DNA from: a virus
Reading direction: 5' to 3' (one strand)
Length of the DNA stretch: 64,000 nucleotides
Virus record (IMG/VR): IMGVR_UViG_3300037475_000032
Coordinates: 1 to 64,000 of that record
The notes under the pieces were generated by a model. It did no database searches and was not told where the DNA came from. It worked only from the letters and a program-made list of their open reading frames with translations. Of this stretch, positions 1 through 64,000 are shown in pieces. A program made the translations under genes and the position numbers. The first letter of the stretch is position 1; every line of letters begins with the position of its first letter.

Positions 1-197
1 ACCTTACGGATGTTCTTGACCTTGCCTCGCAACTCGAAGCGGATGGTCGTGAACAGGAAGTGCTTTTCCTCCTCGACAACGCACTCCACATCGTAGTTCC
101 AGCAAGTGGTCTTGAGCGCACTTGCAGCCCCAGCCCATCGCGGACCTTCTAGGCTGCCACGGAACGTCGCCCTCTGGTTGTCGTCCTCGGCGCTCAT
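1..197 (-). CDS. Hypothetical protein, 3' part cut by window edge
   Basis: A minus-strand reading frame starts with ATG at 197 and runs open to position 1 without a stop (65 codons visible), so the C-terminus lies outside. The start codon overlaps the stop of the next upstream gene in an ATGA arrangement, the coupling used repeatedly in this genome. The visible part is mixed charged and aromatic, with no membrane segment or motif I recognise. It should be co-transcribed with the 194-784 gene. Confidence 0.6.
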   Translation of the reverse strand, partial: MSAEDDNQRATFRGSLEGPRWAGAASALKTTCWNYDVECVVEEEKHFLFTTIRFELRGKVKNIRK

Positions 198-784
198 AAC
201 TCGATCCTTTCGATGTACGTGACGATGGTGGACTTGCCGTACTTCGGATCGTCTTCGTGGCGCTTGACCTTCGCGCGGAGAAGGAAGGTTTCGCCCTCCT
301 TCCAAGAAGGGTCGGCGTACACGGGCGCGAACCAGGTCAGCTTCGCCGTGTCATCGAGGGTCATGAAGGTGTAGATGGTCCCGCTTCCGCCCTCGTAGGT
401 GCGGATGATCTTGACCTGTCCGGTGATGTGCTTGTCCACCTCACCCAGAAAGCGCAACTCGACCTCAGCGTGGGCCTCGTGAACGACGGCATAGCCTCGT
501 CCGTGGTTAGCTCCGCCGCACGAGCAGGTACACTTCCAGCCCTTCGCATTGAGGCACCGGGCGTCGCACTTGTGATCCTTGGAGTAGGTGCCGTCGATGC
601 GACGCAGGGCGAAGACTCGATGACCCCGGTCGCATCGGGAGAAGATCCCGTTGTTGACTCGGTACGCGACTCCGGCCTTCACGTCGGAGAAGCTATTCGC
701 TTCCCGGACATCCCCGGTCTGCTCAGCGGACACGAATAGCGCGTAGTCGCAATCCTTACAGCGGCCTAGAAGTGGTTGACTCAT
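194..784 (-). CDS. Cysteine-rich zinc-binding-type phage protein
   Basis: 196 residues. An N-terminal pair CKDC lies near residues 9-12, and a compact Cys/His cluster follows near residues 73-93, with CDARC then CTCSCGGANHG. I recall the latter motif from many actinophage proteins of unknown role. The spacing suggests two metal sites; the rest is a beta-rich basic domain. The ATG at 784 lies 7 nt after the -10 of a near-consensus promoter, so translation probably begins at the mRNA 5' end. It is first gene of a leftward operon. The biochemical function is unknown. Confidence 0.7.
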   Translation of the reverse strand: MSQPLLGRCKDCDYALFVSAEQTGDVREANSFSDVKAGVAYRVNNGIFSRCDRGHRVFALRRIDGTYSKDHKCDARCLNAKGWKCTCSCGGANHGRGYAVVHEAHAEVELRFLGEVDKHITGQVKIIRTYEGGSGTIYTFMTLDDTAKLTWFAPVYADPSWKEGETFLLRAKVKRHEDDPKYGKSTIVTYIERIEL

Positions 785-820
785 GGACCTAAGTCTAGAC
801 CATCCTGTAGCCTATGTCAA
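785..820 (-). promoter_or_regulatory. Sigma70-type promoter, leaderless
   Basis: On the minus strand TTGACA (815-820), a 17-nt spacer and TAGACT (792-797) are followed by 7 nt and the ATG at 784. CATAGG and CTTAGG words overlap the -35 and -10. The -35 overlaps the stop region of the 817-975 gene. Confidence 0.75.
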
Positions 821-975
821 GCAGAATGTTGGGGACGCTCGCTAGTACTGATGCTCCAGATCTTCGACTCGCCGTCTGAGCACGCGGGGCACTTACCGCT
901 CAGCGGCTCACGCTCCGACTGGTAGCCGCAGTGGTTACAGCGATAGCGCGTGACCGTTTCCTTGATGAGGGTCAT
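817..975 (-). CDS. Small zinc-ribbon protein (52 aa)
   Basis: ATG at 975 and TGA at 817-819 give 52 residues. Two CxxC knuckles (CNHC near residue 13 and CPAC near residue 29) are 16 residues apart, as in rubredoxin-like zinc ribbons; the C-terminus is short and polar. The start overlaps the stop of the membrane protein upstream (ATGA), so it is probably translationally coupled. Such mini zinc ribbons often act as protein-binding adaptors, but nothing here identifies a partner. Confidence 0.7.
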   Translation of the reverse strand: MTLIKETVTRYRCNHCGYQSEREPLSGKCPACSDGESKIWSISTSERPQHSA

Positions 976-1187
976 TTGTGCAGCGCTCCTTCCGAAATCG
1001 TAACCGTGACGCTTTCGCTCCCTCCCGCCATTATAGCCAGTGAGATAAGCGAGAGCAATGCAAAGACTAGCAGAGCCACAACGACAAGCTCCGTGTCCAT
1101 ACGTCGGGGTTTAAACGCGATGAGCAGTAGGCCCAGTCCGAAGACCGAGCCTACCGTTGCGAACCATGCGATCAATCCCGTGCTCAT
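972..1187 (-). CDS. Small two-helix membrane protein (71 aa)
   Basis: Two hydrophobic stretches (about residues 5-24 and 34-54) are separated by a positively charged loop containing KPRR, predicting a hairpin in the inner membrane with the loop in the cytoplasm. Its start overlaps the upstream stop (TGATG) and its end overlaps the zinc-ribbon gene, so it is an operon member. No family recognised. A holin is possible from topology alone, but the neighbours are early-type accessory genes, which argues for a membrane accessory role. Confidence 0.65.
   Translation of the reverse strand: MSTGLIAWFATVGSVFGLGLLLIAFKPRRMDTELVVVALLVFALLSLISLAIMAGGSESVTVTISEGALHK
1109..1116. repeat. GTTTAAAC copy 1
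   Basis: Inside the 972-1187 membrane-protein gene, flanked by GGG and GCG. Confidence 0.6.
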
Positions 1188-1840
1188 CAGTTATCGAACC
1201 AGAATACCAGACGAGGGTTGCCTGCGCCGCCCTCCTCCAGTCCACGGAGAGCCCAGAGCCACGCCCTGCACTCAGCGGGCACCTCAAGGACGCCTTTGTC
1301 CTCCGGCCAGATCTCCTGACCCACCTCCACGTACGCCTTCAAGGCGGCTTCAAGCTCGTCCGCCGTAAGCCACGAGTAGGTGTGCCAGTCGGGGTGCGTG
1401 ACCTTCCAGCCGAAGCGCTTGCCTTCGGGCTCTGGGAGTCCGTCGATCAACTCGCCGTGGATCTTCGGATCGAAGTACACCAGCGGCCTACCCCACTCGG
1501 TTTTGACCCACTTGGACGACGCAAACTGTCCCGTCGTCCACGAACGGGCGTTGTCGTAGGTGCAGTTGCCGCCTTCCTCCCACCTCTCCTCACTGACCCA
1601 CATGAGGGCGTCGTGTTCTGACTCGTAGCCGAGTCGAGAGGGGAGTCCCTTCGGGTCGGGAGCATGACCCGCTGCATCGGAAACACGGACTGCTCCGTTC
1701 GTCAACAGCCCGAACAAGAGGTAGTTGCGTCCGCCGTCGAGCTTGGCGAAGCTACGGGTGTAGAACTTCTCTTCGTCCGGGAAGATGCCCTCACCACGCG
1801 ACTCGTCGTAGTCGATGTATGGATGGATGTCGCAACCCAT
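1187..1840 (-). CDS. MGCDIH-family phage protein of unknown function
   Basis: 217 residues beginning MGCDIHPYIDYD. This N-terminal signature is shared by a widespread family of phage and bacterial proteins with no assigned function. The conserved Cys-Asp-x-His at the very N-terminus looks like a potential metal or catalytic site, and the central part is rich in Trp and Tyr. The ATG follows the stop of the upstream gene after 2 nt. It pairs with the MGTRG-family gene next door. Confidence 0.8.
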   Translation of the reverse strand: MGCDIHPYIDYDESRGEGIFPDEEKFYTRSFAKLDGGRNYLLFGLLTNGAVRVSDAAGHAPDPKGLPSRLGYESEHDALMWVSEERWEEGGNCTYDNARSWTTGQFASSKWVKTEWGRPLVYFDPKIHGELIDGLPEPEGKRFGWKVTHPDWHTYSWLTADELEAALKAYVEVGQEIWPEDKGVLEVPAECRAWLWALRGLEEGGAGNPRLVFWFDN

Positions 1841-1842
1841 GG

Positions 1843-2439
1843 CTACTCATCCTCCTCATCGTCGTCATCTCGGGTCGCGTCGTGGACGATCTTGGTGAAG
1901 TCGCTGCTGCTCGGCAGGTCATCGAGCGGGAAGGAGGCTACCAGCGTGATCGGAGAGTACTCCCCTCTGCCGCCCTCGCGGCTGGCGAATCTGCCGATGA
2001 CATCCGGGCCATGGTTGAAGCCCTTGTAGACCTCGAAGACGTTGCTGTCCAGATCGACAACGTAGCCCCACTCGCAGAAAAGCGAGTCGCTTGCGAAGTC
2101 GTTGCCGTCGAGGATGACGCCGGACTCCAGCGTCAGGTTCAAGTCGCCCTGCGTGTTGCGCAGAAGCACGTACCACTCATCGAGCGATCCTGTGCTGACG
2201 CCTTGGTCGGCGAAACGACGTAGCGCCTCCTGCTGCTCTGGGGTCGGAGGCGTGTCCTCCTTGACTAGAACGAGGGCACTAGCGGCCTCGCGTACCCCCC
2301 CGATCCCGGCCGCAGCGATCTTCTCGCGGATGGCGTCCAGGACATCGACGCCGAGCCCATCCGGGTAGCTGTCGAAGTGGTTGTATGTCAGCTTCTCATC
2401 GCCATCGATGACAAAGCCCCATGTGCCGCGTGTTCCCAT
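1843..2439 (-). CDS. MGTRG-family phage protein of unknown function
   Basis: 198 residues with N-terminus MGTRGTWGFVIDG and the block YNHFDSYPDGLG near residues 19-30, a signature seen in many phage and bacterial proteins of unknown role. The C-terminus is strongly acidic (runs of Asp and Glu). A good ribosome-binding site, AAAGGAG, sits 6-7 nt before the ATG, unlike the overlapping starts of its neighbours. It follows the helicase gene and precedes the MGCDIH gene in one operon. Confidence 0.8.
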   Translation of the reverse strand: MGTRGTWGFVIDGDEKLTYNHFDSYPDGLGVDVLDAIREKIAAAGIGGVREAASALVLVKEDTPPTPEQQEALRRFADQGVSTGSLDEWYVLLRNTQGDLNLTLESGVILDGNDFASDSLFCEWGYVVDLDSNVFEVYKGFNHGPDVIGRFASREGGRGEYSPITLVASFPLDDLPSSSDFTKIVHDATRDDDDEEDE

Positions 2440-2479
2440 GATGGTCTCCTTTTACCTGCGTTTCGCCACTTGTAGCGGC

Positions 2480-3904
2480 CTATAGTAGCTCATCGATCCA
2501 CGAAAGTCCAGTGTGGTCCAACTCCAGCTTCGCACGGGTGAGCGCCACGTAGGCCAGCATCATCTCCGGGCGGCTCGGTTCCTCGCCTTCCTCGGGGGCG
2601 TTGAAGTCGTTGGCGATACGAACCCTGTCCCACTCGCGGCCCTTGGCCTTGTGGGCGGTGGTGCAGACCAGATCGGCCGTTGCCTCGTCAACGCTCGCGG
2701 CGCAGACGGAGAGAACGGTCTGGACCCCGTAGTTATCGATGAGGTTGACCATGACCTTCAAGTCGCGGCCCTCATTTTCGTTGCTGTATCCCTGAACCTC
2801 GCCCCATGACTTGAAGGCAACGAGATCGGGGTGACTGCTCGATCCGCCCTGCATCAGTTCACGAGCACCCTCAGCGAAGCGTTCGATCTCGCCCGTCCCG
2901 CCGACGATGGCAACTGAGCGGCCAGAGGACTGAGCCTCCAGGGCGTGCTCAATGACGCCTGCGTTCGTGCGGCAGAGGATCACGTTGGGGTTGGCAACCG
3001 GGGCGACGACTGACGGGATGGACTCCAGTCCCTTGACACGACAAGGAGCATTGAGGAAGGTCAGGCACAGGTTGGCCTTGTCCGCCACAGCCGGACCAAA
3101 GCGAAAGCTCTGGGAGAGGGTCAGGAGGTGCGTGCCGGTGAACTTGCTCATCGCGTCAATGGCTCCGCGCCAGCCGTAGATTGCCTGACAGCGGTCGCCG
3201 ACCATGACCTTCTGCGCAACCTGTTCTTCGACCACGCGAGCGATCACGGGGTTGGCGTCCTGAGCCTCGTCCAGCATGACGAACTCGAAACGAAGGCGCG
3301 GCTTCGTCAGCGCCCAGATCTTGAGGTAGTGGTCGTGCTGGAACTTGAGCTTGCCAGCCGGGTCGTTCAAGTCCTCCCATGCCTTGCGAGCGTAGGGAGC
3401 AACGTAGGAGGCGAAGGAAGCGTGATCCTCGATGCCCTCGACAGGAGCGACATGGCGCTCAGTGATCTCGTCGTCGGCGCTGTTGCAGAAACGCTGGACG
3501 GCATCAAGGGAGCAGCGAGAGATGACCCACGCTGGGATGACCTGTTCCTTGGAGATCTGGAAGCCGCCCTCCGGGATACCCAGGATGGAGACGGCCATGC
3601 GGCTCGTGACGCGCGTGCCACGAAGACGATCCATGAGGCGCTTGCCGTGGGGCAGACGCATGATCCCGCCGTAGGCCAGCGAGTGTGCCGTGCGGCACTG
3701 TACATTCTCGGGGAAGGTCTTGGAGGCGTCTACCTGGATGGCCTTGTTGTAGGCGATGTAGAGCCCGTCGCGGTCAGTGGACTCGCCCAGGAGACGAAGC
3801 GTGGTGGTCTTGCCGGAGCCAGCCACGGCCTCGATAACCATGTCCTCCTCAGTCTCGAAGGCATCGAGGCAAGCGACCTGCTCGTCTGTGGGTTGGAAGC
3901 TCAT
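2480..3904 (-). CDS. UvrD/Rep-like superfamily 1 DNA helicase
   Basis: 474 residues. Visible SF1 motifs in order: Q-motif PTDEQ (5-9), Walker A AVAGSGKTT (26-34), motif II DEAQDAN (212-218), motif III GDRCQAIYGWRGA (236-248), and VALTRAK near the C-terminus (motif VI region). This is an ATP-driven 3'-5' helicase fold for unwinding during phage replication or repair. It is shorter than cellular UvrD (about 720 residues) because the accessory subdomains are reduced. Its ATG overlaps the stop of the 58-residue gene upstream by 4 nt, placing it under the promoter at 4084. Confidence 0.9.
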   Translation of the reverse strand: MSFQPTDEQVACLDAFETEEDMVIEAVAGSGKTTTLRLLGESTDRDGLYIAYNKAIQVDASKTFPENVQCRTAHSLAYGGIMRLPHGKRLMDRLRGTRVTSRMAVSILGIPEGGFQISKEQVIPAWVISRCSLDAVQRFCNSADDEITERHVAPVEGIEDHASFASYVAPYARKAWEDLNDPAGKLKFQHDHYLKIWALTKPRLRFEFVMLDEAQDANPVIARVVEEQVAQKVMVGDRCQAIYGWRGAIDAMSKFTGTHLLTLSQSFRFGPAVADKANLCLTFLNAPCRVKGLESIPSVVAPVANPNVILCRTNAGVIEHALEAQSSGRSVAIVGGTGEIERFAEGARELMQGGSSSHPDLVAFKSWGEVQGYSNENEGRDLKVMVNLIDNYGVQTVLSVCAASVDEATADLVCTTAHKAKGREWDRVRIANDFNAPEEGEEPSRPEMMLAYVALTRAKLELDHTGLSWIDELL

Positions 3905-4077
3905 GACTGGACTTGGAAGGTATAGGTGGCGGGGAACTGGCGGGTGCTACCGTCGCTGAATGAGATCTCGACGCGCCGACGTACGCGGTCTACTTTCGTG
4001 ACCTCGACCCACTCGGAAGCCGTGCGGACCTTTAGGCCAGTGTACAGATCGTTGGCTTGCATCTCAGAAGTGTTCAT
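3901..4077 (-). CDS. Small beta-rich hypothetical protein (58 aa)
   Basis: The ATG at 4077 is preferred over an in-frame GTG at 4083 because it lies exactly 6 nt after the TATACT -10, as in the other leaderless genes here. The protein has alternating hydrophobic and charged residues (GLKVRTASEWVEV), suggesting an SH3- or KOW-like small barrel; that is inference. It leads the operon containing the UvrD-like helicase and overlaps that gene by 4 nt. Confidence 0.65.
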   Translation of the reverse strand: MNTSEMQANDLYTGLKVRTASEWVEVTKVDRVRRRVEISFSDGSTRQFPATYTFQVQS

Positions 4078-4083
4078 GGACAC

Positions 4084-4112
4084 AGTATAGCCTATGTTTA
4101 GACCTAAGTCAA
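4084..4112 (-). promoter_or_regulatory. Sigma70-type promoter, leaderless
   Basis: TTGACT (4107-4112), 17 nt and TATACT (4084-4089) on the minus strand, then 6 nt to the ATG at 4077. The spacer holds CTTAGG and CATAGG as a 12-nt-phased direct repeat. It would drive the leftward operon 4077 to 817. Confidence 0.8.
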
Positions 4113-4116
4113 GCGA

Positions 4117-4695
4117 TTAGCCCTCGTATCGAGAGGCGGTTACGACGGTCTGGTTCTGGTAGCGGCTCTTGTTCTTCTCGTGCCCGTACGGATAGACAGC
4201 CGGGGTCGTGAGGCTGATGAGCGATAGCTGACAGATAGCCCTACCGGGATGCAGGATGATCGGGCGGTAGTTGAGGTTGTAGATCTCCAGGGTGATCGTG
4301 CCCTTGAAGCCAGGATCGATGTAGCCTGCGGTCGCGTGGACAATGAGCCCCAGGCGTCCGAGACTCGACTTGCCCTCGACACGGGCCACGAGGTAATCAG
4401 GGATCTCTACTCGCTCGACAGTCGAGCCCAAGCAGAACTGTTGCGGGCCAAGGTAGAGCCAGTCGGGTTGACCGACACCACACGTCACGCCGACCATTGG
4501 CTCCAACTCCAGGGTGCCCCGTACGTCCGCCAGATCGATAGGCGGAGGATAGGGAGACTCGTCGTGCGAGACGAGGAACTTGCTCGCCAGCGTCAGATCG
4601 ATGCTGGCAGGCTGAACCCTGTTGTCGTCCAAAGGATCGACAACTAGGTCTCCCCTACAGAGCGCTTGTCTAAGATCCCTGTCGCTCAGGACCAT
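4117..4695 (-). CDS. dcd: dCTP deaminase
   Basis: 192 residues, the usual family length. N-terminal LSDRDL and the PASIDLTLAS block match Dcd; the core GKSSLGRLGLIVHATAG is followed by IDPGFKGTITLEI, whose Glu corresponds to the catalytic Glu of dCTP deaminases. The enzyme deaminates dCTP to dUTP (some members also yield dUMP), feeding thymidylate synthesis for replication. No thymidylate synthase is in the window. The gene overlaps the upstream reading frame by 26 bp. Confidence 0.92.
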   Translation of the reverse strand: MVLSDRDLRQALCRGDLVVDPLDDNRVQPASIDLTLASKFLVSHDESPYPPPIDLADVRGTLELEPMVGVTCGVGQPDWLYLGPQQFCLGSTVERVEIPDYLVARVEGKSSLGRLGLIVHATAGYIDPGFKGTITLEIYNLNYRPIILHPGRAICQLSLISLTTPAVYPYGHEKNKSRYQNQTVVTASRYEG

Positions 4696-5005
4696 CGCGG
4701 AATCCCTGCACTGCCTGTGCTGCTTGCTCGGCTGCTCGGATATCGGTGGCCTTGACCAACTTGCTCGGCGGCTTCAAGGTCTCTGCGCCCTCTGAGATCG
4801 TCTTGCCGAGCTTTTCTGACTGCTCCTTGCCGAACCTACCGCGAAGGATGGCAGCCGGGATGTGTGCGACCTGGTTAGGTCCGACAGGGAGAGCCAAGCC
4901 GACGATGAAGGCGATCTCCATGATTCCGCCATCGGGACCAACCTCAGCGTCCGGGTCAGGGGCGCTTACCTGTACGTCAATGACCTGTAGTGTTGCGTCT
5001 AGCAT
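4670..5005 (-). CDS. Hypothetical protein (111 aa)
   Basis: ATG at 5005 is preceded by GGAGAG at good spacing. The N-terminal half is hydrophobic and beta-like (IMEIAFIVGLALPVG), followed by a charged helical C-terminus rich in Ala, Lys and Gln. No domain recognised. It overlaps dcd and follows the 5014-5298 gene by 8 nt, so it belongs to the same leftward operon. The moderate hydrophobic stretch is too interrupted to call a membrane helix. Confidence 0.65.
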   Translation of the reverse strand: MLDATLQVIDVQVSAPDPDAEVGPDGGIMEIAFIVGLALPVGPNQVAHIPAAILRGRFGKEQSEKLGKTISEGAETLKPPSKLVKATDIRAAEQAAQAVQGFRDGPERQGS

Positions 5006-5013
5006 GTACTCTC

Positions 5014-5298
5014 CTATGCGGGTTTGCGGATGATCTTCGTGCGGGAGCGCGCCCTATCGAACTGCCCCGTAGGTGTGACGACGTGAAGGTACTGGCCTCT
5101 ACGCCTAGCTCCCTCCGGTCGAGGCAAGATGGCCTCGACGGTGCCAAGCTCAGGTCCAGCCTTGGTACGGACCTTGACTCTCTGGCCGATGAGATCTTGT
5201 GTACGAGCAACTAGACGCGCCGTACGGGCAGCTTCCCTAGCCTTCGTTCGGCTCTTGTTGGCCGAGGTGACTCCTGTGTGATCCTTGGTGGCTGGCAT
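5014..5298 (-). CDS. Small basic protein, possible nucleic-acid binder (94 aa)
   Basis: Very basic: the first 35 residues are rich in Lys and Arg (ANKSRTKAREAARTARLVAR), followed by a region GQRVKVRTKAGPELGTVEAI that resembles a KOW or SH3-like barrel. Nucleic-acid binding is inferred from composition only. The start shares the A of the upstream stop (TAATG). Confidence 0.6.
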   Translation of the reverse strand: MPATKDHTGVTSANKSRTKAREAARTARLVARTQDLIGQRVKVRTKAGPELGTVEAILPRPEGARRRGQYLHVVTPTGQFDRARSRTKIIRKPA

Positions 5299-5654
5299 TA
5301 GGTAGCTCCTAGCTCGCCGAGCACCTTGCGGAGTCTCGGGACGGTTGTGGCGATTTGCTCCGCCTGTTGAAGCTCGTGCTGTACAGCCTCGCGGGCTCGT
5401 ACTGTACCTTCTCGCACCAACTGGAACGGACGGATGTGAATGTCAGAGCCATCAATGTTCGTTGGGATCAAGTTCTCGAAGGCACGCGCCAGGTCTTCGG
5501 CGTCGGGGACGGATACTCGGCGTGGACCAAGGCGTGCGCCCTGATTCGAGGTAGAGGCGTTCCCCGTGATGTACCAGCCGGGTCCCTCCGGTGCGGACTC
5601 TCCTGTAAGGAGGATCAAGGTCAAGTTGTAGATTGGTGCGTCATCCTGTGGCAT
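5298..5654 (-). CDS. Hypothetical protein (118 aa)
   Basis: ATG at 5654 (MPQDDAPIYN) is chosen over an in-frame GTG at 5672; both overlap the end of the preceding gene. The N-terminal half is beta-like, and the C-terminal half is helical and Gln/Glu/Arg-rich with possible coiled-coil character. No family recognised. It is coupled at both ends to its neighbours in the leftward operon. Confidence 0.6.
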   Translation of the reverse strand: MPQDDAPIYNLTLILLTGESAPEGPGWYITGNASTSNQGARLGPRRVSVPDAEDLARAFENLIPTNIDGSDIHIRPFQLVREGTVRAREAVQHELQQAEQIATTVPRLRKVLGELGAT

Positions 5655-6126
5655 CGGGCCAAATGTCTCCACTTTTCGTAACTGCTATTCCTGCGCGAGC
5701 TAGCTTAGCATACATCTCCGCTGCGCCCTCGATTGTCTCATCCACTCCAATGGATGAGATGTCTCGGCATACCGTTGTGACATATCCTAGCGCATTTGCA
5801 TCGAAAGCCGTCTGGGCCACGACTGACTCTAGCGTGTGACCACATACTGCTACTTCCGTGACTCCCTCACGGGCCAGAATACTCTCCAACGACTCGATAG
5901 GTCGAAGGGTGCCGCCATCGAAGGCGGAGTAGTTGGGCTTATCGGCATCGATCCCGCGTGTAACCGTGTAAGTGGCAACTCGCTTGAGTGAAGCGGGAAT
6001 CTTGGCCGTCAATGTACCGTCACGCGATACGATGACCAGATCCGCCCTCTCGGCTAGCCAGAGGATGCCAGGAAGATATGCGTCGCCGTTCTCTACGTCG
6101 GCGATGATGACCGCTCGTCTGCTCAT
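5641..6126 (-). CDS. Isochorismatase/nicotinamidase-like protein, active-site Cys replaced
   Basis: 161 residues with the cysteine-hydrolase fold signature. Asp10 lies in the first strand (IIADVENGD), Lys63 in DKPNYSAF, and the nucleophile segment is CGHTLESVVAQTAFDA with GY and RD following as in nicotinamidases. The position normally held by the catalytic Cys appears to be Ser101. Active relatives hydrolyse nicotinamide or isochorismate; here the usual thiol chemistry seems lost, so it could be a binding protein, an inhibitor or an altered hydrolase. It starts immediately after the TAG of the zinc-finger gene. Confidence 0.65.
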   Translation of the reverse strand: MSRRAVIIADVENGDAYLPGILWLAERADLVIVSRDGTLTAKIPASLKRVATYTVTRGIDADKPNYSAFDGGTLRPIESLESILAREGVTEVAVCGHTLESVVAQTAFDANALGYVTTVCRDISSIGVDETIEGAAEMYAKLARAGIAVTKSGDIWPDATG

Positions 6127-6297
6127 CTAACAGGTGATAGCAGGTACGGTGAAGGTTGTGGTCTTTCCACATCCAGGACAGGTATGACGATACCTACCGG
6201 GACGGAGAACGATGTGCTGTGGCATGTTGTGTTGCGGGTTGAGACACGGATGGTCACACCTGCCCCACACCTCATCGTCATCAAGGCGTTCTAGCAT
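6127..6297 (-). CDS. Small zinc-finger protein (56 aa)
   Basis: ATG at 6297, TAG at 6127-6129. Cys/His residues cluster as CDHPC near residues 14-18 and CPGCGK near 40-45, enough for one zinc site. The isochorismatase-like gene starts at the next base after its stop, so the two are coupled. Function unknown. Confidence 0.6.
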   Translation of the reverse strand: MLERLDDDEVWGRCDHPCLNPQHNMPQHIVLRPGRYRHTCPGCGKTTTFTVPAITC

Positions 6298-6626
6298 GGC
6301 ACTCTCCTTACTTGAATCTCCTCGACCGGCAACACTTCATCGTGATGCTGGGAGGAATCGCAGAACATCTCACCAGTATAGCCGTCACCATCCGGGTGAC
6401 TGCCGAAGATCGTCCCGTCGTGTCCTTCAATCAAGCTGCCTGTGTCTGGAAGGACAAGACCACACTTGGGACAGAGATACACGTCCCAGGTCTCCTGACT
6501 GCCGAAGAACTCACTCGCAGCAGCCCAAGCCCCGTTGAAGACGACGCGCTCCATGACGCTCTGCGGATGCGTGCGATTGAGAGCGTCCTCTCGGGCGACT
6601 TCCTCAGCTATCACTTGATCGGGCAT
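6291..6626 (-). CDS. Hypothetical zinc-binding protein (111 aa)
   Basis: A CPKC pair (near residues 52-55) is followed by a His/Cys-containing segment with CDSSQHH near residue 90, a plausible second half of a metal site. The rest is acidic. Its start lies 23 bp inside the preceding gene, consistent with translational coupling. No family recognised. Confidence 0.6.
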   Translation of the reverse strand: MPDQVIAEEVAREDALNRTHPQSVMERVVFNGAWAAASEFFGSQETWDVYLCPKCGLVLPDTGSLIEGHDGTIFGSHPDGDGYTGEMFCDSSQHHDEVLPVEEIQVRRVPC

Positions 6627-6831
6627 CTCGTTCCTCTCTAGGATCGGGCTCAGTCTCGTTCAACATATCACAGATTTCCTTGGCCTCCTCACGAGTCTCG
6701 CAAGGCTCATCTGCGTAGGGCGTCCGCTCGCGCTCATGGAGATCATCCTTGGCGCAGCAATCCATGATCCACCAACCCGTCTGTCCTTTCATGGTGGCGA
6801 TCATCGGATGGAAGCGAGGCAGATAGGTCAC
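6604..6831 (-). CDS. Hypothetical protein (75 aa)
   Basis: Short, with an N-terminal hydrophobic/aromatic part (GWWIMDCC) and a very charged helical C-terminus. The segment CETREEAKEICDMLNE resembles an amphipathic helix. Start and stop overlap the adjacent genes (ATGA at the upstream junction). No known domain. Confidence 0.6.
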   Translation of the reverse strand: MTYLPRFHPMIATMKGQTGWWIMDCCAKDDLHERERTPYADEPCETREEAKEICDMLNETEPDPREERDARSSDS

Positions 6832-7067
6832 TCTCGCTCCTTGAGAGTGACGGCGTAAGTCTCGCCCGTAGAGAGATCATCTGCTACCTCGATCCAGCCA
6901 TCAGCTAGCAAGCGGTCGAGGACGTTCCTGCGAATAGGGTCTCCGTTCCAGCGAGACTGGCCCCAGCCTCCGCCCTTCCAGACCCACACATGACCCTCTT
7001 GGACAGCTACAAGAGCCTTCCGCTGGGGTTTCGTGAGTTTCTTCCAAGCGACGGGCAGCTTGTCCAT
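6828..7067 (-). CDS. Small winged-helix-like hypothetical protein (79 aa)
   Basis: The ATG at 7067 forms a TGATG junction with the upstream stop and is preferred to the GTG three bases earlier. The order helix, helix, then NVLDRLLADGWIEV followed by a two-strand wing (TGETYAVTL) looks like a winged-helix fold. DNA binding is inference from this pattern, supported by its place among early-type genes. Confidence 0.6.
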   Translation of the reverse strand: MDKLPVAWKKLTKPQRKALVAVQEGHVWVWKGGGWGQSRWNGDPIRRNVLDRLLADGWIEVADDLSTGETYAVTLKERE

Positions 7068-7273
7068 CACACGATATCTGTGTCTCGGCCTGCGGCCTCA
7101 AGGATGTCGTACAGCCCTTCGACTCGTGGCTTGGCTCCCTGAGCGATCTCACGAATGAGAGTTTCAGCGATGTCCGCTACCTCGTCAACGGGAACCACGT
7201 CTATTGCGTCCTCTACGCGGATGAAGCCTTGCATGGCTACGTCCTTGAGGTTGATGACGTTCAATCGGGGCAT
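7067..7273 (-). CDS. Hypothetical acidic protein (68 aa)
   Basis: First gene of the leftward operon reaching dcd. ATG at 7273 lies 6 nt after a -10 hexamer. The protein is acidic and mostly helical (VDEVADIAETLIREI). No motif or family recognised. Confidence 0.6.
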   Translation of the reverse strand: MPRLNVINLKDVAMQGFIRVEDAIDVVPVDEVADIAETLIREIAQGAKPRVEGLYDILEAAGRDTDIV

Positions 7274-7279
7274 GGCGGG

Positions 7280-7308
7280 AGCCTATCACAAGGACAGCAT
7301 GAATCCAA
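7280..7308 (-). promoter_or_regulatory. Probable sigma70-type promoter, leaderless
   Basis: TTGGAT (7303-7308), 17-nt spacer and TAGGCT (7280-7285) on the minus strand, then 6 nt to the ATG at 7273. Weaker hexamers than the 4084 promoter, but the same geometry. Confidence 0.5.
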
Positions 7309-7322
7309 GGGCCATCTGCGGA

Positions 7323-7332
7323 GTAACTAGCG
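7323..7332 (+). promoter_or_regulatory. Start-associated element, divergent copy
   Basis: GTAACTAGCG directly abuts the ATG at 7333. It keeps STAA and the final G but matches the STAATARGTGA consensus poorly; it is listed because of its position before the first gene of the rightward virion block. Confidence 0.3.
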
Positions 7333-7668
7333 ATGGCGCACTTCACGTCCTACAACACCTCCGACAAAAGCACCGGCAATCTTCCCCTCCAGGCGTCGGA
7401 ATCGAAGACGTTTGGTCCCATGCAGACCGACCGTGCTCAGAACATCGCTGGGTCGGTCTTCGCCGATCAGGTTGGTACGTTGAAGGTGCAGCAGTCGTTT
7501 GATGGTGAACACTGGGATATCTCACAGTCCTTCTCGGTCGTCGCCAGCACAGGTCAGGGATTCAACGTCGCCATCATCGCCCCGAATGTCCAGTTGGTCT
7601 ACGAAAACGGTGGAGTCAACCAGACAGTCATGAGGCTCTTTGCTCGCACGTTCGTAACTGGAGCCTAA
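7333..7668 (+). CDS. Virion-block hypothetical protein (111 aa)
   Basis: First gene of the rightward structural block, ending one base before the next ATG. Composition is Ser/Thr/Gln-rich and beta-like, with segments such as VGTLKVQQSFDGEHWD that recall small beta-sandwich or carbohydrate-binding-type structural proteins. No classical ribosome-binding site is visible; the start is preceded by the GTAACTAGCG element. A decoration or fibre-accessory role is possible but unproven. Confidence 0.6.
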   Translation: MAHFTSYNTSDKSTGNLPLQASESKTFGPMQTDRAQNIAGSVFADQVGTLKVQQSFDGEHWDISQSFSVVASTGQGFNVAIIAPNVQLVYENGGVNQTVMRLFARTFVTGA

Positions 7669-8493
7669 ATGGGCGATAACATCCTTGGACCCGGAAACAT
7701 CATCGGGCTTGCGGATGGACCTGCCGATGGCGACCTTCAAGGTAACTATCCAGGACCGACCGTAAAATCCCTCCAGGGAGTCGTCCTCTCCGGCACTCCT
7801 GGAATCGGCTACACCCTAGTCTCTACAGGCTCGTCAGCAGCCAAATGGACTCGTCAGCTACAGGCGGTAGCCCCTGTCTCATCCACGGGCACGCTTGTCG
7901 CCAACGCCCTCAACCCCATCGAAGCGACGGCTGGCCCTATCGTCATGAACCTCCCGACCGGACAGCAGGTCGGTACGCTCTGCGCCATCCAGAAGTACGA
8001 TTCGACTACTCACGTCGTCTCGGTCAGCGGAAGCATCCAGGGATCGTCCCATACTCTCGAACTTCCCTACCAGTTCGACACCTACCTCTTTGTCACCGAT
8101 TCAACCGGATCATGGTGGCCCGCAGCGTCGTACAGGACGCTCGCAGGGCTAGATACGCGCTACGTTGGGACTACTCGCAAGGTCAGCGAAGTCGCCAACT
8201 CCGGGGCGGCCACGACGATCCCAGACACGACCGTTGCCACGGTCACGAACGTCGTCCTGACAGCCAACTGTACCCTCACCTTCCCAGCCATCGCCGTAGG
8301 GAAGCAGTTCACCTTGGTCCTCACTCAGGACTCTACGGGCTCTCGAACGGTCACATGGCCCACCGAAGTCAAGTGGCCTGGAGGCACACCCCCAACTCTC
8401 ACCACAGCCGCAGGTTCGGTCGATTACTTCTCCTTCCTCTGCGTCGATGGCACGCACTGGTTGGGGTCCACAATCGGCCTCAATATGCACTAG
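7669..8493 (+). CDS. Fibre- or decoration-like structural protein (274 aa)
   Basis: Gly/Ser/Thr-rich beta protein. The N-terminus (GPADGDLQGNYPGPTV) resembles collagen-like or fibre-attachment segments of phage fibres. The C-terminal 90 residues contain a pattern I recall from phage fibre ends: TLTFPAIAVGKQFTL, SRTVTWP, VKWPGG and DGTHWLGS. Location next to head genes rather than tail fibres leaves open a head-fibre or decoration role. It starts directly after the upstream stop. Confidence 0.65.
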   Translation: MGDNILGPGNIIGLADGPADGDLQGNYPGPTVKSLQGVVLSGTPGIGYTLVSTGSSAAKWTRQLQAVAPVSSTGTLVANALNPIEATAGPIVMNLPTGQQVGTLCAIQKYDSTTHVVSVSGSIQGSSHTLELPYQFDTYLFVTDSTGSWWPAASYRTLAGLDTRYVGTTRKVSEVANSGAATTIPDTTVATVTNVVLTANCTLTFPAIAVGKQFTLVLTQDSTGSRTVTWPTEVKWPGGTPPTLTTAAGSVDYFSFLCVDGTHWLGSTIGLNMH

Positions 8494-8502
8494 ACCTGAC
8501 GG

Positions 8503-8512
8503 CTAATAGGTG
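8503..8512 (+). promoter_or_regulatory. Start-associated element CTAATAGGTG
   Basis: Abuts ATG 8513, giving CTAATAGGTGATG, the same 13-mer as before the minus-strand gene starting at 23873. It lies 10 nt after the previous stop, in otherwise unconstrained spacer. Confidence 0.55.
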
Positions 8513-11500
8513 ATGAATGTCCAGTGCGAAAACTGTGATGCACACTTCCAGATCAGTCCAGGAGATATGTCGGGGGCGACTGCTTGCCCCGATTGCGGTG
8601 GGACTCGATTTCTTCGAAGTCAACCTTCTCCTACTCGATCAGACGGAACGCTTAGGGACATGGTTGACTCCGATTCTCAGAAGGATCAGGGCGGTAACCC
8701 GCTAGGCGAGGGAACCATCATGGGTAGTGACGGTGAGCGTCCTCCCGGAAAGCGTGACAACTACATGCACTCTAGGGTCGCAGACTTCGATTCCACCGTC
8801 AAGGAGATGGAGAAGTACCACAACGGAGTGAATGGTTATGGTCAGGGTGACTCAAATGTTGCCGATGAGTGGCATGAGGGTGACTTCCGCATCGGGGATC
8901 AGTGGTTCGATGGAGCAGATGGAGACCCAGTTCCCAGCGTCACGTCTGCACTTGTAGCCACATCGGGTGAAATGGAGGACATCCTTGGTCTGAGTCCTCC
9001 AACTCCGCCATCAGGCGGATTCATGGCCTGGAAGCCGGGTATGCACGGCCGAGGACTCATCATCAACGGCGAGCCACACACCTGGAACGCCTACGATCCA
9101 TCCACTGTAGAGCAGACTGGTACAGGCAATAGTCACAGTCAGTACGTGCAGAGTCTTGGCATCAACCCGTCGATGGTTGACTGGCACTCTGGGGTCGAGA
9201 TCAGGCCGACCGGAGAGGTCGAGAATCTTACTGGACGCGACCCTATGCCATATATCAAGGCGGACCCACGACTTAAACCACAAGAGGGCGGCGGTGACCT
9301 GTTCTCAATCCAGCCTACTATGCAACCGACTTCCCGAACACTCGACATGACCCCGTACACGCCTTGGGCTCACCAGGCGGATGTGCAGTTTGATATGGGG
9401 CCGGATGCCAACGTTCCGCAGCACAAAATCACCGTACAGCCGGGGCCACTGGGAATCCACGCAGGTCATACCAAGTATCTCCGTTTCCTCGATGCTCACG
9501 TAAACGGCATCCCGGCTCGTCAGAACGCCGGACAGATCATCTCGCGCTACGGGCTTCACGACAGCCCGGAGTTTGGTCAGCCCGTAGAGATCGGGGTACA
9601 CGACCCAGCCCACATCGCCCCCATTGTGGAGCAGATCCAGTCGAGCCAGGGTGCTATCGCTACTCCGCGCATGAAGGAACTGGGTCACAAGATCCAGTCG
9701 GGTCAGCTTCCGCCGCCCCCAGGCATCGACCCAGCTTCCATCGCCCCGGTTCAGCAGGCCCCGGCACCAGAGCAGCCAGAGGTGCCGGTCACAGCCCGCA
9801 CAGCCGGACCCGCTCTAGCTATTGGTGGTGAGGCGTTGCTAGGAGGCGGCGCTGCCGAGGCAGCCGGTGGAGCAGCCGCAGCCGGTGGAGAGGGAGCAGC
9901 GGGCGGAGGGATGCTTTCAGGTGGCCTTGGTGGTATGGCACCCTCACTCATGAAGGGTGCCCTCTTTAGGCAGGGCGAGAACATGATCGGTGGAGGAGGC
10001 GGAGGTGGATCGGCTCCTGCGGGAGGCGGTGGTGAAGGTGGTAGCTCAGGTCCGCCCGAACTGTCACAGTTGGCCGCCATTCTCGTGTCCGACTACGAGA
10101 CTCCTAGCTCCAACCCAGATGTTGGAACGAAGCACGACGATCCCGAGGACGTTGACCAGAAGGAGTTTAACGACAAGGAGTCCGACCCCAACCCGAAGAA
10201 TCCGAACACGGATGACTCGGGCGCATCGGGTGAGGATGAAGTCCGCGATCATGCAGGATTCGCCCCCGACAGCCCAGGCATCGAACGCCTTGGCCTACTT
10301 CTTCCGTTGGTTCTTCACTACTTCAACTCCGCTGAGTCGGGAGCCGAGGACCCGATGCTCAAGGGTCTTCATGAAGTTCTTGAAGCCGAGAATCCCGGCT
10401 ACCTCGACAACGTAACTCCTGAGGATGAACAAGAGGCAAGAAGGCTAGTCAAGGAACATGGAACACATCAGCATGACAAGCATCAAGGAAAGGTTGCGCT
10501 AGTGCCTCCTATGCAGAACGGATACGTCGATCCGGCCTTCCAGCAACAGCAGGCAGAACAACTGCAAGGTCAGATGCCAGTAGCACAAACGCCGCCAGGT
10601 GGCGCTCAGCAGCAGGGTCATTGCCCTAACTGTGGAGGAGTTTTGACAGCCGATGGAACCTGCCCGCAGTGCGGAGCCAAGCAGAATCCGATGGGAGGCA
10701 GCACGATCCCCGGACAGACTCCCTTGACAGGAGGTCCGTCGATGCCTGCTCAGATCAGTGCTCACTACGACATCCTTGCCGCCCTCGTGGACTCCGCTAA
10801 CCACCAGGGACCCGTTACGCCTGAGCAGATCGCAGCCGTCCAGCAGTTGCTCATCAAGCAGCACCGTGTACACGAGGTTCCGAACGTTCCCCTCAACCCA
10901 GGCGACTACGCCAAGGAGATGTCGGAAATCCAGCAGGTTCCGAACGTCGCTCCACAGGTTCCTCAGGGTGAACAAACCTCACCTCCGGCTCCCGCAATGG
11001 GTGGCGCACCAGGCGGTATGCCGATGCCGGGCATGGGAGGCGAAGCCGGTGGAGCACCGATGCAGCCGATGTCACATACTGCGGCTGATAGCGTCGCTGG
11101 ACGTTGCCCCGTGTGCAACTCCGCTACGACCGGGATGCTCATGGATGAAGGCGGCCATCAGCGTTGCCATTCGTGCGGGAACATCTGGAAGAACGAGGAT
11201 GCCTTTACCGACAAGTCGGTCAACAAGGAAACACGAGTCGCAGCGCCAGCCGAGGCTACGCCGGACCAGACCCAGGACCCCAATCCTACACAGGCCCCTG
11301 CCGCCGAGCAGCATCATCGCCACGACATCGAGAATGACCAGGATTCTTCACTGACCTGGAAGGACACAGAAGGCAATCCGCTCCAGGCAGGCCAGGAATA
11401 CGAGATGCACAACCCCGCTTATGAGATCCCGGATATCATCCGTGTAGATCGAGTCAAGCCGGATGGTCTCGACGTTCACATTCTCGGCACCTTCTCCAAC

Positions 11501-12469
11501 GATCCTAATGCCCTAGCTGCCAGCACATCCATCTCTCATGAGGAGGCTCAGCTACAGCACTTCACCTTCGCTCCTGTGGCTGAAAACGCCGACCAGAGAG
11601 GTGAAGTACCTCCGGGCTCGCAGACTCCGGGCGATCAGCAGATTCCACCGTCAGGTCAGACGACGGATGAAGTCGCCAACAGCACCCAGCAGCAGGTATC
11701 GAGTGTTCAGAAGCACGCCCCGATGTCTGAGCACGACCAGTACTTTGGCGGCGCTGGAGGTGCTGAAAAGGCCCTCAGTGCCATGAAGAAGGAGTACGGA
11801 CCCGATAAGGGTGAGAGCGTCTTCTACGCGCTCCTGAACAAGCGTAAGCAGTCGATGGTCACGGAGGCGGACATTCGCCAGGCCGAGATGCTTGCTGTAC
11901 AGGCTCAGAGCAGTGGCAACATCGTCCAGAGCTTGAACGAAATCCCCGAGCCGGAAACCGACGACACCTGCCCCAAGTGTGGGAACCTTCGCATCGAGTC
12001 CTCGATGTCGAGCCCGACGACGATCATGCACGACTGCTTCCGTTGCGGTCATGTCTGGGAGTCGAGGGACGAGATGCCGGACTACGGTGGCGCAGGCGAG
12101 GCTCGCTCATGGGTGATGGAGAGCAACGGACCAGGCGGGGATGACTTCTTCGCTGAGATGGATCGTGCTCGTGCCATGGCTGCATCCGGCCAGATGGGCT
12201 CCCGCAACCTCTCCGACATCGCTGCCAAGGATACCCGTATGCAGCAGATCGGCGAGTACTTGTCCAGCCAGGCCAGCGAGCGCCAGGAAAGGATCGCGGG
12301 TAAGCACTTCACTCCATCCGAACAGCGTGCCCTCATTGATGAGGACGGACATGCTCGCAACAGTGACATGCTCCAGCTACAAGGCACTCACTACCGAACA
12401 CGCTACGACTTCACAGGTAAGGCGAACGGATCGAATGTCCCCGAGGGACATTTGGTCATGGGCGTTTAA
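8513..12469 (+). CDS. Giant multi-zinc-ribbon virion-block protein (1,318-1,319 aa)
   Basis: About 1,318 residues from ATG 8513 (a GTG at 8510 is in frame). It carries at least four zinc-ribbon-type Cys clusters: N-terminal CENC with CPDC (residues 4-27), CPNC with CPQC in the middle, CPVC with CHSC, and CPKC with CFRC near the C-terminus. Long Gly/Ala-rich, Pro/Gln-rich and acidic linkers connect them. A segment with EYGPDKGESVFYALLNKRK lies after residue 1,090. Position before the protease and capsid genes suggests an internal head or packaging-associated protein. It is not a recognisable portal or terminase. Confidence 0.7.
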   Translation: MNVQCENCDAHFQISPGDMSGATACPDCGGTRFLRSQPSPTRSDGTLRDMVDSDSQKDQGGNPLGEGTIMGSDGERPPGKRDNYMHSRVADFDSTVKEMEKYHNGVNGYGQGDSNVADEWHEGDFRIGDQWFDGADGDPVPSVTSALVATSGEMEDILGLSPPTPPSGGFMAWKPGMHGRGLIINGEPHTWNAYDPSTVEQTGTGNSHSQYVQSLGINPSMVDWHSGVEIRPTGEVENLTGRDPMPYIKADPRLKPQEGGGDLFSIQPTMQPTSRTLDMTPYTPWAHQADVQFDMGPDANVPQHKITVQPGPLGIHAGHTKYLRFLDAHVNGIPARQNAGQIISRYGLHDSPEFGQPVEIGVHDPAHIAPIVEQIQSSQGAIATPRMKELGHKIQSGQLPPPPGIDPASIAPVQQAPAPEQPEVPVTARTAGPALAIGGEALLGGGAAEAAGGAAAAGGEGAAGGGMLSGGLGGMAPSLMKGALFRQGENMIGGGGGGGSAPAGGGGEGGSSGPPELSQLAAILVSDYETPSSNPDVGTKHDDPEDVDQKEFNDKESDPNPKNPNTDDSGASGEDEVRDHAGFAPDSPGIERLGLLLPLVLHYFNSAESGAEDPMLKGLHEVLEAENPGYLDNVTPEDEQEARRLVKEHGTHQHDKHQGKVALVPPMQNGYVDPAFQQQQAEQLQGQMPVAQTPPGGAQQQGHCPNCGGVLTADGTCPQCGAKQNPMGGSTIPGQTPLTGGPSMPAQISAHYDILAALVDSANHQGPVTPEQIAAVQQLLIKQHRVHEVPNVPLNPGDYAKEMSEIQQVPNVAPQVPQGEQTSPPAPAMGGAPGGMPMPGMGGEAGGAPMQPMSHTAADSVAGRCPVCNSATTGMLMDEGGHQRCHSCGNIWKNEDAFTDKSVNKETRVAAPAEATPDQTQDPNPTQAPAAEQHHRHDIENDQDSSLTWKDTEGNPLQAGQEYEMHNPAYEIPDIIRVDRVKPDGLDVHILGTFSNDPNALAASTSISHEEAQLQHFTFAPVAENADQRGEVPPGSQTPGDQQIPPSGQTTDEVANSTQQQVSSVQKHAPMSEHDQYFGGAGGAEKALSAMKKEYGPDKGESVFYALLNKRKQSMVTEADIRQAEMLAVQAQSSGNIVQSLNEIPEPETDDTCPKCGNLRIESSMSSPTTIMHDCFRCGHVWESRDEMPDYGGAGEARSWVMESNGPGGDDFFAEMDRARAMAASGQMGSRNLSDIAAKDTRMQQIGEYLSSQASERQERIAGKHFTPSEQRALIDEDGHARNSDMLQLQGTHYRTRYDFTGKANGSNVPEGHLVMGV

Positions 12470-12471
12470 AC
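12464..12471. repeat. GTTTAAAC copy 2
   Basis: Spans the stop codon of the giant zinc-ribbon gene, flanked by GGC and GAC. Confidence 0.6.
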
Positions 12472-12487
12472 GACAGGAAGGAAAGTC

Positions 12488-12766
12488 ATGCCAGCAGCTA
12501 AAAAGTCTACCTCCACCAAGAAGGAGAAGACACCAGAGAAGCCCGTTGTGGCTTCGGAGCCAGATGAGTCAATCGAGTGCGGCATTTGTGGAAAGGCCGG
12601 AGGACCCAACATCCAGTGTGGAATCTGCCATGGACACGCTCCTACCCAGACACGCGCCTACACATTGAGCGACGTTCGTTCGGGTCGAGCACCTGACGAC
12701 GGACGCTACGGACCAGGCGGCTCAGTGAGCCCCACAATAGTCACACTTCCAGGGTCAGCCAGGTAG
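12488..12766 (+). CDS. Small zinc-ribbon protein (92 aa)
   Basis: Lys-rich N-terminus (KKSTSTKKEK) followed by a zinc ribbon with CGIC and CGIC about 13 residues apart, then a Gly/Pro-rich tail. A clear ribosome-binding site (AGGAAGGAAAG) precedes the ATG. The ribbon resembles those of the giant protein just upstream, suggesting a shared partner or a split module. Confidence 0.7.
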   Translation: MPAAKKSTSTKKEKTPEKPVVASEPDESIECGICGKAGGPNIQCGICHGHAPTQTRAYTLSDVRSGRAPDDGRYGPGGSVSPTIVTLPGSAR

Positions 12767-12796
12767 GGACCCTTTCTAAACCATCGACACCTAAGG

Positions 12797-12807
12797 GTAA
12801 TACGTGA
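12797..12807 (+). promoter_or_regulatory. Start-associated element GTAATACGTGA
   Basis: One mismatch to STAATARGTGA; it is followed by one base and the ATG at 12809. No stronger ribosome-binding site is present. Confidence 0.5.
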
Positions 12808-12808
12808 G

Positions 12809-13627
12809 ATGCCAGTTTACCACCTAGAGGGGCCACCAACAAGTAAGGTCAGTCGCGCTGAGGCTGAGGCAAAGCTACAGCGCCATCCAGCTATGCCTAA
12901 GGATGCCGAGTACGACCTTTGGGACCAGGGAGGACGTTGGACCGCAGCTTGGCACCAGGCCGGTCCTCCGCCGTTTGGTCCGCCAGCCGACGATGATGAA
13001 GAGGCACCGGGACCGAAGTCTGAGGGTCCTGATGACACTGCCCCTGAGCCGCCCGATGCGGACAAGGGACCCGAGGAGCCGGATGAAGGTGACGAGGGCG
13101 CAGCCGATGGCGAGGATGGTCCTCCGAAGGATGAGAAGGACAAGGGTAAGGGCGAGAAGGAGGATGTCAAGCTCGACCACGAGATCTATGACCTTCTCCA
13201 GAAGATCGTTGTTGCTCTCGGTATCTCAGACGGTGGACCGGAAGACAGCCCTGTTCCAGGTGAAGAGGAAGCTCCTCCGATCAACCCACAGGGACCGCCA
13301 GTCAAGCCCCCGGAGGGAGGACCGCCAGGTGGTGGAGACAAGCACCCAGCCCCGCCGCTCAAGCAGGGTGAGGTTCCGCCCGGTGGAACGCCTGTAGGTG
13401 CCCCCGCTTTCTCTAGCGTAGCCGACGATCATCCTTGGAAGGGTCTTGTCGGGAAGGTCGCATCCTTCTCTGTCGAGGAGCAGTGGCCCGAGGATCGTCC
13501 GGTAGCCGAGTTCGAGGCGCTTGCTCGCCGCGTCGCACATGGCACAGGCTTCAAGGTGAAGCAGACTCAGCGTGGCGCAGACGAGGACGGTAATCCTACC
13601 GTCAGAGCTTTGATCTCAACTTACTAG
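12809..13627 (+). CDS. Disordered acidic/proline-rich head-block protein (272 aa)
   Basis: N-terminal about 50 residues look folded (LEGPPTSKVSRAEAEAKL, WDQGGRWTAAWHQ). The centre (residues 55-200) is Pro/Gly/Asp/Glu/Lys-rich and surely disordered. The C-terminal 70 residues are folded again, with AEFEALARRVAHGTGFKVKQ. The layout resembles an adaptor with two terminal modules. Its position between the giant zinc-ribbon protein and the protease indicates a role in prohead assembly; no family recognised. Confidence 0.65.
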   Translation: MPVYHLEGPPTSKVSRAEAEAKLQRHPAMPKDAEYDLWDQGGRWTAAWHQAGPPPFGPPADDDEEAPGPKSEGPDDTAPEPPDADKGPEEPDEGDEGAADGEDGPPKDEKDKGKGEKEDVKLDHEIYDLLQKIVVALGISDGGPEDSPVPGEEEAPPINPQGPPVKPPEGGPPGGGDKHPAPPLKQGEVPPGGTPVGAPAFSSVADDHPWKGLVGKVASFSVEEQWPEDRPVAEFEALARRVAHGTGFKVKQTQRGADEDGNPTVRALISTY

Positions 13628-13638
13628 GGAGTACAGAC

Positions 13639-13827
13639 ATGTCGGAGCCATCTTCCGACGACCTTGAGCGAGTCATTCGTAAAGAGTTTGACCGAATGAG
13701 GGGTCGTCTATGCGGTTTCATCGAGGCTTGTGGCCTGCCTGAAAAGCAGGAGCGCGGAGCCATCGCTACACTCAAGTCCTTGAGCTACGATTCAGAGAAC
13801 CTGATCGTGGATCTTGTGAGTGACTAG
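13639..13827 (+). CDS. Small helical protein (62 aa)
   Basis: All-helical by pattern (DDLERVIRKEFDRMRGRL, then EKQERGAIATLKSL). GGGAGTACAGAC precedes the ATG, a fair ribosome-binding site. Immediately upstream of the capsid protease gene. Role unknown; size and charge pattern would suit an assembly cofactor. Confidence 0.6.
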   Translation: MSEPSSDDLERVIRKEFDRMRGRLCGFIEACGLPEKQERGAIATLKSLSYDSENLIVDLVSD

Positions 13828-13848
13828 CAATCTCGTCACTGCGGCGAC

Positions 13849-13859
13849 GTAAAGAGTGA
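13849..13859 (+). promoter_or_regulatory. Start-associated element GTAAAGAGTGA (protease start)
   Basis: Directly abuts ATG 13860. The identical 11-mer recurs 1,172 nt downstream inside the same gene, before an in-frame ATG. Confidence 0.55.
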
Positions 13860-16193
13860 ATGTCGCTCACAAAGTATGCAAGTTTCGAGGTCTCGGAGAT
13901 CCTTGAGGTCAAGGGTTCTCCTGTGCGCAGACATGCGTCACTCGATAAGCTCTCGGACTATGACAACTATCGTACCAGCGATGGGTACATGTACGTCCGA
14001 ATCAGGGCGATCTCATCGAGGGTCAACAAGAACCACGATGGTTGGCCCTCAGTCGAGCTTGCGGGCTCCCCGGAGATCTTCGAGCGTCATGCCAAGCAGT
14101 CCTCCACAGGTTTCACGGTGGAGGCAGCAGACGGGGACAAGAAGTACGGCTTCGCTACGTTCGTCGGCAAGCCCATCTTCGTGGATCACCACAACTCCGA
14201 TCCCAAGAGGGCTCGTGGTGTCATCGTTGATGCCAAGCTCAACGTTTCCTCACTTGACAAGGAGGCAGCCCTTGACTCCTACTACTCAAGCTCGGACCTA
14301 GACAAGGAGCACGCACCGCCCACAGAGGTCGAGCTTCTTCTTGAGGTCGATGCCAAGTCCTTTCCCACGTTCGCCAAGGCCATCGAGTCGGGCGACCTAG
14401 ACGGCTTCTCCATGGGATGCGACGTAGAGCGCTCCAAGTGCTCCCACTGCGGCAACATCGCCACCAACCCGGACGAGTACTGCTCACACATCGTCATGAA
14501 GGGCGCTCACCACGACTTCAAGACAGCCGATGGAAAGCGCGTAGCCCGCAAGTCCTACGAGAACTGCTACGGCATCAGCTTCTTCGAGATCTCAGGCGTA
14601 TTCGAACCTGCCGACGAGACAGCCTTGACGAAGGAAGTGCGAGCCAACGTTCACCGTGAGGCTGCCGGACTTCCTCAGTTCACTGCCGAGAATCCCCTCC
14701 CCCAGTCCTTCCACACCACGGCCCCCGAAGAGATTGACACTCTGAGGCAGGAGCAGATCTGCCCTGTCTGTGGTTCTGACATGGACGGAGAGACCTGCGA
14801 TGCCTGCGGTTACGTCAAGCCACCAAAGGGATTTGACAACCCGGACTTGGAGAAGGCTCAGCACATCGAGGAGGAGATGAAGCAGAACGGTGAAGCCGAT
14901 ATCGAGGGCGACGAAGCCTCCCCTACAGCGGAGAATATCGGCGATCAGCAGGAGCCTCCTACTGAGAAGCAACCGGGCTCTTACCTCCAACAGACTAGAA
15001 ATACGCAGCCCACCGCGAGCGTAAAGAGTGATATGAACTGGAAGCCTATCTTGCATCCTAAGGTTGCTGCTCGCATCAACCCGAACGAAAAGCCACTCAA
15101 GACGACTTCTAAGCCCGCAACAAACGAGCCTACACAGGAGAGAGTGATTAGCGATCAGACCACTCCGGTCACAGCAGCAATGCTAACCGCCCAACACCTC
15201 ATGCAGGCCGCACAAACAAATCACACAGGAGACTCCATGAGCACCAAGACCGCTGATGGCCCAACACCGCCCGACGCTTCGGCCGACAAGCGCGTCGATG
15301 TCACAGGCGTTGGTGGAGTCATCGAGCCAAGCAACGATGCAGCATCCGCAGCAGACGCCCAGGTCGATGTCACAGGCACCGGATCTACAGGCGTCTCGGA
15401 TGTCGAGGCACAGAGCACCCAGGATCTTCCGGCCGCAGGACGCGACTCGGACGATTCGGGATTCAACAAGGACAAGACGACCGAGGACTCAGGTCCGACC
15501 GCTACCTTCGGTGACTCCGATGGTACGGAGAAGGGTGTCAGTGATCCTGTCACAAACGAGAGCCTTGAAGGGAACCAGAACAAGGACGCATCTGTCCGCC
15601 AGGCCCTTGACGCCGCACCGTTCCCGAACGACGAGATCGAGGGCGGCTCAGCCAACCAGGGCACACAGCCCTCAGACCCGGTTGGTAAGGCTCAGAATCG
15701 CGTTGACGTTCTCGACGCCACCACAACTCCTTCCAACAACTCAGGCGCTACCAAGACCTGGAGCGGCACGGACGGTACGGCTGTTGAAAGGCAGCAGGAC
15801 CCGGTAACCCGTGAGCTACAGCCGAACAACACGGACAACGCTTGGACTTCACACATCGTCTCCGCCATGAAGCTAGCTGACCAAGAGGTCGAGCTAGGTC
15901 TTATCACCAAGGAGGAGAAGTACGAGCGCATTGCCGAGATCGAGCAGCAGGACCCAGGCGAGATCCAGGCTCAGCTTGACACCTTGTCTCGCGTCAAGAC
16001 GGCTGGCCTCAACAAGCTAGCCAAGGCTCGTACAGCCGGAGTTACTTCCTTCCCGCGTATGCTCGGACAGCGAACCGCAGCCCCTCAGGGTGCTTTCGGT
16101 AAGACGTTCGAGAGGATCGCGTCAGGAGAGGAGCAGGCGGAGCAGCAGGTCGTGGACGAGAGCGTTCTCGACTCGGCTCTGTTCAGCCGCTAA
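13860..16193 (+). CDS. Capsid maturation protease fused to scaffold-like C-terminus (777 aa)
   Basis: The N-terminal about 260 residues form the protease domain. Features are a strand with YVRIRAISSRVNKNHDGW, a His-containing GKPIFVDHHNSDPKRARG, an acidic strand LLLEVDAKSFP, then DGFSMGCDVERS, whose Ser is the likely nucleophile of a U35/herpes-type prohead protease (His/Ser inferred). A Cys/His cluster (CSHC, CSH) follows the Ser, and a zinc ribbon CPVC with CDAC follows near residue 305. Residues 390-640 are disordered and Asp/Thr/Ser-rich; the last 110 are helical, scaffold-like. Protease plus scaffold in one frame recalls lambda C/Nu3. Confidence 0.75.
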   Translation: MSLTKYASFEVSEILEVKGSPVRRHASLDKLSDYDNYRTSDGYMYVRIRAISSRVNKNHDGWPSVELAGSPEIFERHAKQSSTGFTVEAADGDKKYGFATFVGKPIFVDHHNSDPKRARGVIVDAKLNVSSLDKEAALDSYYSSSDLDKEHAPPTEVELLLEVDAKSFPTFAKAIESGDLDGFSMGCDVERSKCSHCGNIATNPDEYCSHIVMKGAHHDFKTADGKRVARKSYENCYGISFFEISGVFEPADETALTKEVRANVHREAAGLPQFTAENPLPQSFHTTAPEEIDTLRQEQICPVCGSDMDGETCDACGYVKPPKGFDNPDLEKAQHIEEEMKQNGEADIEGDEASPTAENIGDQQEPPTEKQPGSYLQQTRNTQPTASVKSDMNWKPILHPKVAARINPNEKPLKTTSKPATNEPTQERVISDQTTPVTAAMLTAQHLMQAAQTNHTGDSMSTKTADGPTPPDASADKRVDVTGVGGVIEPSNDAASAADAQVDVTGTGSTGVSDVEAQSTQDLPAAGRDSDDSGFNKDKTTEDSGPTATFGDSDGTEKGVSDPVTNESLEGNQNKDASVRQALDAAPFPNDEIEGGSANQGTQPSDPVGKAQNRVDVLDATTTPSNNSGATKTWSGTDGTAVERQQDPVTRELQPNNTDNAWTSHIVSAMKLADQEVELGLITKEEKYERIAEIEQQDPGEIQAQLDTLSRVKTAGLNKLAKARTAGVTSFPRMLGQRTAAPQGAFGKTFERIASGEEQAEQQVVDESVLDSALFSR
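15021..15031 (+). promoter_or_regulatory. Start-associated element GTAAAGAGTGA inside the protease gene
   Basis: Identical to 13849-13859; it is followed by one base and an in-frame ATG at 15033. This is the sequence basis for the internal gene proposed next. Confidence 0.55.
15033..16193 (+). CDS. Proposed internal in-frame scaffold protein (386 aa)
   Basis: In-frame ATG at 15033 within the protease gene would yield the C-terminal 386 residues alone: a short basic start (MNWKPILHPKVAARIN), the disordered repeat region and the helical end (MKLADQEVELGL, EEKYERIAEIEQQDP). A second in-frame ATG at 15237 has a good AGGAG site 5 nt upstream, giving a 318-residue version. Expressing a scaffold separately from a protease-scaffold fusion is established for lambda Nu3; here it is inferred from the start signals. 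Confidence 0.5.
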   Translation: MNWKPILHPKVAARINPNEKPLKTTSKPATNEPTQERVISDQTTPVTAAMLTAQHLMQAAQTNHTGDSMSTKTADGPTPPDASADKRVDVTGVGGVIEPSNDAASAADAQVDVTGTGSTGVSDVEAQSTQDLPAAGRDSDDSGFNKDKTTEDSGPTATFGDSDGTEKGVSDPVTNESLEGNQNKDASVRQALDAAPFPNDEIEGGSANQGTQPSDPVGKAQNRVDVLDATTTPSNNSGATKTWSGTDGTAVERQQDPVTRELQPNNTDNAWTSHIVSAMKLADQEVELGLITKEEKYERIAEIEQQDPGEIQAQLDTLSRVKTAGLNKLAKARTAGVTSFPRMLGQRTAAPQGAFGKTFERIASGEEQAEQQVVDESVLDSALFSR

Positions 16194-16199
16194 TAGGTA
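16190..16199 (+). promoter_or_regulatory. STAATARGT-type element before the capsid operon
   Basis: CTAATAGGTA spans the protease stop codon (a TAA-TAG double stop) about 100 nt before the next ATG at 16298. If the element is a promoter, it would give the capsid genes a leader; it may also simply be a double stop. Confidence 0.3.
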
Positions 16200-16297
16200 C
16201 ACCCAAAGGTTCCTACTTACTTTTCTGATTTCGCCGTTGGGAAAGTAGTAGAAGCTCTAGCGCCGAGGCGCTTAACCCAAACACAGGAAGCTGACAT

Positions 16298-16885
16298 ATG
16301 CAAACAATCTACGGTCCTGGTAATGCTTCCAACATTACCCTTACGGCTCAGAAGCGCCTCATCAGGCCCGTGTACGCCCAGACGCAGGGTACTCCGTACG
16401 CTGCCTACCTGGACCCGTCGCTTAGGAACGCGAATGGAACCATTCGCATCCCCCAGGCTTCGGACACGGAACCGATTGCGCGTTCAGCCAACGCCTTCTC
16501 CTACGAAGGCTCCCTAACCCCCGGCTTGGTTCTCCTCAAGTCAACGGGTGAGAATGTGGTTATCGCCACAGGTGCTAACTCGGCTCTCCAGCCGTTTGGT
16601 CTTCTCGCTCAGTGGCTCGGCGGAACCTTCGACAACGTTGGACAGGTCAACGAGGTCGCAGCTTGGAGGGGTCCTGACTCAGTATTCGATCTTCTTGCTC
16701 CGGCATGGAACGACACTGGTCTCGCCTCTGCCATCGCAGCCGCAGGTCCGGGCACAAACGTCCTCCTATACGCAGGTGCGGACGGTCGTCTTGAAGTCAA
16801 CGGTTCACCGGGATCTCGTGTCGCGGTTGCCTCCGTTGTCGAAAGGCCATCGGCTTCACGTCTGCGAATCAACCTCCTAGTCTAA
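16298..16885 (+). CDS. Putative head decoration protein (195 aa)
   Basis: Lies just before the major capsid gene with only 15 nt between, the usual place of decoration or stabilisation proteins. Small, Gly/Ala-rich and beta-like (SLTPGLVLLKSTGENVVIA; the end ASRLRINLLV). AGGAAG precedes the ATG. The 104-nt leader has AT-rich stretches and a short GC stem (AGCGCC GAG GCGCTT). No direct sequence signature was recognised, so the role rests on context. Confidence 0.6.
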   Translation: MQTIYGPGNASNITLTAQKRLIRPVYAQTQGTPYAAYLDPSLRNANGTIRIPQASDTEPIARSANAFSYEGSLTPGLVLLKSTGENVVIATGANSALQPFGLLAQWLGGTFDNVGQVNEVAAWRGPDSVFDLLAPAWNDTGLASAIAAAGPGTNVLLYAGADGRLEVNGSPGSRVAVASVVERPSASRLRINLLV

Positions 16886-16900
16886 GGAAAACTGACAACA

Positions 16901-18007
16901 ATGCCTCTTGAACTAACAGCACGCCAGGCGGTTGCCAGTGGCGACTACGAGGATCACCTAAAGGATCTTCCAAAGCTCTCCCGTAAGCAGAAGGTTGGAC
17001 GCTTGGAGGCCATCTTGGCTGACAAGCAGAACGCCCTCCGCCGCATCGGGCAGGGAATGATCGGTCCTATCCAGATTCGACTCCGCTACGAGGGAATCGT
17101 CCGCAACGTTCTTGTGGAGGACACCCTTGAGCGTGGACCGCTCATGCCTTACGACATCCTCGATGACCTTGGTCGCGCATACGTGCTCAACAGCACGGAT
17201 GCCGAGGTCAAGATCACGCCATTCGAGGGTAAGCAGGCGTTCCCGCAGCTATTTAGGATCGCATCCTTCCCGCGCATCCGCAAGGAGGATTTGTACTTCC
17301 TCCGCGTCAACGCAGTCGAGTACGCTCAGGACGAGACCCGTCAGGCCATCCAGAAGCAGGAGGACGCACGTCTCATCTTGCTCTTGGAGCAGGCTATCGT
17401 CGGACTCGGCCAGGCCATCGCCAATGGTGTAGTTGGACTTGCACCTACAGGTGGTCTTGCAACCGGCATCGCTGCCGGTCCTGCGGTTGCACCAAACGAG
17501 CACACCGTTCTCCTTGGTGCAGGTAACCCGCTTGAGCCTGCCGACTTCTACAACGCAGTGACGCAAATCGAGATCAACCAGCTAGAGGCTCGTCGTGTCT
17601 TGGCTCACCCGGCCGACATCCGCGATCTCTACAACTGGGACTTGAACGTCACCGGATTCCGCTTCAAGGATGAGGTATTTGCTGGAGGACGCATCACATC
17701 CTTCGGTGAGTTCCAGATCCAGAGGAGCATCATCGTTCCGCAGGGAGAGGTCTTCTTGACCGCCGAGCCCGAGTTCATCGGTGTCTTCCCGGTCATGTAC
17801 TCCCTCGACGTTGAGGAGAACCACCAGGTAGAGCAGTTCTACAAGGGATGGGTCATGGACGAGCTTGTAGGTATGCTCGTGCTCAACCCACGCGGTATCT
17901 CCCGTATCCTCAAGGCAGACTCCACCGCTGCACCGCAGAAGCTCGACATCTCCGGTCTCTCGACTGGTACTCCGATCACCTCCGGCACAGGAGAATGGGA
18001 GCTTTAG
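16901..18007 (+). CDS. Major capsid protein
   Basis: 368 residues. N-terminal helical part (about 1-60) with QKVGRLEAILADKQ, then a mixed alpha/beta body with RLRYEGIVRNVLVEDTLERG, and a C-terminal domain ending in a Ser/Thr/Gly-rich tail; this matches HK97-fold capsid proteins of myoviruses in size and layout. It follows the protease and decoration genes and is directly followed by a strong terminator. AAGGAAAA provides the ribosome-binding site. Fold assignment is inference from order and pattern. Confidence 0.8.
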   Translation: MPLELTARQAVASGDYEDHLKDLPKLSRKQKVGRLEAILADKQNALRRIGQGMIGPIQIRLRYEGIVRNVLVEDTLERGPLMPYDILDDLGRAYVLNSTDAEVKITPFEGKQAFPQLFRIASFPRIRKEDLYFLRVNAVEYAQDETRQAIQKQEDARLILLLEQAIVGLGQAIANGVVGLAPTGGLATGIAAGPAVAPNEHTVLLGAGNPLEPADFYNAVTQIEINQLEARRVLAHPADIRDLYNWDLNVTGFRFKDEVFAGGRITSFGEFQIQRSIIVPQGEVFLTAEPEFIGVFPVMYSLDVEENHQVEQFYKGWVMDELVGMLVLNPRGISRILKADSTAAPQKLDISGLSTGTPITSGTGEWEL

Positions 18008-18034
18008 TCTGAGCGTCAGACAGCAACCTAAAGA

Positions 18035-18060
18035 GAAAGGCCCCGAAAGGGGCCTTTCTT
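18035..18060 (+). terminator. Rho-independent terminator after the capsid gene
   Basis: GAAAGGCCCC, GAAA tetraloop, GGGGCCTTTC then TT: a perfect 10-bp stem, 28 nt after the capsid stop. It could also act on the minus strand, where the stem is preceded by AA and followed by TCTT. Confidence 0.9.
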
Positions 18061-18136
18061 ATTGGTGAAGTCTCTTGAGTCTTTCTTGCTCCATGACCCA
18101 CGCTAGGATCACGGACTCAGCATGTCTATGACGCAT
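18059..18136 (-). CDS. Possible 25-residue peptide gene
   Basis: ATG at 18136 preceded by GGGAGG at 4 nt, TAA at 18059-18061 touching the terminator. The peptide is basic and helical (VILAWVMEQERLKRLHQ). Too short to judge by coding bias. The rest of the 18061-18208 gap shows no other feature. Confidence 0.25.
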   Translation of the reverse strand: MRHRHAESVILAWVMEQERLKRLHQ

Positions 18137-18208
18137 AGCGCCTCCCTTGTCCGTTGTACATATTCTGCACCAGACGGAGAGGGTCTTTGATCGGACAGAT
18201 GTCCAGGA

Positions 18209-18619
18209 TTACACAGGTTCCCCTTGGACATCATCTTGGAGGTAGATGGCGGGCGGCACATACTGGGGTTTAAACGGGTCAGAGAAGTTCACGTAGCGGT
18301 AGCCCCTGAATCCCTTCATAGGGCGTTCAACGCCCCACTCGGCCATCCAGTAGGGGTTACGCACCACATAGACTCCAGGGCGCATTAGCGCGCCGCTCAC
18401 GGGGTCTGTGACATCCTCCCTGTACTCGACGCCCAATACCTCGTTCCATCCCCTTACAACGCCGTCGTGGACCATGTAGCAGCGATCTCCGACGTTGAGA
18501 TCTTTTGGTCGGCTCGGCACACGGTAGTTGATGACCAGCCCGTTGTCGGCGGCCTTCTCCAACTCGTCCAGATAGGACTCAAGCGGCCTTGACTTGGGCC
18601 ACGTAATGGCTATGTCCAT
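18209..18619 (-). CDS. Hypothetical protein (136 aa)
   Basis: ATG at 18619 (MDIAITWPKS) with AGGAG 8-9 nt upstream is chosen; a longer in-frame opening to 18730 only shadows the zinc-finger gene. The protein has an N-terminal helix and a beta-rich body with RPKDLNVGDRCYMVHDG, GVYVVRNPYW and FRGYRYVNFSDPF, plausible for a barrel-type binding domain. No family recognised. It ends the minus-strand cassette and overlaps the DnaJ-finger gene by 41 bp. Confidence 0.6.
   Translation of the reverse strand: MDIAITWPKSRPLESYLDELEKAADNGLVINYRVPSRPKDLNVGDRCYMVHDGVVRGWNEVLGVEYREDVTDPVSGALMRPGVYVVRNPYWMAEWGVERPMKGFRGYRYVNFSDPFKPQYVPPAIYLQDDVQGEPV
18268..18275. repeat. GTTTAAAC copy 3
   Basis: Palindromic octamer, flanked by GGG on both sides, inside the 18209-18619 gene. 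Confidence 0.6.
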
Positions 18620-18797
18620 CTTGGTCCACTCCTGACCCGCCGCAAGTCTCGCAGCATTGGTACATCGAGAATAGCTGATTGCCTGTGCCGTTGCACGTTT
18701 CGCACGCCTTGAGCCCTTCGGAGAACACACGACAAGCGACGCGCATGTCTTCGATGTTCGCTAGCTCCGGGATAGGAAGATCGTCTCGATGAATCAT
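18579..18797 (-). CDS. DnaJ-type zinc-finger protein (72 aa)
   Basis: Two CxxCxGxG-like units: CETCNGTG near residues 32-39 and CETCGGSG near 49-56, the core of the DnaJ cysteine-rich domain. No J-domain or substrate-binding domain is present. In DnaJ this zinc region aids substrate release; stand-alone copies in phages may bind host chaperones or be general adaptors (inference). Coupled to the gene upstream through an ATGA junction. Confidence 0.7.
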   Translation of the reverse strand: MIHRDDLPIPELANIEDMRVACRVFSEGLKACETCNGTGNQLFSMYQCCETCGGSGVDQDGHSHYVAQVKAA

Positions 18798-19060
18798 GGC
18801 ATCGTGTACTTGAAGGCGTCCTCGATACCGGCATCCTCAGAGCGCTTGTGAGCCGCTAGCCATTGCTCAGCATCCTTGCAGGCATCCTCAGATACTTGCC
18901 ATCCAAGAGAACGTCCCTCGTGAATGATGTGCTTGGTCTTGAGATCGGTGATGTAGTAGCGCCACTGGACAAGCTCTTGGCGATTCAGATGATTCACCGT
19001 GTATTCGGGATACACGACGATCTCGTAGCGGTCCTGCTTGGGCTTCCAGTGTCTACTCAT
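18794..19060 (-). CDS. Hypothetical protein (88 aa)
   Basis: ATG at 19060 (MSRHWKPKQD) overlaps the TAG of the gene upstream and is preferred to an in-frame opening 19 codons earlier. Beta-strand N-terminal half (YEIVVYPEYTVNHL, WRYYITDLKT) then a helix with DACKDAEQWLAAHK. Possibly a small alpha/beta domain; unknown function. Confidence 0.6.
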   Translation of the reverse strand: MSRHWKPKQDRYEIVVYPEYTVNHLNRQELVQWRYYITDLKTKHIIHEGRSLGWQVSEDACKDAEQWLAAHKRSEDAGIEDAFKYTMP

Positions 19061-19532
19061 CCCAGGCACCCCAAGCTCGCCAGTCGTCTTTCTGGAGATG
19101 GTCGTCAAGCCAGTCAAAGAGAGGACGGTTCATCTTATGCACCGCATAGACATCGTGATCGGTGCGACCGGAGGTGTGGAACCACCTCTCCTCCGCAGTC
19201 TCACCACGCTCACGGTCGAAGCCGGGCTCAGGCTCGTCACAGACGTTGCAGACGCTAAAGCCCTCGACCACCTCGATGCCCTCCGGTACGGTGTCGGTCA
19301 ACTCGACCGGACGGACAGTTCCGAAGCTCTTGGAGAGGTCGAAGTGGATCTCCTTGAAGAGGAAGCGTTCGCCGAACTTCGTGCGGATGCCAATGAAGCC
19401 CTCCTCGCCGTCCCAGACCCCGAGATCGAGGTTACGGGAGTAGAGGCGATACAGGCCACGGTCCTGGAGGTCCGGGACCCGGATGTACGGCTCGTAGTTC
19501 ATGTAGGTGTAGCGTGGCGGAGATGCACCCAT
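19053..19532 (-). CDS. Hypothetical protein (159 aa)
   Basis: Aromatic-rich, with a repeated-looking N-terminus (YTYMNYEPYIRVPDL), a central beta region and a CNVC pair near residue 95 that might bind metal with downstream His residues. ATG at 19532; CACCCATG context shows no strong ribosome-binding site. Lies between the transglycosylase-like gene and the small genes of this cassette. Not recognised. Confidence 0.6.
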   Translation of the reverse strand: MGASPPRYTYMNYEPYIRVPDLQDRGLYRLYSRNLDLGVWDGEEGFIGIRTKFGERFLFKEIHFDLSKSFGTVRPVELTDTVPEGIEVVEGFSVCNVCDEPEPGFDRERGETAEERWFHTSGRTDHDVYAVHKMNRPLFDWLDDHLQKDDWRAWGAWDE

Positions 19533-19565
19533 GCCGGGGAGCGTAGCACATCTCCGCCAGCACCG

Positions 19566-19985
19566 CTACTTGTAGCCCAAACAGGGCGGGATGGTGTTCG
19601 GCCAGGCCCCAGGATCACGGGCCGAGTAGCTGTTGAACACCTGTGATTGCTCATCGGGGGTTGCTTCGTTGGCGTTGTAAGCGAATCTCTCGCCTCCAGC
19701 CGCCCTCCACGTCTCGTGAAGGAAGCTATACGCCCCGTAGTATTCGTTTACAGCGTGCCAGTTGACATCGCTGAAACGAAGCGAGCCCGGTTCCCCGTTC
19801 TCGCGGTTCGCAACGCACAGATCGAACGTTGTGATATGTCCATTCGTGGTCTGCTTTCTCTTGTGGTGTCTGTGCTTATGGACATGATGTACTGCGGGTC
19901 CTACGTGATGATGCGTGTGATGAGTCTTTACGGCTGTTGTATTCGCTCCAAAGAACAGAGCGATTATGGTTATGCTCGTTGCCAA
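19566..19985 (-). CDS. Secreted transglycosylase (Rpf/lysozyme-like), unusual start
   Basis: An N-terminal hydrophobic segment is followed by a striking His-rich linker (HHTHHHVGP, HHVHKHRHHKRK) and a catalytic domain of about 85 residues. The domain has CVANRENGE (Glu candidate acid), YGAYSFLHETWRAAGG and DPGAWPNTIPPC, the pattern of actinobacterial transglycosylase/resuscitation-factor domains that cut peptidoglycan. No ATG is available: TTG at 19985 is 18 nt from AAGGAGG, whereas an ATT at 19994 is 9 nt from it. With a two-helix protein and a cysteine-protease-like gene upstream, it probably takes part in lysis. Confidence 0.75.
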   Translation of the reverse strand: MATSITIIALFFGANTTAVKTHHTHHHVGPAVHHVHKHRHHKRKQTTNGHITTFDLCVANRENGEPGSLRFSDVNWHAVNEYYGAYSFLHETWRAAGGERFAYNANEATPDEQSQVFNSYSARDPGAWPNTIPPCLGYK

Positions 19986-20029
19986 CAGGCTAATCGTTCT
20001 CAGCCTCCTTCGGTTGCTTACAGAAACGC

Positions 20030-20054
20030 GAAGGGACCGATAAACGGTCCCTTC
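20030..20054 (-). terminator. Strong hairpin, likely terminator or attenuator
   Basis: GAAGGGACCG, loop ATAAA, CGGTCCCTTC: a perfect 10-bp stem 41 nt after the stop of the 20096-20869 gene and just before the transglycosylase gene. The U-tract is weak (GCGTTTCTG), so partial termination or mRNA processing is as likely as full termination. Confidence 0.65.
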
Positions 20055-20095
20055 TCATACCCTATCGTGGGTAAGCGTCGTAGACTAGCAGCCTA

Positions 20096-20869
20096 CTAAA
20101 CGATCTTCAAGTCTGCTTGTAGTTGCGCCCAATCGTAGCCGCCCCAGTTCTTCTGGGTCTTGGCGTTTAGGCTCTCCTCTGTGATGTAGGCGTAAGCCTC
20201 ATCGCAGTACTCGGAGAAGAACGCATCGGTCATGACCCAGCGCTTAGCCCAGGTCACGAAGGCGAGATTGCCAGTTGCCGGACATCCAACGACTGGGATG
20301 TAGTGGCCGCCGTCGATCTGAGCACCCTTGACGACGCTCCACACCTTGCCTTCGTTGAACTGGTCCATGGCGGACTCCGGGAACTGAATCCCGATTCCAA
20401 CGGCGTCGAAGATGTAAGCGGCCTCTAGGATGTGCTGGAAGTTGCCGGGCTCGATGGACACGAAAGCGGCGATCTTGTGACGATTGCCATTTGCGTCCAC
20501 GATGCCGGTCTTGACGCGATATTCAAGGGCTTCCTGTACGTCCGTACCCTTGTCGGTCGCTTCCGTGTAGTTGAAGCCGGTAACGGCTGCGTAGTCCGAT
20601 AGCGCGTTGGCTTCGGTTACCTTGACGACTTCCTGTCCGGTCACACCACCGTTGGCGAGATTCGCTAGAAGCTCGGTCTCGTGACCCGCTCCAGCGAAAA
20701 CGCAGTCTCCCCACTTGTCGTTACCCAACATTCCCCATTCGGAGAAGGAGTTCCCGTGCCCGAAGATGGACGGGACGGTTACGGGTGAGGTGCTGAGACG
20801 ATAGTCACAGAATCGCTTCGTGGACTTGAGATAGCGAGCAGGCTTCTTTCCGGTCTTAAGTTCAGGCAT
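20096..20869 (-). CDS. Papain-like cysteine protease-like protein (257 aa)
   Basis: ATG at 20869 (MPELKTGKKP) has AAGGAGACCGT upstream and shares its A with the previous stop; the longer frame to 21049 is a shadow. Candidate catalytic pieces: Cys in NDKWGDCVFAGAGH (near residue 54), His in GGHYIPVVGC, and TWAKRWVMT where papain-type enzymes carry an Asn-Ser-Trp block; DEAYAYI follows as in related phage proteins. Protease activity is inferred. Position between the membrane peptide and the transglycosylase suggests a role in late host-cell breakdown or cell-envelope cleavage. Confidence 0.6.
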   Translation of the reverse strand: MPELKTGKKPARYLKSTKRFCDYRLSTSPVTVPSIFGHGNSFSEWGMLGNDKWGDCVFAGAGHETELLANLANGGVTGQEVVKVTEANALSDYAAVTGFNYTEATDKGTDVQEALEYRVKTGIVDANGNRHKIAAFVSIEPGNFQHILEAAYIFDAVGIGIQFPESAMDQFNEGKVWSVVKGAQIDGGHYIPVVGCPATGNLAFVTWAKRWVMTDAFFSEYCDEAYAYITEESLNAKTQKNWGGYDWAQLQADLKIV

Positions 20870-21027
20870 TACGGTCTCCTTACCCCTGCAAGCAAGGGCG
20901 TCTCTAGTAGGACGAGGACAACCGCCACGATGCCGAGAACCAAGGCTAGCGTTGATGAAACGGTCGTCAAGGCCGACAGGATCACAAGCGCAGCAAGTAC
21001 GATTACAGCTAGTTGAGTCAAGGACAT
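20869..21027 (-). CDS. Two-helix membrane peptide, holin candidate (52 aa)
   Basis: ATG at 21027 with GGAGG six nt upstream; the TAA overlaps the next ATG (TAATG). Residues about 6-22 and 26-45 are almost purely hydrophobic (LAVIVLAALVIL, LALVLGIVAVVLVLL), followed by a short tail ending GVRRP. Size, two-helix topology and basic C-terminus fit small holins, and the next genes downstream are a protease-like and a muralytic protein. Holin function is inference. Confidence 0.65.
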   Translation of the reverse strand: MSLTQLAVIVLAALVILSALTTVSSTLALVLGIVAVVLVLLETPLLAGVRRP

Positions 21028-21045
21028 AGATACCTCCATCGATTG

Positions 21046-21056
21046 TCACTTCTTAC
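21046..21056 (-). promoter_or_regulatory. Element GTAAGAAGTGA upstream of the lysis-like genes
   Basis: Minus-strand match to STAATARGTGA with one clear mismatch, 18 nt before the ATG at 21027; it would give a short leader containing the GGAGG site if it is a promoter. Confidence 0.4.
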
Positions 21057-21169
21057 CCGACAGAGGATCGCTCCCTTGAAGGGCATGGTTTGGGCCTTCC
21101 CCGGTGAGGTAAGAAGCGAGTAGCAGTACCGAAGTAGTCCAGTACGAACATATAGACACAGGAGAAATC

Positions 21170-22102
21170 ATGCCAACAGGCACACGTAAGTCGGGCACGA
21201 CTGCCCGTAAAACCGCGAAGCGCTCTACGGCTAAGAAGCCCGCGACTCGCAAAGCAGCACCGAAGGCCAAGGCCCAGCCAGTAGCGCTTGATCTGCTCGA
21301 TGAGGGGCAGCGTAACGCGAAGATCCAGGCATACACGGCCCTCAAGGGCGCAGGAGCCGATGTTCCGGCTGAGCTAGCTACTGAGGTCGAGGAGTGGATT
21401 CTCGCCCAGCAGGCACGTCAAGCCGCCGCTGAGGAGACTCAGGCCCAGGAGCAGAAGCGCATCGACAAGGAAAACGCTGATGGCCCGTGGTGGGTCCGCA
21501 ACGCTTATCCGGCTCCGTTCTCCATCCGCCTTGAGCGCCAGGAGAAGAAGAAGCGAATCGAACTAAAGGCCCGTGGTCACAGAGGGGACTTGTTCCCGCT
21601 CCAGGACGGCGATCTGGACGACCCGAACCTACAGAGCAATCTCAACACCGGATTCATCGAAATCGTTCCGAATGGTGAGGCGAAGAACATCCTCTCCAAG
21701 CAGACGCAGAACCTCCAGAGGGCTCACGTCCCCATTGCGATCTTGCGCAACGAGAAGGGTGAACCGTACAACCCAGGCAGCCTCAAGCTGGAGGCTGAGT
21801 TCAACAGCCAGGGTGTTGTCGTCGCTTACGAGGACCCGAGCATCGGTAAGCAGCACGAGAACATCAAGTGGGGAGGCGGAGGTCAGAAGACCGGACTCGT
21901 CAGGGCACAGCCCGGACAGCCAGCCCCGCAGGCTCAGGTGCCTCAGCAGGTTGCGCAGTTCGTTCCCACAGGTGGCAATCCTGCCATCATCTCCAGTGGG
22001 TTCAGCAACGATGCACAGGCTCGCATCTCCGATGATCTTGCCCGTCGTCGTGGCACCGTCCCTCAACTCGCTGTGAGCATTGATCCTGTACAAAGGACAT
22101 AA
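21170..22102 (+). CDS. Structural-block protein with histone-H1-like basic N-terminus (310 aa)
   Basis: Residues 1-38 are Lys/Arg/Ala/Thr-rich (TARKTAKRSTAKKP, KAAPKAKAQP), like eukaryotic H1 tails or bacterial HC1, suggesting DNA contact. Residues 40-105 are helical; residues 108-235 form a beta-rich domain (WWVRNAYPAPFSIRLE, GGGGQ end), and the C-terminus is Gln/Pro-rich. AGGAGAAATC provides the start site. Placed downstream of the capsid gene, it may be a head protein contacting packaged DNA. Function inferred from composition only. Confidence 0.6.
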   Translation: MPTGTRKSGTTARKTAKRSTAKKPATRKAAPKAKAQPVALDLLDEGQRNAKIQAYTALKGAGADVPAELATEVEEWILAQQARQAAAEETQAQEQKRIDKENADGPWWVRNAYPAPFSIRLERQEKKKRIELKARGHRGDLFPLQDGDLDDPNLQSNLNTGFIEIVPNGEAKNILSKQTQNLQRAHVPIAILRNEKGEPYNPGSLKLEAEFNSQGVVVAYEDPSIGKQHENIKWGGGGQKTGLVRAQPGQPAPQAQVPQQVAQFVPTGGNPAIISSGFSNDAQARISDDLARRRGTVPQLAVSIDPVQRT

Positions 22103-22105
22103 CCA

Positions 22106-22468
22106 ATGTCCCCAGTCAAGAGCAAGGACAGACATGCGTCAGTGCGAATGGGGGGGCAGGCACGACCTAGCCATGTAGCTCGAATCAAGGTCTGGTTCGA
22201 TGAGACATTCCATTCTGAGGAGGATCGCAGGCCAGGTGTGATTTACGACCGTGGCATGGATGACCCAGATGGGATCTTCAATAAGACCGCTGACGCGCCA
22301 GATGCAGTGGCGATTCTCCGCAAGACAACAATCGTCGGAGTGCCCTTTGACTTGGAGAGTGTCGAAGGGTTGAGAATCACGGGGTACGCGGACGTACCGG
22401 CAGTACTAGCAAACGGTCGAATTAGGCCGCGTGTGTCATTCGATTATCCGGTCGAGGCATCGTGCTAG
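22106..22468 (+). CDS. Hypothetical virion-block protein (120 aa)
   Basis: Follows the previous stop by 3 nt. Basic N-terminus, then a mixed domain with IKVWFDETFHSEEDRRPG and VGVPFDLESVEGLRITG. No family recognised; size and location would fit a head-tail adaptor, but there is no motif to support that. Confidence 0.55.
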   Translation: MSPVKSKDRHASVRMGGQARPSHVARIKVWFDETFHSEEDRRPGVIYDRGMDDPDGIFNKTADAPDAVAILRKTTIVGVPFDLESVEGLRITGYADVPAVLANGRIRPRVSFDYPVEASC

Positions 22469-22794
22469 CGATTCTCTTGTTCTGGCCCAGGTTGCGAGCG
22501 TACTACGTCAGTAGTCCTCGCTTCTTGGGTTTCAGGACCCTCAGCAAGATCATGAAGGCACAGGTCTCAGGAAATCGTTGGGACAGGAATATCCTTGAGC
22601 CAATGGTCTTCTACAAGCCGAAGCGACGCTGGTTCAGGAAGGTGAAATCACGTTCTCTCCCGCAACCTTCGCATGTCGGATGTCATGCTCACCGTTCCTC
22701 TCATCCTGTCGAAAGAGAGGTTCCGAGAGCGAGATTCAACGCTGCTCCAAGAGCAAAGATCCTGGAGCAGCTTGAGGATGCCTTGTTTATCTAG
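22462..22794 (+). CDS. Orphan basic protein, moderate confidence (110 aa)
   Basis: GTG at 22462 overlaps the previous stop; open to 22794 with the end LEQLEDALFI. Strongly basic and His/Arg-rich in the middle, with an N-terminal hydrophobic stretch MLAILLFWPRL. The base composition and residue mix look less phage-like than neighbours, so this may be an expressed orphan or a chance frame filling the gap. Confidence 0.45.
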   Translation: MLAILLFWPRLRAYYVSSPRFLGFRTLSKIMKAQVSGNRWDRNILEPMVFYKPKRRWFRKVKSRSLPQPSHVGCHAHRSSHPVEREVPRARFNAAPRAKILEQLEDALFI

Positions 22795-22807
22795 GCGATT
22801 CCGTCGA

Positions 22808-22828
22808 GTAAAAGGTGAATCGATTCAC
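22808..22828 (+). promoter_or_regulatory. Palindromic operator candidate overlapping a start-type element
   Basis: GTAAAAGGTGA (22808-22818) overlaps the perfect 14-bp palindrome GTGAATCGATTCAC (22815-22828). The pair lies 26 nt before the ATG at 22855, suggesting a regulated promoter for the Ala/Pro-rich gene. Confidence 0.5.
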
Positions 22829-22854
22829 TAACACCTAGCTAGGGAGACAAACAC

Positions 22855-23457
22855 ATGGCAGTAGATTGGGAGCAGTTCCAGAAGGACGCAGAGGCAGCAG
22901 CAGAGAGGGCAAAGGCTGAGGTAGCGGCTAAGATCCAGGAGATCGAGGACGTGTACAAGGCCAAGTTCGCAGAGGCGCAGAGCGCCGCCCTATCGGAGCG
23001 ACCGGATGACGTTGGTCCGGGCGAGACGAAGGAGCAGCTACAGGCTCGCATCGCACAGGTGCCGGGTAGCTTCTCTGACAACGCCGAGAGCGCCGTACAG
23101 GTTGTTACCGCTCCGCAGGTTCAGGCAGCAGTCGCAGCGCAGCAGGGAGTCGCCGCACCAGTGGCAGCCCCGCCCGCCGCAACGCCGCCAGGAGCTTCGG
23201 AGGCTCAGTCAACCGTAATCACACCAGCCCCCGTGTCGGATCAGCCGGAGCCACAGCCCGATCAGCCGACACCGGAGCCCACGGTGGAGCCCGAGCAGAC
23301 CCCTGAGCCAGAGGCACAGGCACCTGTCGAGGAGCCTGCCGCAGAGCCGGTTGTCGAGCCAGTCGCAGAGGTAGCCCCGGAGGTAACTCCTGAGGCACCT
23401 GCCGAGGCAGAGGCTCCAGCGGAGACACCTGCACCGGAGGCAACGCCAGCAGCCTAA
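22855..23457 (+). CDS. Ala/Pro/Glu-rich repeat protein (200 aa)
   Basis: Residues 1-40 form an amphipathic, coiled-coil-like helix (EQFQKDAEAAAERAKAEVAAK). After residue 75 the protein is a low-complexity tail of Pro, Ala, Glu and Val with degenerate repeats such as PEPTVEPEQTPEPE. GGGAGACAAACAC precedes the ATG. Possibly a head-associated spacer or an extended surface tether; no function known. It ends in a 4-bp overlap with the convergent gene. Confidence 0.65.
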   Translation: MAVDWEQFQKDAEAAAERAKAEVAAKIQEIEDVYKAKFAEAQSAALSERPDDVGPGETKEQLQARIAQVPGSFSDNAESAVQVVTAPQVQAAVAAQQGVAAPVAAPPAATPPGASEAQSTVITPAPVSDQPEPQPDQPTPEPTVEPEQTPEPEAQAPVEEPAAEPVVEPVAEVAPEVTPEAPAEAEAPAETPAPEATPAA

Positions 23458-23873
23458 ACTACGGCTACAGGCGGAGCACTTGGGAGGGCACCTACGGGTG
23501 CCCTTTCTTGTAGTACTTCCGGGTTCGCTCCCTCACCAGGCGTATAGCTACGGTTTGGGATGATCCAGGACTCGGCCCCGTTGGGTCCTGACTTGACGGC
23601 AGTCGCAGCTTGATGATTGGCGATGTCACCTACATGAGCCGCTAGCTGCTTCACATACGAGTCGGTTTCAGGTGTATCGTCAGCGATGGTGACGACATGA
23701 TGCACTGGCCCGTTTAAACCCTGATGCGGACCCTCTACCCATCCTTCGTGAAAGAGATTGGGGTGAGTGGATCTCAGCCAGCGATGCGATGCTTGCGGCA
23801 GGCGCTCATGTAGGGGTTGTCCCAACTCGTCCGTCGTGGGGATGGGAATACGGTAGAGAGCCTTCTGTGCCAT
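23454..23873 (-). CDS. Hypothetical protein (139 aa)
   Basis: ATG 23873 (a GTG at 23876 is in frame) is preceded by CTAATAGGTG, the element otherwise found before virion genes. The sequence has HERLPQASHRWLRS and several His-rich segments (GPVHHVVTI, GDIANHQAA). The C-terminus is encoded across the terminator hairpin at 23485-23506. The start-element suggests late expression. No family recognised. Confidence 0.6.
   Translation of the reverse strand: MAQKALYRIPIPTTDELGQPLHERLPQASHRWLRSTHPNLFHEGWVEGPHQGLNGPVHHVVTIADDTPETDSYVKQLAAHVGDIANHQAATAVKSGPNGAESWIIPNRSYTPGEGANPEVLQERAPVGALPSAPPVAVV
23485..23506. terminator. Bidirectional hairpin terminator with UACG tetraloop
   Basis: AGGGCACC, TACG, GGTGCCCT then TTTCTTG: an 8-bp stem closed by a UNCG-type loop, 28 nt after the plus-strand stop at 23457. 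It lies within the last codons of the convergent gene. Confidence 0.8.
23712..23719. repeat. GTTTAAAC copy 4
   Basis: Flanked by CCC and CCT, inside the 23454-23873 gene. Confidence 0.6.
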
Positions 23874-23883
23874 CACCTATTAG
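23874..23883 (-). promoter_or_regulatory. Start-associated element CTAATAGGTG (minus strand)
   Basis: Abuts ATG 23873, reproducing CTAATAGGTGATG exactly as at 8503 on the other strand. Confidence 0.55.
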
Positions 23884-23889
23884 GCGACG

Positions 23890-24288
23890 CTACGTGGAGC
23901 TATGGAGCAACTTCCACTCGTAGTCCTCTGGCAGGTAGCGAGCGTCATCCTCCAACTCACGGCGTTCGCGGCCCACGTCGATGACTTCTGCGACCATGCC
24001 ACAGTCTTTGCAGACGTTGACGGCTCCGAGATGTGCTTGACCGGCGTTCCCGAGGCTTTTGTGTGAGCACTTGTCGGGGTAGCACTTGAAGGAGTGGAAA
24101 CGAGGGATCAACTCAGGATTCTTGACGATCTGACCATCCCACGGACCACGGTCGAAGCTCTCTTTCATGCCGGGATCACAGGTCGAGCACAGGGCACGGC
24201 CGTCGTGCCCGTACTGACCACGCAGCCAGTAGTGTGACGTAGCCGTGTTCTCGACATGCCCGCACTCCTCACACAGAAACAGACTCAT
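23890..24288 (-). CDS. Zinc-finger hypothetical protein (132 aa)
   Basis: ATG at 24288 with AGGAGGGG 2-3 nt upstream; a longer frame to 24462 overlaps the previous gene out of frame and is rejected. Three Cys pairs: CEEC near residue 7, CSTC near 36, and CKDC near 95, separated by a region with CYPDKCSHK. This suggests two structural zinc sites. No family recognised. Confidence 0.65.
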   Translation of the reverse strand: MSLFLCEECGHVENTATSHYWLRGQYGHDGRALCSTCDPGMKESFDRGPWDGQIVKNPELIPRFHSFKCYPDKCSHKSLGNAGQAHLGAVNVCKDCGMVAEVIDVGRERRELEDDARYLPEDYEWKLLHSST

Positions 24289-24296
24289 ATCCCCTC

Positions 24297-24572
24297 CTAG
24301 ATCGCGTCGTGGAACGCTTCGATGTTGTGCTTCGCGCCAGTGTACTTCAACGTGTAGCGACTGCCGATGAGGAAGTAGACGACTCGGACCTGACCCTGGA
24401 GGTGCAGTAGCTTCGCAGCCTTGCGCACATCGCGCTTCCAGTTGCCCTTGCCGATTCCCCACTCCGTACGCTCAACCGTGCCTTCTCCCGAGCCGCCATA
24501 GAATGTACGCATGGTCTTGGTTTGCTCGGAGCGAATCGCGTACACACGCACGCCCAATCTTGGTCGTCTCAT
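24297..24572 (-). CDS. Hypothetical basic protein (91 aa)
   Basis: Begins MRRPRLGVRVYAI with a beta hairpin, then a helix (WKRDVRKAAKLLHLQG) and a C-terminal strand pair (RVVYFLIGSRYTLKY): an alpha/beta layout with positive charge, possibly nucleic-acid binding (inference). Start overlaps the upstream stop as ATGA. Confidence 0.6.
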   Translation of the reverse strand: MRRPRLGVRVYAIRSEQTKTMRTFYGGSGEGTVERTEWGIGKGNWKRDVRKAAKLLHLQGQVRVVYFLIGSRYTLKYTGAKHNIEAFHDAI

Positions 24573-24823
24573 GATCCTGCACGCGCCTTTCCGAATAGAC
24601 CGTCGAGCACGTCTCCCATGGAGTCGAAATCGAAGTTGCCGAAGTCGAATGGCTTCCTCTTGCCGCCAAGATCACCAGGCTTCGGTGAGCCTGCTTTGGG
24701 GCGATGCTCGTACACCTCGCGTGTGAGGGCCTTGTTCGGGTGCGTGGGGCACGCTCCCGCTCTGGCCGCGATGGTGACGCAGCCCGGCACCGGACATACG
24801 TGGATTGCGAGCTTAGCTACCAT
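24569..24823 (-). CDS. Small zinc-finger protein (84 aa)
   Basis: N-terminal Cys/His cluster CPVPGC with CPTHPN about 16 residues later, resembling the short zinc finger often found in phage HNH-associated and hypothetical proteins. The C-terminal half is Gly/Lys/Pro then Asp/Phe-rich (PFDFGNFDFDSMGD). GGGAG before the ATG. Role unknown. Confidence 0.6.
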   Translation of the reverse strand: MVAKLAIHVCPVPGCVTIAARAGACPTHPNKALTREVYEHRPKAGSPKPGDLGGKRKPFDFGNFDFDSMGDVLDGLFGKARAGS

Positions 24824-25133
24824 CTGACTCCCTCTCGATCTCGGATAGGAACGTGCAGCCTACGGCCTTCGCTATCACGTCCTCAGGACAACGACTCTCC
24901 ATGGCCTCGATAAGCTCTCCGATGCTCGCAGGAGGTTCACGAAGAAGCTCTACGAGGCGGTCGTACCGCCTGCAATAGTAGTCGGCCCTTCGCTGCATGA
25001 AGTCGAAGCCTGATTTGGCGGTCTCAAGCTCGCTCTCCCTGACGACAGCTACGCCGTCATCGACCGCCTGACCCTCCTTCTCCAGGAAGGCAGCATGGTC
25101 AAGCATCCCTTGACTGACGATCCAGTGCATCAT
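24813..25133 (-). CDS. Helical hypothetical protein (106 aa)
   Basis: ATG at 25133 or 25130 (MMHWIVSQ), overlapping the stop of the membrane protein; the apparent longer frame to 25409 lies antiparallel to nothing else but shadows that gene in another frame and has an Arg-rich nonsense composition. Mostly helical with a charged coiled-coil-like centre (FMQRRADYYCRRYDRLVELL). Function unknown. Confidence 0.6.
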   Translation of the reverse strand: MMHWIVSQGMLDHAAFLEKEGQAVDDGVAVVRESELETAKSGFDFMQRRADYYCRRYDRLVELLREPPASIGELIEAMESRCPEDVIAKAVGCTFLSEIERESDGS

Positions 25134-25456
25134 CCCACCAACGTCACGAGCAGGAAGGTGGACCCGAGGGCGAAGCCGACAGCGATTGGTACACGGTGAT
25201 ACCAGTGTTTGCAGAATGTCGAGGCGTAGAAGCCTCCTGCGTCGGCGATACCGTCGAAGAATAGGTGCTGCGAAAAGAGCTTCATTCCGGGGAAGCCATG
25301 AATGTGGTGAAGGTCGAAGAGAGGACTCGCAAGTCCAATCAATGCGATCACCAGCAGAATGAGGGGGAAGACGGCCCGCTTGGGGATAGTCAATCCCTTG
25401 ATCTGCCATGACCCGGAAAGCAGCGAGGGTGAAGCTGTTGATGAAATGGCCTTCAT
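25130..25456 (-). CDS. Membrane protein, two helices (108 aa)
   Basis: Hydrophobic segments at about residues 28-47 (AVFPLILLVIALIGLASPL) and 88-107 (VPIAVGFALGSTFLLVTLV), with a periplasmic-type loop of about 40 residues containing several His. Coupled to both neighbours by overlaps. Could be an envelope-modifying or exclusion protein; nothing specific recognised. Confidence 0.65.
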   Translation of the reverse strand: MKAISSTASPSLLSGSWQIKGLTIPKRAVFPLILLVIALIGLASPLFDLHHIHGFPGMKLFSQHLFFDGIADAGGFYASTFCKHWYHRVPIAVGFALGSTFLLVTLVG

Positions 25457-25713
25457 CGCTCTATCAGTCTCCCAAACTCGTCTAGGTAGAATTCCACGTC
25501 GCCCTGCTTCTGCGTGCCGATCAGAACCTCAGTCAACTCTCCCTGACGGAGGATGAGCGTCACTGGACCAACATCTCTGTCGGGTCCGTACCGAACGTCG
25601 ATCTCGCGGATCTGCTCGGCCAGGTCTTGGATCAGCGAGCAAGAGAAGGAGGCGCGAATCTCAACCTCCGGGCTTCCGTCCTGACCCGTCTCGATGTCTA
25701 CGCTGATGTCCAT
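25453..25713 (-). CDS. Hypothetical acidic protein (86 aa)
   Basis: Alternating beta-strand pattern (MDISVDIETG, VEIRASFSC, VTLILRQGELTEVLIG), ending with an acidic helix. Starts 6 nt after the metalloprotease stop without a Shine-Dalgarno, so it depends on coupling. No family recognised. Confidence 0.6.
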   Translation of the reverse strand: MDISVDIETGQDGSPEVEIRASFSCSLIQDLAEQIREIDVRYGPDRDVGPVTLILRQGELTEVLIGTQKQGDVEFYLDEFGRLIER

Positions 25714-25719
25714 GGGTCG

Positions 25720-26562
25720 CTAGGATACCAGACCGAGGGTGAAGGGGTCAAGGGCCAGGGCGAAAGGAGCGGCACCTGTCGCGTCGGGTGCGCCGATCTT
25801 CTTGATGCGCTGCTTCCGCACCTTGCGGTGGTGCTTCTTGGCCTTGTGCTTCCGCACCTTCGAGACGTGGGCGGTAGCTTCGACCGGGGCAGCCAGTTCC
25901 TTGCACTCCTGCGGCATCCCCTGTTCGTACATCGTGAAGGGGTTCATGACCGAGTTCGGGTTCGTCGTGTGCGGGTGCCCGAGCGAGTGGCCGTACTCGT
26001 GGATGAAGACGGCGCAGGTGTCTTCGGTCTGCGCACCAGGCGACAGCGTTTCCTCCCAGTAGGACGGGATGATCCGCATGGAGCAACCAGGCACCTCAGC
26101 CTCACCGGCTGCGTTCGTGCCGGTCCCGTCCGGGTTGTTCGGCTGGTCCGTGATGTTGTTCACGTAGACGTGGTAGCCACCAGGACAGACGGGTTCGTAG
26201 CCCCAGTACTCCTGAGCCAGTTCGGTCAGCTTCCGAGCGGCGCTCGTCTGTGCCTTTTCGACATCGCCCGGCTGGGTCTGCGTGGTCGGCGTGACCTGGA
26301 CGACTACGACAGTCGTGGTAGTAGTCGTGGTGGTCGAGGGGCCTTCCGCAGGCGGTGTGCTCTGCGGAGGCGAAGGCTGTGCGGTTTCAGGAGCCGAAGC
26401 AGCAGGCGGTTCAGCCGGAGGAGTCGAGGGACCTTCCCTAGAGCCTTCGGCTTTGACGATGGGCGACGGAGAGTGGCCCAGGATGACGAGGGCGTTGGCA
26501 GTCGCGGGGACGGCCAGAGAGACGAGAAGCGCTACGAGGAATATGCGGATTGTGTTGAACAT
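25720..26562 (-). CDS. Secreted metzincin-type zinc metalloprotease (280 aa)
   Basis: Residues 1-24 are a signal peptide (IRIFLVALLVSLAVPATANA). Residues 30-100 are a Pro/Ser/Thr-rich linker with a run of eight Thr. The catalytic domain contains HEYGHSLGHPH (residues 188-198), matching HExxHxxGxxH with Glu189 as base and His188/192/198 as zinc ligands, and a Met-turn SVMNP (Met206). The C-terminus has a very basic stretch (KHKAKKHHRKVRKQRIKK). Metzincins cleave proteins outside the cell; in a phage this could cleave host-surface or competitor proteins. It has its own promoter with a 9-bp inverted repeat. Confidence 0.8.
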   Translation of the reverse strand: MFNTIRIFLVALLVSLAVPATANALVILGHSPSPIVKAEGSREGPSTPPAEPPAASAPETAQPSPPQSTPPAEGPSTTTTTTTTVVVVQVTPTTQTQPGDVEKAQTSAARKLTELAQEYWGYEPVCPGGYHVYVNNITDQPNNPDGTGTNAAGEAEVPGCSMRIIPSYWEETLSPGAQTEDTCAVFIHEYGHSLGHPHTTNPNSVMNPFTMYEQGMPQECKELAAPVEATAHVSKVRKHKAKKHHRKVRKQRIKKIGAPDATGAAPFALALDPFTLGLVS

Positions 26563-26598
26563 AGGTGTATCATATCATGCCACCTATGTCTGAGTCAA
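26559..26598 (-). promoter_or_regulatory. Promoter with operator-like inverted repeat for the metalloprotease
   Basis: TTGACT (26593-26598), 18 nt, TATGAT (26569-26574), then 6 nt to ATG 26562: leaderless. Perfect arms ACATAGGTG (26559-26567) and CACCTATGT (26581-26589), spaced by 13 nt, enclose the -10. Confidence 0.75.
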
Positions 26599-27462
26599 TC
26601 AGTGTCCAGGATCTTTGGACACATCCACTTCAACGATGTCCTCACTGGGGAGCCAGATTCCGGCCAGTCGCCCGTTGTCCTTGTCGCCGATGTCGATGCA
26701 GAACGACCAGCCTGATTCGTTCTCGTAGCGGCGGATCTTGGGCTTGCTCGTGTGTCCGAAGATCTGTCGGAAGCCAGGGAATAGGCTCTCGTTGGCGTCG
26801 CGCCACAAGATGCCTCCGTACGGGCTCCAGCCTCCACGGCTGCTAGAGATCGCGTCTACGACGGGATGCGTGTCGATGTCGCAGTTCTCGTTGCACCACT
26901 TGGCGAAGGCCACGGGATCGGTCTTCGTCTTGGTCGGCGCGTCGTTATACTTGAACTGCTTGTGCAGACCCGCGTGCGTGAGCAGGAAGCCATGAGCGGC
27001 GAACGACAGGATCATGCGTCCTTCGTCGCGTAGCTTCTGCATCATACGGAAGGTCTCGACGGGCGGAGAGATGTATCCGCCGAAGGCGTGCTGTCGGTCG
27101 ATGACGGCTCGATCATGGTTGCCCCACAGAACAATGTCCAACCACTTGGAGCCATGCTCGTAGGTCATCATGTCCGCCATCTGCGAGCCCGGCACGCTAT
27201 GACCACCACGAGGCGGCCCAACCCAGCTAGAGCCGAAGTGTCCCAGGTCGCCTAGCTGGACCACAACACAGTCGTCTCGCAGACGCCTAGTCCCGCTTCC
27301 AGCACACTTGTCGCAGAAGCCGCTATCAGGATCGTCGCCTAGTCCATTGCAGTCCGGGCAAGGACCGATGATGCCCTCTTGCGTGAGAAGGGCCTCTAGG
27401 CGATTGAGATGACCGTGGCAATCGCCGATGGCAAAGACGGGCTTGTCAGTTGTGAAGTTCAT
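26599..27462 (-). CDS. Calcineurin-like metallophosphoesterase with zinc-finger insert (287 aa)
   Basis: ATG at 27462 overlaps the upstream stop (ATGA). Metal-site motifs in order: GDCHGH (near residues 14-19), QLGDLGHFG, WGNHDRA, THAGLH and FGHTS, the PPP/calcineurin-like layout; the usual GDxxDRG is altered to GDLGHFG. Between the first two motifs sits an insertion with CPDCNGLG and CDKCAGSG, a DnaJ-type zinc knuckle. Probably a protein or nucleotide phosphatase acting in the host cytoplasm; substrate unknown. Confidence 0.85.
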   Translation of the reverse strand: MNFTTDKPVFAIGDCHGHLNRLEALLTQEGIIGPCPDCNGLGDDPDSGFCDKCAGSGTRRLRDDCVVVQLGDLGHFGSSWVGPPRGGHSVPGSQMADMMTYEHGSKWLDIVLWGNHDRAVIDRQHAFGGYISPPVETFRMMQKLRDEGRMILSFAAHGFLLTHAGLHKQFKYNDAPTKTKTDPVAFAKWCNENCDIDTHPVVDAISSSRGGWSPYGGILWRDANESLFPGFRQIFGHTSKPKIRRYENESGWSFCIDIGDKDNGRLAGIWLPSEDIVEVDVSKDPGH

Positions 27463-27647
27463 TGGCTCTGAATGACTGTGACGGGGATGTGGTTGCGGGC
27501 CTTCTTGAGTGCTCGCTTGAGCGTCCAAGCCTTACCGCTTCGGTAGGAGTTCCAGCCGCCGTGTTCGGTCAGGTATTCAACATCCCACTCCCATTCGCCA
27601 ACGTTCTTGACGGTGATGCGGTAGTTGGCTACTACAGGGTAGGTCAT
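27459..27647 (-). CDS. Small hypothetical protein (62 aa)
   Basis: Strand-strand-helix pattern: YRITVKNVGEWEWDVEYL, a Gly/Trp turn, then a basic helix (KAWTLKRALKKARNH). This resembles small domains seen in other phages, but no name applies. Overlaps its neighbours at both ends by 4 nt. Confidence 0.6.
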   Translation of the reverse strand: MTYPVVANYRITVKNVGEWEWDVEYLTEHGGWNSYRSGKAWTLKRALKKARNHIPVTVIQSQ

Positions 27648-28117
27648 CGGCCTGCTCTCTGACGTGCGACTAGCTCACAAGCCGCCTTCGTACGCTCCAT
27701 GACATCGGAGGGACGTGCAGGGACCATCATCTTCTTGTAGACTAGCACAGATGCTTCGCGGTTGAGCGTGCCGTTAATCATGCGGCCTGTCGGAGCACCT
27801 GTTGCTACGTCGTACTCTGGTTCCTGCTCATAGACGTAGTAGGAGTTCTCGTCGTCCACGACTTCATCCTCGACCATCTCCAAGGGCATGAATGAAGCAT
27901 CAGCGAGGATGCGCTGCACATCGGGGTCACGGGCGTCCGGCCACACGGCGCTTAGGTCTAGGTTCTCGTTCAGACCACCAAGACGCTCAGTGAGCTTGTC
28001 CTTCTCATCCTCTGTGTAGATGTTCGGGCTCGACAGCTTGGGAGAGGCATCGTTCTTGATCGCGTATCCCAAGAACGTGCCATCTAGGGTGTAGACGACG
28101 ACTGCGCTATAGGCCAT
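27644..28117 (-). CDS. Hypothetical protein (157 aa)
   Basis: N-terminal strands (YSAVVVYTLDGTFLGYAIK), an acidic helical centre, and a C-terminal helix with VMERTKAACELVARQ. Start lies within the end of the HNH gene (11-bp overlap). No family recognised. Confidence 0.6.
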   Translation of the reverse strand: MAYSAVVVYTLDGTFLGYAIKNDASPKLSSPNIYTEDEKDKLTERLGGLNENLDLSAVWPDARDPDVQRILADASFMPLEMVEDEVVDDENSYYVYEQEPEYDVATGAPTGRMINGTLNREASVLVYKKMMVPARPSDVMERTKAACELVARQRAGR

Positions 28118-28388
28118 GCAGGAAGTCTAGCAGGCTAATCGTCCTCTTGGAAGCGTTGCATCCGTAGCAGGCTCCGGTCAGGTTCATCCAACCGTTTCTG
28201 CCCCCCCGCGCCACGGGTTCGATGTGGTCTATGGTCATGCGCTTGCGTCGATGGCCGCAGAAGGCGCACGGATCGCGCCTGAGCACGTCCCTGTAGTTCT
28301 CGGCTCGACTACGGACACCCAGCAGCGAATCGAGAAACCCCTCGATGTCGCAGATCTCATCGCTCAGCGCCCCAGGTGCATGTCCCAT
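28107..28388 (-). CDS. HNH endonuclease (93 aa)
   Basis: C-terminal HNH/zinc-type nuclease: CAFCGHRRKRMTIDHIEPV supplies the first His with a CxxC pair, then GGRNGWMNLTGACYGCNASK gives the Asn and the second CxxC. N-terminal 35 residues are helical and may bind DNA. Such genes serve as homing or packaging nucleases; position next to a structural block favours the latter or a mobile origin. Preceded by a leaderless promoter. Confidence 0.85.
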   Translation of the reverse strand: MGHAPGALSDEICDIEGFLDSLLGVRSRAENYRDVLRRDPCAFCGHRRKRMTIDHIEPVARGGRNGWMNLTGACYGCNASKRTISLLDFLHGL

Positions 28389-28394
28389 GGAGGC

Positions 28395-28423
28395 AGGATA
28401 TCAAAGGACCCCTATACGAGCAA
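28395..28423 (-). promoter_or_regulatory. Probable leaderless promoter for the HNH gene
   Basis: TTGCTC (28418-28423), 17 nt, TATCCT (28395-28400), then 6 nt to the ATG at 28388. It is back-to-back with the plus-strand start element at 28424. Confidence 0.5.
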
Positions 28424-28434
28424 GTAATCAGTAG
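28424..28434 (+). promoter_or_regulatory. Start-associated element GTAATCAGTAG
   Basis: Precedes ATG 28437 by 2 nt; matches STAATARGTGA at 9 of 11 positions. Shares the gap with the divergent HNH promoter. Confidence 0.45.
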
Positions 28435-28436
28435 CT

Positions 28437-29294
28437 ATGAGTCTAGGCGTCAGGTACAACATCGGCACGGTCAACGTGGGCGATACGGCGGAGCTATATG
28501 CGGCTCTGCGAGTCAACGAAGTCCCCGTGGGAGCTAACGACATCGCGTCCGTGTCCTTCACGGTCCAGTTGCCGAACGATCAGACCGTGGGTCCTGTCGA
28601 AGGAGAAGTGCAGGAAGACGGCCAGGGCTACTACCAGTGGACGGAAACCGAAGAACCGGGCGAGTACTATGCTCAGGCCCAGTTTACCCTCACGACGGGC
28701 GAGATTCGCTCCGTCATGGTGAACTTCGCCGTCATCGATCCGTTCGATGTCACACCTCTCACTCCAATGGAGATCGTCGTTGACGAAGTGTGGTTCAGGC
28801 TAGAGGATTGTTTCGACTCCATTGAGGGAGGACCGTGGCTCCGCGATATCACGCTCGCGCACTTCGACAAGCTCAAGATCGCTCGATTCATCCCCGAGAC
28901 GCTGCTCGACATCAACGTCCAGATGCCGCCCACCACAGCGGTCATCACTGACTTCACCACTCCGCAAGCTAATGGTGAACCGAACGCCATCCTTCCCCTC
29001 CTTGCCAAGGGCGTGCTCTGCAAGGTCATCATGCACCTCGTACGTTCCTACTCGGAGCAGCCAGTCCCGCAGGGCGGTCAGATCGTGTACGAAGATCGCA
29101 CACGCTACAAGGACAACTGGATGGCCGTCTACAAGTCGGAGCACGAAGACTACATCACGATGGTCCGACTCTGGAAGCGCGGATTCCTCCACTTGGGTCA
29201 CTCGGCGCTCTTGGTCTCAAGCAAGGCCGGACGCCTATTCCCATACGGCACGATGCGCTCGCGCAACATCGGTCGAGGTGTCGGGTACTACTAA
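28437..29294 (+). CDS. Head-tail connector-region protein with Ig-like N-terminus (285 aa)
   Basis: Residues 1-105 look like a bacterial Ig-like domain (VGDTAELYAALRVN, GYYQWTETEEPGEYYAQAQFTL). Residues 120-285 are helical and beta mixed with LAHFDKLKIARFIPETLLDINVQ, common in neck/connector proteins of myoviruses. It opens the run of neck, sheath and tube genes. The connector role is inferred from order. Confidence 0.6.
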   Translation: MSLGVRYNIGTVNVGDTAELYAALRVNEVPVGANDIASVSFTVQLPNDQTVGPVEGEVQEDGQGYYQWTETEEPGEYYAQAQFTLTTGEIRSVMVNFAVIDPFDVTPLTPMEIVVDEVWFRLEDCFDSIEGGPWLRDITLAHFDKLKIARFIPETLLDINVQMPPTTAVITDFTTPQANGEPNAILPLLAKGVLCKVIMHLVRSYSEQPVPQGGQIVYEDRTRYKDNWMAVYKSEHEDYITMVRLWKRGFLHLGHSALLVSSKAGRLFPYGTMRSRNIGRGVGYY

Positions 29295-29578
29295 TGACAA
29301 TCCAGGGAAGACGAGTCGCAGACAACGAGCTAAGAGACGATCCATTCAGGCCCACAGCCTATGGTCGTGTGCTCGGCATACAGACTCCCGGAGAGTGGGA
29401 CTGGATGGCCGTTACCCCGAATGGCCTCCACGCCAACCTCTCAGCGCATGATGTGACCGAGAACGAGGACGGCACGATCACCGTCAGTCCCTCAATCCTC
29501 GTGACGCTTCCGCAAGGAGACGCCCCGACGAAGGAATGGCACGGATATCTTGAGAATGGTGTCTGGAGGAAGTGCTAA
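29294..29578 (+). CDS. Neck-region hypothetical protein (94 aa)
   Basis: Start and stop both overlap neighbours (TAATG), so it is translated coupled with them. Contains WDWMAVTPNGLHANL and a short strand set EDGTITVSPSILVTL. Probably a small adaptor of the neck; no motif recognised. Confidence 0.6.
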   Translation: MTIQGRRVADNELRDDPFRPTAYGRVLGIQTPGEWDWMAVTPNGLHANLSAHDVTENEDGTITVSPSILVTLPQGDAPTKEWHGYLENGVWRKC

Positions 29579-30303
29579 TGCCAAGCGCTCTCACCACACC
29601 CATCTACAACAACGTCATCAGGTATCTGGGAGATGCCGGAGTGCCGCAGGAGATCTTGCGCCGACGTAGGCTCTCGCTCCAGACTTTCCGCCGCATGGGG
29701 ACCCCCGTGTTGCTCAAGCGCATGTTCACCATCGATGACGTATCGGCCGGTGACGCCCAGTTGAGCACCAACTACGACACCATCTACGGGCAGTCAACCC
29801 ACGATGATCCGTTCTCCTACGGGATCGGCTACGTCTCGACTGAAACCCAGGAAGGCGAGTGGATCAACACTGAGGGTGAGCTTGTCATCGCCGACACACC
29901 CGAATCGGGATGGACCCCAGCCCCCAAGTACCGTGGCTATGGTCCAGGCTACTTGACATACGCGATCCTCCCGGACGCCCCGGAAGACGTGTTCCGATTC
30001 TCCCCGGAGGGAGGCTTGCTCCACACGCAGGTCTCGCGCACGCAGCTTCCTTGGTGGCCCCAGGTCGGAGACAATGACCTGCTCATCGTGTGCGAAATCA
30101 ACGCCCAGGAGCAGATCATCGCCACGAAGGAGCGCTACCAGCTAAAGCAGGTCACTCCCACCACCATGAGGGGCCTTGACCGCTTTGGACGCCGAGAGTT
30201 CAACGCCGACGCAGCCGGTAACCGCTTCTGGGTCGGCCAGCAGTGCGAAGTCACGAAGGTTCCCGAGACGGACCCGATCTACCAGGTGGAGACCGACCGC
30301 TAA
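29578..30303 (+). CDS. Neck/head-closure candidate protein (241 aa)
   Basis: ATG at 29578 is favoured over GTG 29572 by the TAATG junction. N-terminal helices with ILRRRRLSLQTFRRMG, then a beta-rich body (GYGPGYLTYAILPDAP, WWPQVGDNDLLIVCEI). Charge pattern and order (after the connector-like gene, before the neck-terminator-like gene) fit a head-closure protein. No direct family signature. Confidence 0.6.
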   Translation: MPSALTTPIYNNVIRYLGDAGVPQEILRRRRLSLQTFRRMGTPVLLKRMFTIDDVSAGDAQLSTNYDTIYGQSTHDDPFSYGIGYVSTETQEGEWINTEGELVIADTPESGWTPAPKYRGYGPGYLTYAILPDAPEDVFRFSPEGGLLHTQVSRTQLPWWPQVGDNDLLIVCEINAQEQIIATKERYQLKQVTPTTMRGLDRFGRREFNADAAGNRFWVGQQCEVTKVPETDPIYQVETDR

Positions 30304-31325
30304 TGCCTCCTTCCCAGACCAACCAAATCACTGAGATCACGGGCAACACAACGGTCGCTCCCCGCTACGTTCGCCAGTCAACTCTCCAGTACAAGACCTT
30401 CATCAAGCGTGCCGTGGTGGAGTCGCTACAGAACGCCTTCAAGAATCACCCAGACCCGGAAATCGCCAAGACGAGAATCGGGATCGAGTACAAGACCGAC
30501 CGCGCCGACTTCCCAGCCATCATCATCAAGTTCTACGAGCGCAGCATCGACAACATCGGTGTCGGACACGTCGAGTGGGGACCCTCTCCGGCCGATCCGA
30601 ACTACCCGAACGGTCCCTTCACGCTCTTTGTCAAGTACTACCACCGCCTGTACAAGGGCGATCTGGAGTTCGAGGTGCTTGCGATGTCCTCTGTGGATCG
30701 AGACAAGGTGATCGACGCCCTCGTGGAGATCCTTGCGATGGCCGACGTGACAGAAGGGGGTTTAAACCTCCTGGAGCGCCTGTACGAAGACATCGGACAC
30801 ACGCCGTTCGGAGAATCACACTTCATCGCCTTCAACACCGATCTGATTAGCGGATACGGAGAGGGCAAGGAAATCGCTCCTTGGATACCCGAGGACACCC
30901 TTGTCTACACGTCTTCCTACCGACTCCCCATCATCGGCGAGTTCTACTCACTCACCCCGAAGTCGGCCTCTGAGCTTGGAATGATCCAGCAGGTCGATGT
31001 CTACCCATGGGACGACCGCGATCCGCTCGACACCCCACCGGAAGACTTCCCGGATGGAGAAATCCCTGCCGAAGACTACATCAAGTTCAAAGGACGCCCG
31101 TTCATCGAAGCCACAGGCACGGTCACGAAGGAAAGCGACCTGATAACAGGCATGTCTTCTGTGACCGGAATGGCGATTGGCAACAAGGTCACGGCAAACG
31201 GCGTTTTGGCCCATACGACCATCGTTGCAATCCCCTCATCCACGGAACTTAGGATCTCGGAGCCAGCAGTAGATACAGCAGCCGACACGACCGTCAGAGT
31301 GACCGATATTCAGAAGAAGCTCTAG
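30303..31325 (+). CDS. Tail-completion/neck protein candidate (340 aa)
   Basis: ATG at 30303 shares the stop of the previous gene. The N-terminal 200 residues form an alpha/beta domain with YEDIGHTPFGESHF and KFYERSIDNIGVGHVEW. The C-terminal about 70 residues (GMSSVTGMAIGNKVTANGVL) look like a small beta domain of the type found in fibres and decoration. Lies directly before the sheath gene, where tail terminators are normally encoded. Confidence 0.6.
   Translation: MPPSQTNQITEITGNTTVAPRYVRQSTLQYKTFIKRAVVESLQNAFKNHPDPEIAKTRIGIEYKTDRADFPAIIIKFYERSIDNIGVGHVEWGPSPADPNYPNGPFTLFVKYYHRLYKGDLEFEVLAMSSVDRDKVIDALVEILAMADVTEGGLNLLERLYEDIGHTPFGESHFIAFNTDLISGYGEGKEIAPWIPEDTLVYTSSYRLPIIGEFYSLTPKSASELGMIQQVDVYPWDDRDPLDTPPEDFPDGEIPAEDYIKFKGRPFIEATGTVTKESDLITGMSSVTGMAIGNKVTANGVLAHTTIVAIPSSTELRISEPAVDTAADTTVRVTDIQKKL
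30760..30767. repeat. GTTTAAAC copy 5
   Basis: Inside codons of the 30303-31325 gene, encoding Gly-Leu-Asn-Leu; flanked by GGG and CTC. Confidence 0.6.
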
Positions 31326-31353
31326 GAGCTTACAAATCCGTTCGATCTAGCTC

Positions 31354-31364
31354 GTAATCAACGA
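31354..31364 (+). promoter_or_regulatory. Start-associated element GTAATCAACGA
   Basis: Lies 2 nt before ATG 31367 of the sheath gene, 28 nt after the previous stop; it diverges from STAATARGTGA in the second half. Confidence 0.45.
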
Positions 31365-31366
31365 AG

Positions 31367-32893
31367 ATGTCCCAGTACACTCCGCCAGGCGTCAACGTTA
31401 GAGAGATTGTCTCTCCGCAAGTAGCGCCCTTGCTCGCTTCTCCGGCCAACGTGTGTCTTGTTGGTCTTTCACAGGGCTACCAGATTCGCACGGATCAGGT
31501 ACTTCTTACTGGCACTTCACCCATCCAGCTTCCGTATCTGGCAAGTCTACCAGGTTCGACGCTCGTCTCCGTACTTTCGGTGAAGGATGCCCTCAATCCC
31601 TCCAAGGGAGCCGCCAACGGGTCAGGTTACGTCGTCTCAACCGACTACACCGTCAACCTCAGCGCAGGCACCATTACGAGGCAGGGAAGCGGAGGCATCG
31701 AAAACCCGACTCTCGTCAACGTCACGTACGAGTATGTTCCGGCCAACTACTTCGAACCGATCCGTCTCTTTGACCAAGGATCAGTCGAAAGCCGCTTTGG
31801 CCCGAGCTTCAACCCCGAAGGAAATGGCATCAACTCGCATCTCTCGTACGCCGCCAACCTAGCCTTCCAGAACGGTGCGGGCTCACTCATCCTCCAGCCC
31901 CTATTCACACGCGCTACGCCCGGTAACCCAACGACTGCGGCCAGCCAGCCGAACGCCACACAGGCCGCTGCCGCTGTCACTTGGGCCGACACTCTCTACA
32001 TCTTGCGTAGCATCGAAGAACTGGACATCCTCGTCCCGGTCGTGGGTCAGTCACAGGAAGATGTTACGGACGCTGCTCAGCTAGCCATCTTCCAGACCGT
32101 CCAGGACCACGAGGCTTTCATGAACGGTCAGCAGCAGTACATCGTCGGTATTCTTGGCGAGGACTCGTCTGCATCTGACACCGTTGCTTCGATGTCCACG
32201 ATTCGCTCGCACGCTGTTACGCTCCAGAGCCGCTACGGCGGAGAACTGAACCAGCAGAACGTACTCGTCAACACGTCTGCCTTCGGTGTCCCGCTCCCGA
32301 GCGTCAACACCACTCTTGCCGTTGGTGGTCAGTACATGGCAGCCGCTATTGCTGGTGCTGTTGCTGCCCGTCCGCCGAGCGCAGGACTTACCAAGAAGGC
32401 CATCGCTGGATTCTCAGCCGTTCTCGACACTCGCTTGCTCAGTGACAAGAACATCGATGCTGAAACTGGCCTCATGGTCATTGAACAGAAGAAGACCAAC
32501 GTCCTCTGCCGCCAGCAGTTGACGCTCGACACGACCAGCACCGCCCGCAAGGAACTTTCGGTGGTTCGTGCCAAGTTCATCATGATCGAAAGCATCCGCG
32601 AGACCCTTGAAAACGAGGTCATCGGTCAGATCATCGCAGATGCCAACTCCCCGTACGTTGTCCGCTCGGCCATCAACGCCGTTCTGTCTGCTCTCCAGCA
32701 GGCCGGAGACATCGTTAGCTACTCGCAGGTTCAGGCTTCACTCTCAAGCCTCGAACCGACCACGATCTCAGCTAGCTTCTCCTACAGGCCATCATTCCCG
32801 GTCAACTACGTCACCGTATCCTTCTCCCTCGATCTCTCGACGCAGACGGTTACAGCATCGAGTGAAACAACAAACACGGAATCTACACTGTAA
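31367..32893 (+). CDS. Tail sheath protein
   Basis: 508 residues. N-terminal MSQYTPPGVNVREI is the classic sheath start. A variable beta-rich insert occupies about residues 40-170. The conserved C-terminal half includes PSAGLTKKAIAGF, LTLDTTSTARKELSVVRA and the final beta strands YVTVSFSLDLSTQTV that join subunits. It contracts on injection and surrounds the tube encoded next. The TAA overlaps the start element of the tube gene. Confidence 0.93.
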   Translation: MSQYTPPGVNVREIVSPQVAPLLASPANVCLVGLSQGYQIRTDQVLLTGTSPIQLPYLASLPGSTLVSVLSVKDALNPSKGAANGSGYVVSTDYTVNLSAGTITRQGSGGIENPTLVNVTYEYVPANYFEPIRLFDQGSVESRFGPSFNPEGNGINSHLSYAANLAFQNGAGSLILQPLFTRATPGNPTTAASQPNATQAAAAVTWADTLYILRSIEELDILVPVVGQSQEDVTDAAQLAIFQTVQDHEAFMNGQQQYIVGILGEDSSASDTVASMSTIRSHAVTLQSRYGGELNQQNVLVNTSAFGVPLPSVNTTLAVGGQYMAAAIAGAVAARPPSAGLTKKAIAGFSAVLDTRLLSDKNIDAETGLMVIEQKKTNVLCRQQLTLDTTSTARKELSVVRAKFIMIESIRETLENEVIGQIIADANSPYVVRSAINAVLSALQQAGDIVSYSQVQASLSSLEPTTISASFSYRPSFPVNYVTVSFSLDLSTQTVTASSETTNTESTL

Positions 32894-32899
32894 TAGACA
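32890..32899 (+). promoter_or_regulatory. Start-associated element GTAATAGACA
   Basis: Overlaps the sheath stop codon and directly abuts ATG 32900 of the tube gene. Confidence 0.4.
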
Positions 32900-33547
32900 A
32901 TGGGTGCTGCTTTCAGAAATAGAGTCCGCGTTGGTGGTATCTTCACCATCTTCACCTTCGGTGGACAGCCGATCACGTTCTGCCAGCAGGTGGCGCATCA
33001 GTCACCGCAGCCTGTGGGCCAAGGAGCATCGGCTATTCACCCCATGGACGAGCCATACCCGGTGGAGATCATCACTCCTGCCGCTGCCGGTATGGGTCAG
33101 CTTACCCTCAACCTCTACGAGCTATTCGGCTCCGGTGGCTCGTCATCCAAGGTCTGGGACCGCCTGGGTGCTTCATTCGGTGGATCTACGTCCGCCTCCA
33201 GCCCCTTCGGCTCGACTACGGAAACCAACACTTCAACCAACATCACGCTTGGTGGAGACGGCGTATTCCAGAACGCCACGGACATCGTTGACATCTTCGT
33301 CCGTCAGGCTCAGGCTAACCCGAGCCAGTTGAACATCGTCAAGTACATCCGCCCGCTCTCAGCAGGCGGCTCGCCACTGCCATATACGGAAGAGTACAAC
33401 GGCTGCATCATCACCAACGTAGTTGATGGTGAGCAGATCGAAGTAGGCACGCTTGAGGTAATCAAGCAAGTCACAGTCGCATACAGGTATGTAACACGTA
33501 ACGGCCAGCCAAACCCGGCCTTCGCCGTTCGTGACAACCCGATCTAG
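32900..33547 (+). CDS. Tail tube protein
   Basis: 215 residues placed directly after the sheath gene, the usual order. Beta-rich with VRVGGIFTIFTFGGQP and YPVEIITPAAAGMGQLTLNLYELFGSG, typical of tube monomers that stack into the hollow channel. A Ser/Gly/Thr-rich loop (about residues 85-120) may face the sheath. Identification rests on order, size and pattern. Confidence 0.8.
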   Translation: MGAAFRNRVRVGGIFTIFTFGGQPITFCQQVAHQSPQPVGQGASAIHPMDEPYPVEIITPAAAGMGQLTLNLYELFGSGGSSSKVWDRLGASFGGSTSASSPFGSTTETNTSTNITLGGDGVFQNATDIVDIFVRQAQANPSQLNIVKYIRPLSAGGSPLPYTEEYNGCIITNVVDGEQIEVGTLEVIKQVTVAYRYVTRNGQPNPAFAVRDNPI

Positions 33548-33581
33548 TCAGTAAGGCTCCGGTAGGAGCAAGGAGAACAAC

Positions 33582-34139
33582 ATGGCAGATATCGCACTGG
33601 AGGAGCCCGAGCGCATCGACCCGTTCGAGATCTTCTCCCCTCAGATACGCGAAAGCGTGCGTGGCCTCGCATACGTTGGCAACCTGGAGAAGACCGTCAA
33701 GTTCTGCGGTCACTCGTTCACCCTTCGCACTCTCAGGCCCGCCGAGAAGGCAGCCATCGCCACAGCCGTTCAGCCGTGGCGCAACACCCTCATCGAGTCG
33801 GTCGTGTGGGCCAACGCCCATGTCGGCCTAGCCCTCGTGGCAGTCGATGACGATGACGCCTTCTGTCCCCAGACAGGACCGGAGCTAAGCAGCTTCGCTC
33901 GTGCCCGACTCAACTTCCTCACCAACTCCGAGACGGGTTGGTATCAGCCCACGCTCGACTTCCTCTACACGACCTACTTGGGTCTTGAGAATGAAGTCTT
34001 GCAGGCCATTGACGAGCTACAGGATTTAGCAGAGAGGAGTCAGCAGTCCTCTTTGCCCTCTGCCGATTCCTTGACCGATCCGGGCACCTCAGCCGACGAG
34101 ACCAGTTCGGCAATCCCATCTGCGGAGCCTTCCAGCTAG
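33582..34139 (+). CDS. Tail assembly chaperone, short form
   Basis: 185 residues, between tube and tape measure as expected for chaperones that coat the tape measure during tail assembly. An AAGGAG site precedes the ATG. The body is helical (LRPAEKAAIATAVQP, QPTLDFLYTTYLG), and the last 40 residues in this frame are a Ser/Pro/Asp-rich, probably non-functional tail that is replaced in the frameshifted form. Assigned by location and the overlapping second frame. Confidence 0.85.
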   Translation: MADIALEEPERIDPFEIFSPQIRESVRGLAYVGNLEKTVKFCGHSFTLRTLRPAEKAAIATAVQPWRNTLIESVVWANAHVGLALVAVDDDDAFCPQTGPELSSFARARLNFLTNSETGWYQPTLDFLYTTYLGLENEVLQAIDELQDLAERSQQSSLPSADSLTDPGTSADETSSAIPSAEPSS

Positions 34140-34366
34140 AGCTATTGAAGTATCTGCAACTCCAGGAGGACAAGCTACGCACCGCCGAGCGCGAAGGAGA
34201 ACTGGAGCGCAACGTGTTCGCAGCCAATCCCGGCTTGTGGAAGGAGATGTTCTCGCACGAGGAGCCCGGCATGGACGAGAACGGGATGATGTGGGCCGAA
34301 ACACCGGAGGAACTTGAGGAGATAGCTCAGGAGATGGAACGCCAGGGTTGGGTTCCAGGGACCTAG
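33582..34366 (+). CDS. Tail assembly chaperone, -1 frameshift long form
   Basis: A second frame, -1 relative to the chaperone, opens at 34013 after a TGA at 34010 and runs to TAG at 34364-34366. It has no ATG, but codes RFLDRSGHLS, DQFGNPICGAFQLELLKYLQLQED and a charged helical end typical of the T part of G-T chaperones. Slippage must occur between 34013 and 34139. No canonical X-XXY-YYZ heptamer is visible; weak candidates are T-TTG-CCC near 34053 and T-TCC-TTG near 34068. Confidence 0.75.
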
Positions 34367-34731
34367 AGGTTGTGGATGCTGCGAGTGTGGGCGGCCATCG
34401 CGTAGTTGCCTTCCCGTTCGTAGGCTTCTGCGCGAAGCAGATGCGGGTTGACGACCGGGACGACAGGGGCCACCTTCTTGGGGCGGTTGAAGTAGAGCAC
34501 GAGCAGCACCACGGCGATGGCGAGGACCAGAAGCCCCAGCAGAGCCGAGAAGCTAAACAGGTAGTAGAGACCGACGAGGAAGGCGATGGCGGCGATCTTG
34601 ACACCCAGCAGGGCGGCCACGAAGGCGATCCCGCTACCCAGGTCCCCGAAGCTACCGAAGCCCTCCTGGTGGATGGTGGAGTCAAGGTCTCCCTTGACGA
34701 CGATGCTGGAAGTGCTTCCGATTGTGCTCAT
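34363..34731 (-). CDS. Membrane protein on the opposite strand of the tail operon (122 aa)
   Basis: ATG at 34731 (a longer frame to 34965 is a shadow). Residues 34-58 and 59-81 are two adjacent hydrophobic helices (IAAIAFLVGLYYLFSF, LLGLLVLAIAVVLLVLY). They are followed by a cytoplasmic basic tail that ends in a helix with AEAYEREGNYAMAA. Its stop shares CTAG with the chaperone stop. A near-perfect promoter precedes it. Being alone, opposite the tail genes and under early-type control suggests a membrane-acting accessory gene, perhaps superinfection exclusion (inference). Confidence 0.75.
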   Translation of the reverse strand: MSTIGSTSSIVVKGDLDSTIHQEGFGSFGDLGSGIAFVAALLGVKIAAIAFLVGLYYLFSFSALLGLLVLAIAVVLLVLYFNRPKKVAPVVPVVNPHLLRAEAYEREGNYAMAAHTRSIHNL

Positions 34732-34737
34732 AGAAGT

Positions 34738-34766
34738 AGTATAGCCTAAGTTATGACCTATGTCAA
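34738..34766 (-). promoter_or_regulatory. Consensus sigma70-type promoter, leaderless
   Basis: TTGACA (34761-34766), 17 nt, TATACT (34738-34743), then 6 nt to the ATG at 34731. CATAGG and CTTAGG are spaced 12 nt apart, as in the 4084 promoter. Confidence 0.85.
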
Positions 34767-34805
34767 GGATCAGGGCTTTCCTAAACGAATAGGCTATAGC
34801 GCGCC

Positions 34806-34816
34806 CTAATAGACGA
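34806..34816 (+). promoter_or_regulatory. Start-associated element CTAATAGACGA
   Basis: Lies 2 nt before ATG 34819 of the tape measure gene, divergent from the membrane-protein promoter; the second half also resembles a weak ribosome-binding site (ACGAGG). Confidence 0.45.
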
Positions 34817-34818
34817 GG

Positions 34819-37107
34819 ATGCCGCCACGCGATAACACCGAACAGGACATGCCTGTAGCAAGCGCACAGGTCCCGCGTGCGACTTTGCAGGCCCTCAACC
34901 AGCTTACCCGTCAGATCGAGTCTCTGAACGATTATCTGGTGGCCCAGAGGTCCCCTACGGCCCAAGGACAGATCCAGGGCGAACTACAGCAGGTCGCATC
35001 TCGTCAGAGGGCCGCTCAGGTGGCTCCTACGATGCCTCCGACCTTCGCCGGAGGCACAACGACCACAGGTGGTGTCGTGCTACCCGGAGGGGTTGTGGGT
35101 CCGCCACCTCCTGCCCCGCCTCCGCCTCGTCCTTACCTGCCCGAACCAAGCGAGGTCTCGTTCCGCAACCGCCTCAAGGAAGGGAAGAAGCGAGTTGGGG
35201 AAGAAGGCCAAGGGAACGCTTTCAATCGCTTCTCAGAAGGCTTCCTGGAACCGAAAACACGCTCGGCTCGACCAACGGCCACACCGCCTCCACCTGTGCC
35301 TAACGAAGGCCCCGCAGGTAACAGCGAAACGATCCCGCCAAACGCACTGCCGCCGAACGCTCCAGGCGTCACACAGTCTGGAAGCACACGCACGCCCTCA
35401 GGTGTCATTCCGGGTATGTCGCAGCAGGAAGTCTCGAAGCTGCAACGAGAGGGATTCGAAATCCCTCAGTTCGGTGAGTGGCAGCTTGACACGAAGCTCA
35501 AGATGGCCCGCGATTGGATCGGTCAGTACGCCACCAACAAGGGTGCTTATGACCAGGAAGGTAACTGGCAATGGGGCGGCTCGATTGATGAACACGGTAA
35601 CTTCCAGGCCGGATCAGGTAAGTCCGCCGTGGGACAGACTGCCGCCACGGTCTCCGGTTACCTCAACTACGCCGCTTCACACGCTGCTCAGATCCACGCT
35701 ATCCGCCGCTCCTTCGATAGGGTGATGAACTTCGGCTCCGGGATGCAGCAGACCGGAGAACAGCTAGGTTATTCACCTCAGAGCGGTCTTGGTCCTTCGT
35801 CCATCTTCGGGTTCCGCAACCCGCTAGCGCCCTACACGTCAGAAGCCGGTCAGCAGGGAGCCGGTATCCGCTGGGATGCGGAGAAGATGACCCGACTCGG
35901 CACGGGAATCACCTCGGCCCAGGCCAAGGAAATCTACGGCTCGCTCGCGGGCATGGGATTCTCCAATCAGCAGCACGACGCCTTGGGTCTTACGACAGGA
36001 GGTGATTTGGAGAACATCGCCACTCAGCTTGTCGCCCCGATGGTCAAGAACACGGGAATGAGCCCAGAGGTTGCCTCTCAGTTTGCCAACGCCCTGCGTA
36101 ACGGTAACACCTCGATTCAGGAACTATCCAAGACCCTCACCAACTTGCCCGAAGCCGCCCACACGGCACGCGAGGGCATCAATGAATACACCGAATCCCT
36201 CCAGGGCTTTGCGGAACAAGCTGAGCAGATGGGAGCCACGAAGCAGCAGGGCTATCAGAGCGGCATGGCCTTTACTCAGTCTACGGGCCTCGATCCCCGC
36301 TTGCTCGGCCAGATGCAGCAGAGCCCATTCTTCCAGGGCTTGGCTCTTACCCAGATGGGTGTCCTCCCGTCCGGGATCGGGGCACTTCCAGGAGGTTCAC
36401 AGGTTGGGCTCACAATGCAGGCCATGAAGATGGCGATGAACGCTACACAGGGCCTCAACCAGAACAAGTACCAGACCATCGGGGGTAAGAGAGTCCTCGT
36501 CCAGTCAGGCTCGCAGGCGCAGCAGGATCAGGCCGCTCAGTTGCTCGGCATGAGCCCAGAAGAGTTCCAGCGTCTATACCGCAACCAGGGCCAGAACACG
36601 GCTTCCGCCAACGCTCTCACGCTCTTGCAGGCAGATACGGCTCAGGGATGGAAGAACGAGCTTGCAGGAGCCATGCAGAAGTCACACGGCAACCTCACGA
36701 AGGAACAACGTGAAAAGCTCCAGAAAGGTGGCGAAGGGATCACTGGTTGGAACCAGATCTCTCAGCAGCTACTCAACGCGGGCATCAGCAAGAAGGAAGT
36801 GGGGAGAATCGGCAGTGAGGGATTCGACAAGCGTGCCAGCGACGTGGAAAACCTCCTAGCGAAGCTCAACAAGCAGTCCATCTCCGAAGAAGGTCAGAAT
36901 AAGGTACAAGTCCAGTTCACTGGTGCCGCCGCCAAGTTCTTCCAGCAGGTGCCGATCTCACCCGCGAAGGCAGCCTCGAACGCAGGAGGTCAGTCGATCA
37001 CGAGTCTCGCTACGTCACCGCTTACACAGGCCCTCACTTCCATGAGTCCGCTCGGTCCTCTGACAACGGGGGCGTCGATAGCGTCTGACATAGCAGGCAT
37101 CCTCTAA
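34819..37107 (+). CDS. Tape measure protein
   Basis: 762 residues located after the chaperones. N-terminal 100 residues are a Gln/Thr-rich helix plus a Pro/Gly/Val-rich linker (PPPPAPPPPRP). Then come long Gln-, Gly-, Ala- and Met-rich helical stretches (residues 200-700), typical of tape measures that fill the tube and set tail length. The C-terminus is hydrophobic (PLGPLTTGASIASDIAGIL). At about 0.15 nm per residue it would span about 110 nm, a usual myovirus tail. Assigned by order and composition. Confidence 0.8.
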   Translation: MPPRDNTEQDMPVASAQVPRATLQALNQLTRQIESLNDYLVAQRSPTAQGQIQGELQQVASRQRAAQVAPTMPPTFAGGTTTTGGVVLPGGVVGPPPPAPPPPRPYLPEPSEVSFRNRLKEGKKRVGEEGQGNAFNRFSEGFLEPKTRSARPTATPPPPVPNEGPAGNSETIPPNALPPNAPGVTQSGSTRTPSGVIPGMSQQEVSKLQREGFEIPQFGEWQLDTKLKMARDWIGQYATNKGAYDQEGNWQWGGSIDEHGNFQAGSGKSAVGQTAATVSGYLNYAASHAAQIHAIRRSFDRVMNFGSGMQQTGEQLGYSPQSGLGPSSIFGFRNPLAPYTSEAGQQGAGIRWDAEKMTRLGTGITSAQAKEIYGSLAGMGFSNQQHDALGLTTGGDLENIATQLVAPMVKNTGMSPEVASQFANALRNGNTSIQELSKTLTNLPEAAHTAREGINEYTESLQGFAEQAEQMGATKQQGYQSGMAFTQSTGLDPRLLGQMQQSPFFQGLALTQMGVLPSGIGALPGGSQVGLTMQAMKMAMNATQGLNQNKYQTIGGKRVLVQSGSQAQQDQAAQLLGMSPEEFQRLYRNQGQNTASANALTLLQADTAQGWKNELAGAMQKSHGNLTKEQREKLQKGGEGITGWNQISQQLLNAGISKKEVGRIGSEGFDKRASDVENLLAKLNKQSISEEGQNKVQVQFTGAAAKFFQQVPISPAKAASNAGGQSITSLATSPLTQALTSMSPLGPLTTGASIASDIAGIL

Positions 37108-37889
37108 TGACGGTTGCCAACCCTACTAACAACCGCTGCAACCTTCTCTTCTCGCATCCACAGGTGGGATCTATCACCGTGGACACAGGAGCAGACGAAA
37201 TCGGTTGGGCCTACAACCTGAATACCGCCAACTTCCCTACGTTCGGAGGCGAGGTGGTTCAGATCCTCAGCGTGTACATTGACGACCTGCTCATCAAGGG
37301 CACCATCCGCACGTACACGGACATGGAGGAAATCTACAACTTCTTCGCCTCCTACATGCTCATCGCTACGCAGGGAAGCAAGGGAGTGGGGTCCTATGAC
37401 CAGACGCCCATGACGATGACCTACTCGCCGCGTCAGTGGACCTTCTCCATCCAGCCGATTAGCACGCCGGGATTCACCTACGACCGCGAAACCGTCGCCC
37501 CGCAGTGGCAGCTACAGGCCCACATCGTAGACAATACACCCGATGTAGAAGCGCTCAAGGACATGGTTGTCACACAGGTACTTCACGGAGAGGACAACCA
37601 GAACTTCGCGCTCTCCGGCATCATCTCTCCCGATTCCGGGGACCCAGCCAACAATCCCTTCTCCGCACCCGGAACCACGCAGGGCAACACGTTTAAACCC
37701 CTTACGGAAGCCCAGACCCAGGAAGACATCGGCAAGTACGCCGACTACTACAACTCCCTTATCCCATCTTACATGAAGGGCGATTACTCGTCGGTCTTCT
37801 CCGAAATCGGCTCCAAGCCCGCCTTCGGCACCACCTCCGCCCCCACAAAGGGCGAACAGTCAATCACCGGCGCTACTCAGAACAAATAG
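37107..37889 (+). CDS. Distal tail / baseplate hub protein (260 aa)
   Basis: Overlaps the tape measure stop (TAATG). Beta-rich with IGWAYNLNTANFPTFGG, VVQILSVYIDDLLIKG and YDQTPMTMTYSPRQW, and a disordered Pro/Thr-rich end. Position next to the tape measure suggests a tail-tip or hub component. No firm family. Confidence 0.6.
   Translation: MTVANPTNNRCNLLFSHPQVGSITVDTGADEIGWAYNLNTANFPTFGGEVVQILSVYIDDLLIKGTIRTYTDMEEIYNFFASYMLIATQGSKGVGSYDQTPMTMTYSPRQWTFSIQPISTPGFTYDRETVAPQWQLQAHIVDNTPDVEALKDMVVTQVLHGEDNQNFALSGIISPDSGDPANNPFSAPGTTQGNTFKPLTEAQTQEDIGKYADYYNSLIPSYMKGDYSSVFSEIGSKPAFGTTSAPTKGEQSITGATQNK
37691..37698. repeat. GTTTAAAC copy 6
   Basis: Inside the 37107-37889 gene, flanked by CAC and CCC. 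Confidence 0.6.
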
Positions 37890-37902
37890 AGCCGGTCGCA
37901 GC

Positions 37903-37913
37903 GTAATCAGTGA
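37903..37913 (+). promoter_or_regulatory. Start-associated element GTAATCAGTGA
   Basis: Directly abuts ATG 37914; one mismatch to STAATARGTGA. Confidence 0.55.
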
Positions 37914-38741
37914 ATGGCAAACGCACCTTACACAGGCGGCACCCCCTATAGCTACAGCACGGGCGCTACGGGCAATATCCCCGTCTACGGCGTGCCTTTG
38001 CCAAACCATGCCGGAGTCTCGTTCAGGCCCGACACTGGATATGACACCACGGCAGTCAAGATCAACCAGGCCCGTAGAGAAACGGCCGAAGGTCGTTTCA
38101 ACGGACGCCTCCACGACGGCACTTGGTACGTGGACTTCTTCGTCACCAAGATCAGCATTGACGTGGGGCTTGCCGGTAGCACCGGACAGTCTCGATTCAC
38201 TCGTGACTTCTACCCGCACAACATGGTCATGCCGTCGTTTGCTGTCGAAGGTCAGTGCATGGACCAGAACGACTACGGGACACTTATCGAGTTCGTTCAT
38301 CAGGCTCAGCAGAAGGGCGTCTATGACGGCACCCTTCTACAGCTTGATGTTGCCGGAAATGGCCTCTCGGTCAGGCGTCCGATCATGAAGGGCAGCCACA
38401 AGCCCATTCATGCACAGGGGTTCATTCGCAACATGCCCCGCAAACACGAACGCTTCGTGTACGCCCCGACATTTCAGTTCTCATTCGTTGTCTCCACGAT
38501 GTTCGAAGGCATCTACCAGGAGTCAACCGCATCGAGCCCGGAACAGGAATCGTGGGCTCAGATCCTTGCTGGCCTCGTCGCCCGTACACCAATCAACGAA
38601 GAAGGCGGAGCGGACCAGGAACTAGCCGGTCCTCCGCTCGCAGGTGGACTTGGCGCACCGGGCGCTACTGCTCCGCCACCGTCCGGGAATGGTGTCTTTG
38701 GCCCGCTTGGATCGGAAACCGAAAGGCTCGGGAATCTCTAA
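37914..38741 (+). CDS. Baseplate/tail protein (275 aa)
   Basis: Gly/Tyr/Thr-rich start (GGTPYSYSTGATGN), then a beta-rich domain (GTWYVDFFVTKISIDVGLAG, FVYAPTFQFSFVVSTMF) and a disordered Pro/Gly tail. It ends in the TAATG junction with the large hub gene, arguing for physical association with it. No family recognised. Confidence 0.6.
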   Translation: MANAPYTGGTPYSYSTGATGNIPVYGVPLPNHAGVSFRPDTGYDTTAVKINQARRETAEGRFNGRLHDGTWYVDFFVTKISIDVGLAGSTGQSRFTRDFYPHNMVMPSFAVEGQCMDQNDYGTLIEFVHQAQQKGVYDGTLLQLDVAGNGLSVRRPIMKGSHKPIHAQGFIRNMPRKHERFVYAPTFQFSFVVSTMFEGIYQESTASSPEQESWAQILAGLVARTPINEEGGADQELAGPPLAGGLGAPGATAPPPSGNGVFGPLGSETERLGNL

Positions 38742-41512
38742 TGGCAGAGAGGCTAGTCTACGCCCCGAAGGCATGGGTCTACACTAAGGATGCCAACGAA
38801 AACATCTACGACCTAACGAACTACGTCACGGCCGGTCAAGTGGATCGTCTCGTTAACCAGGTCTCAACGGCCTCGATCACGCTCCGCAACCCCCAGAAGA
38901 TCTTCACCTCACCGGCTACGGGCGTAGCCTTCCATCCCCAGGACCCAATCACCATCTTCCTCCAGCGCAAAGCCGGGAAGCCCGTGCGCGTCTTCACCGG
39001 ATACCTGGATGAAACTCCGTACTACCAGATGTATCCGGGCACGATCACCCTCAAGGCATCCTGCACGCTCAAGAAGCTGCTCTACACGTTCTTTGATCCG
39101 GCTCTCCCGTATGTGACGAGCTTCTTGGAGCAGTACGGCTGGATCAACAAGGGTGACGGCACAATCGTCTCCTCACAGGCGTACTCAACGGGCCAGGACG
39201 GCAATCCAACGTCACAGGGACTCGTCCCCTTCTCCGCCGATGGCAAGACCGCAAACCTCAACGATGGCTCGATGGGGAAGCTGCTTTGGGCGGTCCTCTA
39301 CCACATCGCCGATTGGCACACAGAGAAGATCTACGTCGAGGCGATCCCGGAAGGCGTCCCGAAGCTGATGGCCTCCCTCATGAAGGACTTTGACAAGGGT
39401 CAGGAAGTGACTCAGAAGGAGTTTGAATACTTCATGAAGAAGATCATCGGCGTCTCGTCACAGGGCTCCGGTGGCTCGAACGAAGGAGGGACTGCCACGC
39501 CATCAGGTCCGGTTGCCGGGCTTGACAAAATCGTACCGCTCGTGGAGAGCACTGCCAAGAAGTACAACATCCCTACTGAAATGGTGTTGGCGACCATGTA
39601 CGTGGAGACCAACATGTCGGACAAAGACGATCCGGGCAACCCTCACTTCGGATGGTTCCAGGTCCAGACGGCCGCTCCGCCCTACGCCTACGGCCCATGG
39701 TCACACACGACTCCGACTGTTGAACAAGCCCATGACTTGGGTCTTGCCTGTGATGCCTTCTGTCAGGCCGCTGCCGGATGGGCCAATGCCGAACCGTCAC
39801 TCCGCACCGCTCCCTACTTGCAGTGGGCCATGAAGGTGCAGGGAGTGAACGAAGGCAACAACCCACGCTACCCAGAAACGTGGAGTGGCTACATCGCCAC
39901 GGCCAAGAAAAACATCTCTGAATTCGGAGGTGAAGGCAATCTTGCTCTCAATCCCGGCACTACCAATCTGGGAATCACGGAAGAACAACGTGGCTCGACA
40001 GACAAGAGTGGCAAGGGTGAATCTGGTGAAGGACTCACTCACTACCAGGCCATCATCGCCAAGTGCAACGAAATCGATGAAAAGCACTACACGTACGTTT
40101 ATGGCGGAGGACATAATCCTCAGTACGCGCCTACGGGTGGAGGATACGACTGCTCGGGCTCGGTCAGTGCAGTTCTCCACGGCGCAGGCTACGAACTTGG
40201 AGGACCGCAGGTCGCTTCGTTCTACGAGACGTGGGGAGAACCAGGACCGGACCCAAAGGGACAGGTCACGATCTTCGCCGCCAAGGACGGCTCCCACGTC
40301 TTCATGAAGGTCGGGGGGCGCTACTGGGGAACCTCGGATGGTCATAACGGAAACCCGAACCAGCCGGGAGGACAGGGACCCGGATGGCTACCGGAAGCCG
40401 CAGGAGAAGGCTATCTAGCTGGCTTCACTCAGATTCATCCTCCGGGACTTGAAAAGCCCGCGAACGTCAAGATCACGGGGAACACTAGCGTTCCTGGAGA
40501 AGGAGGCGCAGAAGGCGGAGGAGAAACGGGCTCCAGCACCCAGAACATGATGAGTGAGGCATCCGCTACTGCCTTCACGAACGAAATCTCCTTCCCCAGT
40601 GTCGAGGAACAGGTTGTGGCCGTCGCTCTCACGGGCCAGAAGTCACTCATGAACGACAAGAGCGTCATGCCGTTTGTTCAGCAGCTAGCGCAGGCATCCA
40701 TGCGTAACTTCATGTCCCTTCCTAACGGTGACTTCTTCGCCTTCTACCCGGACTACTTCGGCGAGATGGGCCACCGCAAGCCCTACTGGCTAATCGATGA
40801 CATCGAGGTGCTTGGCGGAGGCATCAACCTCACGGACGACAACCTCGCTACTCACGTCTTCGCCGTAGGTGACAACACATGGCCGGTCAACAACGAACTG
40901 CTCAACATGCTTTTCAGCGCCGGTACGATCAGCGTCTTCAACGCTTTCGAGTCAGCAGGCGTGCTCGACCGCACGGCTGAAAACGTCGCCAACAACAAGA
41001 ACAACCCCGGCTTCTCCAGCGTCATGGACAAGGGAGAGGCGGTCAAGTTCTTGCAGCGCTACGGGGCACGTCCACTCGTGCTCGACTTCCCGATGGTGCG
41101 CTCTCCGATGTTCGAGATGTTGATGGCCTATCAGCAGTTCATGATGGCTTGGTCCCGTCAGTTCATCACCCCATTCACCTTCACCTTCATGCCAGAGATC
41201 TTCCCAGGCGGCAAGGTTGGCTTCCCGGATCACGGCTTGCAGATGTACGTGGAATCCGTCCAGCACTCCTGGGACCTTGAAAGCGGCTTCACCACGACCG
41301 CTCAGTTGTCGGCCCCATCGTTGCTCGAAGGTGTCACGTCCGTCATCAACCCGAACCTACCGCCCAACATGGTGAGCGCCCTTGTGGAGCCGCTACGTGG
41401 TGAAACGGCCTCGACCAACGAAAAGGGCCAGCAGATCAAGAAGCCAATCGCCAAGTCCAAGGCTGGTCTCTCCAAGACTGCCTCCAACCCCGGCACGACC
41501 TTCAACGGATAA
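38741..41512 (+). CDS. Baseplate hub protein with two muralytic domains (923 aa)
   Basis: ATG at 38741 shares the previous stop (the frame to 38552 is a shadow). The N-terminal about 250 residues resemble hub-type beta domains. Residues about 262-380 form a lytic transglycosylase-like domain (ESTAKKYNIPTEMVLATMYVET with Glu, HFGWFQVQT). Residues about 435-560 form an NlpC/P60- or CHAP-like peptidase with YVYGGGHNPQYAPTGGGYDC, Cys as nucleophile, and HVFMKVGG providing His. The C-terminal 300 residues are again hub-like. It would cut both glycan and peptide parts of the wall during entry. Confidence 0.8.
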   Translation: MAERLVYAPKAWVYTKDANENIYDLTNYVTAGQVDRLVNQVSTASITLRNPQKIFTSPATGVAFHPQDPITIFLQRKAGKPVRVFTGYLDETPYYQMYPGTITLKASCTLKKLLYTFFDPALPYVTSFLEQYGWINKGDGTIVSSQAYSTGQDGNPTSQGLVPFSADGKTANLNDGSMGKLLWAVLYHIADWHTEKIYVEAIPEGVPKLMASLMKDFDKGQEVTQKEFEYFMKKIIGVSSQGSGGSNEGGTATPSGPVAGLDKIVPLVESTAKKYNIPTEMVLATMYVETNMSDKDDPGNPHFGWFQVQTAAPPYAYGPWSHTTPTVEQAHDLGLACDAFCQAAAGWANAEPSLRTAPYLQWAMKVQGVNEGNNPRYPETWSGYIATAKKNISEFGGEGNLALNPGTTNLGITEEQRGSTDKSGKGESGEGLTHYQAIIAKCNEIDEKHYTYVYGGGHNPQYAPTGGGYDCSGSVSAVLHGAGYELGGPQVASFYETWGEPGPDPKGQVTIFAAKDGSHVFMKVGGRYWGTSDGHNGNPNQPGGQGPGWLPEAAGEGYLAGFTQIHPPGLEKPANVKITGNTSVPGEGGAEGGGETGSSTQNMMSEASATAFTNEISFPSVEEQVVAVALTGQKSLMNDKSVMPFVQQLAQASMRNFMSLPNGDFFAFYPDYFGEMGHRKPYWLIDDIEVLGGGINLTDDNLATHVFAVGDNTWPVNNELLNMLFSAGTISVFNAFESAGVLDRTAENVANNKNNPGFSSVMDKGEAVKFLQRYGARPLVLDFPMVRSPMFEMLMAYQQFMMAWSRQFITPFTFTFMPEIFPGGKVGFPDHGLQMYVESVQHSWDLESGFTTTAQLSAPSLLEGVTSVINPNLPPNMVSALVEPLRGETASTNEKGQQIKKPIAKSKAGLSKTASNPGTTFNG

Positions 41513-41515
41513 CTC

Positions 41516-42430
41516 ATGGGATTCGATCTAAACGAAGTCGAAAAGTACGGATGCAAGATCATCACGGTCGAACCGGCTCAGCGCCGAGTCGAGGGTGTCA
41601 TCAAGTCGGGTGCCGTTGTGCAGGTAGCCGTCTACACAGTCGATCCGTTCTTCCGCTGGCCCAAGGTCGGGGAGAACTGGATGATCCGTCGAGAGAACGG
41701 CACATGGTTTCTTGACAGCAAGTGGCAGAACCAGGAAGGTGAATCGGAAGCCAACCCGACGATCATCAACAACCTCAACGAAGGCGACGCTCTCATTGAC
41801 ACTCCCACAGGGAATGTCTACCTCACGTCGGGCAATCTCTTGGCTTCTGAGCCTTGGACTACGACCAAGATCGAAGAAATGATCTCGGCTGCGAAACCGC
41901 AGCTTGTATCCGTCCTTCCCACACCTAAAGATGGTCTTGAGGTTTACTTCCAGAACTCCATCATGGCGACTGCGGGCGTCATCTGGCATTTGCGCTACAG
42001 AGAAGCCTCTGCGCGTGCTCACAAGTGGGAGTATCTTGGCGGAGCTAACCTCAACTTCGGTCAGTCGGGGATCGTCCACAACACGGTTTCTGGAGAATGG
42101 AAGCGTCCGGGCTCTGGCGAAATCACTCCGCCTCTTGCAGGAGAATATGAAGTCATTCAAGAGGGTTGGTTCCTTGGTAACACGGCCGGAGGGACGAACT
42201 TTGCCATGACTATGGCAAAGGTATCGGCGCTCAATACCCCGTTGACCAGCGTTGTACTAGAGGTGACTGATACCGCTGGTGGTGGATCGCAGTATAACAC
42301 GCTCACTCAGCACGCTTACGCCACATTGCCCGCAGAACCCGTTACGGGAATCACGACCCTTTCGGCAACCACATACGAATACACGGTCGAGTCTCTACAG
42401 AACTTCCTCATACCGCGATGCGTGGGGTAA
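41516..42430 (+). CDS. Baseplate spike-type protein (304 aa)
   Basis: The first about 75 residues look like a small OB-type fold (GCKIITVEPAQRRVEGVIKSG, RWPKVGENWMIRRENGTWFL), as in central spike or gp5-like proteins. The rest is a beta-rich region with a fibre-like C-terminus. It starts 3 nt after the hub stop and precedes the gp25-like gene, the place of the spike in many myoviruses. Spike identity is inference. Confidence 0.6.
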   Translation: MGFDLNEVEKYGCKIITVEPAQRRVEGVIKSGAVVQVAVYTVDPFFRWPKVGENWMIRRENGTWFLDSKWQNQEGESEANPTIINNLNEGDALIDTPTGNVYLTSGNLLASEPWTTTKIEEMISAAKPQLVSVLPTPKDGLEVYFQNSIMATAGVIWHLRYREASARAHKWEYLGGANLNFGQSGIVHNTVSGEWKRPGSGEITPPLAGEYEVIQEGWFLGNTAGGTNFAMTMAKVSALNTPLTSVVLEVTDTAGGGSQYNTLTQHAYATLPAEPVTGITTLSATTYEYTVESLQNFLIPRCVG

Positions 42431-42436
42431 TAGGTG
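42427..42436 (+). promoter_or_regulatory. Start-associated element GTAATAGGTG
   Basis: Abuts ATG 42437 and overlaps the previous stop TAA (42428-42430), leaving only 6 nt between the two genes. Confidence 0.5.
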
Positions 42437-42916
42437 ATGAGCTTTAGCCTTTTGATCGAACACGGGGACTTGCCGCTCAACGGCACCTCTTTGGCAACCG
42501 TCGAAGGAGCGCACAAGCTCACCCAAGACCTGATGTGCGGGATCATGACCCCGATGGGGACTGACGAAGCCCATCCCGACTTCGGATCGCTCCTAGAAGG
42601 TGGCTTCACGGACGATGGACGCTACGTGGAGGGAGTCATCGGAAGTGAGGACTGGAACCGTGTGGCCCTCGTGGTGCAGTCTGAAATCCAGCGCATCTGC
42701 AATGAATACCAGCTACAGCAGATCTCTCGCAACCGCAATGACGCCGCAGTCTACGGAAAGACGACCCTGACGCCCTCCGAGATGCTTGTCGCCGTGGATG
42801 GGATTCAGCTACAGCAGGCGGAAGACAATCTACTCGTGACAGTGACCCTCAAGACCGGGAATGGACCGATCCAGGTTAACGTTCCAGTCGCAAGCGGGAC
42901 CGTAATCGGTACTTAG
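42437..42916 (+). CDS. Baseplate wedge protein, gp25/lysozyme-like
   Basis: 159 residues from ATG 42437 (GTG 42434 also in frame). LTQDLMCGIMTPMGTDEAHPDFGSLL matches the gp25-like core, with DFGS and the following helix-strand-helix order. It is a structural wedge component of contractile baseplates. Directly upstream of the J-like gene, the standard order. Confidence 0.85.
   Translation: MSFSLLIEHGDLPLNGTSLATVEGAHKLTQDLMCGIMTPMGTDEAHPDFGSLLEGGFTDDGRYVEGVIGSEDWNRVALVVQSEIQRICNEYQLQQISRNRNDAAVYGKTTLTPSEMLVAVDGIQLQQAEDNLLVTVTLKTGNGPIQVNVPVASGTVIGT
42902..42911 (+). promoter_or_regulatory. Element GTAATCGGTA at the 3' end of the gp25-like gene
   Basis: Encodes the last residues of the gp25-like protein; ATG 42918 follows after 6 nt. 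Could be a coincidental match. Confidence 0.25.
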
Positions 42917-42917
42917 T

Positions 42918-45554
42918 ATGGCTACGACGACCCAATCAGAATTCGCACAGCAGTTGATCGCGCAGCTTAGGCTCCTCAACCCCTCCGTATCGGCCCTTGT
43001 AGGGACTCCTGAGCGCTTGATCCTAGATACTGTGGCCCAGGCCCTATCTGACTCTCAGATCGACCTCATAGGGCTCCAGAACGCCCTCAACATCGATACC
43101 AAGTTTGGGTCCAATCTCGACGCCTTCTTGGCGATGTTCGGATTTGCCCGTCAGACGAGTGCCAAGGCTAGCGGATTCGTCGTGTTCAGCCGCTCTAGCG
43201 TCGCCAACGTCAACATCACCATCCCACAGGGAACGCTCCTCCAGTGCAACGTCGTGACGCCCGAAGGAGTGAATGTACAGTTCACCACCACTTCGGCCGC
43301 CATCCTTGCAGCCGGGACGCTCCAGACGAGCCCCGTTCCCATCGAAGCCGTCAACCCCGGATCGAACGGCAACGTAGCTGCCAACACCATCACGATCATG
43401 ACGGGTAAACCGACCCTTGGGATCACGGCCGTCACCAACCCAGCAGCTACGAGCGGCGGCCAGGATCAGGAGGACGACAACAGCCTCAAGGTCAGGTTCA
43501 AGAACACCGTCTTCCGCAACCTCGCTGGTACGGAAGATCAGTTCCTTGCTCTCGCTGTCTCTACCGCGTTTTCTCAGAAGGCAAACGTCGTTGGCCCGAT
43601 CTCCCAGTACCAGGAGTACGTGCAGGTGCCAGCTACACAGGACTCGGAAGCCTACGCCTACGGTGGAGGCACTTCCTACTCCGGCACGCCGCCGTTTATC
43701 ATAACGACGGGCTCCACTACAGCCTCATCCACGACCCTTACTCTCCCGACAACGGCCGGAATCACGGCCACGATGCCGGTCATCATCTTTGGTGAAGGCG
43801 ACAACCCCGAAGAAGTCTTCTCCGGCACGGTCAACTCAGTGCTCACGGGCACGACCCTCAAACTGTCCGCCAACTGCTCCAAAACCCTCAACAACGTCGT
43901 TGTCTTCATCGGCACCCAGAACACGGCTGCCTACGTGGGCCAATGGACGACTGCGCTTTCGACCATCCCGTACGCAAAGAGCATTTGGAGCGCCAATCCG
44001 GTCTTCGTCTCCAATGGTCAGTTCGGTGTCGAAAACTACTTCTATCGCCAGGAAGTGGATTACAAGTTCAACTCCCCGGCTGCCTTCCAAGGAGACACGC
44101 TACGCGCGTACGTGGACGGCACAGGACTCAACCCGAAGACCAATGCTCTCGGGATGACGCAGCCGAACGTCACCCTCACCAACGTCTACACGGGCTCCAA
44201 CAACGCCGTCCAGGCTATTGCTCCAAGCCAAGTCGTCCTGTTGGAGTACGCCTACACGAGCACGTCATCGCGTAACGAACCGGCTCACAACGTCAACAAC
44301 GCCGTTGATGTGTACGTGGACGGGGGCAATGAGCAGCCAACGACCACCATCTTCACGGCCCCGACATCATCGGCCGGTGCAGCGTTCGTGGACAACCCCA
44401 CGAGCATGTACTACTACGAGAACTACCGCCGCGATGGTGAACCGACCAAGCGTCCGCTCGAAGGCAACCTTCTCACACCGCTCTACCAAGAGCCTGTCAC
44501 GAGCCTGCCGTCGCAGATCACCATTGGTGAATCGAACTACTACCTCGGGGAGCACTACTGGCTCGTCCACGACATCTCGGGCTACGCCGGAACCATCCGT
44601 GCTCGCAGTGGTATCGAGTGGAGCGCCGCTGTAGGTGGAGATAACACGTCTCTCGGCGTGCCGGTCAATGCGTTCGTCTCCCCACCGGCTTACAAAGGCA
44701 CGTTCTTCAACGCCCTTCCGGCTAACACCGCTGTCGAGGTGGAAAACTACACCTACGATCAGAACATCGCCGAACTCCAGGCCACGCTTGAAGGCGCTCG
44801 CCAGATCACCACGGACGTACTCGCCCACAAGGCGGTCCTTCGCTACTTCAAGCTCGATGTCACGGTTGTCTACAGCCCGTCAAGCTCCGTCTCGATGGTC
44901 AACAACGGTGTCCGCAACGCCGTTCAGACCTACCTCGAATCTCAGTACTTCGGAGCCGTCATCCGCCTCTCGGATCTTCTCCAGGTCATCCACGACGTTC
45001 CGGGTGTCGAAAATGTCCGTTGGTCCAACGACGTGCCCGCTACCTCATCGGCCATCAGGGTCTACGAAACCGACAACAACGGACTCCCGCTCCTACAGGC
45101 CACCATGGATCGTCGCCAGGTCGGTACAGCCTCCGCCAAGGAGATCCAGGGCCTATACGTCGCTGGTCAACCGAAACTAGGCCAGTTCAAGCTCACGTAC
45201 GGGGTCCACTCGCCTATCACTGTCACGATCTCCACCATGACGGCCTCCGCCATCCAGACCGCCATCAATGGCGTGCTTGGTGGAGGCACCGTTGCGGTCA
45301 CAGAGGATACGCGCTCGACCACAGAAGTTGCCTCACCCATTCGCTCGTTCCGCATCGAATGGAACACGAATGGCGCACAGGAACTTCCCCACATCACCAA
45401 CGAAATCAAGGAAGGTGAATACACCTTCGACACCGATTTCTTCTTGAGGGACGACGAGCTACCGACGCTCCCTGAAAACGCACAGACAACAGACACGGTT
45501 GCCGGTCTAATCATCCGACCACGCGCTGAGGGAACATGGCAGCGCGCGAACTAA
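42918..45554 (+). CDS. Baseplate J-like wedge protein
   Basis: 878 residues, longer than most J proteins because of inserts in the central part. N-terminal LIAQLRLLNPSVSALVGTPERLILDTVAQALS and the ring-domain pattern IPQGTLLQCNVVTPEGVNVQ, PGSNGNVAANTITIM and GGQDQEDDNSLKVRFKNTV are typical of baseplate J/gp6 proteins. It forms the ring of wedge dimers around the hub. The C-terminal part contains additional beta domains. Confidence 0.85.
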   Translation: MATTTQSEFAQQLIAQLRLLNPSVSALVGTPERLILDTVAQALSDSQIDLIGLQNALNIDTKFGSNLDAFLAMFGFARQTSAKASGFVVFSRSSVANVNITIPQGTLLQCNVVTPEGVNVQFTTTSAAILAAGTLQTSPVPIEAVNPGSNGNVAANTITIMTGKPTLGITAVTNPAATSGGQDQEDDNSLKVRFKNTVFRNLAGTEDQFLALAVSTAFSQKANVVGPISQYQEYVQVPATQDSEAYAYGGGTSYSGTPPFIITTGSTTASSTTLTLPTTAGITATMPVIIFGEGDNPEEVFSGTVNSVLTGTTLKLSANCSKTLNNVVVFIGTQNTAAYVGQWTTALSTIPYAKSIWSANPVFVSNGQFGVENYFYRQEVDYKFNSPAAFQGDTLRAYVDGTGLNPKTNALGMTQPNVTLTNVYTGSNNAVQAIAPSQVVLLEYAYTSTSSRNEPAHNVNNAVDVYVDGGNEQPTTTIFTAPTSSAGAAFVDNPTSMYYYENYRRDGEPTKRPLEGNLLTPLYQEPVTSLPSQITIGESNYYLGEHYWLVHDISGYAGTIRARSGIEWSAAVGGDNTSLGVPVNAFVSPPAYKGTFFNALPANTAVEVENYTYDQNIAELQATLEGARQITTDVLAHKAVLRYFKLDVTVVYSPSSSVSMVNNGVRNAVQTYLESQYFGAVIRLSDLLQVIHDVPGVENVRWSNDVPATSSAIRVYETDNNGLPLLQATMDRRQVGTASAKEIQGLYVAGQPKLGQFKLTYGVHSPITVTISTMTASAIQTAINGVLGGGTVAVTEDTRSTTEVASPIRSFRIEWNTNGAQELPHITNEIKEGEYTFDTDFFLRDDELPTLPENAQTTDTVAGLIIRPRAEGTWQRAN

Positions 45555-45555
45555 C

Positions 45556-47574
45556 ATGGCATCCGAAGCTAACACCGTAACGCCCCCTGACTTCACCGGG
45601 GTTGTCAATCAGGAATTCTTCCTGGAGCCTCAGGGCGGCCCACAGGACCCGGTTTCCTACCTAGATCGTTTCCCTGAAACCATCTACAACAAGGGCCAGG
45701 ATTCAGTCCTCGTAGCCCTCATGTACACGCTGCTTGGTCCTGCCGGAATCGGATGGCTCAGGCAGAACTACCTCAAGGCACGTCTGGAGGTGGAAGCTAA
45801 CGGGCTCTCCACAGCCAATCTAGACGAACTCTACGCCAACCCTCTCTCATTCGCTCGTACGGCCGCTGAGACCTATGAGAACGACCCGGAAGGGCTTCTC
45901 ACGAACGCCGAATGGGAGAAAGTCAACGAATCTGATGCCGCCTACCGCAACAGGGCCATCGACTACCTCAAGGCTGTCAGGGCCGGAGGAACCCTCCAGG
46001 GAATCACGCTCGCTGCCAAGAGTGGGCTCAACATGCCCGTGGAGGTGGTGGAGAACTACCGCGCCCTCTACGACAACTTCTCCGATTCACCGCTGGGTCT
46101 CGAATGGATGGGTCTGACGCGCTCGACGGAAGAGGTAATCGTCTTGCCGCGTCAGAACCGCCCTCAGAGCGCCGTCCAGACGATCTCGTTCTCCAGCCCA
46201 GCCGTCCAGGGCTTTTTCACCATCGCTCTCCCGATGGGATCGGAAACCAACTCCACGACCGGGGAACTCGCCTACAATATCACCCGTAACCTCGTGCAGC
46301 AGGCGCTCGAAGCGCTTCCGGTCATTGGCAAGAACAACGTCATCGTGACAGGCGGCCCTCTCCCGGATGCAGCTATCGAAGTGTCCTTCACGGGCGAACT
46401 GGCAGACAGAGAAATCCCGGAGTTGCTTGTACGCCCCATTCCTACTGGCCCGAACGCCATGCTCAACGCCGAAGGTGAACTCGTTCACGCCCTTGTGGAA
46501 GTCGATCAGGTCGGAGTCGGAGCGGATGGTGAGATCGCCTCTATCCCGCCGATCAACTGGCATTACGCCACCAAGGCCATCGACAACATCAAGCCCATGA
46601 CGACCATCGTGACGCCCGGTAAAGCTCCTGGTGTCACCCAGCGTCAGGTCGCCAACGGCACCTTCACGGGATCGGCTTTCACCCAGGTCTTGCGCTATGT
46701 CACGGGCTCAACGTCCATCAAGTGGCCGCCTACGAGTGCCACTAACTGGATCGTCGCTGGCAAGGAGAAGGAGGCCCCCGTCTCCCAGTACGGCTCTAAG
46801 AGCAACTACGTCGGCTACCACAACGTAGCCAACATCGTCGCCTACACACAGCACGCACTCGAAGATGCCAACTACGAAACGGCCCAGTGGCCCACCGTGG
46901 AGGCGAAATACAAGGACGAACAGATCGGGACCTTCTCGCACTACCAGCAGGCCCTCTATCCGTTCCTCGCTGCCTTCAAGAACACAGACTTCACCTACGC
47001 TCCGCAGTACGCCTTGGCGAATCCGCCAAGCCCACTTACGGTGCAGTCAGTCGCTACCAACGGCAGTGCGGAATCCGTGCCGCTCATCGAAGGCATCTAC
47101 CCCACCTCCTACGGTAATCTGCCGGGCGTCCCGACCGTCTCGACCAAGGCACCGTTCTGGAGCGCCAACGAACGTACCGAAGGCACGGACTACCTGGAGA
47201 TCGACCTCGGAACCGTGCAGGCGGTCAACTTCATCAGCTTTGAAGCCTCCTCCAAGCCCTACAACATCGAAGTCGCCTACGATCTGCTTGACCTAGCGCC
47301 TGCACGCAAGTTCATCCCTGTCACCCTCATCCCCCAGACCGTAGCTCAGTCCGTCACAGCCCTTGGATACTCGGCCGGGAACATCAACCCGTGGGTCTCC
47401 GTCAACATCAACTTCACTAACTCACTGGGGTCCTTGATCTTCACTCGCTTCATCAGGATTGCTCTAGAGCGTCGTCTAGGGAAGGCTTCTCCCTTCGTGA
47501 CACGCGAAGGAGCCCTACTTCCTTACGGCCTTGAGGTACGAAACCTTCGTGTCGGACGCAACATCCCTAGTTAA
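45556..47574 (+). CDS. Tail/baseplate fibre-anchoring protein (672 aa)
   Basis: Starts 1 nt after the J-like stop. N-terminal 150 residues are helical (TIYNKGQDSVLVALMYTLL, AAYRNRAIDYLKAVRAGGT), as in gpI/gp7-type proteins that follow J and carry fibres. The C-terminal 450 residues are beta-rich, ending with a discoidin-like segment (FWSANERTEGTDYLEIDLGTVQ, a pattern of galactose-binding folds). Likely anchors receptor-binding fibres. Confidence 0.7.
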   Translation: MASEANTVTPPDFTGVVNQEFFLEPQGGPQDPVSYLDRFPETIYNKGQDSVLVALMYTLLGPAGIGWLRQNYLKARLEVEANGLSTANLDELYANPLSFARTAAETYENDPEGLLTNAEWEKVNESDAAYRNRAIDYLKAVRAGGTLQGITLAAKSGLNMPVEVVENYRALYDNFSDSPLGLEWMGLTRSTEEVIVLPRQNRPQSAVQTISFSSPAVQGFFTIALPMGSETNSTTGELAYNITRNLVQQALEALPVIGKNNVIVTGGPLPDAAIEVSFTGELADREIPELLVRPIPTGPNAMLNAEGELVHALVEVDQVGVGADGEIASIPPINWHYATKAIDNIKPMTTIVTPGKAPGVTQRQVANGTFTGSAFTQVLRYVTGSTSIKWPPTSATNWIVAGKEKEAPVSQYGSKSNYVGYHNVANIVAYTQHALEDANYETAQWPTVEAKYKDEQIGTFSHYQQALYPFLAAFKNTDFTYAPQYALANPPSPLTVQSVATNGSAESVPLIEGIYPTSYGNLPGVPTVSTKAPFWSANERTEGTDYLEIDLGTVQAVNFISFEASSKPYNIEVAYDLLDLAPARKFIPVTLIPQTVAQSVTALGYSAGNINPWVSVNINFTNSLGSLIFTRFIRIALERRLGKASPFVTREGALLPYGLEVRNLRVGRNIPS

Positions 47575-47584
47575 GTTCTGCGGC

Positions 47585-47594
47585 CTAATAAGTG
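47585..47594 (+). promoter_or_regulatory. Start-associated element CTAATAAGTG
   Basis: Abuts ATG 47595, 10 nt after the previous stop; full match to STAATARGTG. Confidence 0.6.
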
Positions 47595-48434
47595 ATGCCC
47601 CTATCGATCTGCCAGAACTACAGCGGAGTCGTGATCGACCAGAATCACGCCCCTGCCTCTAGCACCGATTACCTCACCATCGGAAGCGCTTGGTGGTATC
47701 AGTCGTTCCGTCTGCCCGCCAACTACCGCTACGGCACCGAACCGGACGAATACCGCTACCCCGAACTCTCAGGCTTCCAGTTGTTCTGCGGGATCGATGA
47801 AGGCTTCGCATCCAGCGTCGAACTCAACTACACCTTCGACTACTACATCTTTGGCTCGGGTTGGAGCAACCTCGAAAAGGGCACGATCCAGGGCGCTCAT
47901 GCCTCCGGCCCGCAGGTCTGGATGGATGTCTTCTTCACCAACCCCGTCGAAATCACGAACACGATTGCCGGATCGCTCATTCGCTTCGGCTTCCAGTGCC
48001 CCAACCCCTCCGGTAAGGCAGTCGAGCGTGTCTGGTACTCCCAGCCAAACCCTCTCCCCACAGGTCAGGCGGCCCTTAGTCAGGACAGCTTCACTGAGCT
48101 TGAATCACCCCAGCACAACCACTACTCCTTCTGCTTCCGCACCCTTGGCCTCAGCGCCGACAGCGGGACGGACTTCCTCGGCAATCCCTACCGTTCCGTG
48201 GTCGTCCAGTCCACGGCCAACAACACCTCCACCACCAACGGGGTTAACTCCGGGTACTGGCTCTCCAGCCCTCAGCCGTCGCAGTTCGCCGTCGTCAGCA
48301 ACTACTTCGACGTGCGCCCTATTCCAGAGACCACCTACGGGCTCGTGAACGAGATCTTGAACCCCAGCTTCGAGTACGACAAGTTGGATACGAAGACGCC
48401 GTTCGGTTGGCACACGTTCGAAGGGGGGGTATAG
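47595..48434 (+). CDS. Tail fibre-region beta-rich protein (279 aa)
   Basis: ATG 47595 (a GTG 3 nt earlier is in frame). Asn/Ser/Thr- and Tyr-rich with many beta strands (NYRYGTEPDEYRYPEL, YYIFGSGWSNLEKGT). It ends in a conserved-looking helix-like segment (PSFEYDKLDTKTPFGWHTF) that is typical of tail fibre starts. Part of the four-gene adhesin run 45556-53766. No direct family. Confidence 0.6.
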   Translation: MPLSICQNYSGVVIDQNHAPASSTDYLTIGSAWWYQSFRLPANYRYGTEPDEYRYPELSGFQLFCGIDEGFASSVELNYTFDYYIFGSGWSNLEKGTIQGAHASGPQVWMDVFFTNPVEITNTIAGSLIRFGFQCPNPSGKAVERVWYSQPNPLPTGQAALSQDSFTELESPQHNHYSFCFRTLGLSADSGTDFLGNPYRSVVVQSTANNTSTTNGVNSGYWLSSPQPSQFAVVSNYFDVRPIPETTYGLVNEILNPSFEYDKLDTKTPFGWHTFEGGV

Positions 48435-48437
48435 GTC

Positions 48438-50927
48438 ATGCTCCCTAGCTCCGTTGTTCTACTCGACACGCTCGAACATGCCGAAATCAACTGGTTCGAA
48501 ACCGGGAACTGGTCGAAGATGGGATGGGCCGCAGATGCTATCGCTGCATCTGGAGAAGGCGCAACCATTACATCGGAATCTGCGACTGGCACGATCTTTG
48601 GTTCCTATTGGTCACATCAGGAATTCAACCACAGACAATTCGTGGAGTTTCAACAGGAATCGACCATCCACGAGCCATTCAGAATCGGTCCTCTGGGTAA
48701 AAACAAAGGCCAAGAAGAAATCACCGTGGGTGCGTTTGCTCTGTGGCTCTGTTACAACAACTCGACCCATTCGGGATATCGCTTCTACTTCAATAAGGAA
48801 GCGACCGTAGAAGAAGCTGACCCAACGTGGCAAGTGATGATTCGCAAGGTGACAAGCGGGTCGGAATCAACGTTGGCCGAAGTCAAAACAGTCGCTCTCC
48901 ATTCCGGCGAAAAGTACGCTGGTCAGCTAGAAGGCAAAGTACTTACGATCTGGAGAAAGAAGCCGTCTGAATTCGTCTTCAATGAAATCACTGAAAAAGG
49001 AGAAGAAATCCCCTTCCCATGGGAAGAACTTCTCAAAGTTACTGACAGTGGCTCGGCCTTCACATCGGGATTTGTAGGCTTCGATATCGAACGCCGCACA
49101 CAGCGCGGCAAAGCAGTTGCGCCTCATTTCACCACATTCAGCAACTCCTCATTCGAAGAATATGTTAGATCGGGTGCCGACGCTTCGGTCTCGACCGATG
49201 TATCCACGCGCATCATCACGAGGGGTCGCACCACTGCGGATTCGGCCGTAGAGACAGACGTGGGGAAGAAGGAAAGTCACGTCTCCAAGACCACAAGGGG
49301 AGACGCATCGGCGCTAGAAGACTTCTCTACCTTCTCCATGAAAGGCCATCAGTTCCTCTTGGAGTTTGCAAGAACTACGGACTCTGCTTCCAAGCTCGTA
49401 GCGCTTCCTCGCACCACTGCGGATTCGGCCGTTGTCGTAGATACGCTCGTAAGCTCCTTCTCGGCTCCGCCCATGAGGGTCGAAAACACATGGGCCGCTG
49501 GGGAAGGCAAGCAGTCACTTCGTTCAGTCTTCCACCTCGAACCCGGCAGACGTTTCGGTGTCGAGACGGCCACAGGCACAGGAGGTATGGGAGTCAAGGC
49601 CCAGAAGACCTACACGCTCTCAGCGGACTTCAATGTCAACCAGATCGAACCAGAAATGACGCTTGGCGTCGCTATCGCCTGGTTCACTGAAACCGGCACC
49701 TTCATGAGCCTTGCAGAAGGCAACCAGATCACATCGTCAGGACTTCATACCTCGACGGTCAGTGCAGAAGCACCCATCGGTGCCGCTTTTGCCTGCGCCC
49801 AGCTTGCTGTCACCAATCATGCTTCGATCAAACAGACCATCGATTTCTACTCCGACGACATCATTTTCACTGCTTCACCCACTCCGGTTCCTTACTTCGA
49901 TGGTGACACCATCGGTGTCAAGTGGGAGGGCCAGTTCGGGCAGTCTGGATCTGTACAGGTCGAAGATGGTGGGCCAGGTGAAAACACCGTGGTCATCGAT
50001 AGCGTCTTGCTCGATCCTCTCACTCCGAACATCGCCTTCTCCGTCTACTACTCCACTGAGGGCACCGCCGAAGAAGAAACCACGGAGACTGAATGGGAGA
50101 GGAAGCTCTGGACTCGCGTCCCCAAGACCTTCATCGCCAATCAGCGTCAGACCTACGTGTTCCCCGAACCGATCACGGCGAAGTTCGTCAAGATCGAGTA
50201 CAGCTTCTTGCAGGCCCAGAGTTACAACCCTGGACAGAATCAGCTACCGACGACGTACAAGAAGTTCCCCAAGTGGGTCGCAGACTTCTTCATCGCCCAG
50301 ATGGAGGAACCACAGTTCATCGCCAACACCGTGGGAGTCAAGTACGACGCTCTCGATTTCGCCTACAACTACTTCCTCGATGATCTCGGTCAGTTCCCCG
50401 CATCGCCGGTCCCGGCTCCAAGCTCAGAGACCTCGACGCTCACGCAGTTCTTCAACACCGAACTCGAAACTAACAAGGTAGACCCTGAAACGCTGGCGAA
50501 GATCAACCTCGTGATGCAGACGTACACGCAGCCTCCTGGAGCACAGGCATCCTCCAGCACCCTGCTTGGCAGCAAGGTGCGTCAGATCGCTCTCTCGACA
50601 GTCAACTACCCGGTCGAGAAAGAAGCCGTCACGCCCGCTGAAAACCTATCTGCGGTATCGACCCTCAGGCGAGACAACATCGTCTTTGAGCAGGGCCTAC
50701 CGATCATGTACTTCTTCCTCACCTGCCGTCACTACTACAAGGAACTGACCGCAATCTTCGAGCACAACCGAGCCTACTTTGCCGGGGTCAAGGAGATCGC
50801 GTTCATACGTGACAACTACACCACAACATATGACGGCGAACTTTACATCGAGACAGGTGGAGACGACACGAACACGGAACGCAACGACTTCGTAGTTGAA
50901 CCTGAAACAGGATGGTTCACGTACTAA
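48438..50927 (+). CDS. Tail fibre-region protein with internal repeats (829 aa)
   Basis: Residues 1-230 form a lectin/concanavalin-like beta domain (GAFALWLCYNNSTHSGYRFYF pattern). Residues 245-345 contain degenerate tandem repeats with RTTADSAV in two exact copies. Residues 350-480 look like a second carbohydrate-binding-type sandwich, and the C-terminal 300 residues are helical and charged. AT content and Glu/Lys are higher in the first third than in adjacent genes, which may mark recent transfer. Receptor binding inferred from position. Confidence 0.65.
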   Translation: MLPSSVVLLDTLEHAEINWFETGNWSKMGWAADAIAASGEGATITSESATGTIFGSYWSHQEFNHRQFVEFQQESTIHEPFRIGPLGKNKGQEEITVGAFALWLCYNNSTHSGYRFYFNKEATVEEADPTWQVMIRKVTSGSESTLAEVKTVALHSGEKYAGQLEGKVLTIWRKKPSEFVFNEITEKGEEIPFPWEELLKVTDSGSAFTSGFVGFDIERRTQRGKAVAPHFTTFSNSSFEEYVRSGADASVSTDVSTRIITRGRTTADSAVETDVGKKESHVSKTTRGDASALEDFSTFSMKGHQFLLEFARTTDSASKLVALPRTTADSAVVVDTLVSSFSAPPMRVENTWAAGEGKQSLRSVFHLEPGRRFGVETATGTGGMGVKAQKTYTLSADFNVNQIEPEMTLGVAIAWFTETGTFMSLAEGNQITSSGLHTSTVSAEAPIGAAFACAQLAVTNHASIKQTIDFYSDDIIFTASPTPVPYFDGDTIGVKWEGQFGQSGSVQVEDGGPGENTVVIDSVLLDPLTPNIAFSVYYSTEGTAEEETTETEWERKLWTRVPKTFIANQRQTYVFPEPITAKFVKIEYSFLQAQSYNPGQNQLPTTYKKFPKWVADFFIAQMEEPQFIANTVGVKYDALDFAYNYFLDDLGQFPASPVPAPSSETSTLTQFFNTELETNKVDPETLAKINLVMQTYTQPPGAQASSSTLLGSKVRQIALSTVNYPVEKEAVTPAENLSAVSTLRRDNIVFEQGLPIMYFFLTCRHYYKELTAIFEHNRAYFAGVKEIAFIRDNYTTTYDGELYIETGGDDTNTERNDFVVEPETGWFTY
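49226..49249 (+). repeat. 24-nt direct repeat, copy A
   Basis: Exact 24-bp match to 49409-49432, in the same frame, coding RTTADSAV. Confidence 0.8.
49409..49432 (+). repeat. 24-nt direct repeat, copy B
   Basis: Partner of copy A, 183 nt apart (61 codons), consistent with duplication of a repeat unit in the fibre gene. Confidence 0.8.
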
Positions 50928-53302
50928 TGGCAAACGAACGAGTCAACATCCCGATCTCTGAGGACTTCTTGATCCGCAACATGCACGGCTACGACGTGTA
51001 TGAAGGCTCTGTGCGCGAAATCATGGCGAACCAGAACCACGTTGACATCCGCACGTTTGCCAACGAATCGGGTGAGTCGTGGACCACCGGAACCTTCGGC
51101 TCCAGCAGCGAAACCAACCACTTCCCTCGTCTCAAGCTCAACGTCATCCCAGGCTCGATTGAAAGCGCCTCGGTCACCCCTACCCACACGGTTGATCTTC
51201 TCACGGGCTTCGCGGCTACCGACTTCATCTCGATCTCGCTACCCTCCTTCCCGCTCAGCGTCATCAACACGACCACGAGCTTCATCGACTTCACTTCGCA
51301 CCCAGAAGGCAACTTTACCGAAGGTCCGACGATCTCCGTCCCCTTTAACTCCAGCCTTGCGACACTCACCAACGGCAACTGCGAATTCCGCATCGAGCGA
51401 GCGACTATCGAAAGCAACCCGCTCGTGAACCTTGAAAAGATCACGGCCGTTCGCTTCCGTATCCAGGGAACGGGCAGCGGCACGCTCACGCTCATGGGCT
51501 TCCGTCTCCTCGACTCCGAATGGCAGCAGGGACCCATCGATTACGACAACTGGAATGGTCGCTGGGACAACACGGTGCCTGCAAACGGCAATCCCTCCAA
51601 TCCTCCGGCCTTCGGGCAGCCTATCCTCTGGCGCTCAGATGATCCGAGTGGTGAAAATGACCCACGTCCTATCGATAGCCAGTTCGGGATCATCTTCTAC
51701 ACGGGTGCGCAGGAACACAACAACACCTTCTCCCTATTCCTCCGTGAAGTCTCTGAGGCGTTCTTGACGCAGCTAGACCTCGATGGCACGACGATGAGTG
51801 GCCTAGATGGCAAGCCACAACCCGACCTCGGAGTCAGTGAGTACGCCCCACGTCTCATGTCTGACATGGATCGCTTCGAGATGGAACAGCTTGACACCAT
51901 GGACATGTTCGACATCGAGCGTATCCCCGATCCAGTCTTCACCGGCTGGATTCAGTTCACCTTGCAGTGGGGTATCTCGAACTCCCTGACTGTCACCAAC
52001 TCATCCAACCCCGGATACGTCTTCAACAACGTCCCAAACCTTACCAGCAACACCCACTACCTGCTTGTCTGCACCCTCGAAGGCAACAACGCTCGTGCGC
52101 AGATCTACGAAGTGAACGGCACGACGTTCGCCATCAACCCCAGCGTCGTATTCGACACCACGCTCATCAACGACGACAACCTATTCAAGCGCCGCAAGGG
52201 TCGTGTGGGTTGGCAGGCCACGCTCGGAGACAACAGCGCCTACATCGCCCACATCCGTACACGCCACACCTCATTCGCCGAGTACATCTCGTCGCCGTTG
52301 AGTAGCGTCACGCCGGTCAAGGGAGCCCAGCTATTCGCGGACTACACGCAGAACACGGAGCTATGGGAGGGCTTCAATCCAGCCCCGCAGAACACGAAAA
52401 CCGGATCATCGCTCACACGAGACACGGCCCGCTCGACTTCGGGTGAAAGCTACCGCATCGACAACTACGGAGCCGTCAACCAGGGCTTTGAAACCAACCC
52501 CCTCAACTTCACTGACTTCACACAGTCAGAAATCTCGTTCGACCTCTGGTATCCAAGTGCTCTCATTCAGGAGGCAGAAGCGAAAGGTGAAACACCGGGC
52601 CTTCTCCTCCAGTTGATGGGCCTCTACCAGAACCCGACTTTCAGTCTCATCATGCCGGAGATCATCCCGGACCAGTGGCAGCATGTCAGTGGTATCAATC
52701 TCGCTAACTACGCCCTCAACCAGACGGGTGAATACGCGCTGCTCATCACTCAACCATCAGCCTCGGCGGGTAGCTGGTGGATCGACAAAATGAACGTCTT
52801 TGAGCGAGCCGTGCAGTGGAGCGCTCGATCCGTTGTCAGCAACCCGTGGGAAAGCAACTTCGCACCATGGACGGACTTCCGTGAGTTGGTGAACTCACAG
52901 ACGAGTGGCATCTTGTTCAGCCCTCAGGGCAAGGATCTCCAGATGCGAGGACGAGCCCTGCGCCAGGACGCCAATATCGTCGGGCCTCCCAAGCTCGTAC
53001 CCACATATGCGGAACTAGGACGCCTTGTGTGGCCGGAAAACGCCCTCAAAGGACTCACCCCTCCTACGGCTAACTACCCCAATCCAACGCAGATCGCGGG
53101 TCTCGAATACAGCTTCACAAGTTCGTCTACGCCGGGCACAGGGGGCATCGTGCTCTACGAATGGACCTTCGGGGACGGCGCACGCGCTACGGGTCCTCAT
53201 GCCACGCACACCTACTTGGCCCACGGAACCTACCAGGTAACTTTGACCGTTACTGACCGTAATGGACAGCAGGCCAACCACACCGAACCGTTGGTAATCT
53301 AA
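50927..53302 (+). CDS. Tail fibre-region protein with C-terminal PKD domain (791 aa)
   Basis: ATG at 50927 shares the previous stop (TAATG). Mostly Asn/Thr/Ser-rich beta structure with several lectin-like modules (residues 90-210; 330-450). The last 75 residues form a PKD domain: LYEWTFGDGARATGPHATHTY and TYQVTLTVTDRNG. PKD modules mediate protein or sugar contacts on cell surfaces, suggesting receptor binding. Paired with the next gene, also PKD. Confidence 0.7.
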   Translation: MANERVNIPISEDFLIRNMHGYDVYEGSVREIMANQNHVDIRTFANESGESWTTGTFGSSSETNHFPRLKLNVIPGSIESASVTPTHTVDLLTGFAATDFISISLPSFPLSVINTTTSFIDFTSHPEGNFTEGPTISVPFNSSLATLTNGNCEFRIERATIESNPLVNLEKITAVRFRIQGTGSGTLTLMGFRLLDSEWQQGPIDYDNWNGRWDNTVPANGNPSNPPAFGQPILWRSDDPSGENDPRPIDSQFGIIFYTGAQEHNNTFSLFLREVSEAFLTQLDLDGTTMSGLDGKPQPDLGVSEYAPRLMSDMDRFEMEQLDTMDMFDIERIPDPVFTGWIQFTLQWGISNSLTVTNSSNPGYVFNNVPNLTSNTHYLLVCTLEGNNARAQIYEVNGTTFAINPSVVFDTTLINDDNLFKRRKGRVGWQATLGDNSAYIAHIRTRHTSFAEYISSPLSSVTPVKGAQLFADYTQNTELWEGFNPAPQNTKTGSSLTRDTARSTSGESYRIDNYGAVNQGFETNPLNFTDFTQSEISFDLWYPSALIQEAEAKGETPGLLLQLMGLYQNPTFSLIMPEIIPDQWQHVSGINLANYALNQTGEYALLITQPSASAGSWWIDKMNVFERAVQWSARSVVSNPWESNFAPWTDFRELVNSQTSGILFSPQGKDLQMRGRALRQDANIVGPPKLVPTYAELGRLVWPENALKGLTPPTANYPNPTQIAGLEYSFTSSSTPGTGGIVLYEWTFGDGARATGPHATHTYLAHGTYQVTLTVTDRNGQQANHTEPLVI

Positions 53303-53766
53303 TGACCGCCTCCATCAGCCAAATGCCGAAACCACAAGTGCCGACGCTCTGCAACTTCTGGTGGAACGCTGATGGTCCTCCTATCTCCTACACGGTGGGA
53401 GGCGAAACCTTCCCGTACCAGCATCAGGCAGACGGTCATACTCGCGCGAGCGACTACCGCTACGAAATCCTCACTACGCCCCTGTACGTGTCGATTGCCT
53501 TTGACGCCATAGGTGCCGCCAACCCCGAACACCCCAAGGTCATCCCACCTCCGGGCGTGACGGTCATCCAGTACCTATGGAACTTCGGAGACGGGACGAT
53601 TGGCTACGGGCCTCAGCCCGCCCACACCTTCACGGCCGCTTCGCCCGACACCCAGGTTAACCTCACTGTCACGGACTCCAGGGGACTCCAGTCCTCGTGC
53701 GGCAAGTCCCTCAATCTCATCTACCTCCAGTTGGCAGCCGAGATCGCGTACAAGATTCGTCACTAG
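53302..53766 (+). CDS. PKD-domain tail protein (154 aa)
   Basis: Starts in the previous stop (TAATG). A short N-terminal strand region, then a PKD domain at about residues 85-135 (IQYLWNFGDGTIGYGPQPAHTF, VNLTVTDSRGLQSSCG) and a C-terminal helix. It is the last gene of the virion block. The PKD resembles that of the previous protein, suggesting duplication or a shared partner. Confidence 0.75.
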   Translation: MTASISQMPKPQVPTLCNFWWNADGPPISYTVGGETFPYQHQADGHTRASDYRYEILTTPLYVSIAFDAIGAANPEHPKVIPPPGVTVIQYLWNFGDGTIGYGPQPAHTFTAASPDTQVNLTVTDSRGLQSSCGKSLNLIYLQLAAEIAYKIRH

Positions 53767-53777
53767 GTTTGCATCCA

Positions 53778-53792
53778 GACGCCTATCGCGTC
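53778..53792. terminator. Short hairpin between convergent genes
   Basis: GACGC, loop CTATC, GCGTC in the 27-nt gap between the last fibre gene and the minus-strand helicase. Only a 5-bp stem with a poor T tract; weak terminator at best. Confidence 0.3.
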
Positions 53793-53793
53793 A

Positions 53794-55761
53794 CTATGTT
53801 GCGCCAAGCAGGATGTACAGCAAATCTTCACGGGTCAACTTGGCGGACATCGACTCCTCGAAAGCGGCTCCGTCATAGAGGGCCTTGTGGTAGCCGTGCT
53901 TGGTGGCGATGATGTCCTGCTTGCGTTCCTCAATCGAGTCCGCCATGAGCAAGTCGTACCAGTAGTTGAACGGGAGGATAGAGTCGGCCCTGACGTTACG
54001 CATCCTCTGACGCTTGCGGACCCACGTCCACGGCAGGTTGTAGTTGACACCTACGGCGGCCTCTGGAAGGTCAATGGAGTCGGCTCCACGATCACTGGAG
54101 AGGAAGACTCGGATGCTTGGATCTTCACGGAATCGGTCCTTGGCGGCATCGGCCTGTTTCTGCGAGCCCTCGTACGTGACATAGCTAACGCCCCATTCAT
54201 CGAGCGCCGTGGTGAGCGGCTTCATCCCGTAGCTGGCCCAGGTCATGAAGATCAGAACCTTCTCATCCGGGTGCTTCTCCAAGATGATCTCCCTCAGGGT
54301 CTCCAACTTCGTGTGTCCCTTGTCCGTGGGTGCCTTCGGAAGGGCCTCCAGGAGCGTCATAGCGACCTCTGAGCCCTTTGGACCCGTCAGGGCAGGCAAC
54401 CCCTCCATATCGTCCTCGAATTCGCTTAGGAGCAGTTCGAAGGCATTACGATTCTTGGCCGACTCCACGATCATGGATGGCGCATCGCAGACCATCTGCA
54501 TGACCTGGATGAGTGAGAGAACGCACGAGTCATCGAAGTCGGCCTCGATCATCTCCTTGGCCTTCCCCGTGAGTACGTCATAGACGCGCCTCTGCGTCGG
54601 ATGCCAGTCGATGAGCAGCGGGTCCTCAATCACCTTGGGGAAGTACTTGGCAACCTCCGGGTCATCTCGGCTCACGCGATGGGTCATGTGTTCTAGGCGT
54701 GGCTCCAGCTTGTCGAGGTTGATCCACTTCTCGGGCTTATGGGAGAACGGATTCTTGTAGCCCACGTACTCCCCCTCGAACTCCTCGACACGACCCAGGA
54801 GTGGCGGATTCATCATGCGGATGCAGTTGAACTGCCCTTCGGGCGAATTCTCAATGGGAGTAGCCGATAGCTCGAACTGTCGCATCCAGGCAGCACGCGA
54901 CAGCGCACCCTCAAGACCTTCCTCCTTCGAGGTAAAGCGACTCCATAGGCACTTCTTGACGGCCTTGTAGAGGATCGTGTTGCGGTTGCTCAGACGAGTT
55001 GGCATCTCGTCCCAGAAGAACAACACATCGCGGTCCTCAAGCACCACGGCGAAGAACTCGTGATCCTCACGGTACTTCTCGTAGTTGGTGATCGCTACGA
55101 CTTTCTCACCTGCCATGAGGCGGTCCTGGATTTCCTCATAGATCTTCCAGCGACGCTTAGGCGGCCCATCGATGATGACCGACTCCACATCCGCTAGGCG
55201 CATGAGCTTCTTCTGCATGTCACGCTTGTTGTTCGACTTGACGACAACGAACGCGAGATCAAATGGGTGACCATGCTCCATATGCCACAGGATGGCGCTG
55301 GCGATGAAGGCGGTCTTACCTGTGCCGGTATCCCACACCACGCATCCGGCGTTTAAACGCTCGTCTCGGATGAGCTTGTTGAATCCGGTAATCTGCCACG
55401 GAAGCATCCCGTTCTGCGTACCCTCAAGGGTAGAGTTGAGGGAGAACGGTGGAAGATCGTGCAGATGGTCGTAGGCGTGCAGGATGTCTTCGGGCGGATC
55501 GGTGAAGACCACCTGATACCCCGACTCCTGCGCATACGAGAGGAAGTTGTCTAGACCCGCAGGTGAGACCGTGCGGTAGTGACCGATGATCTCCTCGAAG
55601 TCAAAGAAGAAGTCCGGCTGTAGTGACTCCACGGACCATCGGCCTTGGAAGTCCTCGCTCGGCGAGAGAAAGAGCCACAGACCTTGGTCGTCACGAGACA
55701 GACCATCTAGTCTCTCGACTAGCGCCTCATCAAGAAGGTGATATCTCTGTCCATCGACCAT
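53794..55761 (-). CDS. SNF2-like superfamily 2 helicase
   Basis: 655 residues. N-terminal 120 residues are phage-specific. Helicase motifs in order: Walker A DTGTGKTAFIAS (near residue 144), DEAD-equivalent FFWDEMPTRLSN, motif III LSATPIENSPEGQ, and C-terminal KVLIFMTWASYGMKPL and VFLSSDRGADSIDLPEA with QRMRNVRAD as an altered motif VI. This is an ATP-dependent DNA translocase for replication, repair or recombination. Overlaps the GGQ gene by 32 bp. Confidence 0.9.
   Translation of the reverse strand: MVDGQRYHLLDEALVERLDGLSRDDQGLWLFLSPSEDFQGRWSVESLQPDFFFDFEEIIGHYRTVSPAGLDNFLSYAQESGYQVVFTDPPEDILHAYDHLHDLPPFSLNSTLEGTQNGMLPWQITGFNKLIRDERLNAGCVVWDTGTGKTAFIASAILWHMEHGHPFDLAFVVVKSNNKRDMQKKLMRLADVESVIIDGPPKRRWKIYEEIQDRLMAGEKVVAITNYEKYREDHEFFAVVLEDRDVLFFWDEMPTRLSNRNTILYKAVKKCLWSRFTSKEEGLEGALSRAAWMRQFELSATPIENSPEGQFNCIRMMNPPLLGRVEEFEGEYVGYKNPFSHKPEKWINLDKLEPRLEHMTHRVSRDDPEVAKYFPKVIEDPLLIDWHPTQRRVYDVLTGKAKEMIEADFDDSCVLSLIQVMQMVCDAPSMIVESAKNRNAFELLLSEFEDDMEGLPALTGPKGSEVAMTLLEALPKAPTDKGHTKLETLREIILEKHPDEKVLIFMTWASYGMKPLTTALDEWGVSYVTYEGSQKQADAAKDRFREDPSIRVFLSSDRGADSIDLPEAAVGVNYNLPWTWVRKRQRMRNVRADSILPFNYWYDLLMADSIEERKQDIIATKHGYHKALYDGAAFEESMSAKLTREDLLYILLGAT
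55351..55358. repeat. GTTTAAAC copy 7
   Basis: Inside the SNF2-like helicase gene, flanked by GGC and GCT. Confidence 0.6.
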
Positions 55762-56062
55762 TCTCTCTGACCTCGATCCTCAGGTTTCCTTCCGCCATCA
55801 TGGAGTCGATGTCGGGGGCGCAGGTAGCCATCTTACGAGCCCATAGCTGGAACTCTTTTGACTTCGCCATGCGGACGAACGCATTGCGCTTGTTGAGCCC
55901 CTGCGTACGCTCCTCACGGCTTTCACCCCTTGCGCCGCTAGGCTCATGGATGATCCTGACCGCTGTATCTCGCTTGTTCTGGTTCTGACCGCCCGGACCT
56001 CCGGCACGAAACGTTTGCACGATGCAGTCCTTGATCGTGACGGTCGAGATCTTCTCGCGCAT
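55730..56062 (-). CDS. GGQ-motif release-factor-like protein (110 aa)
   Basis: ATG at 56062 forms TGATG with the upstream stop. RF-1-type domain: FRAGGPGGQNQNKRDTAVRI with the GGQ at residues 24-26, then HEPSG and ERTQGLNKRNAF. GGQ hydrolyses peptidyl-tRNA ester bonds on ribosomes. It lacks the codon-recognition domain of RF1/RF2 and the long basic C-terminal tail of ArfB, so it may rescue stalled ribosomes in another way or release chains on drop-off RNAs. Most likely helps late translation. Confidence 0.85.
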   Translation of the reverse strand: MREKISTVTIKDCIVQTFRAGGPGGQNQNKRDTAVRIIHEPSGARGESREERTQGLNKRNAFVRMAKSKEFQLWARKMATCAPDIDSMMAEGNLRIEVRENGRWTEISPS

Positions 56063-56844
56063 CACTCCACTATATCAGCGTCGTCGGGTGCCTCTTCGGC
56101 TTCGATAGGAGGCGGTAGCTGCAAGCCCTCCTCGACGGCGAACTCGACATCATCCATCTGACGCAGACGCCTAACTTCGTTGACGATCTTCTGGTTCGTT
56201 TCATCGTCGCAGACGTTCTTGACGGCTCGGATGAAGATGCGAAGTGAAGTCTCGGCCTCATCGCCCTTGACCTGCGACGAGTTGGATTCCATCTCGTTGA
56301 CGAGCTTTATCATCTGGATGAGATCACGGACCTCAGCCGTGACCACGCCGTTGATGACATCCTCGTACGTCTTGCCGATGAGTACCTTCAATACCCCTCG
56401 GCTTGTCAACGCCCCCTGAACCCCTTCGCGGTAGTTCTGTTTGATGAGATCGGCCTCTTCCTCAAGCTGAGCACGCACAACGGCGTCATCAATCGCCATG
56501 TGCTTCTTCGAATGGTTGGAGATGGAGCGTCGGTCGATCTTCTCGCCGTTGGCATCCGGTGGGATGGACTCAGCTAGGGCCGAGAGGGAAACCATTCCCT
56601 TCACTAGCTGGCGCTCGATGTAGACGCGATACTCGCTTGTACATACCTTGCAGCGTGGCTCCGTAATCATCGGCGGAGCAAGCGCCTTCTCCCTCATGGC
56701 GATCTCGAAGCGATCCTCGTCCTGCCATGACTTCTGGAGATCCTTGCCGGTGGTTTTATCCAACACCTCACGGCGCTTCTTGCGCTCGATGTCGCTGACT
56801 CCTACCTCTCCATCGGTGTCTACGTCGCGTTCTAGATCGGGCAT
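56062..56844 (-). CDS. DNA-binding protein, possible terminase small subunit (260 aa)
   Basis: N-terminal helical acidic/basic region, CKVC pair (near residues 65-68), then a helix-turn-helix-like stretch: YIERQLVKGMVSLSALAES followed by KIDRRSISNHSKKHMA. The latter resembles the NH-x-KH motif of recruitment proteins and small terminases. Long helices after residue 125 could form an oligomeric ring. It is placed here with recombination genes. Alternatives are a transcription regulator or a recombination mediator. Confidence 0.5.
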   Translation of the reverse strand: MPDLERDVDTDGEVGVSDIERKKRREVLDKTTGKDLQKSWQDEDRFEIAMREKALAPPMITEPRCKVCTSEYRVYIERQLVKGMVSLSALAESIPPDANGEKIDRRSISNHSKKHMAIDDAVVRAQLEEEADLIKQNYREGVQGALTSRGVLKVLIGKTYEDVINGVVTAEVRDLIQMIKLVNEMESNSSQVKGDEAETSLRIFIRAVKNVCDDETNQKIVNEVRRLRQMDDVEFAVEEGLQLPPPIEAEEAPDDADIVE

Positions 56845-57021
56845 TTAGGCGAAGGGTCCTAGTAGTGACGGGTGCGTGGCAGTTCTTGATGCGAGAGCGT
56901 GCGTCTCTTCAATGCGCTTGTAGATGTCCAAGATGGCATCGACAATCGGAGCTAGACCCTCCGGGTAGCCTTCGTCTCGGTACTGTTCGAGATTCTGACG
57001 TGGCGGTAGCTTACTCGTCAT
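56845..57021 (-). CDS. Small hypothetical protein (58 aa)
   Basis: ATG at 57021 overlaps the stop of the upstream gene; a TTG at 57030 is in frame but less likely. Helical centre (GLAPIVDAILDIYKRIEETHALA). Unknown role. Confidence 0.55.
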   Translation of the reverse strand: MTSKLPPRQNLEQYRDEGYPEGLAPIVDAILDIYKRIEETHALASRTATHPSLLGPFA

Positions 57022-57391
57022 CGTCCTCAATGACTCCGTGTAGATAGCCCTCTTCCCAAAGCTCGATCCACTCGGGCGGCTGCGGGAACCACTCAGGGGC
57101 GTTACCGTCCCATGCGCCGCTGCGCTGAGCTAGCTCCACACTCACGTAGCCAAGGGCAACAATACCCCTGTCGTGCTCGTCCTTGACCGCCTGACGGAGC
57201 TTGTCGGCCTCTTGCCTTGCTCCAGCGTCACGGCCGGTCTCGATGGCGTTGGCGAACCAGCCAACCAGGAAGTCGAGATCCCACTTCTGATCCTCGCCTA
57301 GCGTTACCACCTTGGCGAATTCCTGAGCCCACACCGTAGCATCGGTGTTGCCCTCTAGTCTGACTGATATTCCCTGATGCTCTGCTGACAT
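57011..57391 (-). CDS. Hypothetical protein (126 aa)
   Basis: AAAGG precedes the ATG after 8 nt. Alpha-helical, acidic, with DLDFLVGWFANAIETGRDAG and a Trp-rich C-terminus (EWFPQPPEWIELWEEGYLHG). Similar short proteins are common in actinophages without known function. Upstream lies a conserved-looking hairpin and a weak start-type element. Confidence 0.6.
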   Translation of the reverse strand: MSAEHQGISVRLEGNTDATVWAQEFAKVVTLGEDQKWDLDFLVGWFANAIETGRDAGARQEADKLRQAVKDEHDRGIVALGYVSVELAQRSGAWDGNAPEWFPQPPEWIELWEEGYLHGVIEDDDE

Positions 57392-57418
57392 TCGTCTGTC
57401 CTTTCGTGCGTCACTTAT

Positions 57419-57453
57419 GACGCCTTAACCCCGATTTGGGGCCATAAAGCGTC
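57419..57453 (-). promoter_or_regulatory. Stem-loop in a 74-nt gap
   Basis: GACGC...GCGTC closed outside and CCCC/GGGG inside, separated by a partly pairable CTTAA/CCATAAA bulge, loop GATTT. A GTCATAAGTGA match (57411-57421) borders it. It may be a processing site or leader control of the 57011-57391 gene. Confidence 0.4.
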
Positions 57454-57465
57454 AAAACTGGTGCC

Positions 57466-58017
57466 TTAGCGGTAGAAGCTGGCCCCGTTCTTGACCCTCT
57501 GTCCCTTGGTGTTCACCTTGCGTCCATCCGGGTGCGTGCGGTTGTACATGCCGGTTGTGGGTCGGCCGAAGCGGTCGTTCGTGAACGCTGGATCGGGAGT
57601 CCCGGCTTCCACATAGATCTCACGACGCTGGCGATTGTAGAGGTGGCTCTGGAATAGGATCGGGTTAACCCCTCGGATGTCACGGCGGGGTCCCTCTCCC
57701 TTGTACCAGCGATGGCCCTTCTCACACCTTAGCTCCGGGAAGTCGAGGTAGAGTTGATTCTCTTCCTCATCCAGAAGCGGATTGCCGTCGTTGTCGAACT
57801 GAGCCACGGACTCAACATGCCCGGTCTCGTCCCCATAGGGAAGGCTGTCAGGATCGTTTTCCTTGCACTCACGGCATAGCTCTCGATTGGCGTCTGACCT
57901 CAAAAGCTGATCGGCAAACTCCTCCAACTCAAGCGCAGTGTATTTCTGGCCTGGGACGAACTCGGGGGCTTCGTCCTCGAATCCCTCATCGGGAATGTCC
58001 TCATCCTCAAGACTCAT
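57466..58017 (-). CDS. Hypothetical protein with zinc-type Cys cluster (183 aa)
   Basis: Acidic N-terminus, CREC pair near residue 48, later a CEKGH near residue 100 that could form a zinc site, and a C-terminal basic region with NPILFQSHLYNRQRREIYVEAG. Overlaps the sigma-like gene by 11 bp, so probably co-translated. No family recognised. Confidence 0.55.
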   Translation of the reverse strand: MSLEDEDIPDEGFEDEAPEFVPGQKYTALELEEFADQLLRSDANRELCRECKENDPDSLPYGDETGHVESVAQFDNDGNPLLDEEENQLYLDFPELRCEKGHRWYKGEGPRRDIRGVNPILFQSHLYNRQRREIYVEAGTPDPAFTNDRFGRPTTGMYNRTHPDGRKVNTKGQRVKNGASFYR

Positions 58018-58423
58018 CTTCTACCTCGGCGAAGTACCTCTTTGCAAGCTGGATGCAACCAGCCTCGACGTACTGACCAACACTCACGGTGGTAATCCCC
58101 ATGATCTTGGCTACGTCCTTCTGCTTCATGTCCAGGATCACATTGTAGAAAATGGCCTCGCGCTTACGCGGCGCTAGCTCTTTCAGTCCAGTGTGCAAAT
58201 CCCAGAACGAGATTGCGATTGTCTGCTTTGTGCGTTCTCCCTTATCGTTCTCGACCCAGTAGCTATGCTCTAGGACGTGCTTACGACCGTCTGCTCCTGC
58301 CTGCGATAGCCCATAACCACCAACAAGCTCGCGGAACTCCGTGTAGTGCCTAAGTACCTCTCGTAGTATGCGATGTGGAGGGACGATCCCTGATTGTTTG
58401 TTCTTCTTGACAGCGGTTGTCAT
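58007..58423 (-). CDS. Sigma-70 region-4-like protein (138 aa)
   Basis: ATG at 58423 (an in-frame opening to 58453 is discarded because it runs into the promoter). N-terminal 70 residues are helical and basic with a Tyr/Trp-rich turn. Residues 82-130 form a helix-turn-helix: LKELAPRKREAIFYNVILD, MKQKDVAKIMGITTVSVGQYVEAG, as in region 4 of sigma factors and in late-gene activators. Region 2 is not evident, so it may partner the host sigma or be a divergent small sigma. It could direct transcription of the virion genes (inference). Confidence 0.7.
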   Translation of the reverse strand: MTTAVKKNKQSGIVPPHRILREVLRHYTEFRELVGGYGLSQAGADGRKHVLEHSYWVENDKGERTKQTIAISFWDLHTGLKELAPRKREAIFYNVILDMKQKDVAKIMGITTVSVGQYVEAGCIQLAKRYFAEVEDES

Positions 58424-58434
58424 ACCTGCTACGC

Positions 58435-58443
58435 AGTATAGCA
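58435..58443 (-). promoter_or_regulatory. Extended -10 promoter for the sigma-like gene
   Basis: TGCTATACT on the minus strand (TG-extended -10, 58435-58443) without a clear -35; 11 nt to ATG 58423 leave a leader of only about 4-5 nt. Confidence 0.55.
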
Positions 58444-58449
58444 CTGCTT

Positions 58450-58962
58450 TCACTTGTTACTGTGACCCAAGTACCAAAGGCCGATTGCGAGGGCGTCGGT
58501 CTCCTCAAAGACCTTGACCCACTCAGATACCCTCGACTTGAGTTGAGGTAACAGCGAGATGACGCCGTTGCGAACTTGCTGCTTCGTGATCTTCTTGCCT
58601 CGTCCTCGAATGGCAATCTCGGATTGCACCGAACGAGCCATTACCTGTGAGACCGGGATGCCCCTCTGGATGGCTATGGCGTGCAGCGTCGTTGCCTGCA
58701 CATTCGCCAAGTAGCCCTGCTCCGGGATATTGAAGCCACGAGAGGGCACAACCTCAGTGACAACATGCTCCGGCCTCCACCAATCAAGAAGCTCCTGGCT
58801 TTCCTGAACCCAGAACCTAGCCAAATCTAGGCGGTACTCTTGAAACCCTACGGTGTCTCCTCGTGGGAAGTGAATCACGCCTGAGGCTAGGTACTTGGGT
58901 CCTGTCTCCAGAACCGCCCACCCCGCTCGCTTTGCTCCTGAGTCGATACTTAGCACCCTCAC
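58450..58962 (-). CDS. RuvC-like Holliday junction resolvase
   Basis: 170 residues from GTG 58962. RuvC signature: VLSIDSGAKRAGWAV (Asp in strand 1), VVTEVVPSRG (Glu), and the late acidic pair FEETDALAIGLW. It resolves branched DNA before packaging. Preceded by GTAATAGGTGT overlapping its start. It forms a set with RecA, the SNF2-like helicase and the two nearby nucleases. Confidence 0.85.
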   Translation of the reverse strand: MRVLSIDSGAKRAGWAVLETGPKYLASGVIHFPRGDTVGFQEYRLDLARFWVQESQELLDWWRPEHVVTEVVPSRGFNIPEQGYLANVQATTLHAIAIQRGIPVSQVMARSVQSEIAIRGRGKKITKQQVRNGVISLLPQLKSRVSEWVKVFEETDALAIGLWYLGHSNK

Positions 58963-58971
58963 ACCTATTAC
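58961..58971 (-). promoter_or_regulatory. Start-associated element GTAATAGGTGT
   Basis: Minus strand; overlaps the GTG start (58962) of the RuvC-like gene, differing from STAATARGTGA in the last base. Confidence 0.4.
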
Positions 58972-58977
58972 GACCCC

Positions 58978-58985
58978 GTTTAAAC
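58978..58985. repeat. GTTTAAAC copy 8
   Basis: At the stop codon of the 58980-59798 nuclease gene, next to the RuvC start element; flanked by CCC and AGG. Confidence 0.6.
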
Positions 58986-59798
58986 AGGCAAAGGAAAGTG
59001 TTCATCGTCATCCTTTGTGATCTCGATGTCATGGTCAAGGCACTCGGAGATGAATTCCCACTTGCCGTAGATGGCGTCGATGAGTGCCTGATCGCGTTCG
59101 TACTCGAACTCCTTGAAGTCATGCGGGGCGTCCTTGTTGATGGCGACGATAAGTCCATGCTCCAGATCGAAGAAGTCCATGTACATATTGATCTGGCACT
59201 TGTACTTGTCTGCCGCCCACGGAGGAACGTCCGGGAGCTTGTATTGCGCCGATGCCATGGTCTTGAAGTCCACGACACCTTCCCAGCCGCCCGGTAGCTT
59301 GCACGGGGCTATGTCACCTGATCCGGTAGCCCAGTGGTAGGGCTTGGGGAAGCGGAAGCCATCTCCTGAGCCGCCGAAGTAGTAGGTATTGGGGATTCCC
59401 CATTCCTTCTTGCCCCTACGCTCGATGTCGTTGGGTCCGGCGAACCCAAGCTCCACGGAGAGGTGTTGGAGTAGCTGATGCCAGTAGTGACCCACCATGA
59501 ACGCCTTGCGGGTTTCAGCTTTGATGGCTTCGGGCTTGGCGTCAACGTGATCCTCGAACTGGCTCCCCTGACTGTCCCTCACCTCCCACTCCTGCGTCAG
59601 CATCTTCGCCTCGGCGAACAATGCACTGACAGGGGGCATACAGTGACCGCTCGGGTGCCAACCTGAGTCGGCGATCTTCGGCTCGTACCTGAACTCCCAT
59701 GGAGCGTCGAAGGTCGTCAGGGCCTTATCCAGGAAGGGCACTAGCTTGTAGCGCTTCCCCAGGTTCTTCACGAGCTTGGACTTGTCTAGCTTCTGCAT
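58980..59798 (-). CDS. PD-(D/E)XK nuclease, RecB/Cas4-like (272 aa)
   Basis: Core motif GSGDIAPCKLPGG then GVVDFKTMASAQYK: Asp in GDI and Asp-x-Lys in DFKT, the RecB/Cas4-type nuclease order, followed by a Tyr-containing helix (INMYMDFFDLEHG). N-terminal 130 residues contain Cys/His residues but no clear Cas4 Fe-S cluster. Likely an exonuclease for recombination. It overlaps the next upstream gene by 13 bp. Confidence 0.85.
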   Translation of the reverse strand: MQKLDKSKLVKNLGKRYKLVPFLDKALTTFDAPWEFRYEPKIADSGWHPSGHCMPPVSALFAEAKMLTQEWEVRDSQGSQFEDHVDAKPEAIKAETRKAFMVGHYWHQLLQHLSVELGFAGPNDIERRGKKEWGIPNTYYFGGSGDGFRFPKPYHWATGSGDIAPCKLPGGWEGVVDFKTMASAQYKLPDVPPWAADKYKCQINMYMDFFDLEHGLIVAINKDAPHDFKEFEYERDQALIDAIYGKWEFISECLDHDIEITKDDDEHFPLPV

Positions 59799-60136
59799 GA
59801 GTCGTCATCGACCCTACGCACTACTAGGTCGATCCATCCTTCCCTGTTAGCGAGTATGCTATCCGGTTCGTAGTAGCGTAGCGCAAGCGCCGGATGTCTA
59901 CTCTCTTCGTATGCCTCCTCCGCGATCTTCTCCATCTGTTGAACGAAGATCGGGAGTTTGCTTGGCCTCGTGGGTCCCCCCGTTACCTTGCACTCAAACA
60001 GAGTATCGTCGCAACGGACATCCCCGGCATCGTTGTCGGCTGCTCCTGACGAAGCGGACCTCTTACCCCCGTAGGTGGCGGCGATGAAGTCCTCTTGTCT
60101 GACAGAGAGATCCTTTGTGCTACCTCTCTTCGCCAT
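59786..60136 (-). CDS. PD-(D/E)XK Holliday-junction-resolvase-like nuclease (116 aa)
   Basis: ATG at 60136 (MAKRGSTKDL); the longer frame to 60217 is a shadow. RQEDFIAATYGGKRSASSGA, then GDVRCDDTLFECKVTGG gives Asp and Glu-x-Lys of the Hjc-like active site. Together with RecA it points to a recombination-dependent replication set. Small enough to be a single catalytic domain. Confidence 0.8.
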   Translation of the reverse strand: MAKRGSTKDLSVRQEDFIAATYGGKRSASSGAADNDAGDVRCDDTLFECKVTGGPTRPSKLPIFVQQMEKIAEEAYEESRHPALALRYYEPDSILANREGWIDLVVRRVDDDSCRS

Positions 60137-60398
60137 CACGTTCACCCCACCAATCCGAGAACTCGCCGGGATAGAGGCCGTGAAGGATGTGTTGCTTGAC
60201 AAAGGATTGCAGCACATGAACGGCCTCGGCTAGCTCCTGATTGTTGTAAATGAGAGTCCTCCCTGTCTCAAATCCATCCTCGAAGTTCTCGATGTCCTTA
60301 ATGGCATCCATCGCATCGATAATGCGCTCCCAGGCATATCTCTCACCATCGTTCATTGCGCCAATGCGAATTTGATGGCTATAACTACTCGTCTCCAT
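60120..60398 (-). CDS. Helical hypothetical protein (92 aa)
   Basis: Start uncertain: ATG 60398 overlaps the RecA stop by 14 bp with AAGGA nearby; ATG 60356 (MNDGERYAWER) would lie 28 nt after it without a site. Helical with ERIIDAMDAIKDIENFEDG and ELAEAVHVLQSFVKQH. Unknown function; possibly a RecA or nuclease cofactor. Confidence 0.55.
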   Translation of the reverse strand: METSSYSHQIRIGAMNDGERYAWERIIDAMDAIKDIENFEDGFETGRTLIYNNQELAEAVHVLQSFVKQHILHGLYPGEFSDWWGERDGEER

Positions 60399-61527
60399 CG
60401 TCATCCTTGTCATCGACTTCGGGCTCAGCCGTTACCTCGGCATCTAGAACCTCTTCGTTCTTCTCGGCGGCCTCAAGCTCGTTTTCCACCATACGAGCTA
60501 GCACCTCTTGGCGCAACACCTCTGCGCCCTCTGGATGCTCGGACAAGTACTGCTCCAAGGCGTTCTTACCCTGTAGCTTGCCTCCGGGGAAGCTCGGGTG
60601 CTTGAGCCATGCGCCGCTACCTTCAATGACGCCCGCTACCTTGGCTACACGGATGATGTCGGCGGCCTTGTCGATGCCGAACCCGTACTCCTCGGTCTCG
60701 ATGTGGAAGAAGTCGAAGCGAGCGGAGGTGTTAACCGCCTGTGCCATCTTGTTCTTGATGAAGGAGGCAACAAGTTCCCTCCCGACCATGACGGGTTTGT
60801 CCTCGCCCGCGATCTTTGCCATGTAGCGCTGCTTCCCAGGCTTCAACTGAATCCTGATCTGGCAGTCGTGCTTGAGGGCTTCGCCTCCGGGTGACTCCAT
60901 GGGCGTACCCTGCCCAGGCTTCACACGAATCTTCGTGTTGTGACGTTGCTGGTTGATGAGCATGAGCCCTTGGTTATTCTTGTACAGCCTCGGCATCACG
61001 ACGTTAAGTCCGGTGGTGATGACACCTGAGGCACCGAACGCCTTCTTCTTGCCGCCCTCCTCGGTCTCCGATTCACTCGCAAGAGCACCAATGGAGTCAA
61101 ACAAGATGTAGTCCACCAATCCCCCGTACACGAGATCATGAAGCATCTCGAACGCCTCCTCGGCGTTATCCGGGTGATTGATGAGCAGAAGGTCGGGATC
61201 GAGCCCATGGAGCCTCTGAGCCCATTCTGCGTCGAAGTGAGGCTCGACCGCGATGATGGCCGGGAGCTTGCCCTGCTTCTGCACATTGGCTAGCACAGAG
61301 TAGCCTATGGCGCTAGTCTTCCCTAGCCCATTGGACCCGAATACCTCCACGGCGAATCCGTAGGGGAAGCCTCCGATACCCAGGCGGTAGTCAAGTGTGA
61401 GGGAGCCTGAGGGGACAACGTTGAAGTTGTACCTCTCGTTCCCGATGCGGGCAGCCTTGTCGCCGAACTTTTTGTTCGTGTCGTTGCGCGCCGCTTCTAG
61501 CTTCTTCTTAGTCGCCGTCTTGTTCAT
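60385..61527 (-). CDS. RecA-like recombinase
   Basis: 380 residues, close to bacterial RecA plus an acidic tail. Walker A is GSNGLGKTSAIG rather than the usual GPESSGKT; Walker B-type YILFDSIGAL follows. Loop region TTGLNVVMPRLYKNNQGLMLINQQRH and C-terminal acidic run (DDKDDDGDE). It assembles on ssDNA for strand exchange. Overlaps the gene upstream by 20 bp. The altered Walker A suggests a divergent phage RecA/UvsX class. Confidence 0.88.
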   Translation of the reverse strand: MNKTATKKKLEAARNDTNKKFGDKAARIGNERYNFNVVPSGSLTLDYRLGIGGFPYGFAVEVFGSNGLGKTSAIGYSVLANVQKQGKLPAIIAVEPHFDAEWAQRLHGLDPDLLLINHPDNAEEAFEMLHDLVYGGLVDYILFDSIGALASESETEEGGKKKAFGASGVITTGLNVVMPRLYKNNQGLMLINQQRHNTKIRVKPGQGTPMESPGGEALKHDCQIRIQLKPGKQRYMAKIAGEDKPVMVGRELVASFIKNKMAQAVNTSARFDFFHIETEEYGFGIDKAADIIRVAKVAGVIEGSGAWLKHPSFPGGKLQGKNALEQYLSEHPEGAEVLRQEVLARMVENELEAAEKNEEVLDAEVTAEPEVDDKDDDGDE

Positions 61528-61690
61528 TCTGCTTTTCCTCTAGCCATCGGAAGTACTCCTCTTCCTGTTGTTTCGCGTACTCACGCTCCAAGTGCTCGTG
61601 ATACATGCGTTCCTCATACGCTTCCTGCTCCATCTGAGCCTCTATCCAGGCGTCATCATTGGGGTAGGGATCTTGGGGCCAAGTGCTCAT
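61508..61690 (-). CDS. Acidic coiled-coil-like small protein (60 aa)
   Basis: Glu/Gln/Tyr-rich, probably a single long helix (EQEAYEERMYHEHLEREYAK). It sits in an ATGA overlap with the polymerase stop and runs into the RecA start, so its translation is tightly coupled to both. A linker or cofactor role between polymerase and RecA is possible but not shown. Confidence 0.6.
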   Translation of the reverse strand: MSTWPQDPYPNDDAWIEAQMEQEAYEERMYHEHLEREYAKQQEEEYFRWLEEKQNEQDGD

Positions 61691-64000
61691 GTCAGTAGGT
61701 GTCCTGATCGGAAGTGATAACCCTCGTTGCGTTTGTCGTTGGGGGCAGTGTGCCTAACGGTGAAAATGCCCATCTGCCTCGGCTTGAACAGGAACTTACT
61801 CTTCTTCCAGTTGTCGGAGAAGACCGCAAACGTCAACTCGTCGCCGTCGTACTCGATGGTAACAATCCCCATCGCCGCACCGCTTGAGCGGACCTTCGTT
61901 GGTCGTATATCAGTGATGATACCAGGTAGCGTGTACTCCAAGTACCTCTTTCCAGGCGGGGTCTCCTCACCACTGTCATCTACCCAATCGTACAGTTCCT
62001 CAGCCTCAGCCCACGACATGCACGCCTCTTGGTAACCATCGCACGCCTCGATCTCATCGAGGTTGTTGGCGATTACTTCTTCCGAGTTGTCAGTAAGGAT
62101 CACACTGAGGAACTTCTCCTCAAGTTCCTGCTTTTCTCTCAGCGACACCTCACGCTCCTCAAGGCCATCCCAGGCTCCGGCTTCGTAGATGGCGACGATC
62201 TTATTGGAGGTGATCTGCTGCTTAGGTGACTTCCAATCGCTGGGGAAAGGATCGCCGTCCTTGAGGCGCTGCTTCTTCTCCTTGAGGGCGTAGTCGTTGT
62301 CGTGCTCAAGCTGAGCAACCATCGTGTCCGGCGATGAGATGTCGTACTCAAGCTCGTCACGGAGATACAAGAGGTAGTCTCCCGCCGAGCCTACTCCACT
62401 CACGTCACCGAAGCCGAAATACACATCCTCGTCCACCTTGGAGATGCGACCCTTCGAGTAACGAATGTCGGGAGGGAGAATACTGATCTTCTTGCGCCTC
62501 GCCTCCTTGATGTACTGGGGCATCAACTCCTTGCGCTTCTGGCTCTCGATGGTACGGATACACGCGATGTAGAACTCGGACATCCCGTAGTACTTGGCAA
62601 AGAGGCAGCGGAAGGCGATGATCCCGTAGGCAATAGAGTGGGACTTGTTGAAGGAGTAGGAGGCGAACCCTTCGATGCCTTTCCAGACCTCCGTAGCGAT
62701 CTCCTTGGAGAAGCCCTTGGACATCGCCACCTCAAGGAAGCCCTTCTTGTCCCAGTCCTTGAAGCCCTCGAAGATTTCACTCAGCTTCTCCGGCTGCTTC
62801 TTTCCGAGAATCTTCCTCACGGCGTCAGCGTCACCAAGGGAGTATCCAAGCTCCCACATGAAGCGGATGATCTGCTCCTGGTACACGAACAAGCCGTAGG
62901 TGGGCTTCAAGATTTCTTCGAGCATCGGGTGTGGGTACACCACGGGCTCTCGACCCTCTCGACGGGCCACGTACTTGTTTGGGATGCCGTCTCGCAGCGG
63001 CCCTGGTCGATTGAGGGCCACAAGGATTCCAAGATCCTCGACTGAGCGTGGCTTTAGCTTCTCCGTCAGTATCTTGCCGCTAGGCGTCTCGATCTGGAAG
63101 ATACCGGCTACGAAGCCTTCTTCCAGTAGGTCCCACATCTCGTCCGGGTACTCCTCGCGGTCTAGTCCGCTCCAGTCGAAGTCGATGCCTTGTTCACGCA
63201 TCTGGTCTTCCCACTCCGAGAGTGTGTCGAGGGTACGGAGTCCCAGGACATCGAGCTTGAGCAGCTTGAGGATGTCGATGGTCTTCATGGGGAACAGCGT
63301 GGCCGGGATGCCTTCCGCCTTGCCTCCACGGAGGTAGGCGGGAGCGTAGTCGTCCAGGTCGATGTCGGAGACCACGATGCCCGATGGATGGATGCCGTAG
63401 TTGGAGTTACGAGAACAGGCGTGTTCACACATCTCGATGAACTTGCGTCGCTTCTCGTTGTTGCCGACCCACTCGTCAATCTCGTCACCAACACAGTCCT
63501 TCACGAAGATGACCTTGGGCTTCCCATCCGAGTTGTACTTCTCGATCTCAGGGTCCCATCCGATCTGATCGGTTCCGTGAATGGAGATGTCCTTGGTCTT
63601 CCCCACGATGTTCTTGATTTCCCTCTCTTCCTCAAAGGATATCCCGCATGAGATCGACAGTTTCTCGATGGTGGCGATGGGCTTCATGCGCGTGATCGTG
63701 CCGATGGAGCACACACGCTTCTCACCCCAGCGGTCGATCAAGTACTGACGGATGTCGGGTCTCTTCGAGCGGGCGAAGTCGGAATCGATATCAGGGAACC
63801 CGTCCGTTCGTCCCTTGTTCCAGAATCGCTCAAAGAACAGGTCGTAGTACAACGGGTCTACGTCCGTAATACCGAGCGCGTAGGCGACGATACATCCGGC
63901 TGACGATCCACGTCCTGGACCACGGGCGATGTTTTCAGCGTCACAAAACCTCACCACATCCCAGGCCATAAGGAAGTAGTGCTCCAAGCCATCCTCAAGC
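61687..64000 (-). CDS. dnaE: DNA polymerase III alpha subunit, C-terminal 771 residues (partial)
   Basis: Open to the window edge; the first Met in the visible part is internal. Conserved DnaE pieces: GRGSSAGCIVAYALGI, FPDIDSDF (catalytic acidic triplet), YGIHPSGIVVSDI, LLKLDVLGLRTLD, GIFQIETPSG, YQEQIIRFMWELG, FNKSHSIAYGII, and a final OB-type domain (residues 680-770 of the visible part). It is the replicative C-family polymerase of this phage. The 5' part lies beyond position 64000. Confidence 0.95.
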   Translation of the reverse strand, partial: LEDGLEHYFLMAWDVVRFCDAENIARGPGRGSSAGCIVAYALGITDVDPLYYDLFFERFWNKGRTDGFPDIDSDFARSKRPDIRQYLIDRWGEKRVCSIGTITRMKPIATIEKLSISCGISFEEEREIKNIVGKTKDISIHGTDQIGWDPEIEKYNSDGKPKVIFVKDCVGDEIDEWVGNNEKRRKFIEMCEHACSRNSNYGIHPSGIVVSDIDLDDYAPAYLRGGKAEGIPATLFPMKTIDILKLLKLDVLGLRTLDTLSEWEDQMREQGIDFDWSGLDREEYPDEMWDLLEEGFVAGIFQIETPSGKILTEKLKPRSVEDLGILVALNRPGPLRDGIPNKYVARREGREPVVYPHPMLEEILKPTYGLFVYQEQIIRFMWELGYSLGDADAVRKILGKKQPEKLSEIFEGFKDWDKKGFLEVAMSKGFSKEIATEVWKGIEGFASYSFNKSHSIAYGIIAFRCLFAKYYGMSEFYIACIRTIESQKRKELMPQYIKEARRKKISILPPDIRYSKGRISKVDEDVYFGFGDVSGVGSAGDYLLYLRDELEYDISSPDTMVAQLEHDNDYALKEKKQRLKDGDPFPSDWKSPKQQITSNKIVAIYEAGAWDGLEEREVSLREKQELEEKFLSVILTDNSEEVIANNLDEIEACDGYQEACMSWAEAEELYDWVDDSGEETPPGKRYLEYTLPGIITDIRPTKVRSSGAAMGIVTIEYDGDELTFAVFSDNWKKSKFLFKPRQMGIFTVRHTAPNDKRNEGYHFRSGHLLT

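Follow-up and report, generated by a model that had tools for sequence, protein, structure and literature searches.

The 64,000-nt window analysed here (bases 1–64000 of a viral record of 160,765 bp) carries a short recurring word at the start codons of genes on both strands. This raises the question of whether the word acts in transcription, as a phage-specific promoter, or in translation, as an initiation signal. The major capsid protein is 50–58% identical to the capsids of Mycobacterium, Gordonia, and Rhodococcus myoviruses. The record represents a large uncultured virus whose hosts, judged by this capsid kinship only, are probably soil actinobacteria.

We retrieved 78 IMG/VR loci coding for closer relatives. 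The genome set consisted of this record (G000) and 12 uncultured relatives (G001–G010, G013, and G014), whole or nearly so as the contigs allow, and the cultured phages Finch, Pupper, Myrna, Alice, and Phrappuccino were compared with it. G011 and G012 were used for protein searches only; thus, the search for the sigma region-4 protein described below spans 15 uncultured genomes (G000–G014). Genes were called with a simple in-house codon-usage caller, and start positions are therefore approximate.

STAATMRGTGA occurred exactly nine times in 160,765 bp, with seven of the nine at starts, and was absent from 10 order-2 Markov sequences. When one mismatch was allowed, 27 copies were seen against 6.6 expected. 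When the 60-nt stretches preceding 196 called starts were searched by de novo EM, SGTAATAGGTG emerged as the second motif, behind a weak purine-rich, Shine-Dalgarno (SD)-like motif; EM on regions including the start codon recovered ATG only. Positional k-mer counts gave eight TAATA at −9 against 0.02 expected. From 59 sites of G001–G003 we built a 21-column matrix and scored G000 with it. The training sites had been chosen by means of a short G000-derived seed matrix, so this test on the unseen G000 is not fully independent. At 13 bits or more, the matrix found 28 matches against 2.4 expected (order-3 Markov). These comprised 23 matches at starts (0.04 expected when footprints are counted), four in leaders 47–68 nt upstream (0.046 expected), and one in coding sequence. 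At 10 bits or more, 52 matches were found against 11.2 expected, so that copies of 10–12 bits are partly chance and individually uncertain, barring support from relatives. The enrichment at starts over random sequence that the initial annotation had predicted was thus seen when the whole genome and related phages were scanned. The recurring element fused to start codons is real, is clade-wide, and stands at dozens of genes.

Every copy named in the initial annotation was recovered in place on its strand (Table 1), save for the interpretation of 16190. This site had been listed as a possible copy at a distance from its start; it scored below 7 bits and is not supported as a copy, and the gene that ends at 16193 uses its TAA as stop codon. 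The copy at 42902, proposed in the same way, passes 10 bits only narrowly and is borderline. The gene at GTG 21049 may have its true start downstream, at 20869, where an SD is present.

Table 1 Start-linked elements and candidate regulatory genes. Coordinates are those of the window except where G000 is given; scores are from the 21-column matrix trained on relatives.
Feature	Position	Strand	Sequence	Context	Counterparts in relatives	Score (bits)
Motif copy	7323..7333	+	GTAACTAGCGA	Before ATG 7333, first gene of + run		15.5
Motif copy	8503..8513	+	CTAATAGGTGA	GTG 8510 / ATG 8513 of 1319-aa ORF	TAAT before ATG (L021, L018); TTAATAAGCGATG (L016)	15.8
Motif copy	12797..12807	+	GTAATACGTGA	Before ATG 12809	GATAACAAGCGATG	14.0
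Motif copy	13849..13859	+	GTAAAGAGTGA	Before ATG 13860, head maturation protease family (phrog_18299)	TAA ~10 nt before ATG in most of ~40 loci	10.7
Possible copy	21046..21056	-	GTAAGAAGTGA	At GTG 21049		12.3
Motif copy	22808..22818	+	GTAAAAGGTGA	47 nt before ATG 22855		15.1
Motif copy	23873..23883	-	CTAATAGGTGA	GTG 23876 / ATG 23873	GTAATAGACGATG (L036, L034)	13.2
Motif copy	28424..28434	+	GTAATCAGTAG	Before ATG 28437, first gene of + run	GTAATAGATGACATG (G001); GGTAATCAGCGACGATG (G008)	12.1
Motif copy	31354..31364	+	GTAATCAACGA	Before ATG 31367, tail sheath (phrog_2839)		15.9
Motif copy	32890..32900	+	GTAATAGACAA	Before ATG 32900; TAA doubles as sheath gene stop	GATAATAGACGATG (G002); GGTAATAGCTAATG (G003); TATAATTAGCGATG (G001)	16.2
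Motif copy	34806..34816	+	CTAATAGACGA	Before ATG 34819, first gene of + run		11.4
Motif copy	37903..37913	+	GTAATCAGTGA	Before ATG 37914	CATAATAAGCGATG (G001)	10.9
Motif copy	42427..42437	+	GTAATAGGTGA	GTG 42434 / ATG 42437, baseplate protein; TAA is previous gene's stop	TAAT or TAA at matching spacing in most	18.7
Weak, borderline copy	42902..42912	+	GTAATCGGTAC	16 nt before ATG 42918		10.1
Motif copy	47585..47595	+	CTAATAAGTGA	GTG 47592 / ATG 47595	CATAATCGGTGATG (G003)	17.9
Motif copy	58961..58971	-	GTAATAGGTGT	Before GTG 58962, RuvC-like (phrog_159, PF02075)	Not kept in relatives compared	18.2
Host-type −10 (TGCTATACT-like)	4077	-		Start-linked		
Host-type −10 (TGCTATACT-like)	19532	-		Start-linked		
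Host-type −10 (TGCTATACT-like)	25713	-		Start-linked		
Host-type −10 (TGCTATACT-like)	28117	-		Start-linked		
Host-type −10 (TGCTATACT-like)	34731	-		Start-linked		
Host-type −10 (TGCTATACT-like)	G000 105570			Start-linked		
Host-type −10 (TGCTATACT-like)	G000 119533			Start-linked		
Host-type extended −10	58435..58443	-	TGCTATACT	Upstream of region-4 gene, read from window		
Sigma-70 region-4 protein (P0001)	58007..58423	-		ATG 58423 preferred over GTG 58453		
Conserved protein (P0002)	57466..58017	-		Overlaps region-4 gene, downstream; C-x2-C and C-x3-H		

The motif was kept at orthologous starts whose proteins are only 30–70% identical and whose surrounding DNA has diverged. Besides the genes with counterparts in Table 1, gene 68516 and others kept it in relatives. 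The control genes (major capsid and the neighbouring gene 16298) instead kept an AAGGA-type SD, and the portal gene 99229, also picked as a control, was found with a similar element. Enrichment at starts reached p ~1e-29 in each of G000–G003, ~1e-8 in G004 and G006, and ~3e-3 to 3e-4 in G005, G007, G008, and G009. It was not significant in G010 (p 0.06), which has a TAAGG-like variant, in G014 (p 0.26), or in G013, where no motif was found. Among the cultured phages, none of Finch, Phrappuccino, Alice, and Pupper showed significant enrichment, and Myrna had four matches (p 8e-4). The element is therefore specific to a phage clade, as had been suggested: most uncultured relatives show the enrichment at starts, and cultured Bxz1-, Pupper-, Finch-, and Phrappuccino-type phages do not.

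To describe the element, 101 start-linked sites of G000–G003 were aligned, and the consensus was W-N-C-K-R-N4-R-TAAT-A-R-G-Y-G-A(TG). T-A-A was conserved at 97–98%, the next T at 82%, G at +9 at 83%, and A at +10 at 85%. The alignment also revealed upstream columns that the initial annotation had missed, namely C 7 nt before GTAAT (75%) and A or T at −9 (~80%). The G of GTAAT peaked at exactly 10 nt before ATG, a peak likewise missed before, with lesser peaks at 11–13; a further peak at 7 arose where GTG was called in place of the following ATG in GTGATG. At most ATGs the distance from TAAT was 5–8 nt, in agreement with the first estimate, and the core TAAT lay at about −9 to −6, with −12/−11 unconserved. 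The predicted lack of a −35 element was also borne out: the 101 sites held no conserved block in the −35 region, apart from a slight preference for A/T at −20 to −16 relative to the G.

Most copies had been assigned to virion genes. The motif was indeed enriched in the virion module, defined by position (12/37 genes), but is not confined there, since 19 of the 161 other genes carried it. SD words were found at 25/95 motif genes against 371/772 others (p 5e-5), which upholds the claim that motif genes are short of a normal SD; G002 was an exception, with an SD-like word in range at 12/22 motif genes. Motif genes were overrepresented at the heads of same-strand runs (24/84 against 83/706 internal genes, p 1.3e-4), and their median upstream gap was 33 nt, compared with 8 nt (p 1.5e-6).

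We infer promoter function, start point, timing, and the role of the region-4 protein from sequence, statistics, conservation, and phyletic pattern. The element is likely a phage-specific, −10-only promoter that gives leaderless or near-leaderless mRNAs. The core R-TAAT would act in a −10-like manner without a −35, together with the upstream half W-N-C-K-R, whose C precedes the T of TAAT by 8 nt, and the downstream half A-R-G-Y-G-A would run into the start codon. A phage factor would redirect host RNA polymerase to the element, and transcription would start 5–8 nt past TAAT, that is, at or a few nucleotides before the ATG (or GTG). The resulting mRNAs would be leaderless or near-leaderless, the kind translated by actinobacterial ribosomes. 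Host-type TGNTANNNT boxes would serve non-virion genes and the region-4 gene.

An alternative raised at the outset is a translation-initiation element: as a complement of the anti-SD region, AGGTGAT would bind the 3′ end of 16S rRNA, and the ribosome would be set at an overlapping or adjacent ATG. The consensus contains AGGTGAT, its spacing to start codons is fixed, and conservation of its right half is much stronger at starts than at other sites: among sites picked on the left half alone, GA was kept in 54% of start, 18% of leader, and 6% of coding sites. However, rRNA offers no complement to TAA(T), which varies least, or to the upstream C/W, and variants that break the pairing (AAG, CAG, and GCG) are common. 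AGGTGA sits on or right next to the ATG, so that pairing would overlap or touch it, unlike the purine-rich anti-SD complement 5–10 nt before the start that defines an SD; other genes in the same genome use ordinary AAGGAG SDs. The enrichment at run heads and the large upstream gaps also fit promoters. A translation-initiation element is thus unlikely, and the promoter reading, already favoured in the initial annotation, fits better, since the upstream extension has no ribosomal meaning.

The leader copies are only a partial argument between a promoter and a translation element, because they are few and the motif's own GTG starts a mini-ORF in most of them; we therefore dropped them as clean proof of a promoter. 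In at least three of the four leader copies (22808, 91877, and 128682), this GTG opens a mini-ORF of 7–16 codons. The mini-ORF of the copy at 22808 has seven codons, and ATG 22855 has GGGAGA. The copy at 91877 lies 68 nt upstream of a gene start with its own SD, and its counterpart in G002 (13.6 bits) lies at 95 nt. At G000 128689-128730 (L011), a 13-codon ORF from the motif's GTG ends adjoining the ATG of gene 128731, and equivalents are present in G002 and G003.

It is very unlikely that the element is an operator, that is, a site for a phage repressor or regulator over the start region with the real promoter elsewhere, as with the start-associated SAS of cluster K mycobacteriophages. The motif does resemble SAS as a non-palindromic repeat near starts (PMC3203893), but no other promoter-like word was conserved upstream of it in the 101 sites, the depletion of SD words would be left unexplained, and the element itself holds a −10-like core at leaderless distance. 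An origin as a by-product of stop-start overlap, with TAA as the upstream gene's stop (as at 42427 and 32890) and the spacing set by translational coupling, is largely refuted and most improbable, because it holds for only 10/101 sites (G000–G003) and because sites also stand at the heads of strand runs, where the strand in question has no gene upstream.

For the preferred reading as a leaderless promoter, a second class of sites provides a calibration. About 20 non-virion genes (20/161, against 0/37 in the virion module) have, at about −12 to −7 from the ATG, a host-type TANNNT hexamer that is often part of TGCTATACT or GGCTATACT. A similar class is present in cultured Myrna (TGCTAGAAT). In M. 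tuberculosis, a TANNNT box lies 7–12 bp upstream of transcription start sites (PMC3898074), and the position of the hexamer here matches; it calibrates leaderless starts in this genome. Leaderless translation in mycobacteria requires no more than a 5′-terminal ATG or GTG (PMC4633059). The phage motif is like the mycobacterial leaderless sigma-A promoters (PMC3898074, PMC4633059) in having a −10 box alone and no SD, with the start site at ATG or GTG; however, its core differs, TAAT at about −9 to −6 in place of TANNNT at −12 to −7, and it is the separate TGCTATACT class that fits the mycobacterial pattern.

We searched the phage for a factor that could redirect RNA polymerase. P0001 matched PF08281 (E 6.6e-7) and a PHROG sigma factor; of the sigma70 families, PF04542 and PF04545 gave no match, and Sigma70_r2 (region 2) had no match in the phage. 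Its AlphaFold model shows a region-4 helix bundle with pLDDT above 90, preceded by a helix pair and a beta-hairpin of lower certainty. Foldseek matched it to structures of sigma region 4, and its match to the Finch sigma factor covered a longer part of the protein. By sequence, P0001 was found in 15/15 uncultured genomes (G000–G014) and, of six cultured phages searched, weakly in Finch, where the match is annotated as a sigma factor; it was absent from Pupper, Myrna, Alice, Phrappuccino, and Phabba. A Tonenili protein matched it by structure, and some cultured cousins may therefore hold distant homologues.

The region-4 protein is the best candidate for the factor that would redirect RNA polymerase to the motif, although somewhat less likely than not to be that factor; the link is a correlation in phyletic pattern. 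Against the link, G010, G013, and G014 encode the protein without a significant excess of the motif, and Finch encodes a sigma factor without the motif. The −10 box is normally read by sigma region 2. Because no region 2 is detectable, a reading of TAAT by the region-4 protein is hard to explain. Upstream of its gene, G002, G003, L196, and G014 have TGNTATAAT or TGCTATAGT at the place equivalent to the host-type box in Table 1, a pattern consistent with expression by host RNA polymerase before the motif genes. A weak motif copy at 58460(-) was considered as a site of autoregulation and dropped, since relatives conserve the TGNTATAAT-like box before the ATG instead. P0002 is a possible partner of the region-4 protein; blastp found it in G001–G006 and not in G007, and its low-confidence structure model was too poor for a fold search. 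Multisubunit RNA polymerase domains (PF00562 and PF04998) were absent from the phage, and the controls worked; a search for T7-like RNA polymerase (PF00940) gave no match in the phage, yet none in the control genomes either. In its fullest form, a protein with region 4 only would steer host RNA polymerase to a −35-less promoter that includes the start codon, and one 20-bp word would fix where transcription and translation each begin in a late regulon of leaderless mRNAs throughout a clade of uncultured actinophages. We consider this whole scheme rather doubtful.

The T4 late promoters (gp55/gp33/gp45) are −10-only, start transcription a few nucleotides downstream, and serve late virion genes. 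The likeness to them drawn in the initial annotation is functional, in the lack of a −35, but does not extend to sequence. T4 has TATAAATA, while the 101-site logo has R-TAAT-A-R-G-Y-G-A at −10; the phage motif RTAAT..GYGA has an upstream C element, and its transcripts are probably leaderless. The search with Sigma70_r2 identified no gp55-like protein. In phiEco32 and 7-11, a phage sigma-family protein uses a short −10-like word (TAATGTATA in phiEco32) for structural genes, and bacterial promoters serve earlier genes (PMC4331800). The present phage may be similar, with its candidate sigma-family factor and a −10-like word at 12/37 virion-module genes, but the word and the bipartite layout differ, the start codon is joined directly to the word, only region 4 is seen in the candidate factor, and the case here is known from sequence. 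SAS lies a few nucleotides from start codons, mostly ATG (PMC3203893), and is, like the motif, an asymmetric repeat close to starts in actinophages; however, its sequence, GGGATAGGAGCCC within 3–7 bp of the start, shares no core with the phage motif, and it occurs in right halves with non-structural genes. A search of the open-access literature for Bxz1 late promoters or sigma factors found nothing relevant.

If the promoter reading is true, the late regulon of an uncultured phage clade becomes readable, a single element unites promoter and start codon, and promoter choice by a sigma region-4 protein that lacks a recognisable region 2 gains a testable case. Gene starts, including several GTG/ATG choices, could then be corrected, and early and late genes could more easily be told apart by sequence alone.

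Several other features were observed. The virion module encodes, at 50912-53302 (+) of the window, a protein with a PKD (Ig-like) domain at its C-terminus. A 1918-aa protein at G000 131410-137166 (L011:7410-13166) matches anti-CBASS Acb1 below threshold (PF23474, E 2.9e-4). ARAGORN made 47 calls within 10 kb at G000 78646-89075 (L008 and L009), consisting of 44 tRNAs with assigned anticodons, two with uncertain anticodons, and one tmRNA, and made 32–38 calls in each of the relatives G001–G003.
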